This document shows positions 1 through 64,000 of a DNA stretch of 64,000 nucleotides, in pieces. The notes beneath the pieces are model-generated. The model was not told where the DNA came from. It did not search any database and was given only the letters and a program-made list of their open reading frames with translations. The stretch's first letter is position 1; each line of letters starts with the position of its first letter. The stretch lies in NCBI RefSeq assembly GCF_001866075.3, contig NZ_CP063356.1:1230164-1294163 (forward strand), read 5' to 3'. The DNA comes from Anaerobacillus isosaccharinicus (GTDB lineage Bacteria; Bacillota; Bacilli; Bacillales; Anaerobacillaceae). The position numbers and the translations under genes are program-made.

Positions 1-400
1 GGATTGCCATTTCCGCTCTCGTTACTTTTACATCTGGTCGAAAAGTCCCATCTGGATATCCTGTAATTATCCCTTTTTCTACCGCTGATTCAATATAACC
101 AGAAAATTGGTAGGTTAATAGAACATCTGGAAATGACGTACTTCTCATTTCTCCATCTAGCTCCAAGGCTCTTGAAATAAAAGCAGCAGCTTGTCCACGA
201 GTAACTTCTACATCAGGACGAAAAGTATTGTCTGGATAACCAGTAACCACATTTCTATCAATTAAAAACTGAACCTCATTTGCGTATATAGAGCTTACAT
301 CTGGAAAGGTATTAGCAGCCGCTCCACCTTTGCCGTTAATGATCAAAGTTGACGAAAAGCTGATGATGACTGCTAGTGTAAGTAATAATAGCTTTCTCAT
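1..400 (-). CDS. S-layer homology (SLH) domain protein, 3' end outside the window
   Basis: The start ATG (398-400) follows a strong ribosome site (GGGAGG at about 411-417). The first ~28 residues form a signal peptide (MRKLL, hydrophobic run, small residues). Two SLH repeats follow, each with an FPDV opening, a GYPDNTFRPD or GYPDGTFRPD turn and a VTRxxxA motif. SLH domains anchor exported proteins to pyruvylated secondary cell-wall polymer. Only about 133 residues are visible, and the frame is open at position 1, so any catalytic domain lies outside. It could be a small SLH-only protein or the N-terminal anchor of an enzyme; the visible part cannot decide. Confidence 0.85.
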   Translation of the reverse strand, partial: MRKLLLLTLAVIISFSSTLIINGKGGAAANTFPDVSSIYANEVQFLIDRNVVTGYPDNTFRPDVEVTRGQAAAFISRALELDGEMRSTSFPDVLLTYQFSGYIESAVEKGIITGYPDGTFRPDVKVTRAEMAI

Positions 401-439
401 TTTTGCTAGGTTCCTCCCGAAGTTTGTCGATTTTGTTCT

Positions 440-469
440 ATTATACATTTGTTAGCAAGGGTGTGACTA
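440..469 (-). promoter_or_regulatory. Candidate sigma-A promoter for the SLH gene
   Basis: On the minus strand, TAGTCA (464-469) and a perfect TATAAT (440-445) are separated by 18 bases, about 40 bases before the SLH start codon. The -35 matches 4 of 6 consensus bases, so this is a fair but unproven call. Confidence 0.45.
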
Positions 470-485
470 GATAAATATTAATTAC

Positions 486-2087
486 CTAATAATACCTTTT
501 AGCCCCTAAGTACCTCTGGCTATAATAGCTCGATGTCAGGCTACTAATGCTCACCCCTGCCGTTGTTCCGCTATGGATGAATTGGTTGTTGCCAATGTAG
601 ATCCCAGCGTGTGATGGGCCTGGCATATAAGTTTCAAAGAAAACGAGATCGCCGACTTGGAGTTGCTCAACCGGCGTTCCTACTTCCCACATTTGAGCTA
701 CTGTTCTTGGAAGTTGAACGGTATTTTTCTGAAAAACATATTGAATGAAGCCGCTGCAGTCGAAACCTGTTGATGTTGTTCCGCCCCATTGGTAAGGAGT
801 CCCAAGTAATTGCGACGCATCGGCAATTAGGTTGATGATGTGAAAGCTATCCCGCGTTTCTGATGGCAGAGTGATTGCTGGGAGTAGCTGCTTAGTCGTT
901 TCTTGAACAAGCAATTGTAGTGTTTTTGTTGTCGCTAGACCGTCGGCAATTAAGTTATGTTGCTGTTGAAATTTTTTGACTGCGTCTTCTGTAAGTTGCC
1001 CAAACGTACCTGTAACTTCACTTTGTAATAGCCCTAGTACTTTTAACTGGTGCTGGAGTTCACGAACCGCTTCGCCTGTTGAGCCACGTTTTAGGAGAAA
1101 GCTAGTTTCTGGTTGTGTGGCTGTTATTGGGTTTGGTTGGGTTAATTCTTGTGTTGGTTGTGTAGGCAGTGTTATCGGTTGTCCACCTTGTTGAGTTGGT
1201 GGCTTTGGCTCGGTTTGTGGTGTCGCCACTTCTTTTTTTAGATAATTCCTAAGGGTGTCGATCGTTCGTGCGTCGGCTATGCCGGTTGTTGGTAGTTGCA
1301 CTTTTTTCTGAAATTCACGAATGCCCTTTGCTGTCACTTCACCATAGTAGCCTGTGTATGTATGGTGGGCGAAAAATTTGGCTTCATCTAATAGTCTTTG
1401 AAGCTCGATAACAGCTTGTCCACGGGAGCCAATTGAAAGCGCTGGCTGTTGCTGACTTCTTGATGTTTGTGTTGATGGCGTTTGTGGTGGTTGCTGAATT
1501 TTTCGTGTTAAAGCCGTTTGGGTTGTGCTATCTGCGATTCCAGTAGCTGTTAGCCCGTTACGGGTCTGAAAGTCTCGAATTGCCTTTTCAGTGATCGGGC
1601 CATAGTAACCCGTTGGATTTGTATGAAATACCCCGGCTTGCTTGAGCGCGTTTTGTAAGTTTGTCACCGCTTGTCCTCGTGAGCCAACTTTGAGAGTTGG
1701 TTGTGGTGTGGCTGGTTGTTGAGTTGGTGCTGGCTGAGTAGGCACGGTTGGTTGTTGAGTTGACGTCTGCTGATTTGGTGTGACTGTTGGTTTTGTTAGA
1801 GCTGTTAATGTGGCGTTGTCAACAACACCTGTTTTTGCAAGTTGGTTAGCTTGTTGAAATCGTTCTACCGCCTGTTTGGTAATGTCTCCGTAAAATCCTG
1901 TTGATGTATGATATGTGAAGAAGCCCTTTTGTTTGAGGACATCTTGAAGTTCTTTTACATCTTGGTGTCTCATACCAGGAGCTAACGGCTGATCTCCTAA
2001 AGCTGCATCTGTTGTTGCTGCACCTGTGAAAATGACACCTGCTGCTAATGCAGTTGTCATAATTCCTTTTTTATAGTTTCGCTCCAT
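486..2087 (-). CDS. Secreted peptidoglycan hydrolase: four peptidoglycan-binding repeats plus NlpC/P60
   Basis: A probable cell-wall DL-endopeptidase that cuts stem peptides outside the cell. I start it at the ATG at 2087 (MERNYKKG), preceded by GGTGG at good spacing; the frame runs open to 2099, but that ATG has AAGG directly against it. An N-terminal signal peptide is followed by four PG_binding_1 repeats (roughly residues 37-100, 137-198, 222-285, 334-395 in the longer numbering). Pro/Thr/Gln-rich linkers join them, and repeats 2-4 begin with a GSRGQAV- or GSTGEAV-type motif. The C-terminal NlpC/P60 domain has the triad Cys448 (DCSGF), His497 (SHAGIYIG) and His509 (FIHSG). The low-complexity PTQ linkers suggest a wall-spanning spacer. 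Substrate specificity is inferred from the family only. Confidence 0.88.
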   Translation of the reverse strand: MERNYKKGIMTTALAAGVIFTGAATTDAALGDQPLAPGMRHQDVKELQDVLKQKGFFTYHTSTGFYGDITKQAVERFQQANQLAKTGVVDNATLTALTKPTVTPNQQTSTQQPTVPTQPAPTQQPATPQPTLKVGSRGQAVTNLQNALKQAGVFHTNPTGYYGPITEKAIRDFQTRNGLTATGIADSTTQTALTRKIQQPPQTPSTQTSRSQQQPALSIGSRGQAVIELQRLLDEAKFFAHHTYTGYYGEVTAKGIREFQKKVQLPTTGIADARTIDTLRNYLKKEVATPQTEPKPPTQQGGQPITLPTQPTQELTQPNPITATQPETSFLLKRGSTGEAVRELQHQLKVLGLLQSEVTGTFGQLTEDAVKKFQQQHNLIADGLATTKTLQLLVQETTKQLLPAITLPSETRDSFHIINLIADASQLLGTPYQWGGTTSTGFDCSGFIQYVFQKNTVQLPRTVAQMWEVGTPVEQLQVGDLVFFETYMPGPSHAGIYIGNNQFIHSGTTAGVSISSLTSSYYSQRYLGAKRYY

Positions 2088-2244
2088 TACTTCCACCATC
2101 CTTATCCCGTTGTTCTTATTCTTTTATTTTACAATATTCGACTCGAGTTGATATGGGGCAATGGATATATTCTTATGAAAATTTAACTAATTGGTATAAC
2201 ATTTCCCACTTTCCCAATACTGTTTAGTGGAGGAGTTGGTAGTC

Positions 2245-2358
2245 ATGGATCGGCTGCGTTTTTGGAAGGGATTATTGTGGGGTAGTTTGCTTGGTATACC
2301 ACTATGGATTTCGGTGTTTGGCTGGGGGAAGATATTGGTGAATGTGTTTCGAGTTTGA
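2245..2358 (+). CDS. Small single-pass membrane protein (37 aa)
   Basis: A short plus-strand frame, opposite to its neighbours, starts at ATG 2245 with a good ribosome site GGAGGAG nine bases upstream and ends at TGA 2356-2358. It reads MDRLRFWKGLLWGSLLG and continues through a hydrophobic stretch to VFRV. That gives one likely membrane helix (about residues 8-32) with a basic N-terminus. I do not recognise a family. The ribosome site and the clean charge/hydrophobicity layout argue for a real gene; its size means it could still be chance. No promoter or terminator is clear. Confidence 0.5.
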   Translation: MDRLRFWKGLLWGSLLGIPLWISVFGWGKILVNVFRV

Positions 2359-2372
2359 GGGTTTTGGTGTTT

Positions 2373-2477
2373 GGCTTATAAAGGGGTTGGTTTGGCTTAT
2401 AAATTGATTAGTTTGGCTTATAAGTGGCTTGATTCGGCTTATAAGTTGCCTAGTTTGGACGATAAAGAAAAAAAATT
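2373..2477. repeat. Array with 21-bp period (GGCTTATAA units), locus 1
   Basis: Five units begin at 2373, 2394, 2415, 2436 and 2457, exactly 21 bp apart. Each starts GGCTTATAAN (the last GGACGATAAA) followed by a variable 11-base tail ending in TTT or TTC. Read on the minus strand, each unit encodes a heptapeptide like FISQTNP. An open frame runs 2302-2505, but it has no ribosome site and the unit tails vary freely. Related arrays are at 15762-16020 and 47011-47115. Confidence 0.85.
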
Positions 2478-2505
2478 CAAGATTATAAACCACAATGTTG
2501 TACAT

Positions 2506-2612
2506 ACCAGATGGACTTTTAGTTGATTTTGTCCATTTGGGGTGTCAGACACCCTAAATGGACAAATTTTATAAAATGTCCACGGTGGGTGTCACCACTG
2601 AAAGATACCACT
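2506..2612 (+). repeat. About 100-bp dispersed repeat, copy 1 (contains GGTGTCAGACACC)
   Basis: The block runs AGATGGACTTTTAGT, TTTTGTCCATTT, a GGTGTCAGACACC palindrome (2541-2553), AATGGACAAATT, ATAAAATGTCCACGG, GGGTGTC and ATACC. The same succession occurs in reverse at 4600-4711. The two copies flank the GGDEF-EAL gene as an inverted pair. It can fold as several stem-loops (GTCCATTT with AAATGGAC around the palindrome). Confidence 0.8.
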
Positions 2613-2615
2613 CAA

Positions 2616-2650
2616 AAATTAAAAAAACATTGCCCCGAGGCAATGTTTCT
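2616..2650 (-). terminator. Rho-independent terminator after the GGDEF-EAL gene
   Basis: A perfect 10-bp stem AAACATTGCC / GGCAATGTTT (2625-2634 and 2639-2648) with a 4-base loop, followed on the minus strand by a T-run, directly downstream of the stop codon. Confidence 0.9.
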
Positions 2651-2651
2651 T

Positions 2652-4391
2652 CTAACTTTGTACTGTTGAAGGCTGTTTTAACAAGAGTTTCAGTTCCTCC
2701 GCGTTGATAGGTTTTGAGAATAGGAACCCTTGGGCGTGGTTACAGCCTTCTTTTTTTATAAGTTCTAATTGCTCTAGTGTTTCAATGCCTTCGCATGTCA
2801 CGGTGAATTGAAGTGTTTTGGCCATGGCGATGATGAGTTTGACGATCGCTGCATCTTCATCGTTACCGTTGCTATTTTTTACAAAAGATTGATCAATCTT
2901 GAGCGTATTAATCGGGAACCTTTTCAATTGGCTAAGCGACGAGTACCCTGTGCCAAAATCGTCTAATGAGAAATGGACGCCTAGATCTTTTAAGGCTTGA
3001 AGCTTCTTGATCGCAGCTTCAACATTTATAATCGCCATATTTTCGGTGATTTCTAGATTGACGTGCTCCGGTTTAATCCCAGTTTCGCGGATCGTCTTTT
3101 TTACGAAGTCTACAAACCCATTGCGTTCGAATTGTTTGCGCGAAATATTCACCGAGACTTGCAAGTTATTACCTTCGTCGTTCCATTGTTTTACTTGCTG
3201 ACAAGCAGTTTTTAGTACCCAATCATCAATATCAACAATAATGCCCATTTCTTCAGCAATTGTTAAAAAATCACCTGGGGGAACGATGCCTCGCTCAGGG
3301 TGATCCCAGCGAATTAATGCTTCAACACCATAAATTTCATTCGTTTTGACATCCACTTGTACTTGGTAGTAAACTTTGAATTCGTCATTTTCAAGGGCTT
3401 TGCGTAGTTCACTTTCAATGATGAGTTGATAATAGGTGCCTTTACTCATTCCCTCATTGTAGATTTGATAATTGTTTCGGCCTTCGTCTTTTGAGCAATA
3501 CATCGCGATATCCGCATTTTTAATTAGTGTATTTGCATCTTGACCATGTTCAGGAAAGAGACTTACACCCATACTTGATGTAATGAAAAGTTCGCGACCG
3601 GTACACATGATTGGTAAGTCCGTGAATTTTTTATAAATCATCGTAATGAAGTCAGTAACTTCTTTTTCACTTTGAACTGAAGGAAGCATGATCGTAAATT
3701 CATCGCCACCAAAGCGACCGATGACTCCTCGCTCACCAACAGCCTCTTTTAAGCGAGTTGCCACACCTTTTAACATTTCATCGCCATGTTGATGCCCGAA
3801 CGTATCGTTGATAATTTTAAAGCGATCAAGATCAAAGAAGATTAACGCTAATCTTTCTCCCTTTTTATCGTGATCTCTCAACGTTTCAGTTAACACTTGC
3901 TTAAATCGAATGCGATTTGGCATCTCTGTTAAGTTATCATGAAAAGCAAGATAGGATATTTTTTCCTCGGCAAGTTTTCTTGATGTGATATCGCGGATAA
4001 TTCCGATGTAGTAGGTGTCATCTAAGTTGGCTTTTTTTATTTGAGTAATTGTAATGTAGGACCAGTAGAACTCACCGTTTTTTTTCTTGTTAACAAGTTC
4101 TCCTGTCCATGTTCCTTTATCCAGTATTGACGACCACATGTCGTCAAACACTTCTGCTGGCGTCTCACCAGACTGGAGGATACTTGGATTCTTTAAAAAT
4201 AGTTCTTCGTATTGATACCCTGTTATCTTTTGAAACGCAGGATTAGCTGCTAAAATATTTTGCTTTGAATCTGTAATAATTAATCCATCGTTCATATGAT
4301 TAAAAAGGTTCCAAACGTTTTCGTAATCAACGGCAAATTGTTTCACGTATTCTCTCATAGTATCTGACAGCGTTAATTGCCGCCTTTGCAC
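2652..4391 (-). CDS. PAS-GGDEF-EAL cyclic-di-GMP turnover protein
   Basis: A cytosolic bifunctional c-di-GMP protein. A PAS domain (about residues 23-140, NDGLIITD, GYQYEEL, PAC end RDITSRK) precedes a GGDEF domain with an intact RFGGDEF signature (228-232), then an EAL domain with EAL at 357-359, NLEITEN near 446 and DDFGTGYSS at 477-485. Both catalytic signatures are intact. No RxxD inhibitory site is seen before GGDEF, so product inhibition of cyclase activity may be lacking. No membrane segment is present, so the signal is probably sensed by PAS. The frame opens with GTG at 4391, where GGGGAGG abuts the codon; the true start may be slightly downstream (ATG at 4358 has no ribosome site). 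The gene is monocistronic, flanked by an inverted repeat pair. Confidence 0.92.
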   Translation of the reverse strand: MQRRQLTLSDTMREYVKQFAVDYENVWNLFNHMNDGLIITDSKQNILAANPAFQKITGYQYEELFLKNPSILQSGETPAEVFDDMWSSILDKGTWTGELVNKKKNGEFYWSYITITQIKKANLDDTYYIGIIRDITSRKLAEEKISYLAFHDNLTEMPNRIRFKQVLTETLRDHDKKGERLALIFFDLDRFKIINDTFGHQHGDEMLKGVATRLKEAVGERGVIGRFGGDEFTIMLPSVQSEKEVTDFITMIYKKFTDLPIMCTGRELFITSSMGVSLFPEHGQDANTLIKNADIAMYCSKDEGRNNYQIYNEGMSKGTYYQLIIESELRKALENDEFKVYYQVQVDVKTNEIYGVEALIRWDHPERGIVPPGDFLTIAEEMGIIVDIDDWVLKTACQQVKQWNDEGNNLQVSVNISRKQFERNGFVDFVKKTIRETGIKPEHVNLEITENMAIINVEAAIKKLQALKDLGVHFSLDDFGTGYSSLSQLKRFPINTLKIDQSFVKNSNGNDEDAAIVKLIIAMAKTLQFTVTCEGIETLEQLELIKKEGCNHAQGFLFSKPINAEELKLLLKQPSTVQS

Positions 4392-4599
4392 CTCCCCAAA
4401 AAAGTAAGCAAGCTGATCTTAACGATTTTGGTCTATTTATCCAAAATCTCCCCAAACTTTAGTATAACAACAGAAGGAAAAAAGGACTATATACAGCGTA
4501 AAAAAGTGATTAGAAACAATACATTTAGTGACTTTTCTATGACATTTAGTTCTTTTGACATCCTTTTTTGTAACTAGTTTCCATAAAAAACGAACCCAT

Positions 4600-4711
4600 T
4601 AAGTGGTATGGGTGTCAGACACCCCCCGTGGACATTTTATGTAATTTGTCCATTTGGGGTGTCTGACACCCAAAATGGACAAAAACGACTAAAAGTCCAT
4701 CCTAGATGGAC
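4600..4711 (-). repeat. About 100-bp dispersed repeat, copy 2, inverted relative to copy 1
   Basis: Read on the minus strand this repeats the order of the 2506-2612 element: GATGGACTTTTAGTCG, TTTTTGTCCATTTTGGGTGTC, palindrome GGTGTCAGACACC (minus sense of 4658-4670), AAATGGACAAATTAC, ATAAAATGTCCACGG, and a second palindrome at 4611-4623. It overlaps the fabZ terminator. With copy 1 it brackets the GGDEF-EAL gene in inverted orientation. The remaining 4392-4600 interval shows no gene. Confidence 0.8.
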
Positions 4712-4724
4712 TTTTAGTCGTTTT
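4682..4724 (-). terminator. Terminator of fabZ
   Basis: A perfect 20-bp stem: 4682-4701 and 4705-4724 are exact reverse complements around a CTA loop, with TTTT on the 3' side in the minus direction. It starts five bases past the fabZ stop and is built from one end of the dispersed repeat. Confidence 0.9.
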
Positions 4725-4728
4725 CGCA

Positions 4729-5160
4729 TTACTGTTTCTCTCCTAGTGCAAACATGAGCTCAGCTTCGGCTACTAATTTCCCGTCTACATAGGCGGTCCC
4801 TTTACCTTTACCGATAGACCCTCTAAGGCGTGTCATTTCTACTTCTAAGCGGAGTTGATCGCCAGGCTTTACTTGGCCTTTGAAACGGCAGCCATCAATT
4901 CCAGCGAAGAAAGCTAGGCGTCCGCGGTTTTCTTCTTTAATTAGCATTGCGACTGCACCTACTTGAGCAAGTGCTTCGATGATAAGTACCCCAGGCATTA
5001 CCGGGAAATCTGGGAAATGCCCATTAAAAAACTCCTCATTAGCAGTTACATTTTTGATCCCGACTGCTCGTACCCCTTCTTCAACTTCAATAATTCGGTC
5101 TACAAGTAGAAATGGATAGCGGTGTGGAATAATTTCTTTGATTTGTTGGATATCTAACAT
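4729..5160 (-). CDS. fabZ: 3-hydroxyacyl-[acyl-carrier-protein] dehydratase FabZ
   Basis: Dehydrates beta-hydroxyacyl-ACP in type II fatty acid elongation. It is 143 residues, the usual FabZ length. The active-site segment [14 protein letters not shown] carries the catalytic His, followed by the conserved Glu in [17 protein letters not shown] near the N-terminus is also diagnostic. The start ATG has AGGAGG upstream. It closes the flhO-flhP-(epuA)-fabZ neighbourhood that matches the position of ywpB in B. subtilis. Confidence 0.97.
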
Positions 5161-5241
5161 TTTATTAGTACCTCCTATTAGTAACAGATATTATAAATGG
5201 ATTGTATCATACTTTTATAGGGCTTGGCACGTGCGGAAAAG

Positions 5242-5270
5242 AAAAAAGCACTGGCACGAGCCAGTACTTT
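5242..5270 (-). terminator. Terminator after the Rpn remnant
   Basis: On the minus strand AGTACTGGC-TCGT-GCCAGTGCT is followed by TTTTTTCTTTT. The stem is 9 bp with one G-U pair. Confidence 0.8.
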
Positions 5271-5277
5271 AAATAAA

Positions 5278-5831
5278 TTATAGTTGTCGCTTAATCGCTT
5301 CGATTTCTTCAAGCGGTACACCTGTTAAGTCTGCTACTGTTTCATCACTAACACCCTTTTGGAGCATCTGTTTAACTATGCTGTTTCTACCTTCTTCTCT
5401 ACCTTCTTCTCTTCCTTCTATTCTCCCTTTTTCCCTGCCTTCTTCCAATCCTTTTTCCAGTGCTTCTTGAGCTCTTAACTCTGCTTCTCGCTGTGCAGCT
5501 AAGTCATCGAGTACAACCTTGAGGCGCGACTCGTATTCGTACCACTTATCTTTGTCAGAGCTAAGTTTTTCCCAGTCTTGAAAAGCATCTTGCAAATTTG
5601 CATCACTCATAGAGATCACCTCCAATTCATGAAAGGGTGTTCTTCGGAAAATTCGGTATTAATAAAGCAAATATCATGAATACGTTTGTCGCCAGTTCTT
5701 TTTAAAATTGCATTGAGGAAGATAATCGTGATGTGCTTGTTTTTTTCATTACCAAACAATTGTTTGAATGCATAATCCACCTTCAAATCCATCAGTTTCT
5801 CTAATGGTAGCCTTTTAAGCACTCGTTCCAA
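5278..5831 (-). pseudogene. Remnant of an Rpn/PD-(D/E)XK family putative transposase-nuclease gene
   Basis: Two abutting frames look like the two ends of one gene. 5616-5831 encodes 71 residues starting LKVDYAFKQLFGNEKN, typical of the N-terminus of the Rpn/PDDEXK_2 family, and stops shortly after the NTEFSEEH segment where the nuclease core should begin. 5278-5625 encodes the usual C-terminus: DWEKLSSDKDKWYEYESRL, an EEGREEGR-type charged repeat (GREKGRIEGREEGREEGR) and the closing helical GVSDETVADLTGVPLEEI. The catalytic middle, probably 150 or so residues, is missing, and the two parts are out of frame. I infer an internal deletion. The downstream frame has a good ribosome site (GGAGGTGAT before ATG AGT), so a short peptide may still be made. 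Confidence 0.8.
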
Positions 5832-6027
5832 TTCTCATCACCTTCTTTAATAATTATAACATTTCTTCGTAAAAAAATTACACATAGATTGCTTTGTTTA
5901 TGACTTATCTCTACCCTATTTTTATCACGCTCTCCAACTCTAGTATCGACTATATTTTACCATACAATCCCTCAAAGCGAAACGTATGTTCCTATTATAA
6001 GTGATAAATAGTTATCAATAATACACC

Positions 6028-6070
6028 AAAAAAGCCATGAAAACCAACAATCAGTTTTCACAGCTTTTTA
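6028..6070 (-). terminator. Terminator of the EpuA-like gene
   Basis: On the minus strand AAAAAGCTGTGAAAAC pairs with GTTTTCATGGCTTTTTT across a 9-base loop; its 5' arm overlaps the stop codon at 6068-6070. Confidence 0.85.
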
Positions 6071-6340
6071 ATCTTGGTCTTTATAAATGATGTCATGAAT
6101 TTTAAGCCATGGTCCTTTGCCAAAAACATCCTTTGGTTCGCCGTCTCCAACGACACCGTAGCCAAACATAGCACCTGCTAAGAGGCTGCCAGCAAAGATT
6201 AAGACAACTAAAATAATCCGGACCCAGATGGGAAGAATACGAATTGGTTTACGCCGATTACGCTTCTTCTTTTCTTCCTTCTGTTTCTTAATGCCTTGTC
6301 TATTTTGAACGTTAGGTTGTTTCTCATTATCTTTAGTCAT
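6068..6340 (-). CDS. EpuA-like small membrane protein (often annotated 'DNA-directed RNA polymerase subunit beta')
   Basis: 90 residues: a Lys/Arg-rich cytosolic N-terminus (KKQKEEKKKRNRRK), one membrane helix (IWVRIILVVLIFAGSLLAG) and a short external tail containing GYGVVGDG and FGKGPW. This is the EpuA layout (PF11772 as I recall). Proteins of this type are often called RNA polymerase beta by transitive error; nothing here suggests polymerase function. It sits between flhP and fabZ, where Bacillaceae commonly carry it. Function is unknown to me. Confidence 0.75.
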   Translation of the reverse strand: MTKDNEKQPNVQNRQGIKKQKEEKKKRNRRKPIRILPIWVRIILVVLIFAGSLLAGAMFGYGVVGDGEPKDVFGKGPWLKIHDIIYKDQD

Positions 6341-6436
6341 TTTGATACACCTTTTGTTAGTGTTTAGTTCAGAGTGTACTGTTATTGTTAGCCAAGCATA
6401 CTGAGCCTTGACTTCCGTTAATCTCTACACTTTAAA

Positions 6437-7273
6437 CTAACCTCTAATATTATTTACTAATCCCATCATTTGATCGGCTATGGAAATAGATCGAGTATTA
6501 AATTGGTAAGCACGTTGAGCAAGAATTAAATCGCTAAGCTCTTTACCCATGTCAACGTTTGATCCTTCTAGAGCGCCTTGGATAACTGTACCCGGTACAT
6601 TTTCTAAAACATCGTCAAATGTTAAACCTAGTTCTTCTAAGTTCGGAAACGTAAAATAGTTATCACCGATGTTTTGTAAAAGTTGCGGCTTTGTTGCTCG
6701 AACTATTTGAAGTCTCGCTACTTCTTGTTCCGTATCTACATTATTCCCATCTTTCATTGTAACAAGTATGCGCCCTGTTTCACTGATTTTAATAGATTCA
6801 TGTCTTGCGGGAATTGTAATGGCTTGTCCAGTTTCAGACATCACATAATCACCGTTTCCAGTCACTAAGAATACTTCGTTATCATTGTTAGGATTTGGTG
6901 TGAAATAAAAGGCACCATCTCTTGTAAAGCGAGGTGGCCCTTCTGGAGAAAGAACTTCAAAAAGTAAATTCTTTTCAGCAAAAGCTACATCAAGAGGTCT
7001 CCCCGTTTGAATAATCGCCCCTTGGTCCATCCTCAAATGCGTCTGAGAAACTCGTGCTCCTGTACCAACCCGTAATCCAAGCGGTGTGTTACGACCAGTT
7101 TCTTGAGCATTCACTATTTGATTATTTAACTGTTGAAACAGTAAGTCTTGAAACTGAACATCGCGACGTTTAAAACCATTTGTATTCACATTTGCAACAT
7201 TATTAGAAATCGTATCTAATTTTTTTTGCAATTGGCCCATCGTCACTGTCGCCGTGATCATTGATTGATTCAT
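6437..7273 (-). CDS. flhP: Flagellar rod/hook-basal-body protein FlhP (FlgG-like)
   Basis: A distal rod component of the flagellar basal body, exported through the flagellar type III system. I start at ATG 7273 (MNQSMITATVTM), behind GAGGGTG; the open frame extends to 7345, but those codons fall in an inverted repeat element. The N-terminal ANVNTNGFKRRDVQF matches the ANVNTxGF family signature, and the C-terminal GSNVDMGKELSDLI and YQFNTRSISIADQMMG complete the rod-protein ends that form the coiled-coil D0 domain. It follows flhO, separated by the repeat at 7289-7388. Confidence 0.93.
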   Translation of the reverse strand: MNQSMITATVTMGQLQKKLDTISNNVANVNTNGFKRRDVQFQDLLFQQLNNQIVNAQETGRNTPLGLRVGTGARVSQTHLRMDQGAIIQTGRPLDVAFAEKNLLFEVLSPEGPPRFTRDGAFYFTPNPNNDNEVFLVTGNGDYVMSETGQAITIPARHESIKISETGRILVTMKDGNNVDTEQEVARLQIVRATKPQLLQNIGDNYFTFPNLEELGLTFDDVLENVPGTVIQGALEGSNVDMGKELSDLILAQRAYQFNTRSISIADQMMGLVNNIRG

Positions 7274-7288
7274 GAGAGCACCCTCTTT

Positions 7289-7388
7289 AATGTAGAATGT
7301 AAAATGTATAATGTAGAATTTTTGAAAGTAAAAGCTTCGAAGCAATTGCCGGGAGCATTTTACATTTTACATTCTACATTTTACATTT
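7289..7388. repeat. Heptamer inverted element H1 (TGTARAA arms, GCTTCGAAGC core)
   Basis: Left arm AATGTAGAATGTAAAATG and onwards (7289-7320), core AAGCTTCGAAGC (7332-7343), right arm CATTTTACATTTTACATTC and onwards (7356-7388). The arms are tandem 7-bp units TGTA(G/A)AA in opposite orientations, so the RNA would fold into a long hairpin. The right arm abuts the flhO stop codon. It lies inside the flhO-flhP operon. Confidence 0.9.
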
Positions 7389-8208
7389 ATCCAAGTCTTC
7401 CTATCTCGTTCGCGGCTTTTTCCATGCTGCGATCGTAGGCTTGTAGTACTTTTTGGTTGGCTTCAAAGGCGCGGAATGCGGTCATCATTTCTGACATGGT
7501 CTGGCCTGTATCAACGTTGGAACGTTCGATAAAGCCTTGTTGTAGTTGATATGACACATTACCATTACCAATTGCTGTCACAACAGGTTGTCCACCTTCG
7601 TAGCGAAGTAAACCATTTCCTTCTTTTACGAGTTGGTCTGGATCGGCAACAAAGGCAATGTTAATTTGGCCAAAATTGTTTCCAGCCTCATTTAAAATAA
7701 CGCCTTCTCGTGTCACCTGAAAGTCCTCGTTCCCAACATTCATCCGCGCACCTTGGGCATTTAGGACATAAAATCCTTCACTCGTCGTCAAGAAGCCTTG
7801 TCCATCTATTGTAAAGTTTCCGTTTCTTGTGTAACGGATCTCACCTGTTTGATTTTCTACGGTAAAAAATAATCCTCCAGGTCGGCCTGCTTCATTATTA
7901 GGCACTAAGCCTTGAAGAAGAGCCACGTCTGTACTGTTATCCGTTTGGTGGATATCTCCTTGGCGGAAATTCATCGTACGTTCTTGCAAATAAACTCCCG
8001 TACTTAATTCTCCAACATGATGAGACTTTCCAAGCGGTCGATTGTCAACACCCATCGCTTTAATGAGCATATTTGGAAATGCGCGTAATGATGCATCATC
8101 AGCTCTATAGCCTGGTGTATTTACGTTAGCCATATTGTTTGTTAACATTTCTTGGCGTCGTTGCTGAGCTATCATCCCGGCAGCAGACGTATAAAATCCA
8201 CGGATCAT
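7387..8208 (-). CDS. flhO: Flagellar rod/hook-basal-body protein FlhO (FlgF/FlgG-like)
   Basis: A proximal partner of FlhP in the flagellar rod. I place the start at ATG 8208 (MIRGFYTSAAGM), nine bases after AAGG; a GTG three codons upstream overlaps the ribosome site. The N-terminal MLTNNMANVNTPGYRADD is the standard flagellar rod signature, and the C-terminal ERSNVDTGQTMSEMMTAFRAFEANQKV matches the other end of the family. It is 273 residues, downstream of mbl as in B. subtilis. Confidence 0.93.
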   Translation of the reverse strand: MIRGFYTSAAGMIAQQRRQEMLTNNMANVNTPGYRADDASLRAFPNMLIKAMGVDNRPLGKSHHVGELSTGVYLQERTMNFRQGDIHQTDNSTDVALLQGLVPNNEAGRPGGLFFTVENQTGEIRYTRNGNFTIDGQGFLTTSEGFYVLNAQGARMNVGNEDFQVTREGVILNEAGNNFGQINIAFVADPDQLVKEGNGLLRYEGGQPVVTAIGNGNVSYQLQQGFIERSNVDTGQTMSEMMTAFRAFEANQKVLQAYDRSMEKAANEIGRLG

Positions 8209-8339
8209 ATCTTTCACCCTTTTTAAATGCGATTAATTATGTAGTTGTTGTTGGAGCAGATCAGAAATGCAACGGAGCAATGCCCAGAAACACTCAACAC
8301 TTTACACTCTACACTGTATATATATCGGCCAACACGCCT

Positions 8340-8470
8340 TCAAATGTTAATTGTAATATGTAGTAAATTTAGCAAAAAATGCTTCTAACCTCATTATGTA
8401 AGATCTCAGGATTAGATGCTTCAAAGCATCACCCTCATAATTCTACATTTTACATTCTACATTCTACATT
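8340..8470. repeat. Heptamer inverted element H2, left arm degenerate
   Basis: Core GATGCTTCAAAGCATC (8415-8430) and a clean right arm of TTCTACATTTTACATTCTAC units (8440-8470) abutting the mbl end. The left arm (about 8341-8370) is recognisable only in parts (ATATGTAGTAAA). It lies between mbl and flhO; the rest of the 8209-8340 gap holds another short TTTACACTCTACAC stretch and nothing else clear. Confidence 0.75.
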
Positions 8471-8474
8471 CACC

Positions 8475-9479
8475 CTAGTACTTATATCTCCGTTTCGAGA
8501 TCTTGTCCAAGTTTTCAAGTAAGATACCTGTTCCTTTTGCCACACATTGCATTGGCTCGTCCGCAATTAAGACAGGAACTTTTAATTCTTCTGCTAATAG
8601 AAGATCGATTCCGTGAAGTAATGCGCCGCCTCCTGTTAGAATAACGCCACGGTCAATAATGTCAGCTGAAAGCTCTGGTGGTGTTTGTTCTAGGACGCTT
8701 TTTGAAGCTTGTACAATATGGGAAATCGGCTCTTCAAGTGCTTTCTGTATCTCTTCTGAGTATACGGTAATCGTACGTGGAAGTCCACTGACTAAATCAC
8801 GTCCGCGAATGTCAATTTCTTCTTTTCGACTGCCTGGAAAAACGGTAGCCACTTGAAATTTGATTTGTTCTGCTGTACGTTCACCGATTAAAAGCTTATA
8901 CTTCTTCTTCACGTAGTTTAAGATTTCGTGATCGAACCTGTCCCCTGCGATCTTAATTGAAGAGGCGGTGACAATATCGCCCATTGATAATACAGCAACA
9001 TCTGTTGTCCCACCGCCTATGTCTACGACCATGTTACCGCTCGGTTGGTAAATATCCATGCCTGCTCCAATTGCTGCAACTTTCGGTTCTTCCTCAAGAT
9101 ACACGTTCTTACCGCCACTCTTTTCTGCAGCCTCGCGAATTGCTTTTTGCTCAACAGATGTAATGTTCGTTGGGCAACAAATCAAAATTCTCGGTTTTGC
9201 AAAAAAACTTCTTACATTAACTTTGTCTAAAAAGTGCTTTAACATCGATTCTGTTAAATCAAAATTCGCAATAACTCCATCCTTCATCGGACGAAGGGCA
9301 ACGATGTTCCCTGGTGTACGACCGACCATGCGGAACGCCTCATCACCAACTGCCAATACTTTACTCGTTTGTGTATCTATTGCAACAACTGAAGGTTCAT
9401 TTAAGACAATCCCTCTTCCTCTTACATGAACGAGAACATTTGCTGTTCCTAAATCAATACCAATGTCCCTGCCAAACAT
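8475..9479 (-). CDS. mbl: MreB-like actin homologue Mbl
   Basis: A cytoskeletal ATPase that organises lateral cell-wall synthesis. It is 334 residues with the actin-fold signatures IGIDLGTANVLV (phosphate 1), VVDIGGGTTDVAVLS (phosphate 2) and ILTGGGALLHGIDLLL (adenosine). Position directly after spoIIID and before flhO identifies it as Mbl rather than MreB/MreBH. The start ATG has GGGAGG nearby. A 112-bp spacer separates it from spoIIID. Confidence 0.95.
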   Translation of the reverse strand: MFGRDIGIDLGTANVLVHVRGRGIVLNEPSVVAIDTQTSKVLAVGDEAFRMVGRTPGNIVALRPMKDGVIANFDLTESMLKHFLDKVNVRSFFAKPRILICCPTNITSVEQKAIREAAEKSGGKNVYLEEEPKVAAIGAGMDIYQPSGNMVVDIGGGTTDVAVLSMGDIVTASSIKIAGDRFDHEILNYVKKKYKLLIGERTAEQIKFQVATVFPGSRKEEIDIRGRDLVSGLPRTITVYSEEIQKALEEPISHIVQASKSVLEQTPPELSADIIDRGVILTGGGALLHGIDLLLAEELKVPVLIADEPMQCVAKGTGILLENLDKISKRRYKY

Positions 9480-9591
9480 GAATTTTCCTCCCTGCTTTTT
9501 GTATCCGTTTCGTCATCATTTATTAGTTTATATCTAATGTAATATTTTATCATATTTTGTCAGTGCAGGGATAATTTTTTTCTAAAAAACT

Positions 9592-9876
9592 TTAAGGCTG
9601 AGTTTCTACTACTTTCTTTTTTACAGGTTCTGATTTTTGATACTTAACCTTAGTAGCTTCGCCGCCTCTTAAATGGCGAATTGACTTGTGATACTCCAAA
9701 ATCTCTTTCACTTCATTTGCCAGCTCTGCATTAATTTCAGGCAATCGTTCTGTTAGATCTTTATGAACTGTGCTTTTGGAAACCCCAAACTCCTTTGCGA
9801 TCGTTCGTACGGTTTTCCTTGTCTCGACGATGTACCTGCCAATCTTGATTGTTCGTTCTTTGATGTAATCGTGCAC
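9592..9876 (-). CDS. spoIIID: Sporulation transcription factor SpoIIID
   Basis: A DNA-binding regulator of sigma-E-dependent mother-cell genes. It has 94 residues, with helix-turn-helix TVRTIAKEFGVSKSTVHKDL (about residues 22-42) and a basic second element (HKSIRHLRGGEATKVKY) typical of SpoIIID. The start is GTG at 9876 with GGAGG and AGAGG upstream. It has a longer charged tail (SEPVKKKVVETQP). It is immediately upstream of mbl, as in B. subtilis. I could not find a convincing sigma-E promoter by eye. Confidence 0.96.
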   Translation of the reverse strand: MHDYIKERTIKIGRYIVETRKTVRTIAKEFGVSKSTVHKDLTERLPEINAELANEVKEILEYHKSIRHLRGGEATKVKYQKSEPVKKKVVETQP

Positions 9877-10406
9877 ACCTCTCGCCTCCTAATTCATGAG
9901 GTTCCCGAAAGCTGAACAGAAGCTGACCGTTATAAAAACCCATCCCTTATCTGTAAAGATGAACTCTCATGCACACTATGCCCCCACTCAGTTTTCTCGA
10001 GATCCTTCTTTTGATAACTTTGATTTGTAACATTTTATTAAGTGAGACGGGTATATATGCATAAAAGGTGGCAAGACAAGTTTTTTAATTTATTTAAGGA
10101 AAGAAAACGATACTATTTACCCGATTTTTTATACGGTTGCTTATAAAAAAGTCATAGTAGTCACAATTTAGTAAGTTTCTAGTACTTAGATAGTGTTTTT
10201 TCTTAAGAACGTTCATACAATATACATAAAGAGCATCAGAAAATTAAAGTACGCTTAAAAATTGTAAATATTACGCTGAAGGTGTAACTGCAAAATCGCC
10301 TTACCCTTAACAGATATATCTATTTTTTTCGATTCATCAGCATTGTTCGACTATCGCTTCTACTTCGATGGGGGAAGAGCAGATTAACAAAATGGAGGCT
10401 ATATTA
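9877..10406. other. Intergenic region between spoIIID and sinI
   Basis: 530 bases holding the divergent upstream regions of spoIIID (minus) and sinI (plus). The sequence is AT-rich with no repeat family member. A partial Spo0A-box match (AGTCGAA on the minus strand near 10345) lies about 60 bases before sinI; it is 6 of 7 and weak. A 29-codon plus frame near 10057 has a poor ribosome site and is not called. Confidence 0.4.
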
Positions 10407-10583
10407 ATGAAAAAGGCTATGAAGGAAATGTTGGATCAGGAATGGATTGAATTAATGTTGTGTGCAAAACAAATGGGGTTAACGATCGTAGAAATTGAGT
10501 TATTTTTGAGAAACTCTTCAAAAATAAAAACAAATGAGGACTTAAACCTAAACCATGACCTGTCAGAGACCAAAGCATTATAG
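10407..10583 (+). CDS. sinI: SinI-family anti-repressor
   Basis: A 58-residue antagonist that binds SinR and frees biofilm and sporulation genes. The start ATG 10407 (MKKAMKEMLDQEW) follows GGAGG with 8-base spacing; the frame is open further upstream. LDQEWIELMLCAKQMGLTI followed by VEIELFLRN is the SinI dimerisation helix pair, resembling the C-terminal LDAAWLNLVKEAMDSGISK of SinR encoded close by. It is on the plus strand, converging on sinR, unlike the sinI-sinR tandem of B. subtilis. Residues after about 35 (KTNEDLNLNHDL) are polar and unlike anything I know. Confidence 0.85.
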   Translation: MKKAMKEMLDQEWIELMLCAKQMGLTIVEIELFLRNSSKIKTNEDLNLNHDLSETKAL

Positions 10584-10668
10584 CTCTAGGAACTGCACCT
10601 AAACTATTGTACGACTCCTCCATTATTACAGCCTTTTTCGGGTAGTACAGCGATCGATTTAATCTCAA

Positions 10669-10705
10669 AAAAGCTCCTTACCGCTAACAAGCAGTGAGGA
10701 GCTTT
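10669..10705 (+). terminator. Terminator of sinI
   Basis: AAAGCTCCT ... AGGAGCTTT with further inner pairing (ACCGC with GCAGT) around a TAACAA loop, then TTTCATTT. It lies 86 bases past the sinI stop. Confidence 0.75.
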
Positions 10706-10852
10706 CATTTACATGAGTGAATATCATAATTAACAAAAATGAGCCATATCAAAACGATATGACGTTGAGAACAATTTCACGACACGACACGACACTACAT
10801 ATGAGTACCTTGATGGCAAGAATACGGATTTCATTTAACTATTAAAAATAAT

Positions 10853-10886
10853 AAAAGCACCGAATTTAATTTAAATCCGTGCTTTT
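10853..10886 (-). terminator. Terminator overlapping the 3' end of sinR
   Basis: Near-palindrome AAAAGCAC ... GTGCTTTT with an AT-rich inner stem. It spans the last sinR codons and its stop (10866-10868), and TTTTATTATT follows on the minus strand. The short repeat CACGACACGACACGACAC (about 10783-10800) lies just beyond. Confidence 0.75.
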
Positions 10887-11210
10887 ACTTTTATTTTTCC
10901 ATTTATTAAATTCTAAAAACTCTTTAAATTCATCTTTACTTATCCCTGAGTCCATTGCCTCTTTAACGAGATTTAACCAAGCGGCATCAAGTTCTCTCTC
11001 ATCTTGTCCCCCGTTATCGTCATGGAGTAATGTTTCGACAGGAACGTTTAAAACAGTTGAAACCTTCTCTAGAAATTGGATAGAAGGGTTTTTTTGAATG
11101 TTCCTTTCGATTGAGCTAAGATATGATTTAGCAACACCAGCATTTTCAGCTAATTCAGATAAAGATAACCCTTTTTCAAGCCGAACTTTCTTGATTTTTT
11201 GACCAATCAT
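10866..11210 (-). CDS. sinR: SinR-family repressor (HTH plus SinI-like dimerisation domain)
   Basis: A transcriptional repressor of matrix genes. It has 114 residues. The XRE helix-turn-helix (residues 5-62) contains LSLSELAENAGVAKSYLSSIER and NPSIQFLEKVSTVLNVP. The C-terminal LDAAWLNLVKEAMDSGISK and DEFKEFLEF match the SinR tetramerisation domain, which is also what SinI mimics. Start ATG 11210 has AGAGAGG upstream. It converges with sinI across 282 bases. A related SlrR-type protein cannot be excluded. Confidence 0.88.
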   Translation of the reverse strand: MIGQKIKKVRLEKGLSLSELAENAGVAKSYLSSIERNIQKNPSIQFLEKVSTVLNVPVETLLHDDNGGQDERELDAAWLNLVKEAMDSGISKDEFKEFLEFNKWKNKSKSTDLN

Positions 11211-11401
11211 CCTATCGCCTCTCTAAATTGTGACATCAGGTCTTTTACTTTATTATAGCAAGGCCAATTTTTTTTACAAGTTTACTAATAAGGATATTTT
11301 GTTAACTAGATAATATGTCAACCGAAATAATTTTGACGTATACATTTGAGTATTAAATTACATTATCCAATAATTCCCTATCTTTTTCAAGCCTAAAAAT
11401 A

Positions 11402-11432
11402 AATAACCGCAGCACCAAAAACTGCGGTTTAC
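11402..11432 (-). terminator. Terminator of the CBS/nucleotidyltransferase gene
   Basis: AACCGCAG (11405-11412) pairs with CTGCGGTT (11422-11429); on the minus strand an AT-rich ATTTATTTTTA tail follows. Confidence 0.7.
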
Positions 11433-11450
11433 TCATGGATAGGTTATTCA

Positions 11451-13340
11451 TCACATGGCAAAAAGGTTCAACACTTGATTTTGCAATGAGCGAATAATCT
11501 TTAACGCTTGAATTAATTCGGCTTTTTCGACGGCTTTCAGGTGTGTAAATGTGACGACTGACGTACTTTCCTGGCCTTTCTTAAAGCGGCTCCAGCCTTG
11601 GTTAACGCGAATTTTCAGAGCGGCGCTATAGGCAAACTTTAGCTCCCCTGCAAAGTCTTCTGAAAAAACATTAAGCTTCATTAATGAAGTAATTTTTTGC
11701 AAAGGTGTTCCTTCAAATAGTCCATTTTTAATCGCAAGTAGTTGTAAGCAGTGGTGCAATGGGAAAAGAGCGTCCTTTTTTATATCAATCGTCGTTTTCT
11801 CCAAGCGAAATAGCGCTCTGATCGGGTGGTCAAGCGTTGGCACTGGAAAGTCTTTTTCGACTTTTGCCATTTGATACATGTAAATTCTTGCTTTGGCACT
11901 CTGCTCTTGGATAACAGCAAGAAACTGTGTGTGGAGAACCGGATCACCGTACACTAATCTCAGTGAAAAGAAATTTTGTCCCAGTAAAACATGGTCTGCT
12001 GTTGAACGAACGCTCCACCGCCGCAGCCGGTCACCCCAGTTGGTAATTGATCCACACCAGCCTTCTTCACTCGCCATCATTTTGCCTTTACAATGCTCGT
12101 AACCTGCCAATGTTAACTGGTTTACGATTTCTGTACCTAACATCCGAAAATAGTCTGTTACGTCGTCACCATCCTCATAAACTAAAAAATGATCTTGGTC
12201 AGTTAACAAGAATTGTTCACCACGCCCACCGCTTCCCATCTGATAGAAAGCAAACGAAACGGGTGCTTTACCGACTACTTGTAAGGCGAGCTCTACGCAA
12301 TGCTTCACAAGGCGATCATATAATTTTGTAATAATCTCTAGTAGATTAATTGTCGGCAACTCATCATGAATTAACGTCTCTAACACTTCGTAAATCGCTT
12401 CTTTGACCTGTCCAATAGTTTCTGACGTTGATTCCTCAATCGTCTGAACGACATTTAGCTTGCCACGGTCCTTTTTTCTCATTAGATCTGACAAGGTTAC
12501 CATCCCAACAACTTCACCTTTTTTTCCTAGAACAGGGAGATGCTTAATTCCATTCATTAAAAAAATTGATAGAGCTTCATAATAGTAGGCATCCCATGAG
12601 ATTGTATAAGGATTTGGTGTCATAATCTCATAAGCCAGGTGATCTAACTGTAAATTGCTAGCTACGACTCTAGCAACAATGTCGTTTTCAGTGATAATTC
12701 CGACAAGATGATCGCCATCCATGACTAAAACCGACGTCGTTTTCTTTTCCAGCATTTTTTTGGCGACGTTTTGAATCGTTTCATCACGACCAATTGAATT
12801 GACTGGAGACCGCATCATGTCATGAACACGCTGAATAAAAGGGTCACTCTCCCCCCATTTACTAGCTAGTTGAACTTGCTCGGCAAGTGATCCGTAAATG
12901 TCCCTTAGTCTAACAGCCATTTGACGCAGCACAAAATCCCTTACGTTTTCATCGGGCCACCGCTCTTCTATGACAGCGTATGGAACTTGTAAGCAAACCG
13001 TTTCGTCAATGGCTTTTACCTCGACAGTATAGTGATAAACATGGATGGATGGCTCTCCTAAAAATTCTGCTAGACTGGAAAACCCGATAATATCGTTTGT
13101 TTGGAGTACTTCAAGAACTTCACCGCTACTAGAGTCATCGATTAAAACTTCCGCCATTCCATGTAAAATGATTAATAAGCCTTCGCGAGGCGTTTTTTTA
13201 TATAGGACCGTTTCCCCTTTTTTATAGCTTCTTAATGTACATTTTTCCATTAAATCTGCAAAAACTTGAGATGACACCCCTTGGAATAAGGGGTGCCGAT
13301 TAATTTTTTCGAAAAATTGATTATTTGGCTGAAGCGTCAT
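11451..13340 (-). CDS. cNMP-binding / CBS-pair / DUF294 nucleotidyltransferase-like regulator
   Basis: 629 residues in four parts. A cyclic-nucleotide-binding-like domain (about 15-140, HPLFQGVSSQVFADLM, GETVLYKK) is followed by two CBS domains (about 180-300, RDETIQNVAKKM and MTPNPYTISWDAY), and then a nucleotidyltransferase-like DUF294 domain. That domain has the GlnD-type motif GSGGRGEQFLLTDQDHFLVYED (around 365-386). A DUF294 C-terminal substrate-binding helical domain completes the protein. Proteins of this type commonly accompany acetate symporters; I infer regulation of uptake by nucleotides or protein modification, which is untested. The start overlaps the symporter gene by 20 bases, showing translational coupling. 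Confidence 0.85.
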   Translation of the reverse strand: MTLQPNNQFFEKINRHPLFQGVSSQVFADLMEKCTLRSYKKGETVLYKKTPREGLLIILHGMAEVLIDDSSSGEVLEVLQTNDIIGFSSLAEFLGEPSIHVYHYTVEVKAIDETVCLQVPYAVIEERWPDENVRDFVLRQMAVRLRDIYGSLAEQVQLASKWGESDPFIQRVHDMMRSPVNSIGRDETIQNVAKKMLEKKTTSVLVMDGDHLVGIITENDIVARVVASNLQLDHLAYEIMTPNPYTISWDAYYYEALSIFLMNGIKHLPVLGKKGEVVGMVTLSDLMRKKDRGKLNVVQTIEESTSETIGQVKEAIYEVLETLIHDELPTINLLEIITKLYDRLVKHCVELALQVVGKAPVSFAFYQMGSGGRGEQFLLTDQDHFLVYEDGDDVTDYFRMLGTEIVNQLTLAGYEHCKGKMMASEEGWCGSITNWGDRLRRWSVRSTADHVLLGQNFFSLRLVYGDPVLHTQFLAVIQEQSAKARIYMYQMAKVEKDFPVPTLDHPIRALFRLEKTTIDIKKDALFPLHHCLQLLAIKNGLFEGTPLQKITSLMKLNVFSEDFAGELKFAYSAALKIRVNQGWSRFKKGQESTSVVTFTHLKAVEKAELIQALKIIRSLQNQVLNLFAM

Positions 13341-14982
13341 CTAACCATACCTCACCATTTTTATAAGTCATTTGTTCTGGGTATCGTAAATCGATACACT
13401 CATCTTGAAGGTGTTGTGGTGGTGCTGCCGTTAATTTGGAAACTGTGTACATAACGATTAAGTTAACTGGTACTCCAAATACACCGGCTGCGGTATCAAG
13501 TAATCCAAACACCGTAATACCGTTTTTCGCTAAGAAAATATACGTAATTGTAACGAAAAGTCCTGAGAGCATTCCGGCAATCGCACCTTGAGCATTGGCA
13601 CGCTTCCACCAAACCCCTAGGAGGAGAACTGGGAAGAATGTACCCGCTGCTAGTGAAAAGGCCCAGGCAACAATTTGTGTGATTACCCCTGGTGGGTCAA
13701 GAGCAACAGCACCAGCAACAATGGTTGAAAGAACGATCGCCCAACGTCCTGCACTTAATCGCTTCTTATCCGTTGCATCTGGTCTCATCAAGCGATAGTA
13801 GATATCATGAGCAAATGATGATGATATTGTAATTAATAAACCTCCTGCTGTTGAAAGTGCAGCAGCCATTGCACCTGCGGCAACAAGACCGATGACAAAT
13901 ATCCCTAGATTTGCAATTTCAGGTGTCGCCATTACGACGATGTCATTACTAATCACAATTTCTTTCCAGTCTAAGATGCCGTCTCCGTTTAAGTCAGCAA
14001 CCTTTAATCTTCCCGTATCGACCCAACTTGTCGTCCAAGCAGGCAGTTGATCAATCCGGCTACCAGCAACTTTCGTCATTAAAATGAAACGTGAAAACGC
14101 TGCATAAGCAGGAGCTGATAAGTATAAAAGTCCGATAAACAGTAATGCCCATGCTCCGCTCCAGCGAGCCGCCTTCATTGTAGCTACTGTATAAAAACGA
14201 ACGATAACATGCGGTAATGCTGCTGTTCCAACCATTAAACAAAACATTAATCCTAAAAATTGTGCTTTGTTACTGTTTGCAAACGGTGCATAGTATTCGG
14301 AAAACCCGAGTTGACGATCTAATTCCCCAAGGTCACTAACAATCGAGTGATAAGAAAGCCAAGGTAGCGGATTTCCAGTTATTTGTAACGACATAAAAAG
14401 TACAGGTATTAAGTAAGCGATGATGAGAATGATATATTGGGCTACTTGTGTCCAGGTAATCCCCTTCATCCCACCTAGTGTTGCATAGATCGCAATGATG
14501 ACAACCCCAATCATTGTTCCATACATCGTGTCAATTTGAAGAATACGTCCGATAACTACCCCTGAACCTGATAGCTGACCAATAATGTAAACGAAACTGA
14601 TGATGATCGTGGCAATTGCCGCTATCAAACGGCCCTTATTCGTTCCGAAGCGGTCACCGATAAATTCAGGAACTGTGTAGCGACCATACTTCCGTAATTG
14701 CGGCGCTAGTAAAAAGGTTAGGAAAAGATATCCCCCAGTCCAACCCATAATGTAAGCGAGACCATCGTAACCTAAAATCATTACTGTACCAGCCATCCCA
14801 ATAAATGAGGCAGCGCTCATCCAGTCGCCACCAATAGCCATACCGTTCCAAAACGGTGGAACCCCACGACTTGCTACGTAAAAATCAGACGTCACTTTCG
14901 CTCGACAATAAATCGAGATACCGATATAAAGGGCGAAAGTTGCAAAAATAATGGTTATTGACATTAAACCTTGTGCGTCCAA
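13321..14982 (-). CDS. Sodium:solute symporter, acetate permease (ActP) type, with an EF-hand loop
   Basis: A 553-residue secondary transporter of the SSS family, likely importing acetate or a similar monocarboxylate with Na+ or H+. Signatures include GGDWMSAASFIGMAG, YTVPEFIGDRF, the YATLGGMKGITWTQ segment and ALSTAGGLL. An external loop at residues 330-341 reads DLNGDGILDWKE, a complete 12-residue EF-hand pattern (D330, N332, D334, D338, E341). The start is TTG at 14982 behind a G-rich ribosome site. Operon: 58-aa protein, DUF485 protein, symporter, DUF294 regulator, resembling B. subtilis ywcB-ywcA. Substrate is inferred. Confidence 0.9.
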   Translation of the reverse strand: MDAQGLMSITIIFATFALYIGISIYCRAKVTSDFYVASRGVPPFWNGMAIGGDWMSAASFIGMAGTVMILGYDGLAYIMGWTGGYLFLTFLLAPQLRKYGRYTVPEFIGDRFGTNKGRLIAAIATIIISFVYIIGQLSGSGVVIGRILQIDTMYGTMIGVVIIAIYATLGGMKGITWTQVAQYIILIIAYLIPVLFMSLQITGNPLPWLSYHSIVSDLGELDRQLGFSEYYAPFANSNKAQFLGLMFCLMVGTAALPHVIVRFYTVATMKAARWSGAWALLFIGLLYLSAPAYAAFSRFILMTKVAGSRIDQLPAWTTSWVDTGRLKVADLNGDGILDWKEIVISNDIVVMATPEIANLGIFVIGLVAAGAMAAALSTAGGLLITISSSFAHDIYYRLMRPDATDKKRLSAGRWAIVLSTIVAGAVALDPPGVITQIVAWAFSLAAGTFFPVLLLGVWWKRANAQGAIAGMLSGLFVTITYIFLAKNGITVFGLLDTAAGVFGVPVNLIVMYTVSKLTAAPPQHLQDECIDLRYPEQMTYKNGEVWLDDASAK

Positions 14983-15006
14983 AAACTCGCCCCCCTTTTT
15001 CTTTTT

Positions 15007-15312
15007 TTAATGGTCTAAAGACTTACCTGCACTTAATGTCGCATTCCTTTCTTCATCAATTCCAAAATCTCGGTCTACTTTGTCACTTAAGACCGCGTTC
15101 GTGAAAAGGAGGAAAACAAACGTTAAGACTGCTCCTTGAGCCCCCATGAAGTAGTGCAGCGGCACACCGCCAATCAATGTGAATTGCGAGAAAAATTCCG
15201 CAAAAGCAACTACCCCAAATGAAACGGCAAAACCAATTGTCAAGAAAATCACGATGTTGCGAGTTCTTGTTCGAAAGTATGCATCTGCCACTTCCTTATC
15301 AATCTTCTTCAT
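15007..15312 (-). CDS. DUF485 inner-membrane protein, symporter partner
   Basis: 101 residues with two membrane helices (about 20-45 and 55-82) and KEVADAYFRTRTRN before helix 1. DUF485 proteins (YjcH/YwcB type) are encoded next to ActP symporters and probably assist them. Start ATG 15312 has GGAGG upstream; the spacing to the symporter is 24 bases. The role is inferred from context. Confidence 0.88.
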   Translation of the reverse strand: MKKIDKEVADAYFRTRTRNIVIFLTIGFAVSFGVVAFAEFFSQFTLIGGVPLHYFMGAQGAVLTFVFLLFTNAVLSDKVDRDFGIDEERNATLSAGKSLDH

Positions 15313-15390
15313 AGTTATTTACCTCCTTTCTTTTTTCCTAAAAATTTATCGCCACATAGGAGCGGCTAGCTCCTGATGGTAGACGCCATA

Positions 15391-15567
15391 CTACCTAAGA
15401 CTAAAAATAAATTTCACGGTCTCAAAAAAACCTAGTGGAACCATGGCAATTTGAACAAGGACAAAGACAAACAATGCCCCAATTGGAACTGCTAACAACG
15501 CTGGTTTTTTTAACTTAAAGGTAAAGAAAACGCTTCCAGCTATGATTAGTAAAAATAAGTAAAACAT
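15391..15567 (-). CDS. Small two-helix membrane protein upstream of the DUF485 gene (58 aa)
   Basis: ATG at 15565-15567 is preceded by GGGGGGATTAG, and TAG is at 15391-15393. The product starts MFYLFLLIIAGSVFFTF, then KLKKPALLAVP, then a second hydrophobic stretch ending in FETVKFIFSLR. It has two predicted membrane helices and a basic turn. It is the first gene of the symporter operon, 78 bases before the DUF485 gene; the gap contains a short stem (AGGAGC-TAGCC-GCTCCT). I recognise no family. The ribosome site, hydrophobic pattern and operon position support a real gene. Confidence 0.7.
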   Translation of the reverse strand: MFYLFLLIIAGSVFFTFKLKKPALLAVPIGALFVFVLVQIAMVPLGFFETVKFIFSLR

Positions 15568-15761
15568 CTAATCCCCCCATACCTGTTTGTGTTCTATAAT
15601 AGTTGTTTGAATTTTCTTAATTTTAGCAATAATTGTATTATTACAGATTTGTTTTTTAAAAACAAGTGAGTTTTTTCACTTCTAGTGAAATTTTTTTTGA
15701 CAAAAAATGCGCTTTAAAGGGGTGAAGGGATAAAATGGGGTTTGGTTAAATGCTTCGGTTC

Positions 15762-16020
15762 GGCTTATAAATGCATTGATTTGGCTTATAAATGTTTGAG
15801 TTTGGCTTATAAATGACGGATTCGGCTTATAAATATTTGAGTTTGGCTTATAAATGCCGGGTTTGACTCGTAAAATAGGGTTCGGATGGTAAATTTGGGT
15901 TCCGGGCATCATTGAACTTGGAGTTTGGACAATAAATTCGATTTCGGACAATAAACCATGGTGTTTGGACAATAAAATTCGATTTCGGACAATAAAGAGC
16001 AGATTTTGGACATTAAAACA
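15762..16020. repeat. Array with about 21-bp period, locus 2 (about 12 units)
   Basis: Units begin at 15762, 15783, 15804, 15824, 15845, 15865, 15884, 15927, 15946, 15967, 15987 and 16008, spaced 19-21 bases except for one double interval. The first five start GGCTTATAAAT, the next two drift (GACTCGTAA, GGATGGTAA) and the last five are GGACAATAAA or GGACATTAAA. The unit spacing is not always a multiple of three, which argues against coding. The rest of the 15568-16117 gap holds the upstream region of the 58-aa gene and the spoIIQ terminator. Confidence 0.85.
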
Positions 16021-16071
16021 ACAACATTGAATAAGGGCGATAATTTGCATGCCTTTTAACCGAAAACAAAA

Positions 16072-16111
16072 AAACAACCTCCCAGCTGCTGAATGCAACG
16101 GGAGGTTGTTT
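16072..16111 (-). terminator. Terminator of spoIIQ
   Basis: A perfect 12-bp stem AAACAACCTCCC / GGGAGGTTGTTT (16072-16083 and 16100-16111), followed on the minus strand by a T-run. Confidence 0.92.
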
Positions 16112-16117
16112 GAATTA

Positions 16118-16924
16118 TTAGCTTTGTACTTCTTCGTTTTCTACATCATCTTTTTCGATTTCTTCATCAGATGGATCTTCTAATTCATCTGCCTCTTCTT
16201 CATTTTTTTCAGCGTCAGCACTTGGAAGAGCTGTTACTGGTTGATTAAAGAAGTCAGCTGGGTTTACAGGAACTCCATTTTGACGAATTTCAAAGTGAAC
16301 ATGAATACCTGCATCTTGGTTAAATAAGTTTCTGCCAGCTCGACCAATGACTTCGCCTTGCTTTACAGATTGTCCTTCTTCAACTTTCAGACCTTCTAAA
16401 CTTTGGTAAACTGTCACAACATGATTGTCATGCTCGATATGAATTAGATTTCCAAATAGAGCATCTTTCTCTGCTTTTACAACAGTTCCACTTAATGCTG
16501 CAACAACATCAAATGTTTCTCCACTTTCCATCGCGTAGTCAATACCTTTGTTTTGGAAGTAAGTATTATCGTAAAAGACGAGAGCTGCTTGCTGTTGTTC
16601 TTCTGTTGAATTGAAATCAAAGTAGTGGCCAATAACCTTTACTTCTTCCTCATTTACAACTGGTTTTTTGAATACTTCATTGACTGTTGTTACCGGCAGT
16701 GCATCTTCATAGTTTGCGTCTACACCTGGATCAGTAGTTCCTTGCTCCACATTTGGATCATCTTTTGCAATTTGTTCATCAGATCCTTGAAGCCAGATAA
16801 CTGTACTTAATACTAATGCTGCTAAACCAAGGTAAACTGCAGGTAATACCCAACGTTTTTTCATTTGTTTCTGAAGGTTTGCCTTCATTTTTGCTAATTT
16901 AGAAGATTGGTTTTCTTCTCTCAT
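16118..16924 (-). CDS. spoIIQ: Stage II sporulation protein Q, LytM-like domain
   Basis: The forespore membrane half of the SpoIIQ-SpoIIIAH channel across the septum. It has 268 residues: basic N-terminus, one membrane helix (about 25-46), an acidic linker, and a M23/LytM domain (about 95-225) with NKGIDYA, GTVVKAEKDALFGN and HVHFEIR. The first zinc ligand of active M23 enzymes (H in HxGxD) is Asn here, while the HxH pair is kept. So it is probably catalytically dead, as I recall for B. subtilis SpoIIQ (Ser there). The tail is very acidic. GAGGTGATG lies before the ATG. It is transcribed alone. Confidence 0.92.
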   Translation of the reverse strand: MREENQSSKLAKMKANLQKQMKKRWVLPAVYLGLAALVLSTVIWLQGSDEQIAKDDPNVEQGTTDPGVDANYEDALPVTTVNEVFKKPVVNEEEVKVIGHYFDFNSTEEQQQAALVFYDNTYFQNKGIDYAMESGETFDVVAALSGTVVKAEKDALFGNLIHIEHDNHVVTVYQSLEGLKVEEGQSVKQGEVIGRAGRNLFNQDAGIHVHFEIRQNGVPVNPADFFNQPVTALPSADAEKNEEEADELEDPSDEEIEKDDVENEEVQS

Positions 16925-17115
16925 TTAATCATCACCTCAGCAATCAGTGTGATCAAATTATTAGAATTATATACTCAATTAGAAAAAAATTTTAATAAAT
17001 TATTTTTCGACAAGGTTTGAGAAATTATTCATAGATTTTAAAAATAGTTTAGGAAGCTCCGTTGCCTTGAATTCGATTGACTACCCTTAGCCGTAGCCAC
17101 TGATTTTTTACATCT

Positions 17116-17160
17116 AAAAAAAATGACCATCAAATCAACTTACAATTTGACAGTCATTTG
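17116..17160 (-). terminator. Terminator of spoIID
   Basis: On the minus strand AAATGACTGTCAAAT pairs with ATTTGATGGTCATTT (two non-Watson-Crick positions), followed by eight Ts. The remaining 16925-17115 bases show no gene. Confidence 0.88.
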
Positions 17161-17181
17161 TATTATAGCTGAAGCAATCTC

Positions 17182-18225
17182 CTACTGGGAGCTGTTATTA
17201 TTCACTGTTAAATTCGCAATAAATGGATCGATTGATGAGATTTGAACACCATTATAGTAGTGTTTGATAATCTCCTGATAATTTTTACCTTCCTTAGCCA
17301 TTCCTTCTGCGCCCCATTGACTCATGCCAACACCATGGCCCCAGCCTTTTGTTTGAATGACCACACCGTTGCCGGTTCTTTTCCATTGAAAATCACTAGA
17401 GTCTAAATCTAGCTTCTCTCTTATTTCTCTACCAGTGAATGTTTTGCCATTTATTTTAACGGTAGCAACTCTACCGCCCTCTGTACGTGAAAGGATCTCT
17501 CCAACTGTTCCGTCTCCAGGAAGTTTTACTCCTAATGCTTGAAAAAATTGTTGTGGGGTAACTACTTTTTCCGTGATATATCTTGGTGATACTGTGTCCC
17601 ATGGACTTTCAACACTTCTTAAATAGGGAAATTCATTTGCCCAGTAATCCTCTGAATTTTCCGTGTAACCATTACTCGTTGAAAAGAAAGACGCCGTGAT
17701 CGGTTCTCCTTCATAAGTAATAATTTGTCCGCGTGTCGCACGAACTGCTTCGGTAACTCTTGCTTTTGCCCAATTATAATCACTACCCCAAAATTGTCTA
17801 AGGTCATTATCACTTCGGAAAACTTGGTGCATGACTGTATCTGTGACGACCGCGCCTTCAGGGATACTGAATTCGCTCGGATTTAACATTTGTTTAATAA
17901 TATAAGTTCTTGCCGTTAATGCCTGTGCCTTTAACGCTTCTAGTGAAAATTCTGCTGGCATTTCAGAGGCTACGACTCCAATGATATAGTCTTCAAAATC
18001 AAAGTGTTCGATAGTTTGCGACTTTGATCTGAATACAGCTACACTAAGGTTTTCCGGCATAGCGAGTGCTGTTTCATTTGATTTGTTCGTAATGTTAGAA
18101 GTTTGAACTGCAACTGATTTGATAGATTTGTCTGTTTCATCTCCTTGGAATGCTAGAACTAGCATCGTAGGAATAATAAGAATGATACTACAAAGAATTG
18201 CTCCGATAATAATGATTTGCCGCAT
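17182..18225 (-). CDS. spoIID: Stage II sporulation protein D, septal lytic transglycosylase
   Basis: A membrane-anchored glycan-cleaving enzyme of the DMP engulfment complex. It has 347 residues and an N-terminal anchor helix (about 3-27). The SpoIID domain has EDYIIGVVASEMPAEF, whose first Glu in ASEMPAEF corresponds to the catalytic residue reported for SpoIID, then ALKAQALTARTY and the C-terminal GWGHGVGMSQWGAEGMA. The start ATG has GGAGG upstream. It lies between murAA and spoIIQ, as in B. subtilis. Sigma-E control is expected but no promoter was identified. Confidence 0.95.
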   Translation of the reverse strand: MRQIIIIGAILCSIILIIPTMLVLAFQGDETDKSIKSVAVQTSNITNKSNETALAMPENLSVAVFRSKSQTIEHFDFEDYIIGVVASEMPAEFSLEALKAQALTARTYIIKQMLNPSEFSIPEGAVVTDTVMHQVFRSDNDLRQFWGSDYNWAKARVTEAVRATRGQIITYEGEPITASFFSTSNGYTENSEDYWANEFPYLRSVESPWDTVSPRYITEKVVTPQQFFQALGVKLPGDGTVGEILSRTEGGRVATVKINGKTFTGREIREKLDLDSSDFQWKRTGNGVVIQTKGWGHGVGMSQWGAEGMAKEGKNYQEIIKHYYNGVQISSIDPFIANLTVNNNSSQ

Positions 18226-18360
18226 GATACGCCTCCATACTCTGATTTTGTGCTTCGATTAGTAGACGATACTTGTATGTTATTGTCTCTAGCATTGTAT
18301 GCACATTTAATAGAGAATAGACCTAGTTTGTTGTTTTTGTTTTTGTGGTGCCTACCCTGT

Positions 18361-18415
18361 AAGTAGTAACTACAGTGAACGGGGTCAGACCCCACAAATG
18401 GACATTTTTAGTTAC
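18361..18415. repeat. Palindrome-family fragment GGGGTCAGACCCC
   Basis: GGGGTCAGACCCC (18381-18393) followed by AAATGGACATTTTTAGT, matching parts of the 2.5 and 4.6 kb elements. A nearby stretch at 18320-18360 shares GTAGGCACC-like sequence with 18795-18815 (GGTGTCTACCCTGTAA). Confidence 0.6.
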
Positions 18416-18436
18416 TTTGTATTTGTGGAATGCACA

Positions 18437-18470
18437 AAAAGAGAAGGATCCGGCTGGATCCTTCTCTTTT
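18437..18470. terminator. Strong hairpin terminator, 466 bases past murAA
   Basis: A perfect 15-bp stem AAAAGAGAAGGATCC / GGATCCTTCTCTTTT with a GGCT loop. It is flanked by T-rich sequence in both directions and could act on either strand. It is the first good terminator after murAA and precedes the spoIID promoter region. Confidence 0.8.
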
Positions 18471-18486
18471 TTGATCATTTTACAAT

Positions 18487-18672
18487 GTTAACGGACATAC
18501 GTTCCGTTATTTTGGTAAATATGGCTATTTTTGAAATTTATCGGACATGTGTTCCGCTATTCTTGTGAAAGCACACCTGTTTTGGGCTTTTTTTATGAAA
18601 TAGCGGATCTCATGTCCGTTAACTAACCAAATAATGCAATTTCCAACAAATAACGGATCTGATGTCCGTTAA
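18487..18672. repeat. Inverted cluster of AACGGACAT units
   Basis: Two units in one orientation (18487-18511, TTAACGGACATACGTTCCG; 18539-18561, TCGGACATGTGTTCCGCTATT) face two in the other (18599-18622, AATAGCGGATCTCATGTCCG; 18649-18672, AATAACGGATCTGATGTCCG). The whole would fold as a large cruciform or two nested stems. Nothing else is seen in the 18226-18935 gap apart from the hairpin and palindromes listed. Confidence 0.85.
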
Positions 18673-18899
18673 CATTATTGGGGTAGCAGCCGTACGCATA
18701 TTTACGCACTTCTCCCTCGTTCTGCATGGGCTAGAATTCGACCTATCACTAATTTGTCCATTCAGCGTGGACTTTTCGCGTTTTTTGTCTTTTTGGGGTG
18801 TCTACCCTGTAAATAGACTCTACAAGAAAGTTCGCTTTCTTCGTTTAGGACATTCGTGCAAACCATATTTACATCCGTGTTGGTGAAAGTGAACTTTTA

Positions 18900-18917
18900 T
18901 TGGTGTCTGACACCAAT
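18900..18917. repeat. Palindrome ATTGGTGTCTGACACCAA
   Basis: A perfect palindrome core TTGGTGTCTGACACCAA just after the murAA stop; another member of the GGTGTCWGACACC family, here without the flanking blocks seen at 2.5 and 4.6 kb. Confidence 0.7.
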
Positions 18918-18935
18918 AAGTGAAGATTTCAACCC

Positions 18936-20261
18936 TTAAGCGAGGTTTGGGTTTACTTTTAGTGGTGCTGGGGCTTCAAGGTTTTTGAGTTTTGATTGAT
19001 CGACTTCGTACACTCGTTCAATATCAGCACCTAAGCCTTTTAGCTTACCGGCAAAATCTACGTAGCCGCGGTCAATATGCTTTAGCTCAACGACTCTTGT
19101 GTGCCCTTCAGCAACGAGGCCTGCAATAATCAGTGCTGCTCCAGCGCGAAGGTCTGTAGCGGCTACTTCTGCGCCTTGTAATGAAGCTGGGCCAGAAATG
19201 ATTGCTGTTCTTCCTTCGATTTTTATATTTCCATTCATGCGACGGAATTCTTCAACGTGCATAAATCGATTTTCAAATACTGTTTCTGTTATCACGCTTG
19301 TGCCTTCTGCTCTAAGTAGCAGTGACATCATTTGTGATTGCATATCAGTTGGAAATCCAGGATGTGGCATTGTCTTAATGTCGATTGGCTTTAATTTTTC
19401 TGGGCCAATAACACGAATACCATTTTCTTCATCATGAATCGTAACGCCCATTTCCTCCATTTTGGCAATAAGAGGCCTTAAGTGCTCAGATAAAGCACCC
19501 TCAACAAGGACGTCTCCACCTGTAATAGCAGCTGCCACCATAAAGGTTCCTGCTTCAATACGATCAGGAATGATTGTGTGGCTTGCTCCTACTAATTCCT
19601 CAACGCCTTCAATGCGAATTGTTCCAGTTCCTGCACCGCGGACTTTTGCACCCATTGAATTTAAATAGGTAGCCAAGCAAACGATTTCAGGTTCTTCTGC
19701 TACGTTTTCAATAATTGTTGTTCCTTTAGCGAGAGCTGCCGCCATCATAATGTTTTCCGTGGCCCCTACGCTTGGGAAATCTAGATAAATTTTTGCACCT
19801 TTTAGGCGTCCGTCAACTTTGGCATCAATAAATCCATTACCAATTTCGACAACAGCACCCATTGCTTCAAATCCTTTTAGATGTTGGTCAATTGGTCTTG
19901 AACCAATTGCACATCCTCCTGGTAAAGCAATTCTTGCATGACCAACACGGGCCAAAAGTGGACCCATGACTAAAAACGAGGCACGCATTTTACGAACATA
20001 TTCAAATGGCGCTTCTGTTTTTAATGCTTTTTGGGCATCAACTTCAATAACTCCATCTTCATATTGAACATCAATATTTAAATTGCGTAAAACTTCATTA
20101 ATCGTGTATACATCTGCAAGTGCTGGCACATCATAAATGTGGCTCTTGCCCTTACTAGCTAAAATAGATGCAGCGATTACTGGTAAGACGGCGTTTTTTG
20201 CGCCTTCAACTTTCACTCTTCCAGTTAATCGGTTACCTCCTTGGACAATTATTTTTTCCAA
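18936..20261 (-). CDS. murAA: UDP-N-acetylglucosamine 1-carboxyvinyltransferase MurAA
   Basis: First committed step of peptidoglycan synthesis: adds enolpyruvate from PEP to UDP-GlcNAc. It has 441 residues with [31 protein letters not shown] and the fosfomycin-target Cys in [24 protein letters not shown]. The start is TTG at 20261 with GGAGGGG six bases upstream. It is the essential paralogue by position (next to ywmB and spoIID); a second MurA lies at 62619-63908. Confidence 0.96.
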
Positions 20262-20294
20262 CGTATTCCCCTCCGACGTCCAGTTTCTATATTA

Positions 20295-21080
20295 TTAGTA
20301 TTCAGTCGTAATTATCGGCGTTCCAATTGTAACGGTTGTTTTACCGCCCAATCCTTCAATTGCTCTAATCGCAACTTGTAAATTCATGTTTTGACCATTT
20401 GTTGCGATCGCGTTGTTCCATGTATTAGTGTATGCAGAAATGGAAATGAACGTTTCCTCTTTTAGAGATTCAATTGTTTCAGCTGAAAATTCAGCCAATA
20501 ACCTGTCTGCCTGCGTAATTAAACCAAAATTAAGTTTATCACTGCCAATTCCTGATGCACAAGTGAAAATTTTGGTATTGTTAGTAAATAAGTCTTCAAG
20601 CCTAGAAGAAAATACTGGAGATATTGATTTCCATTCATCTGCCGCTAATTTCTCCGTGCCATTAATGTCATAAATAAGATATGAATGTAGTTGCTCATTG
20701 TGAGGGTAAATAATGTAGGTAAGCATTTCTGTTACACCGAAATCTTGATGATTAAGAGATGCGACTGCCTTTTTTTGACCTTTAAGATCGTCATCGAAAA
20801 GAGGCTGCCAATCGAACTCATTCGTTTTTATCATAAGTTCATGTAACTCATTTTCATACTCACCACTAGCATTCCAGCTATTTAAGTGCTCCCTTGAATA
20901 AAGCGTCCAATCCTTCAATTCAATCTCATGCTTGTCCATAACTTCTAAAATTTTTTCAAGTTCTCGAAAAGGTTTCTCGTCTGTTGCTTCTCCACTCCAA
21001 TTTAGCCCAAAATAAAGACTAAATAAGATGATGCAGTAAAAAATGACCTGCAGCGTATCTTTTCTCTTTTTATTCCCCAT
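20295..21080 (-). CDS. ywmB: YwmB family protein
   Basis: 261 residues: basic start GNKKRKDTLQ, one membrane or signal helix (about 10-30), then a soluble exported domain of alpha/beta pattern with TVTIGTPIITTEY at the end. The family is named after B. subtilis YwmB, whose function I do not know. It lies between ywzB and murAA, matching that map. The ATG is preceded by AAGGAGAGGG. The 34-base gap to murAA suggests co-transcription. Confidence 0.85.
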   Translation of the reverse strand: MGNKKRKDTLQVIFYCIILFSLYFGLNWSGEATDEKPFRELEKILEVMDKHEIELKDWTLYSREHLNSWNASGEYENELHELMIKTNEFDWQPLFDDDLKGQKKAVASLNHQDFGVTEMLTYIIYPHNEQLHSYLIYDINGTEKLAADEWKSISPVFSSRLEDLFTNNTKIFTCASGIGSDKLNFGLITQADRLLAEFSAETIESLKEETFISISAYTNTWNNAIATNGQNMNLQVAIRAIEGLGGKTTVTIGTPIITTEY

Positions 21081-21237
21081 ATTTCCCTCTCCTTAACGTC
21101 CGTTTCGCCGAACTCTTCTCTTACTAGCATTTTTACCAAATAGACAGTATAAATACATGGAAGTTCTAGTTAAAAGTCGACAAAATCTGAAGGCAGGAAA
21201 GGTCGTTTTTCTTCTCGAAAAATGACGTAACCATTTT

Positions 21238-21471
21238 TTAAAAAAGAAAGCGAAGCATCTTGGAGTAATTTAAATAATCCAAGAAAAAAGTACTTACTAG
21301 TTGAGTTAATGCAATAGTCGTAATAATCATTAGAACGATTCCTTGCGGGCTTTTTGGATTTTTTACAAGTACTTCAAAACGAAATGCTTGTAACGCCCAC
21401 CAAATGATAACTAAAAACATTAAGCTCACAATCAAATGTACAAGGGCTTGATGACCAAATTGTTCTAACAT
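21238..21471 (-). CDS. ywzB: DUF1146 membrane protein YwzB
   Basis: 77 residues with two membrane helices (about 10-32 and 44-68) joined by FRFEVLVKNPKSPQG. Length and the conserved central motif fit DUF1146/YwzB. In B. subtilis it sits between the atp operon and ywmB; here the nuo operon is inserted between atp and ywzB. The function is unknown. Confidence 0.85.
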   Translation of the reverse strand: MLEQFGHQALVHLIVSLMFLVIIWWALQAFRFEVLVKNPKSPQGIVLMIITTIALTQLVSTFFLDYLNYSKMLRFLF

Positions 21472-21851
21472 ATGTACTAACTCCTTGCCTCGAATAGATG
21501 TGATGACGATCTGGCGAAAACCCTTTCTTAAAGCCGATCATAATCATGTGTTTCGAAATTTCTTAATTTATTTGTACCCTACTGTTACATAATAGAAACT
21601 TCAAAAGCAATTATTTCCCACGCAATCGTTTGCCGCTAATCAACTCTTGAAATATTTCCTTATATAACAGTCACAATATTCATGATAACGAATTTCAGTG
21701 GAAAAAGCTATGTATTTTAGTGTAGAGTTCAAAGTTTAGATGAAGAGTGCCATAGAATATTCAAAGATGGTTTTTTTAAAATACTTACTGGAACCAATAC
21801 TAAAGATAGCGCCCCTGAAATATATTCATCAACTTTAAACTAAAAACAAAA
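21472..21851. other. Intergenic region between nuoN and ywzB
   Basis: 380 AT-rich bases that should hold the promoter of ywzB-ywmB-murAA. I find no promoter I trust, no repeat family member and no coding frame with a ribosome site. Confidence 0.4.
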
Positions 21852-21883
21852 AAACCCACCAAAATTTTTATTTTGGTAGGTTT
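21852..21883 (-). terminator. Terminator of the nuo operon
   Basis: A 14-bp stem AAACCCACCAAAAT / ATTTTGGTAGGTTT with one G-U pair; on the minus strand it ends in TTTTTTTGTTTTT, 24 bases after the nuoN stop. Confidence 0.9.
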
Positions 21884-21906
21884 AAGCTTTTGAAGATATG
21901 GCTAGA

Positions 21907-23361
21907 CTAGAGGATGATCCAATTTAAGCCGTTCATATAATTAGTTAGCATGTTGGCAAATAGAGCTAGCCCAAAAGTACCGATAAGTGAAATCGTCACG
22001 ATAAGCGAAATGCTTGTCGGTGCTTTAAGCATGCTACCTTCCTCGCTAGGTTCTCTCATATACATTTGCTTAATGATTGTAAAGTAGTAGAAGAATGAAA
22101 TCGTACTAGTCACAATCATAATAACTGCAAGCCAGATCATCTGGCTCGTCATTAAGCCAAGGAAAATGTAAACCTTCCCTACGAAACCGGCAGTAATCGG
22201 TAACCCTGCCATTGACACTAAGAACACTGTCATTGAATGAGCTAAAAACGGAGAACGTTTGTAAAGCCCAGCAAAACTTGAAATATCTTCATTATTCGCA
22301 TCCTCAGTTACATAAGATATAATCGCAAACGCCCCTAATGTCATAAACACATAAGCAAATGCATAGTACACAATCATACTCATTGTAATGTTGAATGATA
22401 ATGATGCTGCAAGCGGTATTAGTAAGTAACCTGCTTGAGCAATTCCAGAGTAAGCCATTAGACGCTTAATATTGGATTGAACAAGGGCAACGGTATTACC
22501 AATAATCATCGTTAAGGCCGCAATAACAGCAATAATGAAATACCACTCATGATAAATCGCACCAAATCCTACAGCTAGTATTCTAATTAAGATCGCAAAT
22601 CCTGCTATTTTTGAAACGGCTGTTAAAAATCCAGTAATTGGCGTTGGTGCTCCTTCGTAAACGTCTGGAGCCCACATGTGAAACGGTACCACTGAAATTT
22701 TAAAACCAAAACCTGCAATCATAAAGAACAATGACATGATTACTAAGAATTGATACTCAGCATATAGCATTGGCATTGCTGTACCAATATCAACTAAGCT
22801 AGTAGAACCAGTTAAACCGTACATAAATGACATACCGTAAAGAATGAACGCTGATGCTGTTCCGCCTAGTACGACATATTTAAGGGCAGCTTCTGTAGAT
22901 TTCGCCTGATTTTTTCGGAAACCAGCTAAACAGTATGATGAAATACTAAGTAGCTCTAAACCGACAAATAGCGTAATTAAATCTGCAGATGAAACCATTA
23001 GCATTGCACCTAATGCAGCAAAAAGTAAGAGAGAATACATTTCGCCTTGGTACATATCTTGATGCTTATCCATATAAGACATTGAAGTAAGAATAACTAG
23101 AGCTACCCCAATTAAAATGACAATCTTAAATAGCATCGCAAATGGATCAACGACAAACATATCACCAATTGAACCCGTGTTTTGATTAAAGATGACTACT
23201 AAAACGATCGTAATTAATAGAGAGATAACACTAAGCGTACCGATGAACGGCTTTTTACCGCGAATGCCTGTTGTAAAATCAACTGTGAACACTGTTAGTG
23301 CAAGAATTGCTAACACAATCTCCGGAGTCATTAAAGACCAGTCTGCGTTAAATGCTGTCAT
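21907..23361 (-). CDS. nuoN: NADH-quinone oxidoreductase subunit N
   Basis: An antiporter-like proton-pumping membrane subunit of complex I. It has 484 residues and about 14 hydrophobic segments. The core motif SSYCLAGF precedes FHMWAPDVYEGAPTPITGFL with the conserved Lys/Glu-bearing helices (KISVVPFHMW, NIKRLMAYSGIAQAGYLL). It is the last gene of the operon, five bases after nuoM. Confidence 0.96.
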   Translation of the reverse strand: MTAFNADWSLMTPEIVLAILALTVFTVDFTTGIRGKKPFIGTLSVISLLITIVLVVIFNQNTGSIGDMFVVDPFAMLFKIVILIGVALVILTSMSYMDKHQDMYQGEMYSLLLFAALGAMLMVSSADLITLFVGLELLSISSYCLAGFRKNQAKSTEAALKYVVLGGTASAFILYGMSFMYGLTGSTSLVDIGTAMPMLYAEYQFLVIMSLFFMIAGFGFKISVVPFHMWAPDVYEGAPTPITGFLTAVSKIAGFAILIRILAVGFGAIYHEWYFIIAVIAALTMIIGNTVALVQSNIKRLMAYSGIAQAGYLLIPLAASLSFNITMSMIVYYAFAYVFMTLGAFAIISYVTEDANNEDISSFAGLYKRSPFLAHSMTVFLVSMAGLPITAGFVGKVYIFLGLMTSQMIWLAVIMIVTSTISFFYYFTIIKQMYMREPSEEGSMLKAPTSISLIVTISLIGTFGLALFANMLTNYMNGLNWIIL

Positions 23362-23366
23362 TGTCT

Positions 23367-24890
23367 TTAACCCCCTATCTTCGACACAATGTCGATCACT
23401 GTAGTATTAATAACGTCACCTAAAATCGCTGGATAAACGCCGATTAAGATAATTAACCCAAGTAAGCAAACCATTGGGACATACTCAATTGGACGTGCAT
23501 CTTGAAGGTGTGCATGGGACTGGTGTAGTTGACCAAATGTTGTTCTTTGCATTGCCCATAATAGATAGGCAGCTGTAAGAATAATCCCTAATGCAGCAAT
23601 AACAGCGATCGTTTTTGCAGCTGGAATGACCTCTGGAGACGCCCAGAAAATACCTGTAAACGCTAAGAACTCACTGACGAAACCAGACATACCTGGAAGT
23701 CCTACTGAAGCCATTGCAGCTGCAAGTAAAAATCCAGCTAAAATTGGAATGGTCTTCGAAAGTCCACCTAAGTCTTCGATCATACGTGTATGAGTTCTCT
23801 CGTAAATCGCACCTACCATAAAGAATAGAAGCGCTGCGATAAATCCGTGAGATACTAATTGGAAAATTGCTCCTTGCATTCCGGCAGTTGTGAATGATGC
23901 TGCACCAAGAAGAACGATCCCCATATGTGAAATACTTGAGTAAGCAACAAGCTTCTTCAAATCTTTCTGAACAAGGGCAAGCAGTGCACCGTAAATAATA
24001 TTGACAACACCTAGAACTGCAATTAACCATGCAAAATTCGCTGCTTGATCTGGTAAAATTCCAAAACCAACTCTAAGTAATCCGTAAGCACCCATTTTTA
24101 ACAAGACACCTGCAAGGATCATACTAGCTGCAGTTGGTGCTTGAACGTGTGCATCTGGTAACCACGTATGGAAAGGGAAGATTGGTAGTTTTACAGCAAA
24201 TGCAATAAATAATGTTAAGAACAAACCAGCTCTAAATGTATTCGTAATGACTTCAGCATTTGCTGGGTTTGCATAAATATCAGCTAAACGAAGGAAGTTT
24301 AATGTTGCTTCTCCTGCTACTGCTCCTTGATAGAACATGGCAAAAAAGGCAATTAACATTAACGCACTCCCAAGTCCTGTATAAAGCAAGAACTTAAAGG
24401 CTGCATACTCTCGTTCTTTTCCACCCCAAATTCCGATGATAAAAAACATTGGAATTAGCGTTAATTCAAAGAACAAGAAGAATAGGAACATATCAAGAGC
24501 AACGAATACTCCAAGCATCCCTGTTAAAAGGACCAACATCCATACAAAGTATTCTTTGACACGCTCTTTAATTGTGGCAGAAGCCACTACAGCTAAAAAC
24601 GTAACAATAGTTGTAAGTACTAGTAAAGGCATTGAAAGCCCATCGACACCAAGATCATAATTAAACGAAACAAATCCTAAATCGATCCACGTATAGTTTT
24701 CAGCGAACTGCATACCTGATACGCCACGATTAAAGTTAGCCCATACAATGATGGAAAGGATTAGCGTTACAAAAGAAGTAACTCCTGCAACTGAACGAAT
24801 TACATTTTTATGCTCATTAGGAATGGTTAAAACGATTAACGCACCTAATAATGGTAGAAAGACGAGTAAACTTAACATGTTTGGGATCAT
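23367..24890 (-). CDS. nuoM: NADH-quinone oxidoreductase subunit M
   Basis: Antiporter-like pump subunit of 507 residues. Diagnostic segments are FFFELTLIPMFFIIGIWGG, KLPIFPFHTWLPDAHVQAPTAAS and DLKKLVAYSSISHMG. It overlaps nuoL by 4 bases, showing translational coupling. The Glu in the FFELTL helix and the channel lysines are present by eye. Confidence 0.96.
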   Translation of the reverse strand: MIPNMLSLLVFLPLLGALIVLTIPNEHKNVIRSVAGVTSFVTLILSIIVWANFNRGVSGMQFAENYTWIDLGFVSFNYDLGVDGLSMPLLVLTTIVTFLAVVASATIKERVKEYFVWMLVLLTGMLGVFVALDMFLFFLFFELTLIPMFFIIGIWGGKEREYAAFKFLLYTGLGSALMLIAFFAMFYQGAVAGEATLNFLRLADIYANPANAEVITNTFRAGLFLTLFIAFAVKLPIFPFHTWLPDAHVQAPTAASMILAGVLLKMGAYGLLRVGFGILPDQAANFAWLIAVLGVVNIIYGALLALVQKDLKKLVAYSSISHMGIVLLGAASFTTAGMQGAIFQLVSHGFIAALLFFMVGAIYERTHTRMIEDLGGLSKTIPILAGFLLAAAMASVGLPGMSGFVSEFLAFTGIFWASPEVIPAAKTIAVIAALGIILTAAYLLWAMQRTTFGQLHQSHAHLQDARPIEYVPMVCLLGLIILIGVYPAILGDVINTTVIDIVSKIGG

Positions 24891-26776
24891 CCGAAATACC
24901 CCCTTAATACAAAGGCAAGGGCAAGAACTGCGATTCCACCAACGACTGAAACTAATCCGTAAGTTTGCAATTGACCTGTATGCCTTCTGCTAATAACATA
25001 GCCTGTTCCCTTTGTAAGGTAGCCAGCAACGTTAACGATGCCATCAATAATGAAGCGATCGATCGCCCAAAGGAATTTCCCAAGACTAACGACTGGACGA
25101 ACAAAAACAGCTAAGTATAATTCATCCATATAATATTTGTTTAATAGAAGCTTATGAACTCCTGGTGCAAGCTTCGGGAAGAAATTCTCAGAAATTGTTC
25201 CTTTATAGTAAATTAAGTAGGATAGGAGAATCCCTGCCCCAGCAATAGCGATTGAGTAGGCTACTAACCATAATTCACCGTGAGCTTGTTTACCTACGTT
25301 TAAGCCTTCCGTTAAAAATCCTTCAAGATGGAAACCAAAAATCGGTGTATTTACATAACCTGCAAAAATCGCAAGAGTCGCTAATACGATTAATGGGATT
25401 GTCATCACTTTCGGACTTTCATGTGGCTCGTGATGGTGCTCACCAGCTTCTAAGTTATCACTACCACGGTATTTCCCAGTGAATACTTTAAAGAATAAAC
25501 GGAACATATAAAATGCTGTCATCGCAGCTGTGATAGAAGCAATCGCGAACAACAATGGATCGCCATTGTAAAGTACAGCAGCTAAAATAACTTCCTTACT
25601 CCAGAACCCTGAAAGTAGAGGAGCACCGGCAATGGCTAACGTTCCGATTAAGAATGTAACAGCCGTGATTTTCATTTTCCACCAAAGACCGCCCATTTCG
25701 CGAATGTCTTGTCTATGGTGCATTCCATAAATAACACTACCTGCTCCTAAGAATAGAAGTGCTTTGAAGAATGCGTGAGTCATTAAGTGGAATAAACCAG
25801 CGACATAACCAGCAGTTCCTAAAGCTAAAATCATAAATCCAAGCTGACTCACTGTAGAGTAAGCAAGAACACGTTTAATATCAGTATTAACAAGGGCAAT
25901 TGAAGCCGCAAAAATCGCTGTAATTGCACCCGTATAAGCAACAACTGTCATCGCAGTTGGTGACGCTAAGAATACAGGATACATAACCCCAACTAAGTAA
26001 ACCCCTGCAGCTACCATCGTTGCAGCATGGATTAAGGCTGAAACTGGTGTCGGACCTTCCATCGCATCTGGTAACCAAACATGTAATGGGAATTGAGCTG
26101 ATTTACCAACCGCCCCTAAGAAAATACAAATGGCGATTACTGTAATCATTGTTTGCTCAACTAAACCATTTTCAATTGCCGCAAAAATCGTTGAATATTC
26201 AAAAGACCCTGTATAAATAAACGTAAGAACAAGTCCGATAAATAATCCAACATCCCCGATTCTCGTTGTTAAAAATGCCTTTTTTGCCGCAGCAGCAGCT
26301 TCAGGTTTGAAGAACCAGAAACCAACTAGTAAGAAGGAACATACCCCTACTAACTCCCAGAAAATGAAAAGTTGTAGAAGGTTAGGCGACAAGACGAGAC
26401 CTAACATTGAGAATGAGAATAACCCTAAGTATGAGTAGAAAACCGGGAAACGATCATCCCCGTGCATATATTGCTTTGAAAATAAGTGAACAAGTAAACT
26501 TACAGTTGTAACAACAATTAACATCATTGCATTTAATGCTGTTACTTCATATCCCATTGTAATTGTGTTGTCCCCAAAGGTAATCCACCTTACAACGTAC
26601 TTATAACCTTCCCCACCGATTCTTTCGAATAAGACGACTAATGACGTCACGAATGAAGCAGCCATTGCAATAATCCCAACGTAAGCCGCTCTTTCTTTCA
26701 GTATTCTTCCAAAAAGTAGAAGCAACACGAAGGCTAATAGTGGGAAGACTGGTATTATCCAGGCAAATTGCATCAT
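24887..26776 (-). CDS. nuoL: NADH-quinone oxidoreductase subunit L
   Basis: The distal pump subunit with the long lateral helix. It has 629 residues; FIFWELVGVCSFLLVGFWF, AQFPLHVWLPDAMEGPTPVSAL and DIKRVLAYSTVSQLGFM are the standard motifs. A His-rich loop (EHHHEPHESPK) sits near residue 450. The start is ATG 26776 or the adjacent ATG 26773. A 123-bp gap separates it from nuoK, unusual for this tight operon. Confidence 0.96.
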   Translation of the reverse strand: MMQFAWIIPVFPLLAFVLLLLFGRILKERAAYVGIIAMAASFVTSLVVLFERIGGEGYKYVVRWITFGDNTITMGYEVTALNAMMLIVVTTVSLLVHLFSKQYMHGDDRFPVFYSYLGLFSFSMLGLVLSPNLLQLFIFWELVGVCSFLLVGFWFFKPEAAAAAKKAFLTTRIGDVGLFIGLVLTFIYTGSFEYSTIFAAIENGLVEQTMITVIAICIFLGAVGKSAQFPLHVWLPDAMEGPTPVSALIHAATMVAAGVYLVGVMYPVFLASPTAMTVVAYTGAITAIFAASIALVNTDIKRVLAYSTVSQLGFMILALGTAGYVAGLFHLMTHAFFKALLFLGAGSVIYGMHHRQDIREMGGLWWKMKITAVTFLIGTLAIAGAPLLSGFWSKEVILAAVLYNGDPLLFAIASITAAMTAFYMFRLFFKVFTGKYRGSDNLEAGEHHHEPHESPKVMTIPLIVLATLAIFAGYVNTPIFGFHLEGFLTEGLNVGKQAHGELWLVAYSIAIAGAGILLSYLIYYKGTISENFFPKLAPGVHKLLLNKYYMDELYLAVFVRPVVSLGKFLWAIDRFIIDGIVNVAGYLTKGTGYVISRRHTGQLQTYGLVSVVGGIAVLALAFVLRGYFG

Positions 26777-26899
26777 ACCATCACCTTTTCCTCTTTTAGT
26801 CTACCAGACTTGTTCAAAACATTATGGTTATCATAGCTTTTGAATTTCTTCATTTGCTCTGCCCATCCCCTTTTTTGAACAATATCTGTATCTATAGCC

Positions 26900-27208
26900 T
26901 TACCAACGCATAAGATCTTGTTTAATAACATCGATTGACTTCCGATTTTTATATAAAGCAATTAAAATCGCTAAACCAACGGCTGCTTCTGCTGCAGCTA
27001 CTGTTATGACAAATAGAGTGAATACTTGCCCTGTAATATTGGCAAACGGCCCAATACTAGAAAATGCTACTAGATTAATATTGACCGCATTTAACATTAA
27101 CTCTACGCAAACAAGAACGATTACGAGATGCCTTCTCGTAAGTACCCCATATAAGCCGATACAAAATAGAATAGCTGCTAAGGCAAGATATAACGTAATT
27201 GGTACCAT
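26900..27208 (-). CDS. nuoK: NADH-quinone oxidoreductase subunit K
   Basis: A small three-helix membrane subunit, 102 residues from ATG 27208 ([15 protein letters not shown]), which follows GGAGG; the frame is open ten codons further. [17 protein letters not shown] holds the conserved Glu of helix 2, and the second Glu is in [16 protein letters not shown]. The start lies two bases before the nuoJ stop region. Confidence 0.96.
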
Positions 27209-27209
27209 T

Positions 27210-27704
27210 CTAATCGGCCTCCTTTCGTGCCAATACAATGGCCCCTACTAAAGCGGCAAGTAATAAAATACCTGCTCCTTGGAAAGCGATGACGTAGTTT
27301 CCATATAGGTCTATTCCAATTTGCTCTGCAGTTCCGATATAAAGATCCCCGGCTGGTACATTCAGTGTGAATATACCATTAAGCATAATTAGTAAAAGTA
27401 CAACTACCCCCACTAAGCTCACCAATTTTTGAGCAAGACCCTTATCGGAGCCAAACGTTACTGATTTGTGATCAGTCATCATCATACCGAATACGAAGAG
27501 AATAGAAAGTGCCCCAACGTAAACCATGATTTGGACAATACCTATAAATTCCGCTCTAAGTAAAAAGTAGATACCTGCAACGGCAAAGAATGTAAACGCC
27601 ATACTCAGTACGCGATGTGCAATTCGTTTTAATACGATAACTAAAACTGAACAAGAGATTGCTAGAATTGCAAGGATTAGAAAAATAATTAACTCCCAAC
27701 TCAC
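27210..27704 (-). CDS. nuoJ: NADH-quinone oxidoreductase subunit J
   Basis: 164 residues with five hydrophobic segments; [20 protein letters not shown] followed by [11 protein letters not shown] is the characteristic pi-bulge helix 3 region. It overlaps nuoI by 4 bases. It is part of the proximal membrane arm. Confidence 0.95.
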
Positions 27705-28171
27705 TTTTCGTCACCTCGCTCTGACTCTTCTACTTTTTCTTCCTCTTCTTCTTTAATTGTGTAATTTCCATAAACCTCATTATTCGTTAACCACTCAATG
27801 TCTTTAAACATAGGATCACGAGTATAATCAGAAAGATTATCGTACTTTGTTGTCATAACAATCGCTTGCGTCGGACAAACTTCCGTACAAAAATCGCATA
27901 AGATACAACCTTGAAAATCAATGTTATACGTGTCGATTACTTTTTTCTTAGGATTATCAGGATGTGGCTTCCCTGTTAGCGTAATAACATCCGTTGGACA
28001 AACATTTACACACATGTTACAAACAATACATAAATCTGGGAAAAAACGTTGAATTCCACGAAAACGCTCTGGAATGTCCGGTTTTTGTTCAGGGTATTGG
28101 ATGGTTACTCTTTCGCTCGGGCTAAAGAAGTATTTCAGTGTCACACCAAATCCTTTTAAGAAATTAAACAT
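27701..28171 (-). CDS. nuoI: NADH-quinone oxidoreductase subunit I, 2x[4Fe-4S] ferredoxin-like
   Basis: Carries clusters N6a and N6b from the electron input towards NuoB. It has 156 residues with two CxxCxxCxxxCP motifs: CIVCNMCVNVCP and CILCDFCTEVCP. A charged C-terminal tail (KEEEEEKVEESERGDE) is longer than the core needs. With no NuoEFG module in this operon, this subunit is a candidate docking site for an alternative electron donor. Confidence 0.96.
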   Translation of the reverse strand: MFNFLKGFGVTLKYFFSPSERVTIQYPEQKPDIPERFRGIQRFFPDLCIVCNMCVNVCPTDVITLTGKPHPDNPKKKVIDTYNIDFQGCILCDFCTEVCPTQAIVMTTKYDNLSDYTRDPMFKDIEWLTNNEVYGNYTIKEEEEEKVEESERGDEK

Positions 28172-28176
28172 TTATA

Positions 28177-29133
28177 TCACCCCATCCATACTTTTATCAC
28201 TGCCGTAATGACAATGTTAAGAAGTGCTAGTGGTATTAAAACCTTCCATCCAAAGGACATTAACTGGTCCACTCTGACACGTGGCATTGTTGCACGTAAC
28301 CAAAACCAAATGAACATAAATAAACACATTTTTAGTAGGAACCAAACAATTCCTGGTAAAATTGGTCCTAACCAACCGCCTAAGAATAATACTGTGGCAA
28401 GAGCTGAGATCGCAATTGCGTACACATATTCTGCAAGGAAGAAGAACGCCATACGAAATCCACTATACTCAGTATGGTAACCAGAAACTAGCTCACTTTC
28501 TGCTTCTGGTAAATCAAATGGAGATCTGTTTAACTCAGCAATAGCTGCAATCATATAAATGACAAAGCCTAAAAACTGAGGAATAATAAACCAAATACCC
28601 ATATTTTGTTGGGCAAGAACGATATCATTAAGATTCAATGATCCTGCTAAAATAACAACCCCGATAATTGCAAGAACTAGCGGAATTTCATAACTGATCA
28701 TCTGGGCAACTCCACGTAAAGCTCCCATTAACGAGTATTTATTGTTAGAGCTCCAACCACCCATTAAAACACCAATTGTTGTAATTGAAGAAATACCTAC
28801 AAAATATAGGACACCAATATTTAAATTGGCTCCAAGGATATTGTGACTCCAAGGAATGGTTGCTAAGATCATATACGATGGTGCAAAGGCAATGATCGGC
28901 GCAATCATAAATACTTTTCTATCAACTTGCGAAGGAATAATATCTTCCTTCATTAATAGTTTCATAACATCGGCTACTGTTTGCAGTAAACCCCAAGGAC
29001 CGTGACGGTTTGGACCGATACGAACTTGCATGTAACCAATAACTTTTCGCTCGAAAAGGATGGCAAACGTTACCGCTCCCAGTAACATTCCTAAAATGAT
29101 TACCGCATACGTAACCATAAACAATAAATCCAT
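28177..29133 (-). CDS. nuoH: NADH-quinone oxidoreductase subunit H
   Basis: A quinone-chamber membrane subunit, 318 residues, about eight helices. ERKVIGYMQVRIGPNRHGPWGLLQ and AELNRSPFDLPEAESELVSGYHTEYSG are signature loops. Its start overlaps the nuoD stop by one base. Confidence 0.97.
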   Translation of the reverse strand: MDLLFMVTYAVIILGMLLGAVTFAILFERKVIGYMQVRIGPNRHGPWGLLQTVADVMKLLMKEDIIPSQVDRKVFMIAPIIAFAPSYMILATIPWSHNILGANLNIGVLYFVGISSITTIGVLMGGWSSNNKYSLMGALRGVAQMISYEIPLVLAIIGVVILAGSLNLNDIVLAQQNMGIWFIIPQFLGFVIYMIAAIAELNRSPFDLPEAESELVSGYHTEYSGFRMAFFFLAEYVYAIAISALATVLFLGGWLGPILPGIVWFLLKMCLFMFIWFWLRATMPRVRVDQLMSFGWKVLIPLALLNIVITAVIKVWMG

Positions 29134-30242
29134 TATGCATCGACCTCCCCGAGAACGACATCCAGACTACCAAAGATCGCAACTAAATCAGCAATATTTC
29201 TGTCTTTCAGCATATCGGCAAGAATTTCTGTGTTTACAAATGATGGGCGACGAAGCTTTACACGGTAAGGTTTATTTTTGCCATCACTAATCGCATAAAC
29301 ACCAATTTCTCCTTTGGATGCCTCACAACGGAAATACGTTTCGCCTGCAGGTGGTTTAATCATCATAAGGCGTTGACCTTTTTTGTGGATGATATCACCT
29401 TCAACAATCTGCTCACATGCTTGCTCAACAATTCGCAAAGACTGACGCATTTCTTCAAGCCTTACTTCGTATCTTGCAAAGCAGTCGCCTTCTTCTCTTG
29501 TCGGCACTTCAAAATCAAATCGGTCATAAATTGAATATGGCTGATCTTTTCTTAGATCAAACTTAACGCCACTTCCTCGTAAAATTGGTCCTGATAATCC
29601 CCAATTGATTGCATCTTCTTTAGAGATATAACCAACACCCTTTGTTCGACCAAGGAAAATTTCATTTCCAGTTACAAGCGTGTCGTACTCTTCCATATTT
29701 TTACGAAGTAACTTCACGGTTTCCTGAACTTTTTCAATCCAGCCAACTGGTGCATCCCACTTCACACCGCCGATACGCATGTAATTAAACGTCATCCTCG
29801 CACCACTAATTTCATTTAAGCGGTCAAGAATTGTATCACGATCTCTGAAGGCATAAATGAACGGACTTAAAGCACCAATATCAAGTAGGTATGTTCCCCA
29901 CCAAACAAGATGACTTGCAACCCTATTTAACTCCATTGTGATAACACGTAAGTATTCAGCTCTTTCAGGAACTTCGATTTCCATTAACTTTTCAATAGCA
30001 GCACAATAGACATAGTTATTTGTCATGGCATTCATGTAATCAAGGCGATCCGTATATGGAATGAACTGCGAGTAAAGAAAATCCTCAGCAAGCTTTTCCG
30101 TTCCTCGATGTAAATAACCGATAACAGGTTTTGCATGTTTAATGATTTCACCTTCAATAACTACTTCAATACGAAATACACCATGCGTACTAGGATGTTG
30201 CGGGCCTATGTTTAATACCATTTGCTCTGTTTTTATACTCAT
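29133..30242 (-). CDS. nuoD: NADH-quinone oxidoreductase subunit D (49-kDa)
   Basis: Forms the quinone site with NuoB; related to the large subunit of NiFe hydrogenases but lacking the metal Cys residues. It has 369 residues from ATG 30242 (the preceding TTG is also in frame). It contains IGPQHPSTHGVFR, IGYLHRGTEKL, and the closing YVLG-like FGSLDVVLGEVDA. NuoC and NuoD are separate genes, as in most Gram-positives. Confidence 0.96.
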   Translation of the reverse strand: MSIKTEQMVLNIGPQHPSTHGVFRIEVVIEGEIIKHAKPVIGYLHRGTEKLAEDFLYSQFIPYTDRLDYMNAMTNNYVYCAAIEKLMEIEVPERAEYLRVITMELNRVASHLVWWGTYLLDIGALSPFIYAFRDRDTILDRLNEISGARMTFNYMRIGGVKWDAPVGWIEKVQETVKLLRKNMEEYDTLVTGNEIFLGRTKGVGYISKEDAINWGLSGPILRGSGVKFDLRKDQPYSIYDRFDFEVPTREEGDCFARYEVRLEEMRQSLRIVEQACEQIVEGDIIHKKGQRLMMIKPPAGETYFRCEASKGEIGVYAISDGKNKPYRVKLRRPSFVNTEILADMLKDRNIADLVAIFGSLDVVLGEVDA

Positions 30243-30258
30243 CAACAGTCACCCCCTA

Positions 30259-30735
30259 CTATAAACCCATTTCTTCTTTGTCGAACTTGTAGTCTTTACG
30301 AAGTGGATGACCAACCCAGTCATCCTCTAATAAAATTCGGGTAAGATTTGGATGACCGATAAACTCAATACCTAATAAATCATAAGCTTCACGCTCATGC
30401 CAATCGGCCGTTTTCCAAATTGGTTGTACGGATATTACTTTTGGATTTGATCTTGGCATTTTCACCTTAATACAAAGGTATTGATCTAAATCCATTGAAT
30501 AAAAATTATAAATGACTTCCATATGTTCTTCATAATCTACACCGGTTAAACAGCATAGAAAATCGAACCTTAACTTTTCATCTTCAATTAACATTTGGGC
30601 AATTTCTAAATTCCATTTGTCACTTTCGATTGTTAAAAAAGGTTCATTAAAATTTAATTTACTTTCAACAACTACTTCTGGGCCTGATAAATCTTCAATT
30701 TTTTTCAATACTATATCTAATAATTGTTGACTCAT
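30259..30735 (-). CDS. nuoC: NADH-quinone oxidoreductase subunit C (30-kDa)
   Basis: A peripheral-arm subunit that clamps NuoD. It has 158 residues, short for the family because the N-terminus is trimmed. The motif [21 protein letters not shown] and [22 protein letters not shown] are diagnostic. It overlaps nuoB by 4 bases. Confidence 0.95.
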
Positions 30736-31268
30736 ATCCTTTGGCCCACCTTCTTCCTTCTCTTACCCTTTGCTTCTTCTCTAATCTGAATGCGAAGTTT
30801 CTCAATGCCGTCTAACAACGCGGGTGGAGTTGGTGGACAACCTGGGATGTAAACATCAACAGGAACGATTTTGTCAACGCCGTTAACAACACTATAAGCT
30901 TTGTGATATGGGCCGCCACATGTAGCACAAGATCCCATAGCAATTACCCATTTTGGTTCAGGCATTTGATCGTAAAGCCTTTTTACAACTGGTGCCATTT
31001 TGGCAGTTACAGTTCCAGCAACGATCATTAAGTCTGAATGACGCGGTGAAGCACGGAAGATTACACCGAAACGGTCTAAGTCATAACGAGCAGCACCAGT
31101 TGCCATCATCTCGATAGCACAACATGCTAATCCGAACGTTAATGGCCAAAACGACCTTGTTCGTGCCCATGCCTTTACTTCCTCAACCTTTGTAATCAGT
31201 ACATTACGTTGTACCTCTTCCACTAAAGCCGGATCAAATTCCTCTAACCCCTGTTTTCTTAGTTCCAT
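30732..31268 (-). CDS. nuoB: NADH-quinone oxidoreductase subunit B, N2 cluster
   Basis: Holds the terminal [4Fe-4S] cluster N2. It has 178 residues from ATG 31268 ([11 protein letters not shown]), behind AAGGTG; the longer frame starting at 31352 lies within nuoA. Ligands are the tandem Cys in [11 protein letters not shown], Cys in GSCATCGG and Cys in [12 protein letters not shown]. The start overlaps the nuoA end. Confidence 0.96.
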
Positions 31269-31630
31269 TCTAGCACCTTCTTTTTCCAAGAGTACGCAAG
31301 GCCTAACCCAAGTACTACGATAAATATAAGCATTGCATTGATCCCAAACCACCCAAGATGGTCAAGGGCAACCGCCCAAGGATATAAGAAAACGGTTTCA
31401 ACATCAAAAATTACAAACTCTAGCGCCACTATGTAGTAGGCCACGTTGAACCGTACTTGAGCATCTCCAGTTGGTAAAATTCCACTTTCATATGGAACTA
31501 ATTTTTCAGGATATGGGTTGTGTGGTCTCAAAAGCTTACCAAACGTCAATCCTCCGACTGGAAGTGCAATACCTAAAAGCAAAAATATGATGACATACAC
31601 ATAACTGTTTAGATATAAATCCAAATCCAT
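31259..31630 (-). CDS. nuoA: NADH-quinone oxidoreductase subunit A
   Basis: First gene of the operon; 123 residues, three helices. [19 protein letters not shown] is the conserved cytosolic loop and [11 protein letters not shown] the second helix signature. The ATG follows GGAGGGAGAGAG. With the other genes it makes an 11-subunit complex (A-D, H-N). Confidence 0.96.
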
Positions 31631-31682
31631 GCGCTCTCTCCCTCCATTCCTTGCTTTATTTGTATTTCAACTCCCCTTCTAA

Positions 31683-31712
31683 ATTATAACAAAGCCGTTC
31701 AAAATATGTCCA
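31683..31712 (-). promoter_or_regulatory. Probable sigma-A promoter of the nuo operon
   Basis: On the minus strand TGGACA (31707-31712) and TATAAT (31683-31688) are separated by 18 bases. The -10 is perfect and the -35 has 5 of 6. It lies about 50 bases before the nuoA ATG. Confidence 0.75.
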
Positions 31713-31908
31713 CATTTTTCTCAATATTCTAATTTTTATACATAACACTATCATAATGTTATAAAGCTTGTAAAACCCCGCCATTATAGCAATTTTCAGA
31801 CTATTGCAGCTACTTAACCCTCTGGTTTTATGTGTCTAATTTTGTAAAAATTTCGAATAAAAAAATTGGAGTGTACTAGTGGGATTTTGGGGCTGTTATA
31901 TATCTTTT

Positions 31909-32040
31909 AAATGTAGAATGTAGAATGTAAAATGTTTGAAAGAAGCGCTCTGATGTATTAAAGAAGAAAGATTTAAGGGAAGATACCTTCGAAGCATAGA
32001 CCCACAATAATTCTACATTTTACATTTTACATTCTACATT
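31909..32040. repeat. Heptamer inverted element H3
   Basis: Left arm AAATGTAGAATGTAGAATG and onwards (31909-31935), core with CCTTCGAAGCATAG (31986-31999), right arm TTCTACATTTTACATTTTAC and onwards (32011-32040). It lies between nuoA and atpC, immediately beyond the atpC terminator, so atp transcripts should end before it. The 31713-31908 interval shows nothing else. Confidence 0.9.
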
Positions 32041-32042
32041 AA

Positions 32043-32533
<491 letters not shown>

Positions 32534-32619
32534 CTACGAGTGGAGACTAATTCAGTGAGATATATTCACTAAAATAGCTTAGATTAATAAAGTTTAGGAA
32601 CCAAACTTATTTATCATGA

Positions 32620-32796
32620 TGTCTAGCTGCACCGCCTAGCCCCTCGAGGTCAAATAACCTGTCAGGAAAAAAGTGTAAAGACCACACTTTTGTTCCTGCC
32701 AGAACATTTGCTTGTCGCTGCTCCTGCGATTACTCGTCGCAAAGCCCGAGAAGTATCCTCGATGATGTTGCTTGGCTTCCAGGCGCTTCCGCTTTT
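32620..32796. repeat. CTCGAGG hairpin repeat between atpD and atpC
   Basis: Starts TGATGTCTAGCTGCACCGCCTAGC, then CCCTCGAGGTCAAATAACC. An inner stem follows (CAGGAAAAAAGTGT with ACACTTTTGTTCCTG), then AGAACATTTGCTTGTCG, a copy-specific insert, and AGGCGCTTCCGCTTTTC ending exactly at the atpD stop. It matches 59525-59764. The remaining 32489-32619 bases show no gene. Confidence 0.85.
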
Positions 32797-35123
<2,327 letters not shown>

Positions 35124-35168
35124 TTACTAAACTGGTCTACCAACAATCAGAGGGATTTGAAACCTCAA

Positions 35169-37804
<2,636 letters not shown>

Positions 37805-37820
37805 ATAAAAAAATTAAAGA

Positions 37821-38051
<231 letters not shown>

Positions 38052-38150
38052 TTAAGATATAAAAATATTAGTTTTTTTTTATTATTACGCCCTGAATTAA
38101 CAAGACAAATTGAATAACAATGTTAGATGTATCTCTCTTTATACTAAATT

Positions 38151-38882
<732 letters not shown>

Positions 38883-38897
38883 TCACCTCTTTTCTTA

Positions 38898-39263
38898 CTA
38901 TAGACGTTTTAATTGAAATAAAGAATTAACTAATATGATGATATAGGTGAGCATTACACCTATGACCACACTAATAAGGTGGAATTTATCGGGGTATCGG
39001 ATAGCTATATACACAGCACCTAAAACCAGACCAAATCGAAATAATGTCCCTAAAGAAAATTTAGCTCGTCCTATTTCTACTGATTCGCCTATCCGTTTCA
39101 CTTGGAAATATGTACTCCATAAGTTGCTTATGCTAATCATAGATCCTAATAACAGCCCTAGAAAAATCGATTTGTATGGAGTGGTAAAGGCTAAAATAAC
39201 AAAAATGGTCATTAAAATAGCTGCATAAACTGTATAGCGTTTAGTTAAAGAAATATAGTCCAC
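38898..39263 (-). CDS. atpI: ATP synthase assembly protein AtpI
   Basis: A membrane protein helping c-ring assembly. About 121 residues with four helices. The start is uncertain: GTG 39263 (VDYISLTKRYTVYAA) lies 13 bases after AGGAG, and the frame stays open to 39293, where the ribosome site itself would be coding. It is between atpZ and atpB, as in alkaliphilic Bacillus. Confidence 0.85.
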   Translation of the reverse strand: MDYISLTKRYTVYAAILMTIFVILAFTTPYKSIFLGLLLGSMISISNLWSTYFQVKRIGESVEIGRAKFSLGTLFRFGLVLGAVYIAIRYPDKFHLISVVIGVMLTYIIILVNSLFQLKRL

Positions 39264-39326
39264 GATTACCGATCTTCTCCTTAAGAAAAACACGTTTTGA
39301 AAAACAGTTCTTCTCTTGTCCTATCA

Positions 39327-39557
39327 CTAGACCTGATCTTTCAAGAAGTGCCTTATGACCATAATTACTCCGTAAGAACCCGTTCCAAGTCCTAATAATA
39401 GCCCTAAGATAAGGAATAATGAATTAGTTCCAAAGTAGCTATCAAGCCATCTGCCACCGAAAACACCGACTAAGATCGAACCTAGTAAATAGGAACTAAT
39501 CGTTGACATAAGGGTTAAAGCTCGCATTGTTTGTTTAAAGCGTTTAGGATTTTGCAT
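39327..39557 (-). CDS. atpZ: AtpZ-like membrane protein, first gene of the atp operon
   Basis: About 76 residues from ATG 39557 (MQNPKRFKQTMRALT), behind AAGAGGTG; two helices joined by a short FGGRWLDSYFG turn. AtpZ/AtpI-family proteins have been linked to Mg2+ uptake and c-ring assembly in alkaliphilic Bacillus. The atpZ-atpI pair at the front of the operon fits that group. Confidence 0.85.
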   Translation of the reverse strand: MQNPKRFKQTMRALTLMSTISSYLLGSILVGVFGGRWLDSYFGTNSLFLILGLLLGLGTGSYGVIMVIRHFLKDQV

Positions 39558-39567
39558 AAACACCTCT

Positions 39568-39664
39568 TAATTAATTGTGAATTTTGAATTGTGAATTAGT
39601 GAACGCATAGTTACGAGGAGATATACTCAAAAAATTCATAATTCATATTACCAAATTCATAATT
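39568..39664. repeat. AATTGTGAATT / AATTCATAATT inverted repeat upstream of atpZ
   Basis: Left arm ATTGTGAATTTTGAATTGTGAATTA (written in two parts, 39573-39598) and right arm AATTCATAATTCATATTACC, AAATTCATAATT (39635-39664). The architecture is like the TGTARAA elements, but the unit sequence differs. It lies between the promoter and the atpZ start, so it would be in the atp mRNA leader. Confidence 0.7.
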
Positions 39665-39741
39665 AAACTGTTATGTAACAAATCAATACATTTTCCTTGT
39701 TAGGTCTTACAAATGTAAACCCTGTCATTATATCCTTTGTA

Positions 39742-39770
39742 ATCGTACAATAGGGTACCTCATCTGTCAA
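39742..39770 (-). promoter_or_regulatory. Sigma-A promoter of the atp operon
   Basis: On the minus strand a perfect TTGACA (39765-39770), a 17-base spacer and TACGAT (39742-39747, 5 of 6). It is about 185 bases before atpZ, giving a long leader that includes the AATTGTGAATT repeat. Confidence 0.8.
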
Positions 39771-39930
39771 CGAATTTTATCAATTAAAAATATAGTTATT
39801 AGTATTCTTACAGTGCTAACTTTCCGTTGTATATAAGGCAAACCCGTGAACAAATCAAACAATATTCGACTTAATTATACCTAAGTCAACACAACTTGTT
39901 CAATATTTTACAAGAAATTACCATGATAAT

Positions 39931-40155
39931 TTATAATGTAAAATTTAGAATGTAGAATGGTTTAGATAACGCTTCGAAGCTTGACTTCCCACGGTCTACT
40001 AATTTCTGTAATTTTACCTCTCGCAACCACAACTATACAATTTTTTATTTAATTATAAAATGCATTGGTGGAAATAAAACTTCAATTAAAATACTCCCAC
40101 CAATTTTTGCATTCTACATTTTACATTTTACATTTTACATTCTCCATTCTACATT
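39931..40155. repeat. Heptamer inverted element H4, enlarged
   Basis: Left arm ATAATGTAAAATTTAGAATG and onwards (39931-39959), core CGCTTCGAAGC (39970-39980), right arm CATTCTACATTTTACATTTT and onwards (40110-40155). At about 225 bp it is one of the longest copies; about 130 bases of unrelated sequence lie between core and right arm. Its right end overlaps the stop codon of the subtilase (40154-40156). Confidence 0.85.
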
Positions 40156-42409
40156 ACCTTATCAGCATGTTATGTCCTGATATTTTCTCTGTATCTTCAC
40201 CAATGTAAATCATTGTTTCGATTAAGTCTTCTTTACCTTCTTTTTTCGCATAGACAAGTGTTTTGTATAAACCTTCTTCTAGTTGAAGCTCGTCTAGTTC
40301 TACTTCAAGTAGACCGCGATCAACATTTTCTTTTACATCAAGGTACTGAATAAATTGGAATGTGTCTGGATCGTAAAGGGCAATTCCCACCTCTTCAGCG
40401 CCTCCTGGTAAGTACATCTCATAGCGATATTGCCCTTGTTCATCACCAAATTCAAAGGAAAAGGCCATTAACCTTGGATAATTCGGTTCTTCGATAAAAA
40501 ACATATATGGAACTCGAACTGGGTCCCTCCCACCTTCAACAATAAACTCTCCATAGTGAATTCCTGATTGAAAAACACCTGGTAAGATATCAATTGTAAT
40601 TGGAACTTTTCTTTCTTCACCAGGTTTTAATGTTATGGCGAAAGGAACTTTCCATTGAACACCGTCTGGAACGACAAATGGTGGCTTAACATGGTATGTT
40701 CTCACTTTTTGAGAACTGTTTTTTATTGTGATCTCAACATCTTTTTTATGCCTCGATTGTTCCCTTGTCCACTTTCCAAACCCTACTGTCCCAGGATAAA
40801 CTAGCGTCTCAGCGTAAACTGCTTTCGCTACTTGGATACGCCCTGTACCCTGTTCATGCGGTGAATATGGCATCCCATCCTTATCTTCAATCGGTTTTGC
40901 CGTATTCATAATTGCTGCCTTTACTTCCTCTGGTGTCCAGTCAGAATGCGCTTGTTTCACTAATGCGGCTGTTCCTGCGACATGGGGGGCAGACATACTC
41001 GTACCATTTAAGCCTAGATACCCTTTTGGAATTGTACTATCAATGGCTACGCCTGGGGCAACAACATCAGGCTTGACCCCCCACGAGTGGGTGACTGGTC
41101 CCCTTGAACTAAATGGTGCAATTTGGTCTTCTTCTTTTCGGTAAATGGTGCGAAGATAATTTTTCTCTTTTAAATCAAGTTTATCTTTTAACCATTCGCC
41201 GTCCTCTTTTGAAATGGATACTACTGGAATGTCTAATTGCATTTCTAGTGATCCCATAAATTCGCCTGGCGTGTTATTGTAAATTATCACGCCACCAGCA
41301 CCAGCTATTTGCGCTGATTTCGCTTTTTCAAAAAAAGGAATGACGCCCCTTTTTATAAGAACGAGTTTGTTTTTGACTTCTTTCATATCTTCCATTCGAC
41401 CGAGACCTACTTCTTTGATCGGTAAATCTCTCTTAAATGTCCATGGTTTTGAACCAACCATCATATTAAGGGCAATTTCTCGCTCTTCACTTTCAAACGT
41501 TAAATAAGGTACTTTTAAAGGAGGTGTCGACGCTCCAACTGATATCGCCTTTAACGATGTCCCTGGTGAACCGACCGTCCACATATTTGGACCACTATTC
41601 CCGTTTGAGGTAACAGCAATCACACCTTTTTCGACAGCTTTATCGAGCGCAATACTCGTCGGCCAGTCAGGTCCATTCACTGTGTTTCCTAATGACAAGT
41701 TTATAATATCAACGCCGTCCTCTACAGCTTTTTCAATGGCTTCAATTACTTGTTCGGTTGTCCCTTTTCCACCAGGACCTAAAGCTCTGTAGGCGTAAAT
41801 CTCGGCTTCCGGAGCAACACCTTTTATTTTTCCGTTGGCAGCAATAATTCCCGCTACGTGAGTTCCATGAATTGTAGACAGTCCTTGTTCTTTCGTTGTC
41901 TCCATCGGATCGCCATCATCATCAATGACATCGTAACCACCTTTGAAGTTTTTCTTTAAATCAGGGTGGTCATAGTCGATACCCGTATCGATAACAGCAA
42001 TTTTAATTCCTTTACCCGTCAAGCGTTGTCCTTTTTTATCAAGTTTGCCACGGATATGGTCGCCACCAATAAACGGGACACTTTCATCCAAAGTCACTTC
42101 ATATGTCCGTAACGGATCAATACGTTTAATGCCCGCAACCCCTTCAAGAAGCTCCACATCCTTCTTTTTTAGTTGCATTGAAAAACCTGTAAATAACGAC
42201 TGAAACATTTTTCGCATTTGGCTATTTGGTAATTTCCCTTTTATCTTCGCCAGTATTTCATCCGGATTACCATCCACCTCTACCATAACAACAGTCTCTT
42301 CCTCAGCGTTTTCATTGTGAATTGGAGGGCGCTCTGGAAATTTAGCAGCTAGAACAGGCTGTATAACACTTAATGAAAAAATGATCGTTAACAAACATAT
42401 TTTTTTCAT
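40154..42409 (-). CDS. Secreted subtilisin-like serine protease with PA insert (Vpr-like)
   Basis: Extracellular S8 protease of about 751 residues from ATG 42409 (MKKICLLTIIFSL). Signal peptide; I9-type propeptide (about 40-110, VVMVEVDGNPDEIL); catalytic Asp (AVIDTGIDYDHPDL), His (IHGTHVAGII) and Ser (NGTSMSAPHVAGTAAL); a PA domain inserted between His and Ser (LVLIKRGVIPFFEKAKSAQ, GAGGVIIYNN). The C-terminal domain of about 190 residues is beta-rich (FnIII-like). The nearest good ribosome site GGAGGG is 14 bases before this ATG, which is long. An IS is inserted just upstream, so expression may have changed. Confidence 0.92.
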   Translation of the reverse strand: MKKICLLTIIFSLSVIQPVLAAKFPERPPIHNENAEEETVVMVEVDGNPDEILAKIKGKLPNSQMRKMFQSLFTGFSMQLKKKDVELLEGVAGIKRIDPLRTYEVTLDESVPFIGGDHIRGKLDKKGQRLTGKGIKIAVIDTGIDYDHPDLKKNFKGGYDVIDDDGDPMETTKEQGLSTIHGTHVAGIIAANGKIKGVAPEAEIYAYRALGPGGKGTTEQVIEAIEKAVEDGVDIINLSLGNTVNGPDWPTSIALDKAVEKGVIAVTSNGNSGPNMWTVGSPGTSLKAISVGASTPPLKVPYLTFESEEREIALNMMVGSKPWTFKRDLPIKEVGLGRMEDMKEVKNKLVLIKRGVIPFFEKAKSAQIAGAGGVIIYNNTPGEFMGSLEMQLDIPVVSISKEDGEWLKDKLDLKEKNYLRTIYRKEEDQIAPFSSRGPVTHSWGVKPDVVAPGVAIDSTIPKGYLGLNGTSMSAPHVAGTAALVKQAHSDWTPEEVKAAIMNTAKPIEDKDGMPYSPHEQGTGRIQVAKAVYAETLVYPGTVGFGKWTREQSRHKKDVEITIKNSSQKVRTYHVKPPFVVPDGVQWKVPFAITLKPGEERKVPITIDILPGVFQSGIHYGEFIVEGGRDPVRVPYMFFIEEPNYPRLMAFSFEFGDEQGQYRYEMYLPGGAEEVGIALYDPDTFQFIQYLDVKENVDRGLLEVELDELQLEEGLYKTLVYAKKEGKEDLIETMIYIGEDTEKISGHNMLIR

Positions 42410-42439
42410 ACTTATCCGAATTTCCCTCCTTGTAATTAA

Positions 42440-44324
42440 ATAGACTCTCGGCATTTGCCGAGCCTTGTGGCTCAAGGTTTTCTTGAACCAATTTATTTGT
42501 ATCCCTCCTATTTCTAGGTGGGATTTTTACTTTAGTTTTCTTCTTCAATTGGAAATTAATTGTTGAAAAATATCATAAAAAAACTAAAAAAACACTTGAC
42601 TTTTTAGTGGAACCCCAATAATCGCCGAGGAGGAATTGACTTCCTAACAATACGGTGAAATGGGGGATTTAAATGAAACCTGCGCTAATACCACATATCT
42701 CATATCAAAACTTCGTTTTAGACCAATTAAATACTCATTACTCAGGCGGTATACTGACTCTCGTACAAAAAGATTGGACTATTATCTCGAAGTTATGGAT
42801 CACGGATCTTTCGTTTACCACTACGTGGCTTCATGATTCATATTCAGTTAAAGGTCCTGAGCCACGTGATCCTGCTTCCATGCTTCGCTCTTATCTTTTG
42901 TGTTTATTGACAAGTCCGACCCTGAGTATTACAGAATGGGTGAACCAACTCCATCGTGTTCCTCTTTACACGATCCTTAGCGGCTTTGAACCTGGGGATG
43001 TTCCAGGTGTCGGTACTTTTTATGACTTCTTCAGACGGCTATCAGGTTTTGAGAAGGCTAATGTAAAACCTTTTATTAAGCTCAAACGAAAAAAGAAGAA
43101 GAAGAAAAAACCGAAAAAGGGTGAAAAAGCAACTCCTAGAAACCCTGGTATTATTAGAAAATTAGTGGATCGTCATTTACGCAATGGCTCAAAACAAAAA
43201 CAATTGCCGGGAGATCAATTATACGCGTTTTTTCAATCTCAATTTCTTGAAGTTTCAGCGAGATTGGGTTTGCTTGGGGATCCCCATTCCCTTGGTGTTG
43301 TTGGAGATGGGACACCCGTGGAAACAGCGAGATACCCAAGGAGCAAACCTATTTGTGATTGTAGTGCCCAAGGACTAACGAATTGTACTCATCCTCGTCG
43401 ATATTCTCAACCTGACATCGACTCAGGTTGGGATAGTTCAAGGGAGAGGTACTTCAACGGATATCATCTCTACATGATATCCACTAGCGATAGCCAATAC
43501 GACTTGCCGCTATATCCACGGCTGCATCCTGCTTCCCGGCATGATTCAGTCAGCCTAGTGGTTGGTTCAATTGAATTTTCGCAACGGTACACCTTGGGCA
43601 CAATTGATAAAATCCTTCTCGATGCCGCACATGATGCAGAACCGATTTACGAATTACTGGACCATCATAATGTGGAACCATTTATTGATCTTAATGTTCG
43701 AACAAAGAAAAACTTCAGTACGCAAAGTGATATTCAGATTTCTCCCCTAGGCGTTCCTATTTGTCCAATTGGAATGGAAATGAAACCCAATGGGTTTGAC
43801 AAATCTCAAAACCGCCAAAAGTGGCGTTGTCCACTAGCTTGCGGAACAAAAAATACATGTTCCACTCCGTGTTCTAAAGCGAAGTATGGCCGGACATTTC
43901 ATACGTTTAAGCAAGATAATCTTCGTCTGTTCACTAAAACACCGAGGTCTTCTGAAAAGTGGAAACTGATTTATAAACGAAGAACTTCAGTTGAACGTTC
44001 GAACAAAAGAGAAAAAGTCGACTATCACTTAGAATCTGGGCGTCATCGCTCTACAAAAATGTGGTATGTCCGCTTATATTCAATCATGATGTGTCAACAC
44101 ATAGATGCTTGGTACAGTAGTCAGAAAGAGACTTTGAACATCCAAGAAATCATCTTTTCTAAGAGCGCCTAGTCATTTTTAAAAAATAGCAGCCGTAGGC
44201 TTATTTGGTATACACTTTTTTGAAAACACTATGAAAACACATCACTTTGCTGTCCTGTTAATGAAATTCCCAGTAAATTTTTTACAAATCTTCGATAAAC
44301 TCATCATTTATTCCGAGAGTCTAT
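42440..44324 (+). mobile_element. Complete 1.9-kb insertion sequence with 15-bp terminal repeats and TTAA duplication
   Basis: Left end ATAGACTCTCGGCAT (42440-42454); right end ATTCCGAGAGTCTAT (44310-44324), the inverse with one mismatch. TTAA flanks both ends (42436-42439 and 44325-44328), consistent with a 4-bp target duplication. It carries one intact DDE transposase. The left end holds two short hairpins (CTCGGCATTTGCCGAG) before the transposase. The intact ends and frame suggest recent insertion. It lies about 30 bases before the subtilase start codon. Confidence 0.85.
42673..44172 (+). CDS. DDE transposase (IS4/IS5 superfamily, IS1182-like)
   Basis: 499 residues, full length. An N-terminal helical region with DPASMLRSYLLCLLTSP, a very basic stretch (KLKRKKKKKKKPKKG, about 136-150), and the catalytic core D212 (VVGDGTPVET), D317 (IDKILLDAAHDAEP) and E441 (RRTSVERSNKREK). 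A Cys-rich segment (CPLACGTKNTCSTPC, about 386-400) sits before the last Glu. ATG 42673 follows GGGGGA. A possible promoter is TTGACT (about 42597) with a weak -10. The exact family is uncertain without a database. Confidence 0.88.
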   Translation: MKPALIPHISYQNFVLDQLNTHYSGGILTLVQKDWTIISKLWITDLSFTTTWLHDSYSVKGPEPRDPASMLRSYLLCLLTSPTLSITEWVNQLHRVPLYTILSGFEPGDVPGVGTFYDFFRRLSGFEKANVKPFIKLKRKKKKKKKPKKGEKATPRNPGIIRKLVDRHLRNGSKQKQLPGDQLYAFFQSQFLEVSARLGLLGDPHSLGVVGDGTPVETARYPRSKPICDCSAQGLTNCTHPRRYSQPDIDSGWDSSRERYFNGYHLYMISTSDSQYDLPLYPRLHPASRHDSVSLVVGSIEFSQRYTLGTIDKILLDAAHDAEPIYELLDHHNVEPFIDLNVRTKKNFSTQSDIQISPLGVPICPIGMEMKPNGFDKSQNRQKWRCPLACGTKNTCSTPCSKAKYGRTFHTFKQDNLRLFTKTPRSSEKWKLIYKRRTSVERSNKREKVDYHLESGRHRSTKMWYVRLYSIMMCQHIDAWYSSQKETLNIQEIIFSKSA

Positions 44325-44390
44325 TTAATTAACATTTTTTAGAGTTCCACAACATAGCAAAAACATGCGTGAGGACAGAGTAGAGTTTAG

Positions 44391-44584
44391 TGCTAGAATG
44401 CAGAATGTAAAATGTAAAATGATGTTGGTTATGCTTCGATGCGCTTTAGTGTAGAGTGGTGCGGGTGAATTCTTTGAAGCCAAAAAAAACCATACCACCT
44501 TAAATTCAGGTGATACGGCTCTTTAAAAACATCATTGAGGTACTCTCAACAATTCTACATTTTACATTTTACATTTTACACTCT
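44391..44584. repeat. Heptamer inverted element H5
   Basis: Left arm TGCTAGAATGCAGAATGTAA and onwards (44391-44421), core ATGCTTCGATGCG (44431-44443), right arm AATTCTACATTTTACATTTT and onwards (44551-44584). The wecB terminator lies inside it, between core and right arm. The right arm contains the wecB stop codon (44576-44578). The rest of 44325-44390 shows nothing. Confidence 0.85.
44482..44520 (-). terminator. Terminator of wecB
   Basis: On the minus strand AGCCGTATCACCT pairs with AGGTGGTATGGTT (G-U pairs allowed) across a 7-base loop, followed by eight Ts. It lies 56 bases past the stop, beyond the repeat arm. Confidence 0.85.
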
Positions 44585-45718
44585 AAACGATCTCGGTCTT
44601 TCTCCTTGTTTAAAGTGGTGGAGGATCGCTTCGACGATACGTTTTGAAGCAAAACCATCTCCATATGGGTTTGAGGCCTTCGCCATTGTTTTATAGGCTT
44701 GGTCGTCTACTAGAAGTTGTTTTGCAAGGTCATAAATCGTTTCTTCATTCGTCCCTGCTAGTTTTAACGTTCCAGCCTCAATTCCCTCTGGGCGCTCTGT
44801 CGTGTCTCTTAAAACGAGAACAGGAACTCCTAGAGACGGAGCTTCTTCTTGGACTCCACCAGAATCAGTAAGGATAATATGAGCTCTTGACGCGAAGTTA
44901 TGGAAATCTAATACTCCTAGAGGCTCAATTAATTGAATGCGTGGATCATTGCCTAATACTTCATCGGCAATTTCTCGGACCACTGGATTTAGATGAACAG
45001 GATAGACAACTTGTAAATCTGGGTGTTCTGCCACTAAACGTTTAATCGCACGGAACATGTTACGCATCGGTTCACCTAAATTTTCACGACGATGAGCAGT
45101 TAATAAGAGAAGACGGTCATCACCTAGTTTATCTAACACTTCATGTTGATAGGTCTCAGAAACCGTCGTTTTTAAAGCGTCAATGGCTGTATTTCCTGTT
45201 ATGTAGATTGTATCTTCTTGTTTATTTTCTGCTCGTAGATTGTCAGCAGATTTTTCTGTAGGTGAAAAATGAAGGTCAGCCATCACTCCAGTTAACTGGC
45301 GATTCATTTCCTCAGGAAACGGAGAATATTTATTCCACGTCCGAAGTCCTGCCTCCACATGACCAATGGCAATTTGATTGTAGTATGCAGCCAGGCTCGC
45401 AACAAATGTCGTCGTTGTATCACCATGGACAAGAACTAAATCTGGCTTTACCTCTTTCATCACTTGATCAAGCCCTTGAAGGACATTCACTGTCACATCG
45501 AGAAGAGTTTGTCTTGCTTTCATAATATTTAAGTCAAAGTCTGGCTTCACACCAAAAATTGATAACACTTGATCTAGCATTTCACGGTGTTGCCCGGTCA
45601 CAGTAACAATTGATTCGATTTGATCTTTGTATTTTTCAAGTTCTAATACTAAAGGACACATCTTAATAGCTTCAGGACGAGTACCAAAAATCGTCATCAC
45701 TTTAATTTTCTGATCCAT
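44576..45718 (-). CDS. wecB: UDP-N-acetylglucosamine 2-epimerase (non-hydrolysing)
   Basis: Converts UDP-GlcNAc to UDP-ManNAc for wall teichoic acid linkage units or polysaccharide (MnaA/YvyH in Bacillus). 380 residues. Diagnostic segments are MTIFGTRPEAIKMCPL, HVEAGLRT, HRRENLG and ILTDSGGVQEEAPSLGVPVLVLRDTTERPEG. Its position next to upp and atp is common in Bacillaceae. Start ATG 45718 has AAGGGG upstream. Its last codons lie in a heptamer repeat arm (GTG TAA then AATG). Confidence 0.95.
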   Translation of the reverse strand: MDQKIKVMTIFGTRPEAIKMCPLVLELEKYKDQIESIVTVTGQHREMLDQVLSIFGVKPDFDLNIMKARQTLLDVTVNVLQGLDQVMKEVKPDLVLVHGDTTTTFVASLAAYYNQIAIGHVEAGLRTWNKYSPFPEEMNRQLTGVMADLHFSPTEKSADNLRAENKQEDTIYITGNTAIDALKTTVSETYQHEVLDKLGDDRLLLLTAHRRENLGEPMRNMFRAIKRLVAEHPDLQVVYPVHLNPVVREIADEVLGNDPRIQLIEPLGVLDFHNFASRAHIILTDSGGVQEEAPSLGVPVLVLRDTTERPEGIEAGTLKLAGTNEETIYDLAKQLLVDDQAYKTMAKASNPYGDGFASKRIVEAILHHFKQGERPRSFRV

Positions 45719-45735
45719 GATTAAACCCCTTTTTA

Positions 45736-45833
45736 AAATGTAAAATTCAGAATGTAGAATGTAAAATGATTTGGGCTTTGCTTCAAAGCTAAACCGAAAA
45801 AATTTTACATTTTACATCTTACACTCTACATTA
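45736..45833. repeat. Heptamer inverted element H6
   Basis: Left arm AAATGTAAAATTCAGAATG and onwards (45736-45768), core TTTGCTTCAAAGC (45777-45789), right arm TTTTACATTTTACATCTTAC and onwards (45803-45833). It fills the gap between upp and wecB, starting a few bases after the wecB ribosome site. Confidence 0.9.
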
Positions 45834-45835
45834 GA

Positions 45836-46498
<663 letters not shown>

Positions 46499-46508
46499 CT
46501 ATATAAGG

Positions 46509-46744
46509 ATGTTCAAAAAGTCCGATAATCATAGCTGTCAAATCTCTTCGTTAGCTCGCTTCTGTGGAAGCACTGCTCCTGCGTCTACCAGTTATTGCTT
46601 CGAAGAGTGTTTCCTCGTCGCAAGGCTGCAAAGATGCTTTTGGAACCAGTAGCCTTGCTCATGTATTAATACCATACATTCCGCTGCTCGAAGCTTCACT
46701 GCCTCGACCTCCTCGGCTCTGATTATCCTGCTTTTTGAACACAC
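46509..46744. repeat. MITE-like repeat M1, with extra internal sequence
   Basis: Ends TGTTCAAAAAGTCCGATAATC and (inverse) GATTATCCTGCTTTTTGAACA form an imperfect terminal inverted repeat. Internal blocks AATCTCTTCGTTAGCTCGC, GCTCATGTATTA, CATTCCGCTGCTCGAAG and CTCGGCTCTGATTATCC recur at 58891-59035. Compared with that copy it has about 90 additional bases (46565-46655). The remaining 46745-47010 bases show no gene. Confidence 0.8.
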
Positions 46745-47010
46745 ATCATATGTTAATATACCACGTAAAATCATTTTTGCTCCCTAAAGATTTTACATAA
46801 AAAGCAACGTTACTTCAAGGGCTATTTTTAAAAAGTGGAATTCGCATTAAGGTTTCAAAACTTAGAATAATTTAATTAGTGTCTAAGTTAGATACCCGAA
46901 TTGCAAATGTTTATAACTAAAAAATTGGTTTCACTCGTAAAAGTCAATGTGTTCCAGCGATCCCACTAAAATTGGTAGCAATATTTGATGCTTTAGAGCA
47001 GTTCGAATTA

Positions 47011-47115
47011 TTTATTAGCGAAAATCTTTCTTTTATTAGCCAAACTGAAAGACTTATTAGCCAAAACCAAGCTTTTATTAGCCAAACTAACGCATTTATT
47101 TGCCAAACGACAAAA
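47011..47115. repeat. Array with exact 21-bp period, locus 3
   Basis: Five units start at 47011, 47032, 47053, 47074 and 47095, each TTTATTAGCCAAACN plus six variable bases (the third begins CTTATTAGCC). In the plus frame each gives a heptapeptide FISQTxx. No ribosome site precedes the frame. It ends in the glyA terminator. It is the reverse orientation of loci 1 and 2 (TTATAAGCC versus TTATTAGCC). Confidence 0.9.
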
Positions 47116-47153
47116 AAGCACAAAGTTCGACAGTCGAGTTCTTTGTGCTTTCT
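47113..47153 (-). terminator. Terminator of glyA
   Basis: AAAGCACAAAG (47115-47125) pairs with CTTTGTGCTTT (47141-47151), with an inner TCGA/TCGA pairing; on the minus strand a T-run follows. Confidence 0.88.
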
Positions 47154-47161
47154 TAAATAAT

Positions 47162-48403
47162 TTATAGGTTTGGATATAAAGTATGTTTATTCATCAATGC
47201 TGTTACCCGATCTTTTGCTTCAGCAAGTTTTTCAGGCGCTTCGATATTTTTTAGAGTTAAAGCAATAATTTCACCGATCTCGTCCATATCGTCTAAGCCT
47301 AGGCCACGTGAAGTTACTGCAGCCGTACCAATACGGATACCACTTGTTACAAACGGACTTTGTGGATCAAATGGAATCGTATTCTTATTTGTTGTAATAC
47401 CGATCTCATCAAGAGCATGCTCTGCTACTTTACCAGTTAGGTCTAAGCTACGTAAGTCAAGAAGAACTAAATGATTGTCTGTTCCGCCAGAAACTAAATT
47501 AATTCCTTCAGAAACGAGCTTTTTAGCCAGTTGATTTGCATTTGCCACAACGCGCTCGGCATAATTTTTAAAATCAGGCTGAAGGACCTCACCTAATGCA
47601 ACTGCTTTAGCTGCAATTACGTGCATTAATGGGCCACCTTGAATTCCAGGGAAAATCGACTTATCAATTTTTTTCGCCCATTCTTCTTTACATAAAATCA
47701 TCCCACCGCGAGGTCCGCGAAGTGTTTTATGCGTTGTTGTTGTCACAAAGTCTGCATATGGAACTGGATTTTCATGCACTCCAGCAGCAACAAGTCCTGC
47801 AATGTGAGCCATATCTACCATAAAATAAGCGTCAACTTCGTCAGCGATTTCACGGAACTTCTTGAAGTCAATCGCTCTAGGATAAGCGCTTGCCCCTGCG
47901 ACAATTAGCTTAGGTTTATGTAATCTAGCTTTTTCGGCTACATCTTCATAATTAATTGTGTGTGTTACTTCATCGACACCATATTCTACAAAGTTGTACT
48001 GAACTCCACTAAAATTAACCGGGCTTCCATGAGTTAGGTGACCCCCGTGGGAAAGGTTCATCCCTAGAACAGTATCCCCATGGTTTAAGATTGTAAAATA
48101 AACAGCCATGTTCGCTTGAGCACCTGAATGTGGTTGAACATTGACATGTTCAGCACCGAAAATTTGCTTTGCACGATCTCTAGCAATGTCTTCAACTACG
48201 TCAACATGTTCACAACCACCGTAGTAGCGCTTGCCAGGATACCCTTCAGCATATTTATTTGTTAGGACTGAGCCTTGTGCCTCCATTACCGCTTCACTTA
48301 CAAAGTTTTCTGATGCAATTAATTCAATTTTGTCACGTTGTCTTGATAATTCATCTTGCATTGCTTCATAAAGTTTTGGATCCTGTTGCTTTAGCCTTTC
48401 CAT
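47162..48403 (-). CDS. glyA: Serine hydroxymethyltransferase
   Basis: PLP enzyme making glycine and 5,10-methylene-THF from serine. 413 residues from ATG 48403 ([13 protein letters not shown]), behind AAGGGG; the frame opens six codons earlier. The PLP Lys is in [28 protein letters not shown] and [15 protein letters not shown] are family marks. A possible purine-regulatory element is upstream. Confidence 0.97.
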
Positions 48404-48442
48404 TTTACAATCCCCTTCCAAGCTTTAAATCGTTAAAATTAC

Positions 48443-48475
48443 ATGTTCACTATTTTATCACATTTAATGAACTTT
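48443..48475 (-). promoter_or_regulatory. Tentative PurR-box-like inverted pair before glyA
   Basis: GTTCA (48445-48449) and TGAAC (48468-48472) are inverted around 18 bases. Each is surrounded by A/T like a PurBox half-site (GAACWW), but the usual CC before GAAC is missing in both. glyA is PurR-controlled in B. subtilis, which is the only reason to note this. Confidence 0.25.
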
Positions 48476-48540
48476 TCATTGAAAATTTAAACATCTTTCA
48501 GAATTTTACATAAAAAGCGAATTTCATAATTACCTAAAAC

Positions 48541-48576
48541 GAGTCACAACAGACTATATTTCGTTGTGAGTGACTC
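48541..48576 (-). terminator. Probable terminator of ywlG
   Basis: GAGTCACAAC (48541-48550) pairs with GTTGTG and TGACTC (48563-48576) with a small bulge; followed by GTTTTAGG on the minus strand, a weak T-run. Confidence 0.55.
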
Positions 48577-48651
48577 TACGCAATTAAATATAGGATCTCT
48601 TAATGGCGATAATATAAAATTTGAAATTCATTAAACTAAACCCTTAAAAAA

Positions 48652-49224
48652 TTAATCACAGTTACCATCTTCTTGTTGTCGTTCATAAACTGCCCTAACT
48701 CCACCTATTAATTTTGGCCTTGTAATTGCTAAAGTTAGATGGGCTTGTCCAACCAATTTGATTTGACTTCTTATCGGAACAGCTACATGTTTCAAATGCA
48801 TACCAATTAACGTATCACCTATATCAATTCCCGCATCTGCCTTAATAAATTCGACAACGGTAGGATTTTTAAGCTGCTTATATGCATGGGAAGCCATAGA
48901 GCCTCCAGCTTTTGCAACTGGTATAACTGACACTTGCTCTAAATTATATTGCCTTTGTGTTTTTTCTTCAACAACTAAGGCTCGATTTAAATGTTCACAG
49001 CATTGAAATGCAAGTTGGACACCTGTTTTTTGGTGGAACGAAAGTAACGCTTTAAAAATAGCTTCAGCCACTTCATTTGTTCCTGCCGTTCCAATATGTT
49101 GCCTGATAACTTCACTCGTACTTGTACCAATGACCAATACATGATTGTCAGTTAAGTTCATTTTTTCTCCTAAATCAACTAACGCCTGACTCACTTGTTC
49201 GTAAATTTCATGTATACTTTCCAC
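48652..49224 (-). CDS. ywlG: UPF0340 protein YwlG
   Basis: 190 residues of the TIGR01440/UPF0340 family: VIGTSTSEVIRQHIGTAG, FQCCEHLNRALVVEE, PVAKAGGSMASHAY and DAGIDIGDTLIGMHLKHVAVP are the conserved blocks. The function is unknown to me; the compact alpha/beta pattern suggests a nucleotide- or sugar-phosphate-related fold. Start is GTG at 49224 with GGTGAT upstream. It lies between rpiB and glyA as in B. subtilis. Confidence 0.9.
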   Translation of the reverse strand: MESIHEIYEQVSQALVDLGEKMNLTDNHVLVIGTSTSEVIRQHIGTAGTNEVAEAIFKALLSFHQKTGVQLAFQCCEHLNRALVVEEKTQRQYNLEQVSVIPVAKAGGSMASHAYKQLKNPTVVEFIKADAGIDIGDTLIGMHLKHVAVPIRSQIKLVGQAHLTLAITRPKLIGGVRAVYERQQEDGNCD

Positions 49225-49241
49225 CTAAATCACCAACCTTG

Positions 49242-49381
49242 TTAGAATGTAAAATGTAAAATGTTGAATGTAAAATGTTGAATGTAGAATGTAAAATGTA
49301 GAATTCTTGAAGGTTTAGCTTCGTAGCATTTTCTTAATAGCAATTCTATTCTTCATTCTGAATTTTACATTTTACATTTTT
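49242..49381. repeat. Heptamer inverted element H7, longest left arm
   Basis: The left arm (49242-49304) has about nine units of TGTARAA/TGTTGAA; the core is TAGCTTCGTAGC (49316-49327); the right arm ends TTTTACATTTTACATTTTTG. It begins just upstream of the ywlG ribosome site and ends next to the rpiB terminator. Confidence 0.9.
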
Positions 49382-49384
49382 GAA

Positions 49385-49424
49385 AAATCCACCAAATAGA
49401 GTTTTTGCTCTATCTGATGGATTT
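49385..49424 (-). terminator. Terminator of rpiB
   Basis: AAATCCACCAAATAGAG pairs with CTCTATCTGATGGATTT around a six-base loop (two non-Watson-Crick positions), followed on the minus strand by TTTTTC. Confidence 0.88.
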
Positions 49425-49433
49425 AATAAGTGT

Positions 49434-49871
49434 CTATTTTTCTAATAAAGTGATTTTCTCAACTCGACGGGCGTGACGGCCACCTTCGAATTCTGTTTGT
49501 AACCAGACTTTTGCAACTTCTCTTGCTAACCCCGGACCAATTACTCGCTCACCCATAGCTAAAATGTTACTATCGTTATGCTCTCTCGTTGCTTTTGCAC
49601 TAAACGTATCATGAACTAGTGCGCAACGAATTCCGCTGATTTTATTAGCTGCGATGCTCATACCAATACCTGTGCCACAAATTAAAATGCCACGGTCTAC
49701 TTCTCCACTAGCAACTTTCTTCGCTACTGGTAATGCATAATCAGGATAGTCGACAGACTCGTCACAAGCACAGCCAACATCCTCATATTGGATGTTCAAT
49801 TCATCCATTAGATTTTTAATTTCTGCCTTAATATTTATTCCACCATGATCTGAACCAATTGCTACTTTCAT
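49434..49871 (-). CDS. rpiB: Ribose-5-phosphate isomerase B
   Basis: Interconverts ribose-5-P and ribulose-5-P. 145 residues from ATG 49871 (MKVAIGSDHGG), preceded by AGAGAGG; an open frame runs upstream to 49919. The catalytic Cys is in ILICGTGIGMSIAANK, and HDTFSAKATREHNDSN is the second signature. In this context (ywlF position) RpiB is standard; LacA/B-type activity is unlikely. Confidence 0.95.
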   Translation of the reverse strand: MKVAIGSDHGGINIKAEIKNLMDELNIQYEDVGCACDESVDYPDYALPVAKKVASGEVDRGILICGTGIGMSIAANKISGIRCALVHDTFSAKATREHNDSNILAMGERVIGPGLAREVAKVWLQTEFEGGRHARRVEKITLLEK

Positions 49872-49899
49872 GTTAAGCCTCTCTTCTGTAAAAATATAA

Positions 49900-51195
49900 T
49901 TATGTTGTGAATTTCCCAATTGTCTTTTGTAATTCGTTAGCTTGAGTCGCTAGAATTTCAGCCGATGCTGCAATTTCTTGCATAACTGCTGTTTGCTCTT
50001 GAGTCGCAGAAGAAACTTCTACTGTCCCTGCTGATGTTTCTTCAGCAATAGCCGCTACTTCTTGAGATTCTTTCGTAGTAACCCTAATTGATTGTAATTG
50101 ACGATTAATAATCTCTGTTATATCTTGAACCGCATTTGCAACTTCATTCACTGATTTTGTCATATCCGCAATAGCTTCGTTTGTATGAGAACCTTTTACT
50201 GCTTCTTTATTGGCAACCTCTACTTGTTTAGAGATTTGTGAAACAACATTAGCTACCTCGTCTTGAATATTTTTAATCAACTGAGAAATACCTTGAACGG
50301 CTTTTGAACTCTCATCAGCTAGTTTACGAACTTCATCAGCAACAACTGCAAACCCTCGACCTTGATCACCAGCCCTTGCAGCTTCAATTGATGCGTTTAG
50401 TGCTAGTAAGTTTGTTTGTTCAGCAATATCCCCAACTAAAGAAATAATCTCGCCTACTTTTCTAGCATGAGATTCTAAACGACCTACTACTGTTAATGAA
50501 TTTTGATTGTCTTCTGCTAGTTGATTAATCCCTGATACGAGGGAATGAATCACTTGTTTACTTTCTTCTAGCGTTTCTACCATTTCAATTGATAGTTGTC
50601 TTGAAGCGTTCGCTCGTTCTTGCACTTGATCTGCCAACTGCATTACATCTTCCATTGACTCTGCCGTATTTTGAATAGCACTAGCTGAATTTTCAGCTCC
50701 AACAGCAATTTCATCAACTGTTCGCCCAATATTTTCAGCTTGAAGAGCTGCAGCTTGAGATGCCGTTTTGATTTCACTTACTTTTTCATTTGTTAACTCG
50801 AAGTTTGTCCCAATATCAGAAACCATTCCTCGTAGGTTATGAACCATTTCTTGATATGCTAAACCTAAGGCACGAATTTCATCATCAGATTTTGTCACTT
50901 CAACATCAACTCTAATATCGCCATTAGCAACCTTTCGTGATGCTGCTTCTAGCTTTGTTAAAGGTTTTGTAATTAACCCAGCTGCAAAGAACCCAAGAAT
51001 TCCACACCAAAAGACACCAAGTACTAATGTAATGACTGTGAAAATATCCTCGTTCACACCTAGTTGGCTACCTAATAATTCGCTTAAGTAAAAAATAAAA
51101 AAGGCACTTGTTGCATAAGTAACTGCCGCAACTGTTGAAATACCTACAACCATTTTCTTTCGTAGACTAAATTTGTATTTCTTCTTCTCGTTCAT
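49900..51195 (-). CDS. Methyl-accepting chemotaxis protein without an external sensor domain
   Basis: 431 residues: two membrane helices (about 14-36 and 48-72) with only about ten residues between them, a HAMP domain (about 73-125, [19 protein letters not shown]) and the MCP signalling domain with the tip [38 protein letters not shown]. It lacks a periplasmic-type ligand domain, so it may sense membrane state, redox/proton force or a partner. It is not in the B. subtilis version of this neighbourhood, so it may be an insertion here. GGGAGGCGCG precedes the ATG. Confidence 0.9.
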
Positions 51196-51283
51196 TGCGC
51201 GCCTCCCGCTTTCCCATTAGATAGTTTTAGAAAATAAGGCCTGTACGAGAGCCTCGTCTCTGTTTAAATTTAACAATACTCTT

Positions 51284-51928
51284 TTATATCCTTGCTAGCA
51301 TTTTATCAATTGCGTCTTCAATTTCCAAAGCGGTTCTTCTGTACACATCAACTGAACCTCCAAAAGGATCAGAGATATCCATACAAGGCATAAGATTTTC
51401 TAATCTCTCAATTGCGTCACGATCTTCTTTAATTAAGTTTTGAAGCGCTTTCGTTAAGTGGTCAAGTTGCTTTTTCGCCTCTAGATCTGTGCGTCTATTC
51501 AACTCTTCAATTTCTTCCTTATGTTCTTGTAAAAATTGAGCTTGTTTTAATTCTAGTTGAGCATAATGGTGTTGAAGTTGTTGACGGATTCCCTCTATAT
51601 CTTTGTCATATGCAAATTCTTTCAGTGTATGTATTTTATCGACAAAAGCAGGAAATTGTTTAATCAGAGTTGCCTTATGACTTTCTGTTAGTGTAAAGAC
51701 TATATCAGCCCAATTCAACAATTCTTCACTCACTTGATTTGAACTATGATCAAGAGTAATCCCTTTCTCAGCTAATACCTCTAATGTACCTCCAGATGCA
51801 TTCATTCCCGGTAACGCATAAACACCAGCTGACTTAACTAGAGCGTCAGGACGTTTCTCTTTTAAAAGAGCTTGTGCAAGGGGACTTCTGCAAGTATTGC
51901 CTGTACACACGAAGAGGAATCGTTTCAT
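51284..51928 (-). CDS. ywlE: Protein-arginine phosphatase YwlE with a coiled-coil insertion
   Basis: LMW-phosphatase fold. The P-loop is C8-TGNT-C13-R14-S; Thr12 is the residue that gives YwlE its phospho-arginine preference (Thr11 in B. subtilis), while tyrosine phosphatases have Ile/Val there. The general acid Asp is in DISDPFGGSVDVY (about 184-196). The protein is 214 residues against about 150 for B. subtilis YwlE: about 75 extra residues (about 108-183) rich in Gln, Glu, Lys and Leu, likely coiled coil, are inserted just before the Asp loop. Expected role: reverses McsB arginine phosphorylation. Confidence 0.85.
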   Translation of the reverse strand: MKRFLFVCTGNTCRSPLAQALLKEKRPDALVKSAGVYALPGMNASGGTLEVLAEKGITLDHSSNQVSEELLNWADIVFTLTESHKATLIKQFPAFVDKIHTLKEFAYDKDIEGIRQQLQHHYAQLELKQAQFLQEHKEEIEELNRRTDLEAKKQLDHLTKALQNLIKEDRDAIERLENLMPCMDISDPFGGSVDVYRRTALEIEDAIDKMLARI

Positions 51929-52122
51929 TTCCTCACTTCCCTTCTACTTAATGTTACAATGTTTTGCAAAAATATATAAGAGTCTTTTTATAAAAATTTC
52001 TGAATTTTTTCCAACATTAATTTCCCAACATAAAAATCACCTTAAAAAATGTTAACAACAACGAATTGCCGTTAACATTTATAGTTTATCATAAATAGAA
52101 AGAATAACCCTTTACTATTTTT

Positions 52123-52674
52123 CTAAATTGGCCATAAAAGTTTTATTCCAAACCCTAATAAAATACATCCACCTAATAATTCACCGTAAACCCCTATGTA
52201 CCCTTGAACTTTCTTTCCAATAATTAAACCAAGCCAAGACAAGCCCATGCTAATAAACCCAAAGCTTAACAACGTAATAACTGTTTTTGCTCCGATCATT
52301 CCTAGACTCAATCCAACTGAAAAACTATCAACACTCACGCTTAATGCAAACAATAACAGACCAATACTTACTGGATGTAGCGTCCTACCTTCTTCATCGT
52401 CTGAAAATAAAGCTGAATATAACATTTGTAAACCAAGGGCAACTAATAGAACCCCACCAATTAGAATGGCTACGATGCCAAAGTACTGTGATAAAAACTT
52501 CCCAATGACAATTCCTAGAAATGGCATAATTACATGAAAAGCACCGATCGTAACGCCTATTTTAAAAATATGCTTATAACGTAACCCTAGCATTCCCATC
52601 CCAAGAGCCAAGGAGAAAGCGTCCATGCCCAAGGCAAATGCCATAATACTTATCGTTAAAAGTTCACTCAACAA
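52123..52674 (-). CDS. mntP: Manganese efflux pump MntP
   Basis: 183 residues, six helices as two DUF204 halves: FALGMDAFSLALGMGM and ALSVSVDSFSVGLSLGM carry the paired Asp motifs. Position (ywlD) agrees. The start is TTG (52674 or 52671) downstream of GGGGGGAG. I see no yybP-ykoY Mn riboswitch in the short upstream region. Confidence 0.92.
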   Translation of the reverse strand: MLSELLTISIMAFALGMDAFSLALGMGMLGLRYKHIFKIGVTIGAFHVIMPFLGIVIGKFLSQYFGIVAILIGGVLLVALGLQMLYSALFSDDEEGRTLHPVSIGLLLFALSVSVDSFSVGLSLGMIGAKTVITLLSFGFISMGLSWLGLIIGKKVQGYIGVYGELLGGCILLGFGIKLLWPI

Positions 52675-52742
52675 AGGATCTCCCCCCTAGTACATGCTAC
52701 TCTACCCTATGCACGTCCGAGGGGAATTATGTGAATTTATAA

Positions 52743-52838
52743 AGTAGAATGTAGAATGTAAAATGTAGAATTCCTTAGGTTTCGCTTCGTTGAATAACCA
52801 AACTAATTCTACATTCTGCATTTTAAATTTTACATTTA
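52743..52838. repeat. Heptamer inverted element H8, reaching into ywlC
   Basis: Left arm AGTAGAATGTAGAATGTAAA and onwards (52743-52772), core TTTCGCTTCGTTGAA (52780-52794), right arm AATTCTACATTCTGC, ATTTTAAATTTTACATTTAA (52805-52838). The right arm encodes the last residues and the stop of ywlC. Confidence 0.9.
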
Positions 52839-53869
52839 ACAACGTCCCCACCTGCTGCTTTTGTGAGGCGGTTCATGATGGCTTTGCCGACGCCTTCTTC
52901 TGGGAAGGTTTCGCTGAAGATGATATCTAGGTCATACTCATCGAATTTTCTTAAGACTTCATAGAGGTGTTGCGCGACTGATGATAAGTCTTTTACTGAA
53001 CCACACGGTAAAATAACATCCGCTTCATATTCAACTTGATTTTCAACTGTCGTCAGTATACCTACTTTTTTGCCTTTTGCTTTTTCAGCTAAAACTTGTT
53101 GCTGTAAAAAAAGCGGATTTCCTTCAACTAAAAATAATTTTGCCTTTGGAGCATAGTGTTTATATTTTAACCCTGGCGATTTTGGAGCTTGTCCATCTTC
53201 TTCAAGCGCTGGATCAACTGAAACTGGCCCAATAACTTCTTCAAGCTGTTCCTTTGTAACACCACCCGGGCGTAAAATCATTGGAATTTCTGTTGTACAG
53301 TCAAGTACCGTCGACTCGACTCCCACACCCGTAGCCCCACCATCGACAATCCCAGCAATTTTCCCATTTAGATCATCAAATACATGTGCAGCTGTTGTTG
53401 GACTCGGTTTACCTGAAACATTGGCACTTGGTGCTGCAATCGGTAAGTTTGCTTCAGCAATTATGGCAAGAGCCACTGGGTGATCCGGCATTCGAACAGC
53501 AACTGTGGATAATCCAGCCGTGACATTTTCTGCGATTCCCTCACCTTTGTTCAATACTAGCGTTAATGGTCCCGGCCAAAAGGCATTTATAAGTTTGTTG
53601 GCATGCTCTGGTATATCTTGAACAAGCGGCTGTAATTGTTCCATTTTAGCAATGTGAACGATTAGTGGGTTGTCAGAAGGTCTTCCTTTTGCTTGAAAAA
53701 TTTTGGCTACTGCCTCGTAAGAATACGCGTTAGCTCCTAAGCCATAGACAGTTTCCGTAGGGAAGGCTACGACTTCATTTTCTCTTATCCACATGGCAGC
53801 TTCTTTTATTTGTGGAAAACTCAAATTCACATTTTCAACTAACCACTTCTTTGTTTCAATGATAGCCAT
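52823..53869 (-). CDS. ywlC: Threonylcarbamoyl-AMP synthase (YrdC/Sua5 type)
   Basis: First step of tRNA t6A modification. 348 residues: YrdC domain (about 15-205, AFPTETVYGLGANAY, KGRPSDNPLIVHI, SANVSGKPSPTTA) plus the C-terminal Sua5 domain (about 235-345, PGLKYKHYAPKAKLFLV). The last codons (AAATGTAAAATTTAA, giving KCKI-stop) are part of the heptamer element, so the C-terminus seems to have been reshaped by it. AAGGAG lies before ATG 53869. Confidence 0.94.
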   Translation of the reverse strand: MAIIETKKWLVENVNLSFPQIKEAAMWIRENEVVAFPTETVYGLGANAYSYEAVAKIFQAKGRPSDNPLIVHIAKMEQLQPLVQDIPEHANKLINAFWPGPLTLVLNKGEGIAENVTAGLSTVAVRMPDHPVALAIIAEANLPIAAPSANVSGKPSPTTAAHVFDDLNGKIAGIVDGGATGVGVESTVLDCTTEIPMILRPGGVTKEQLEEVIGPVSVDPALEEDGQAPKSPGLKYKHYAPKAKLFLVEGNPLFLQQQVLAEKAKGKKVGILTTVENQVEYEADVILPCGSVKDLSSVAQHLYEVLRKFDEYDLDIIFSETFPEEGVGKAIMNRLTKAAGGDVVKCKI

Positions 53870-53904
53870 TGTAAAAACTCCTTAATTGTCAATTATATAT
53901 GTAT

Positions 53905-54077
53905 TGTGGACAACTTATTCTAGTTGACCGAAATGGAATAAAAAATAGTTATCCACTAGTTGTGGATAACCTGTTGATAAATATAATTACTTAGAAATAA
54001 AGATTATGCTTTAAATTTACTTTATTATAACATTATTTGTCCACAAGTATTTCCTACTAGAGGTCTTTTGTGGATAA
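53905..54077. promoter_or_regulatory. DnaA-box cluster between ywlB and ywlC
   Basis: Boxes: 53905-53913 (minus, TTGTCCACA), 53949-53957 (plus, TTATCCACT), 53961-53969 (minus, perfect TTATCCACA), 53972-53980 (minus, TTATCAACA), 54037-54045 (plus, TTGTCCACA), 54069-54077 (minus, perfect TTATCCACA, inside the 3' end of ywlB). As I recall, B. subtilis has a DnaA-box cluster at ywlC-ywlB that titrates DnaA near oriC; position and density agree. Confidence 0.85.
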
Positions 54078-54503
54078 CGCTAACACTTTTGTTACACCAT
54101 CTACATACTGGGCAAAGTGCTCTGATGCCCTTAAATGCTTTGGAATTTCATTTTCCTCAAGGATCCGAAACCCGATATATTCGAAAAATGGCAACGATGA
54201 GTTTGTTAATAAATATAACGTTTCATACCCTTTTTGTTTGCCGTACGAAACCGCTAATTCAATAAAATCTAAGCCGATTTTTGCATTCCAACTTTCCGAT
54301 GACATCACGAGAGATCTTAACAATCCGTCTTTTTCAATTGGTTCAAAGCCAACAGTGCCAATTATCTTTTTCTCTGGGTCTTCAACAACAAGAAAGTTAT
54401 CAATATTTTGCTCAATTCCTCGTTCAGATAAACTAGCTTTTGCTAATAAGTGCTGGATCGGTAACAAATCTTTTGCTGTAGCTATTCTTATTACGATTCC
54501 CAT
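54057..54503 (-). CDS. ywlB: GNAT-family acetyltransferase YwlB
   Basis: 148 residues with GNAT elements: IRIATAKDLLPIQHLLAKA, IIGTVGFEPIEKDGLLRSL, a beta-bulge region and the C-terminal YLLTNSSLPFFEYIGFRIL. Substrate unknown. It occupies the ywlB position between spoIIR and ywlC. AGGAGG precedes the ATG. Its stop region overlaps a DnaA box. Confidence 0.85.
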   Translation of the reverse strand: MGIVIRIATAKDLLPIQHLLAKASLSERGIEQNIDNFLVVEDPEKKIIGTVGFEPIEKDGLLRSLVMSSESWNAKIGLDFIELAVSYGKQKGYETLYLLTNSSLPFFEYIGFRILEENEIPKHLRASEHFAQYVDGVTKVLALSTKDL

Positions 54504-54613
54504 TCCTTCTCCTCCTACAAAATGGCTTGTACTACCATCCTATGAAAGAGATTAAGAGAATATCACTTTTTTTTGTAATACATGAAAGATCCTAATAACA
54601 TTAATGAATGTCC

Positions 54614-55216
54614 TTAACTAAACAAACTTTTAATACTGTTAAAAATCTCTACTACGAAAAAACGAACTTCAGTTTCTTCTTGCTCTTGATCACTATCTGC
54701 CACAGCATCTCCGTTAGCAAAATCAATAAAGCATAGCGGTGGGAAGAGAACACACCACCAATTCTCACCTTTGCCTTCACCAATCGTAATTAAAACCGCC
54801 TCATACATTCCAGCTGGATAAACGACGTTTCCATAAAGCTTTGTTGGAAATTGCACTTCATTAAACTCTACTGTAAAACTGTCTGTCACACCAATTCTAG
54901 CAAGCTCGTATTCAACGATGGCTTCGATTTTATCTAGCTGAGATTCAATAACATCTCTTGCGTTATCAATCGATTCTAACTCGGTTACCCAATTTGTGAT
55001 CTCAGCATTTACTTGGTCACGAATTTCTCGTTTTAACCATTGGTCTTTCGGAGAGTCACTATTAGCTAAAATTCTAAGGCGAATCGCATCCTCTGGAATT
55101 GTCACCATATTAGCTGCCGTTACCGACATACTTCTTTGAGCCTCCCAGCTCATTATTAAAACTAGTAAACTAGTAATGATATATACAACCATTTTTTGAT
55201 TTAATCTCATTTTCAT
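54614..55216 (-). CDS. spoIIR: Stage II sporulation protein R
   Basis: Forespore-secreted signal that activates SpoIIGA and so pro-sigma-E processing. About 200 residues from ATG 55216 (or 55210), behind AAAGGGTGG. A signal peptide or anchor (about 8-26), then IPEDAIRLRILANSDSPKDQWLKREIRDQV, a family hallmark, and GENWWCVLFPPLCFID with the Cys-containing WWCVLFPPLC motif. The tail (SDQEQEETEVRFFVVE) is short. Sigma-F control is expected; no promoter identified. Confidence 0.93.
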   Translation of the reverse strand: MKMRLNQKMVVYIITSLLVLIMSWEAQRSMSVTAANMVTIPEDAIRLRILANSDSPKDQWLKREIRDQVNAEITNWVTELESIDNARDVIESQLDKIEAIVEYELARIGVTDSFTVEFNEVQFPTKLYGNVVYPAGMYEAVLITIGEGKGENWWCVLFPPLCFIDFANGDAVADSDQEQEETEVRFFVVEIFNSIKSLFS

Positions 55217-55287
55217 CCCCCACCCTTTCAATAGTATAAGTGTGGACAAGATTACGAGATTTAAACCTAGTTTTTTAAAAAAATTTA

Positions 55288-55427
55288 TAATTTAAAATGT
55301 AGAATGTAGAATTAATTGAGGGCTTTGACTGGAAGCATTACATAGGAATTAAAAATTCATCCTTTACCGCTCCGCTTCGAAGCAACACTTTCTCCAATTT
55401 TACATTTTAAATTCTACATTCTACATT
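55288..55427. repeat. Heptamer inverted element H9, reaching into prmC
   Basis: Left arm ATAATTTAAAATGTAGAATG and onwards (55288-55313), core CCGCTTCGAAGC (55373-55384), right arm AATTTTACATTTTAAATTCTAC (in parts, 55396-55427). The final codons of prmC (TTA ATG TAG) are the end of the right arm. Confidence 0.9.
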
Positions 55428-56290
55428 AAAGTAGCAAATACCATCCTATCTTTCCCGTTGATGTCAAAGACGATTTCGGTGTGAGCTTTTGGGAATTGGC
55501 TTTTGATTAGAGCTTCTACTTGTTTGCTTTGGCCGGCACCGACTTCAAAAGCGATAATCCCTTTTTCGTTTAAAACGAGTGGAATTTGGGCAATTAATTT
55601 TTCATATAGCTCATACCCTGATATGCCTCCAACTAAGGCTAATGTAGGTTCATGATCACGAACATTTTTTGCAAGCAAATGAAAGTCTGCTTCTGATATA
55701 TAAGGTGGGTTTGAGACAACAACATCAACCTTTTTTTTCTGCTCAATTAAAGGTTGGAGCAAATCTCCTTCTAAAAATTGAACATTGGCAGCTAATCTTT
55801 GAGCGTTTTTCATTGCTACCATCGTAGCTTCAGGAGAAATATCTACCGTTGCAACTGAGAGTTTTGAGTTTTCTAAGGATAGTGAAATAGCAATGGCACC
55901 ACTGCCTGTACCTATATCAACAACTGAAATTGATGATTGATCAGAGAAAACTTTGCTGATGCGTTGTAAAAGTCCTTGAACTAACTCCTCCGTTTCAGGC
56001 CGAGGAATTAAGACGTGTTCATTTACAACAAATTGCCTGCCATAGAAATCCTCGACACCAGTAATGTGCTGGACAGGAGTTCCCTCTGCAACCCTATTTA
56101 AAGCATCTTTAAACGCTTTTTCGACGTCTAATGGAAGCTCATCTTGAAGCATACTAAAAAGCTTGGCACGATCGATCTCAAGGTAATGCTTTAATAAAAT
56201 TTCCGCAATTGGATGTTCAAGCTCATTTTCAGTTAAAAAAGAAGAAGCCCAGCGGAGGGCTTCGAAAATTTTCATTGGTTGCTTAGCCAT
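55421..56290 (-). CDS. prmC: Release factor glutamine methyltransferase PrmC
   Basis: Methylates the GGQ glutamine of release factors. 289 residues: helical N-terminal domain, SAM-binding VVDIGTGSGAIAISLSLE, and the NPPY substrate-binding motif in VVVSNPPYISEAD. It overlaps the prfA stop by one base. The last residues come from a heptamer element (L-M-stop). Confidence 0.96.
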   Translation of the reverse strand: MAKQPMKIFEALRWASSFLTENELEHPIAEILLKHYLEIDRAKLFSMLQDELPLDVEKAFKDALNRVAEGTPVQHITGVEDFYGRQFVVNEHVLIPRPETEELVQGLLQRISKVFSDQSSISVVDIGTGSGAIAISLSLENSKLSVATVDISPEATMVAMKNAQRLAANVQFLEGDLLQPLIEQKKKVDVVVSNPPYISEADFHLLAKNVRDHEPTLALVGGISGYELYEKLIAQIPLVLNEKGIIAFEVGAGQSKQVEALIKSQFPKAHTEIVFDINGKDRMVFATLM

Positions 56291-57360
56291 TATTCGTCAG
56301 CCTGCTGCATTAAGCTTGCTTGTTCTTCTACAACTAACGCATCGATAATTTCATCAAGCTTACCTTGTAAAATTTGATCTAACTTTTGTAACGTTAAACC
56401 AATCCGATGATCCGTAACGCGACTTTGCGGGAAGTTGTACGTACGGATGCGCTCTGAACGATCTCCTGTACCAACAGCTGATTTTCTTACTTCATCATAT
56501 TCTGCTTGTTGCTCCTGTTGCATTTTATCAAAGATACGAGCTCTTAAAACTTTCATCGCTTTATCTTTGTTTTTATGTTGAGACTTTTCATCCTGACACG
56601 TTACAACAGTATTTGTTGGAATATGCACGACACGAACTGCCGATGCCGTTGTATTAACACTCTGTCCACCAGCTCCACTTGAACAGAACGTATCAACACG
56701 AATATCTTTCTCATGGATTTCAATTTCAACATCTTCTGCTTCTGCTAATACAGCTACTGTAGCTGTAGACGTATGAATTCGACCACCTGATTCTGTTGCC
56801 GGAATACGTTGAACACGATGGGCACCATTTTCATACTTAAGTTTTGAGAATGCACCGGCACCGTTAATCATAAAGATAATTTCTTTATAACCACCGATCT
56901 CCGTATAGTTTGCTTCAATAACTTCTGTTTTCCAGCCACGAGCCTCAGCGAAGCGTGTATACATCTTGTATAAATCACCTGCAAATAATGCAGCTTCATC
57001 TCCACCTGCTGCGCCACGAATTTCCATAATAACGTTTTTATCATCATTAGGGTCTTTTGGAAGCAACAAAATTTTGAGCCTTTTCTCCAACTCTTCTTTT
57101 TGCTCTTCTAGCTCGTTAATTTCCATTTTAACCATTTCATACATGTCATCATCAAGTTTTTCTTCAAACATTGACTTTGCATCTTTATATTGAGTGACTA
57201 CTTCTTTATACTCTCTATACGCTTGTACTGTATCTGTTAAGTTTGATTGCTCTTTCGAATATTCACGAAGTTTCGTTGTATCATTAATAACATCAGGATC
57301 ACTTAATAGCTCATTTAATCTTTCATAGCGATCTTCTAATGACTGTAATCGTTCAAACAT
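56290..57360 (-). CDS. prfA: Peptide chain release factor 1
   Basis: Terminates at UAA/UAG. 356 residues from ATG 57360 ([13 protein letters not shown]), seven bases after GAGGTG; an in-frame ATG two codons earlier sits too close. Tripeptide anticodon PAT in [13 protein letters not shown] and catalytic GGQ in [17 protein letters not shown]. Followed by prmC, its modifying enzyme. Confidence 0.97.
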
Positions 57361-57548
57361 GCCCATTCACCTCTTTTTATAGCATAACATTATAATTATA
57401 GTATAACAGCAACGGATAGTCAAAGGTTCTATGTAAGAAATGCGAATGTGCCGCGTATAATTGAAAAAACAAAGCCTCTTCTTGAGTAATCGATTTTACA
57501 ATTTGCAACTAGTAACCGTAGGCATTGTGTGCTAGACAATGAAAAAAG

Positions 57549-57576
57549 AAAGTGAACTCGATTTGAGTCCACTTTT
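57549..57576 (-). terminator. Terminator of the lipoprotein gene
   Basis: AAAGTGAACTC (57549-57559) pairs with GAGTCCACTTT (57565-57575) with one G-U, and TTCTTTTTTC follows on the minus strand. Confidence 0.85.
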
Positions 57577-58020
57577 CTATTGGTTAATTTGTAAATGAAT
57601 ATCGTAACGTTGCATAGCTTTCGTTAATACTTCTTGCAAATTGGCCTGTTGTTGCTTGCGTTCCTTTTTATCGTCTGCATGTATAGTAGCATTTACCCAA
57701 ATGTCTTTCCCAACAATAAAAATAGGACCAGGTTCGGCTCCTTCTTGACGTATAATTGTACGGATTTTATCTTGGTCATCTCCAAAGTCTGGACGATGAC
57801 GGTCTAATGTTCGAAAACTTGGCGTTTGATTAATCATTCCATCATATCGGTATTCATCTACATCATCACGGATAACACCATAATTGATTGGCCCAGGACC
57901 CAATAAACCATAGGCAACTTGATTACCATCTACCCTGTTTTGCCCTGCCTCTGGGGGATTTATTGGTGAACATGCACTTAACATGAATATAACCACAATC
58001 ATTAGTATTGCTTTTTTCAT
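57577..58020 (-). CDS. YhcN/YlaJ-like sporulation lipoprotein
   Basis: 147 residues from ATG 58020 (MKKAILMIVVIFML), preceded by GGAGGTG. A lipobox LSAC-S places Cys at about residue 17, so the mature protein is a membrane-anchored lipoprotein. The rest is polar, with DKIRTIIRQEGAEPGPIFIVGKD and IWVNATIHADDKKER, resembling YhcN/YlaJ spore lipoproteins, though I am not certain of the family. It lies between tdk and prfA. Confidence 0.65.
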   Translation of the reverse strand: MKKAILMIVVIFMLSACSPINPPEAGQNRVDGNQVAYGLLGPGPINYGVIRDDVDEYRYDGMINQTPSFRTLDRHRPDFGDDQDKIRTIIRQEGAEPGPIFIVGKDIWVNATIHADDKKERKQQQANLQEVLTKAMQRYDIHLQINQ

Positions 58021-58120
58021 GAAAACACCTCCTACCACTAGCTTACCCAAGACAAATAAAATAATTGCGGTTTGAGCAGCTCTTGTAGATGTAAATTTTG
58101 TGATTTCAGGGCAAACAAAA

Positions 58121-58148
58121 AACCAATCCTTTAAGAAAGATTGGTTTG
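58121..58148 (-). terminator. Terminator of tdk
   Basis: AACCAATC (58121-58128) pairs with GATTGGTT (58139-58146); on the minus strand TTTTTGTTTG follows. It overlaps the tdk stop codon. Confidence 0.85.
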
Positions 58149-58751
58149 TTCTTGCTTTATAGTTAATAATTCCGGCTTACCTGGGACTTCATGACAATGT
58201 CTACATCTTGGTTCGTAGGACTCAGAGGCACCGACTAAAATGATTGGATCGTTGTAATTAGCCGGTTCACCATTAATTAATCGTTGCGTTCGACTTGCTG
58301 GAGAGCCACAAGATAAACAAATTGCTTGAAACTTTGTCACTGTTTCCGCTAAGGCCATTAATGTCGGTACAGGACCAAATGGTTCACCGCGGAAGTCTTG
58401 GTCTAATCCAGCAACAATAACTCGGATTCCCCGATCAGCTAGGGATTGAACAACAGCAATTATAGCACTGTCAAAAAACTGTACTTCATCAATAGCAACG
58501 ACTTGGGTGTCAAAATCGATAAGGTCTAAAATATCCATTGATGCTTTAACAGGTTTTGCTACCACCTTTGTCCCATTATGGGATACCACTTCTTCACTAC
58601 TATAACGATTATCTAGAGCTGGTTTAAAAACTTGAACTTTAAGTTTTCCAAAGCTTGCTCTTCGAACGCGTCGAATAAGCTCTTCCGATTTCCCCGAGAA
58701 CATACTTCCACAGACAACTTCTAACCAGCCTTCTTTTCTTGTTAAATGCAT
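58131..58751 (-). CDS. tdk: Thymidine kinase (type II)
   Basis: Phosphorylates thymidine. 206 residues from ATG 58751 ([15 protein letters not shown]); GGGAGAG lies nine bases upstream, and the open frame begins at 58772. P-loop [14 protein letters not shown], catalytic Glu region [10 protein letters not shown], lasso and zinc ligands [13 protein letters not shown] and EPRCRHCHE. Confidence 0.96.
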
Positions 58752-58890
58752 ATGTTTTGTCTCTCCCATCAATGATGTTCAAGTATTCTCTCCCTAAAAG
58801 AGATCGACTTATACGATTTTTTTCAACATTTCTATATTACAGCTTTTTCGACCAAATTTCATGGTCCTTTTGTATTCTTCTTTAAGAAGA

Positions 58891-59035
58891 TGTTAAAAAA
58901 GTCCGGTATACAAGCTTGCGAATCTCTTCGTTGGCTCGCTTCTGTGCTGCTCATGTATTATTAACATACATTCCGCTGCTCGAAGCATCAAAGCATCGAC
59001 CTTCTCGGCTCTGATTATCCTCCTTTTTAAACACG
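58891..59035. repeat. MITE-like repeat M2
   Basis: About 145 bp, ends TGTTAAAAAAGTCCGG and CCTCCTTTTTAAACACG (imperfect inverted ends). Internal blocks as in 46509-46744: AATCTCTTCGTTGGCTCGC, GCTCATGTATTA, CATTCCGCTGCTCGAAG, CTCGGCTCTGATTATCC. The other bases of the 58752-59145 gap show no gene. Confidence 0.8.
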
Positions 59036-59093
59036 CACTTTAAGTTTTATTATGTAGAATACAAACAGTAGCTGATGTTTATGAGCATAAGAG

Positions 59094-59130
59094 CAAAAAA
59101 AACAGGCAAGTAAAAGATCGCTTGCCTGTC
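59094..59130 (-). terminator. Terminator of the L31 gene
   Basis: ACAGGCAAG (59102-59110) and CTTGCCTGT (59121-59129) with a ten-base loop; eight Ts follow on the minus strand. Confidence 0.9.
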
Positions 59131-59145
59131 TTCTTTATTTTTTGA

Positions 59146-59391
59146 TTACTTAAGGTTGTATTTCTTCTTGAAGCGATCCACACGTCCACCAGCGTCAGCA
59201 AACTTCTGACGGCCTGTGTAGAATGGATGAGAGTCAGAACTAACCTCTACTGTAAGTAGTGGATAAGTTTTGCCATCTTCCCACTCAATAGTCTCTTTCG
59301 AGTACTTAGTTGAGCCACTTAAGAACATAAAACCTGTACTTGTATCCTTAAATACAACTTTTTGATACTTAGGATGGATTTCCGGTTTCAT
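59146..59391 (-). CDS. rpmE2: Ribosomal protein L31, type B (zinc-free)
   Basis: 81 residues from ATG 59391 ([14 protein letters not shown]), with AAGGAG nine bases upstream. [22 protein letters not shown] and [24 protein letters not shown] are type B marks. There is no CxxC, so no zinc ribbon, unlike the type A L31 usually found beside rho in B. subtilis. No Zur box is seen in the leader by eye; a short hairpin (AGGTGTTAC ... AGCACCT) is present near 59440-59462. Confidence 0.93.
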
Positions 59392-59524
59392 ACTTGTCAT
59401 CTCCTTTTTGCCCTGAATCTCTTCGAAACAGAGTTAACTAGGTGCTATTTTAAGTAACACCTTTTTCACACATGACGAAATTATATCAACTTAAAGTTCG
59501 TTTTGCAACTGTAATTTTGTGGGT

Positions 59525-59764
59525 AAAGCTCCTAGACCTCGAGGTCAAATAACCTGGAAGATAAAAAGTGAAAAAGCACACTTTTTTCTTCCAGAACATT
59601 TGCTTGTCGGGGCTAATCAAGGCGCTTACGCTTTTCGATTTGTCTAGCTTTAGCGCCTAGCCCCTCGAGGTCAAATAACCTGGAAGATAAAAAGTGAAAA
59701 AGCACACTTTTTTCTTCCAGAACATTTGCTTGTCGGGGCTAATCAAGGCGCTTACGCTTTTCGA
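59525..59764. repeat. Two tandem copies of the CTCGAGG hairpin repeat
   Basis: Copies at about 59525-59639 and 59640-59764, period 126 bp. Each has CCTCGAGGTCAAATAACCTG, an inner hairpin (CTGGAAGATAAAAAGTG with CACTTTTTTCTTCCAG), AGAACATTTGCTTGTCGGGGC, and TCAAGGCGCTTACGCTTTTC. Outer segments AGCGCCTAGCCCC and GGGGCTAATCAAGGCGCT also pair. The second copy ends at the rho stop codon. It matches 32620-32796. Confidence 0.9.
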
Positions 59765-61036
59765 TTAAGATCGAACTTTTCGGCCAGCTTTATCTTCTTC
59801 AATTGAAGCAAAAAACTCTTCGTTTGATTTCGTTGCTTTAATTTTGCGAATGAAATGGTCTACATATTCTGAAGAGTCTTTCATTGTCTTACGGATTGCC
59901 CATAGGTTTTCAAGCTGTGATTTAGGTAAAAGAAGCTCTTCACGTCTTGTACCTGAACGTAAAATATCAATCGCTGGGAATATGCGTCGTTCTGCAAGCT
60001 TACGATCAAGATGAAGTTCCATATTTCCAGTTCCTTTAAATTCCTCGTAAATAACCTCATCCATACGTGAACCGGTATCTACTAATGCTGTAGCTAAAAT
60101 AGTTAAACTACCGCCTTCTTCGATGTTTCTCGCTGCACCAAAGAAACGTTTAGGACGATGGAATGCCGCTGGGTCAATACCACCAGATAGAGTACGTCCA
60201 CTTGGCGGAACCACTAAGTTATAAGCACGAGCTAAACGAGTAATGCTATCCATCAAAATAATCACGTCTTTTTTGTGCTCAACAAGACGCATGGCGCGTT
60301 CAAGAACAAGTTCAGCTACTTTGATGTGATTTTCAGGAACTTCATCAAACGTTGAGCTAACAACTTCTGCATCTACCGAACGTTCGATATCCGTTACTTC
60401 CTCAGGACGCTCATCAATTAAGAGAACAATCAATTCCGCATCAGGATGATTGATTGAAATGCTATTAGCAACTTCCTTTAATAAGAGTGTTTTACCTGCT
60501 TTTGGAGGAGCCACAATTAAGCCACGTTGCCCAAACCCTACTGGAGAGATCATATCAATAATTCTCGATGAAACTTTTTCAGGAGCAGCTTCTAATTGGA
60601 TTTTCTTTTCTGGATATAACGGTGTTAATGCTGGAAAATGAGGGCGGCTTTTCGCTGTTTCTGGATCATCACCGTTAACAGCTTCTACATGAAGTAGTCC
60701 ATAAAAACGTTCATTTTCTTTAGGTTTTCTAACTTTCCCTGAAACTTTATCTCCGTTTCTAAGCTCAAATCTACGAATTTGCGAGGCAGAAATATAAATA
60801 TCCTCGGAGCTAGGTAGGTAATTAATTGGTCTTAAAAAGCCAAACCCTTCTGATGAAACGATATCTAATGTTCCTTCCATAAACATTAATCCATCTTCTT
60901 CTGCTTGTCCTTTTAAAATAGCAAAAATTAATTCTTTCTTTGTTAACTTGCTGTAAGAAGTTACCTTAAATTGTTTCGCTAATTCATATAACTCACGTAA
61001 CTTTTTAGTTTCTAATTCGGCAATATTTACTCCCAT
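59765..61036 (-). CDS. rho: Transcription termination factor Rho
   Basis: Hexameric RNA-dependent helicase. 423 residues from ATG 61036 ([17 protein letters not shown]); the frame continues to a GTG at 61048. N-terminal RNA-binding domain with GFGFLRP and [12 protein letters not shown] (about 60-90), Walker [15 protein letters not shown], Walker [17 protein letters not shown]. The stop codon directly abuts a hairpin repeat. Confidence 0.97.
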
Positions 61037-61048
61037 ATTTGACACCAC

Positions 61049-61489
61049 TTCTTTTTAATAGATTTTTTATATAGTAACGCACTAAAAATGCCTCTTGCAC
61101 ATAAAGAGAAAGAATAGATAAAAGTTCAAATTTTCATAATCGGAATTTATTTTTGAAAGAAAGGGTAAATGTTGTGTGAAGATAAAAACTGAGGTTCAGT
61201 TGTCTCTTAAGAAGATATTCAAAAAGAACATTTTGTAATGCCCTTAACTTTTTATAGCGCTCAAAACAACGAGTGAAACTAGTTCCTACTCGTACCCTTG
61301 TTTAATAATATCATGAAATTGTTGTTTTTCTATTAAACATATAGTTTCAATTATTATTTTAACCATATCTGCCACTCTTATTCAAGAGAATAGCTTTGAT
61401 TTTTAGATAGGGCCTCTCTATTTTTCTACTCTATTATAACTTAAAACTTGCTTATTGTAAAGAACGTTTGTTCGTTTATACAATTGAAA
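61049..61489. other. Intergenic region between glpX and rho
   Basis: About 440 AT-rich bases that would include the rho promoter and leader. I see no gene with a ribosome site. ATATTCAAAAAGAACA (about 61215) resembles one end of the M1/M2 repeats but has no partner. Confidence 0.4.
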
Positions 61490-61527
61490 AATGATAGAGT
61501 TTAGAGTAATAAACCCTCTAAACTCTA
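61490..61527 (-). terminator. Terminator of glpX
   Basis: A perfect 12-bp stem TAGAGTTTAGAG / CTCTAAACTCTA (61495-61506 and 61516-61527), then TCATTTTTC on the minus strand. Confidence 0.88.
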
Positions 61528-61536
61528 GTAAAACTA

Positions 61537-62502
61537 TTATTTAATAAATAGATCCGGCTTCTTTCTCAAGCTATGTTTTCCATCAATAAATCTTACTGTC
61601 CCTGATTTGGCACGCATAACAATTGATTGAGTGAAAGCAACCTCACCTTGATAGCGAACACCTTTTAATAATTCTCCATCAGTCACACCTGTAGCAGCAA
61701 AAATGCAATCGTCACCTTTAACTAGGTCATCCATAAGTAAAACTCGGTTTACATCATCAATGCCCATTTTTTTACAACGTGCTATTTCATCATCGTCTTG
61801 TGGAAGTAATCTACCTTGAAGTTCTCCGCCAATGCACTTAAGAGCAACGGCTGCCAAAACACCTTCAGGAGCTCCACCAGAACCTAACAAAATATCAACA
61901 CCTGTATCTTCAAAGGCTGTATTTATTGCCGCAGCCACATCGCCATCTTGCATAAGCTTAATTCTCGCACCAGCATCACGAATTTCTTGGATTAGTTTTT
62001 CGTGACGTTCACGTTTTAATATAGCTACGACAATATCTTCAATGTTTTTATTCTTTGCTTTTGCGACTGCTTGAAGGTTTTCGAGAACTGTAAAATCAAG
62101 GCTAACCTTTCCAACAGATTCAGGACCTACAGCTATTTTATCCATATACATATCCGGTGCATGAAGTAAGTTGCCATGATCAGCAACTGCTAAAACTGCT
62201 AAAGCATTCCACTCACCACAAGCAACAATGTTCGTTCCTTCTAAAGGATCTACTGCAACGTCTAATCGTGGTCCATAACCGTTTCCAAGCTTCTCACCTA
62301 TGTATAACATTGGAGCTTCATCCATTTCTCCTTCACCAATGACAACAGTGCCTTTCATTGGGATCGTATCAAACACGTCTCGCATCGCTTGTGTTGCTGC
62401 ATCATCTGCGTTATCTTTATCTCCTCTTCCCATCCAACGACCAGATGCGATCGCAGCCGCTTCCACAACACGAACAAGTTCCATTGTTAAACTTCTCTCC
62501 AT
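61537..62502 (-). CDS. glpX: Fructose-1,6-bisphosphatase, class II (GlpX)
   Basis: Gluconeogenic phosphatase, 321 residues. Metal and phosphate motifs [15 protein letters not shown] and VDPLEGTN are intact; [16 protein letters not shown] is the third family block. Position (ywjI) between rho and murAB agrees with B. subtilis. GGGGGAG precedes the ATG. Confidence 0.96.
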
Positions 62503-62520
62503 TACTACTCCCCCATTCTC

Positions 62521-62621
62521 TAATGTAGAATGTAAAATGTAGAATTTAGAATGATTTTAGCAACACTTCGAAGCTAAACCCACTCGAATTCTACATTCTA
62601 CATTCTGAATTCTACATTTTA
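62521..62621. repeat. Heptamer inverted element H10, reaching into murAB
   Basis: Left arm TAATGTAGAATGTAAAATG and onwards (62521-62552), core ACTTCGAAGC (62565-62574), right arm GAATTCTACATTCTACATTC and onwards (62586-62621). The murAB stop codon (62619-62621) is the last part of the arm. Confidence 0.9.
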
Positions 62622-63908
62622 AGCGTTTTCCACTTCTTTCATTTCTTCGGCATTCATTTTTTCTCGCCAGATTTTTGCTCCGAGTCCGATTAATTTTTCT
62701 TCTAAGTTTTCGTAACCGCGGTCGATATGTTCGATACCTGAGATTTCAGTAATTCCCTCTGCCATAAGTCCAGCTACAACAAGTGCTGCACCAGCTCGTA
62801 GGTCGCTCGCTCTAACTTTTGAGCCTTGTAGCTGAGTCGTGCCACCATTAATGATTGCAGATCTGCCTTCTACTTTTACGCTGGCACCCATTCTTCTTAA
62901 TTCATCTATATGTTTAAATCTTGCGTTATAGATCGTATCCGTCACAATACTTGTGCAACTTGCTTTTGTTAATAGCGAAGTAAATGGTTGTTGTAAATCT
63001 GTTGGGAAACCTGGATATACTAAAGTTTTAATATCAACACCTTTTAAGTTTCCAGTTTGGTAAATATAAATTTGATCATCGTTCGTCTCAATGTGAACGC
63101 CCATCTCACGAAGTTTCGCAATTAAAGATTCTAAGTGGTCTGGAATGACATTATCAATTAACACTTGTTTTCCCATGGCAGCTGCCATAATCATATAAGT
63201 TCCTGCTTCAATACGATCAGGAATAATCGAGTGGCGACAACCGTGCAGTGAATCTACACCATCAATTCGAATCTCATTTGTGCCAGCACCTTTTATCTGA
63301 GCCCCCATGCTTGTTAATAAAGTTGCAACATCAATAATTTCTGGTTCTTTTGCTGCATTTTCAATCACAGTTCTGCCTTTGGCTTTAACTGCAGCTAACA
63401 TAATATTGATTGTTGCACCTACACTAACAACATCTAAGTAAATTTTTGCCCCACGTAATTCGTCAGCACGTAAATAAATAGCACCTTGTTCATTGGTAAC
63501 TTTTGCTCCAAGGGCTTGGAAACCTTTAATATGTTGATCAATCGGTCTAGGACCTAAATTACAACCACCTGGTAAACCAATAACCGCTTTTTTAAATTTA
63601 CCAAGCATTGCTCCCATTAAATAATAAGAAGCACGCAATTTTTTAACTCGACCATTAGGTAATGGCATAGCAAACATATTTTCAGGATAAACAGTTAAAG
63701 AATCACCGTTTAAAGCTGTTTTCCCTCCAATTTCTTCAAGAAGTTCACTAAGTAACTGTACGTCAGAGATTTGGGGTAAATTGTCAATAGTCACCTCGGA
63801 ATCGGCTAATATAGCAGCTGGAATGAGTGCCACTGCGCTATTTTTAGCTCCACCTATGTTTACTCTTCCCTCTAGAGGATAACCGCCCTCAATTAATAAC
63901 TTTTCCAT
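62619..63908 (-). CDS. murAB: UDP-N-acetylglucosamine 1-carboxyvinyltransferase MurAB (MurZ)
   Basis: Second MurA paralogue, 429 residues. [16 protein letters not shown], the catalytic Cys in [20 protein letters not shown] and [18 protein letters not shown] are intact, so it should be active and fosfomycin-sensitive. By position (next to glpX-rho) it is MurAB. Start ATG 63908 follows AAGGGAAG. The C-terminus ([13 protein letters not shown]) runs up to the repeat. Confidence 0.96.
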
Positions 63909-64000
63909 AACAGCTTCCCTTCTTTTTAATACTCTCAGAATTAAATCTGGACAACATTAAACGAACTATTTTATTTAAATTCATTTCGAAAATAGCATTC
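63909..64000. other. murAB upstream region to window end
   Basis: 92 bases with the murAB ribosome site and AT-rich sequence; no neighbouring gene start is visible. Confidence 0.3.

Follow-up and report, generated by a model that had tools for sequence, protein, structure and literature searches.

The genome that is the source of the window (the whole stretch of 64,000 nt analysed here) carries a high-copy, genus-restricted family of inverted heptamer arrays, most of which sit at the 3' ends of genes; sister species have counterparts at many common sites, mostly with a different heptamer. On balance, these elements appear to be old, non-autonomous, REP/MITE-like imperfect palindromes, centred on GCTTCGAAGC, whose tandem-heptamer arms undergo unit turnover. 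Below, the source genome (TGTARAA unit) is G000 and the other genomes of the genus are G001 to G006, seven in total.

A sequence-only reading of the window had described a ten-copy family, H1 to H10, built from TGTARAA units inverted around similar cores. As shown in Table 1, arrays are indeed present at all ten sites, and the exact dimer TGTARAATGTARAA occurs 32 times in the window, against an average of 0.03 and never more than 1 per shuffled sequence over 100 dinucleotide shuffles. The inverted arms were also confirmed, nine of the ten being a + array followed by a - array, with the left arm of H2 decayed. The copy number, in contrast, had been far too low: we estimate 190-200 clusters in the 5.2 Mb genome, in which there are 448 exact dimers against 43 matches to the reversed control pattern. 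Period 7 dominates, with 58 arrays across selected stretches totalling 400 kb versus 0-2 for the other periods from 4 to 13.

Table 1. Heptamer elements of the window, with their neighbouring genes and the z-scores of the folded hairpins.
Element	Position	Strand	Arms and interior	Gene	Relation to stop codon	Hairpin z
H1	7289..7387	.	left arm 7291-7318 (+ units), core, right arm 7358-7385 (- units)	flagellar rod/hook-family gene 7387-8217(-)	array 1 nt behind stop	-6.95
H2	8376..8470	.	left arm decayed, core GCTTCAAAGC, right arm 8441-8468 good	mreB-family gene 8475-9479(-)	element 6 nt behind stop	-2.26
H3	31910..32040	.	arms 31912-31932 and 32011-32038	atpC (ATP synthase epsilon) 32084-32521(-)	stop 45 nt away, terminator-like hairpin between (by eye)	-6.80
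H4	39935..40155	.	arms 39937-39957 and 40105-40153; 147-nt interior with terminator-like hairpin (by eye)	subtilisin-like protease gene 40154-42475(-)	stop touched by right arm	
H5	44397..44582	.	arms 44399-44419 and 44553-44580; nested-looking interior, apparent second half-element (RAGTGTA-type) and terminator-like hairpin (by eye)	wecB-family gene 44576-45718(-)	stop inside array	
H6	45730..45832	.	arms 45732-45766 and 45803-45830	upp 45836-46465(-)	element 5 nt behind stop	-7.25
H7	49246..49378	.	arms 49248-49303 (8 units) and 49363-49376	rpiB 49434-49919(-)	stop 57 nt away, terminator-like hairpin between (by eye)	
H8	52741..52843	.	arms 52743-52770 and 52807-52841	threonylcarbamoyladenylate synthase gene 52823-53869(-)	stop inside array	-0.59 (folded without its right arm, not a fair test)
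H9	55289..55427	.	arms 55291-55311 and 55398-55425; two half-cores in interior (by eye)	prmC 55421-56290(-)	stop inside array	-4.17
H10	62522..62618	.	arms 62524-62551 and 62589-62616; typical 97-bp element	murA 62619-63908(-)	element 2 nt behind stop	-8.27
GAATTGT-type heptamer array	39573..39603	+	separate, in the same intergenic region as H4			

The typical element is about 97 bp long and consists of four heptamers, an interior of about 37 bp with GCTTCGAAGC, and four inverted heptamers. Among the 70 arm pairs (terminal inverted repeats) detected in 864 kb, most arms had four units and most interiors measured 35-39 nt; 61 of these 70 arm-detected elements contained the decamer with at most one mismatch. 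A conserved core therefore exists, as the sequence-only reading had proposed, but it varies, GCTTCAAAGC being the form in H2 and H6. The core flanks have drifted (consensus 38-71%, symmetrised and without gaps), and pairwise core identity was 0.63, compared with 0.54 in shuffled cores. In five elements of the window (H3, H4, H5, H7 and H9) the interior exceeds 55 nt, ranging over 59-147 nt; nested elements were seen, and one-sided arrays, some of them long and uniform, also occur. Folding of H1, H2, H3, H6, H8, H9 and H10 supported the hairpin potential that had been ascribed to the inverted arms. A fold made in G003 (L011:2365-2470) gave a z of -1.71 on a badly framed segment, which is not a fair test.

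The elements had been placed between genes and mostly on their 3' side; the first is borne out by 103 intergenic clusters out of 114, and the second proved to be an understatement. Placement with respect to gene ends is far from random: 36% of the stop-side edges (n=115) fell at -5 to +5 nt of a stop codon, against 6% under random placement, and divergent gaps were avoided (5 versus 16-21 expected). At eight of the ten sites of the window the array contains the stop codon or comes within at most 6 nt of it, H3 and H7 being the exceptions, and at 19 of 78 gene ends the stop codon is within the array or overlaps it. The elements also set the stop codon, and therefore the C-terminal residues, of some ordinary genes. 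We rejected all-frame stops as a selected trait: although an inward stop is present in each of the unit classes checked, the same holds for 53-100% of permuted heptamers, and the inward stops of the units therefore carry no information.

Comparison with the sister species revealed that sites are shared more faithfully than spelling. In G003 an array or core was present at 7/9 element sites versus 1/23 other sites (p 8e-5), and in G001 at 4/6 versus 0/16 (p 0.002); site sharing was not significant in G002 (1/8) and G004 (1/7). The heptamers at these common sites are mostly spelled differently, and the G003 region corresponding to the separate GAATTGT-type array of Table 1 holds a GAATTAT array. 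Spelling differs between species and also between elements, one unit class being dominant in each genome, although several classes can be found together within one genome. GTAG lies inside the units of G000 and G002 and part of those of G003, and is absent from the GAATTAT and GAGTKTT arms of G001, G005 and G006. No clean empty site was found in the relatives, because their intergenic DNA is too diverged, and the common sites could alternatively reflect repeated insertion at favoured places. Ordinary mobile DNA on its own does not readily account for the same design at the same sites with a different unit. Searches further afield gave no match to H10 in plasmids, and 14 stretches with a match in viral contigs. 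Outside the genus, the core pattern also matched G031 (14 times, versus 1 for the control), but this candidate was discarded, as it was mostly an unrelated GC-rich repeat in which no heptamer arms were seen.

The two arms of an element agree in kind while avoiding perfect pairing. Both carried the same unit class in 23/24 elements of G003 and in 67/73 of G000, against 55 when shuffled, and for finer unit types the agreement in G003 was 10/21 versus 4.1 shuffled; class agreement was not evident in G001 (finer types 4/16 versus 4.7) or G005 (4/10 versus 3.0). Arms compared in register were nonetheless less alike than chance in G000, with an R match of 0.364 versus 0.516 (sd 0.031), and not one of 56 elements matched at all three inner rungs, where 8.0 were expected; whether a unit has G or A in one arm is statistically linked to the choice in the other. 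Likeness below chance had the same sign in G001 (P 0.007) and in G005 and G006 together (P 0.006). When units were numbered from the outer ends, G000 showed a smaller effect, distributed over offsets -1 to +1. Outside the R position, identity between arms was 0.894, the units being near consensus at six of seven positions. A mirror-about-centre comparison, which is noisy because cores vary in length, put G000 below chance (P 0.039) and found no effect in G001 and G005. In G003 the same comparison made an element's own arms more alike than swapped ones (P 0.0002), in agreement with the unit test, because two unit classes coexist in that genome; when each class is taken separately, the effect weakly changes sign (P 0.31 and 0.064). 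Selection of an RNA hairpin through G.U pairs found no support, since the trend on the gene strand was the opposite (A.C 63, G.U 43, p 0.064), which leaves strand-specific RNA pairing without support. Different mismatch classes occur together within an element (42 same and 59 different, with 50.3 same expected). Protection of 3' ends, one of the roles put forward in the sequence-only reading, may be a function of the elements.

The heptamer arrays by themselves might be plain heptanucleotide microsatellites, produced by slippage wherever tolerated, with neither hairpin nor mobility involved. Period 7 does stand out, long uniform one-sided arrays exist, and in a prokaryote survey, in the available part of its text, heptanucleotide repeats were the commonest class, with polymerase slippage as the suggested cause (PMC4679880). 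Slippage alone, however, explains neither the inverted pairs around a conserved decamer, nor the arm class agreement of G000 and G003, nor the register-specific mismatch, and this explanation, already disfavoured, is very improbable. Somewhat better placed, although still unlikely, is a binding array, in which a genus-specific DNA- or RNA-binding protein would recognise the tandem heptamer, and perhaps GCTTCGAAGC, and in which co-evolution of protein and site would change the unit. It would fit the dominance of one unit class in each genome and the arm units that stay near consensus while the core flanks have drifted; against this, arm-based detection favours conserved arms, and several unit classes occur within one genome. 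We also doubt that the elements represent a novel type of terminator, or of hairpin for 3'-end processing, that takes the place of the usual intrinsic terminators. The stem-loop does lie directly behind stop codons, and in our terminator scan tandem gaps contained an ordinary terminator less often when they held an element (14/79 versus 103/265, p 4e-4). But convergent ends showed no difference (10/30 with an element, 34/102 without), and the 24 terminators that co-occur with an element are located before it in 16 cases, after it in 7 and inside it in 1. Moreover, once the element itself is subtracted, tandem gaps have a short median length of 44 bp (n=31), versus 86.5 bp for gaps without one, suggesting positions inside operons. 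The arms are AT-rich, unlike the GC-rich stem and direct U-tract of an intrinsic terminator. Rfam matched the whole window once, at an L31 leader outside the elements, with no RNA family for the elements themselves; nor did we find such an element in the open-licence literature, in line with the sequence-only reading, which knew of none.

With regard to mobility, the proposed MITE-like nature was upheld by shape, the elements having terminal inverted repeats, and not by signs of movement. The best pair among 55 elements had an identity of 0.89 and the median was 0.74, with no pair at or above 90%. Y1 transposases (PF01797) gave 40 matches in 6/7 genomes of the genus, and none of the 25 loci fetched from these 40 had an array or core within about 1.5 kb. 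Flanks matched exactly over 5 nt in 4/70 elements, compared with 0.3 shuffled, the four pentamers being different, AT-rich and in two cases heptamer-like, and over 4, 6, 7 or 8 nt in 0/70; old target duplications may have decayed. Recent transposition is therefore unsupported, there being no link to Y1 transposases at the 25 loci, no near-identical copies among the 55 and no clear target duplication. The more specific idea that these are REP elements of the GTAG type, mobilised by a RAYT transposase, draws on their being high-copy extragenic palindromes with GTAG within the G000 unit, and on the reports, in the available part of PMC3733652, that GTAG REP termini often give a TAG stop and that RAYT cleavage is abolished when the palindrome is strengthened. 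It is contradicted by the arms that do not contain GTAG (GAATTAT and GAGTKTT), by the 0/25 Y1 loci with an element, and by a length of about 97 bp as opposed to the 20-40 bp given there for REPs; membership in that group is largely refuted and highly improbable.

The reading that we favour, an old imperfect palindrome with unit turnover, would run as follows. The elements would be ancient arrivals at gene 3' ends, probably having come as mobile units able to form hairpins; an array with its own stop codons could be tolerated at such places, and the elements would now be fixed at their sites. Arm units would turn over by tandem slippage and arm-to-arm copying or, alternatively, by a new element entering an old one, nesting having been seen. 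Perfect palindromes would be lost, either as unstable or as unfit for a hairpin recognition that needs mismatches. Once transcribed, an element would fold into a stem-loop (about -27 kcal/mol) immediately after the stop codon, in many cases separating two genes of a single operon; the most likely role would be in mRNA decay or differential expression within the operon. More tentatively, and with the odds against it, the hairpin design may be kept at fixed gene ends while the arm heptamer is rewritten genome-wide in each species, both arms together but imperfectly, with about two-thirds of the rungs mismatched at the variable base. Such rewriting, if true, would imply either that a copying process works on the hairpin arms or that a recognition factor co-evolves, and we know of nothing of either kind.

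Dispersed palindromes are usually explained as transposition debris. In this family the elements keep their positions and design while their heptamers vary from species to species, and perfect pairing is avoided to a measurable degree, so that a single genus makes it possible to test both the homogenisation of dispersed repeats within a genome and selection against perfect palindromes. Heptamer repeats also make up the cyanobacterial STRRs and the P6b of the tRNA-Leu intron, the latter folded as a hairpin; these are not known to be dispersed gene-end palindromes with a conserved centre. The TAACTGA repeats of Beggiatoaceae and cyanobacteria are likewise intergenic tandem heptamers of period 7, with stops in all frames in one orientation, but they repeat a single invariant heptamer in direct orientation, mostly upstream of start codons, and the available part of their description has a single inverted case and mentions no core palindrome (PMC4679880). 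Within the Bacillaceae, the MITE-like repeats bcr1-bcr3 of the Bacillus cereus group are also intergenic and occur in UTRs and inside operons, bcr3 being correlated with mRNA half-life; the available text mentions no heptamer arms, a distinction by description and not by sequence (PMC3446304). REP/BIME elements and their RAYTs, as far as the available part of PMC3733652 describes them, share the high copy number, the extragenic palindromes near gene ends and the stop-supplying termini, and REP cleavage needs an imperfect palindrome, as perfect pairing is avoided here. The elements described here differ from them in having no constant GTAG tag and, at the loci examined, no RAYT flanked by an element, and in their tandem heptamer arms, with differing units at common sites.

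We counted 32 copies of the exact heptamer dimer TGTARAATGTARAA in the window, where 0.03 would be expected, and 448 in the source genome (G000; 5,227,144 bases on a single contig, with the window at C1:1230164-1294163), compared to 43 matches for the reversed control. We grouped the heptamer matches in 864 kb of G000, made up of the window and 40 stretches mostly picked for holding matches, and obtained 114 clusters; scaling by exact matches, we estimate about 190-200 for the whole genome. Four stretches picked regardless of matches held 0, 0, 0 and 3 clusters. Both arms lie no more than 160 bp apart in 70 of the 114. In these two-armed elements, 36 left and 40 right arms have four units, the interior is mostly 35-39 nt and the termini are in most cases AATGTA...TACATT. 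The elements were detected by their arms alone, and 61 of the 70 interiors contain the core decamer GCTTCGAAGC with at most one mismatch, compared to none after shuffling, while the flanking positions are more variable (38-71% per position). Nested elements and uniform arrays of 13-17 units, the latter being what recent slippage would be expected to give, are listed in the table together with other repeats of the window.

The sequence-only reading had placed the elements between genes, mostly on the 3' side of a gene, and both claims held. Using genes called by a simple longest-ORF rule, 103 of the 114 clusters fell in gaps between genes, while no gap could be assigned to the other 11; 81 clusters lay in tandem gaps, 17 in convergent and only 5 in divergent ones, where 16-21 were expected. 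As for the 3' side, 36% of 115 stop-side edges lay at -5 to +5 nt from the stop, where random placement within these gaps would put 6%. Of 78 gene ends with a nearby inward array, 19 had their stop codon inside or overlapping that array and another 24 had it no more than 2 nt away. The start-side edges (n=91) were almost never closer than 12 nt to the called start and peaked at 12-30 nt (30% vs 9%); the elements thus occupy the stretch from the stop codon to the next ribosome-binding site. The genes preceding H1-H10, the ten window elements, are ordinary (flagellar rod/hook protein, mreB, atpC, protease, wecB, upp, rpiB, threonylcarbamoyladenylate synthase, prmC and murA). Two TGTARAA arrays with near-identical flanks, in stretches L036 and L040, are probably in rRNA operon spacers, since that of L036 lies about 90 nt beyond the 3' end of 16S rRNA.

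Gene-strand folds of seven window elements (H1-H3, H6 and H8-H10) gave z of -2.3 to -8.3 in six, the seventh being H8, whose folded sequence was cut short; across 55 typical elements the mean folding energy was -27.3 and -28.1 kcal/mol for the two strands. Ordinary terminators were found less often where a tandem gap contained an element (14/79) than where it did not (103/265), and convergent ends showed no such deficit (10/30 vs 34/102). Once the element is subtracted, tandem gaps have a median of 44 bp (n=31), so many elements are probably located within operons.

Coordinates and unit spellings of heptamer arrays and other repeats
Sequence	Position	Feature
Window	2369-2458, 15747-15860, 15919-16018, 47012-47108	separate ~21-bp tandem repeat family (GGCTTATAAA, GGACAATAAA, TTTATTAGCC; ~42-bp period likewise detected)
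Window	59537-59766	perfect direct repeat, 126 bp, 1.8 copies; near L31 leader (59401-59433)
Window	39573-39603	GAATTGT-type array
G003	C17 near 161796	GAATTAT array in the matching gap; unit class common to both
L030, L035, L042, window	7231, 9867, 15207, H5	elements/arrays nested inside others (by eye)
G000	C1:3386327, C1:3822174	uniform array, 13-17 units
G003	C10:377132	uniform array, 13-17 units
G001	C42:240515	uniform array, 13-17 units
G000	L036:297-324, L040:2528-2555	TGTARAA arrays
G003		units GAGTGTA, GAGTTTT, GAGTTAT
G001		units GAATTAT, GAATTGT
G005, G006		units GAGTKTT
G002		GAAAGTA arrays, without evident core
G004		one TGTARAA-type element

In G000 and G003, the two arms of an element mostly share their type of unit. 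One type was present in both arms of 67 of 73 cored two-armed G000 elements (55 with shuffled partners), and in the congeneric genome G003, where two broad unit classes exist side by side, 23 of 24 elements had arms of one class. With finer types the arms agreed in 10/21 G003 elements vs 4.1 shuffled, but the counts for G001 (4/16 vs 4.7) and G005 (4/10 vs 3.0) do not demonstrate agreement. At the variable A/G position of facing units, G000 arms agreed in 36% of 228 pairs vs 52% (sd 3%) with swapped partners, in permutations that treat elements as independent. Counted from the inner ends, this disagreement was confined to register 0, apart from a faint trace at offset -1. Agreement at all three inner rungs occurred in 0 of 56 elements (8.0 expected), and perfectly paired runs of at least 14 numbered 3 (10.5 expected). 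A single inherited pattern was rejected as the source of the mismatch, because the A/G patterns are diverse. The direction was the same in G001 (n=11, P 0.007), in G005 and G006 together (n=8, P 0.006) and, without significance, within the two G003 classes (P 0.31, 0.064).

A tree built from 22 window proteins shows little distance among G000, G001 and G003 (89-90% identity) and more to G002 and G004 (81-85%). The trimer of three tandem units is present in the three close genomes and absent from the further congeners G002, G004, G005 and G006 and from 34 genomes of other genera; a set of 80 named Bacillales loci surrounding upp, which totals 1.58 Mb and may omit the genus itself, yielded no period-7 arrays. 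Within the genus, the same design is built from different units, in classes that overlap across species (RAGTGTA and GAATTAT arrays also occur in G000). The sequence AGCTTCGAAGC was counted 47 times in G000, 21 in G001, 34 in G003, 18 in G005, 21 in G006, 2 in G004 and 0 in G002. In G031, from another genus, most GCTTCGAAGC matches fall in a GC-rich repeat of an unrelated kind, and heptamer arms were not seen (L242-L254).

Among gaps that could be mapped between genomes, G003 had an array or core at 7/9 element sites vs 1/23 other gaps, and G001 at 4/6 vs 0/16; the differences were not significant for G002 (1/8 vs 0/23) and G004 (1/7 vs 1/22). The elements keep their design and their sites but change the spelling of the heptamer, and their arms avoid pairing perfectly. 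The shared sites may reflect turnover in place or repeated insertion at the same sites.

Among the 55 typical elements no pair was at least 90% identical, the median identity was 0.74, and core identity was 0.63 vs 0.54 shuffled. Flanking matches of exactly 5 nt, as a target duplication would leave, were present at 4 of 70 elements (0.3 shuffled) in the form of four different AT-rich pentamers, whereas no element had one of 4, 6, 7 or 8 nt. Of 40 genus matches to Y1 transposase, 25 loci were examined and none had an element within ~1.5 kb. The elements may constitute a binding array, or may come from a copying process of an unfamiliar kind. Searches of open-licence papers turned up no description of such elements, an absence that is not proof. 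Most of the observations are explained by an old REP/MITE-like family whose arm units turn over.
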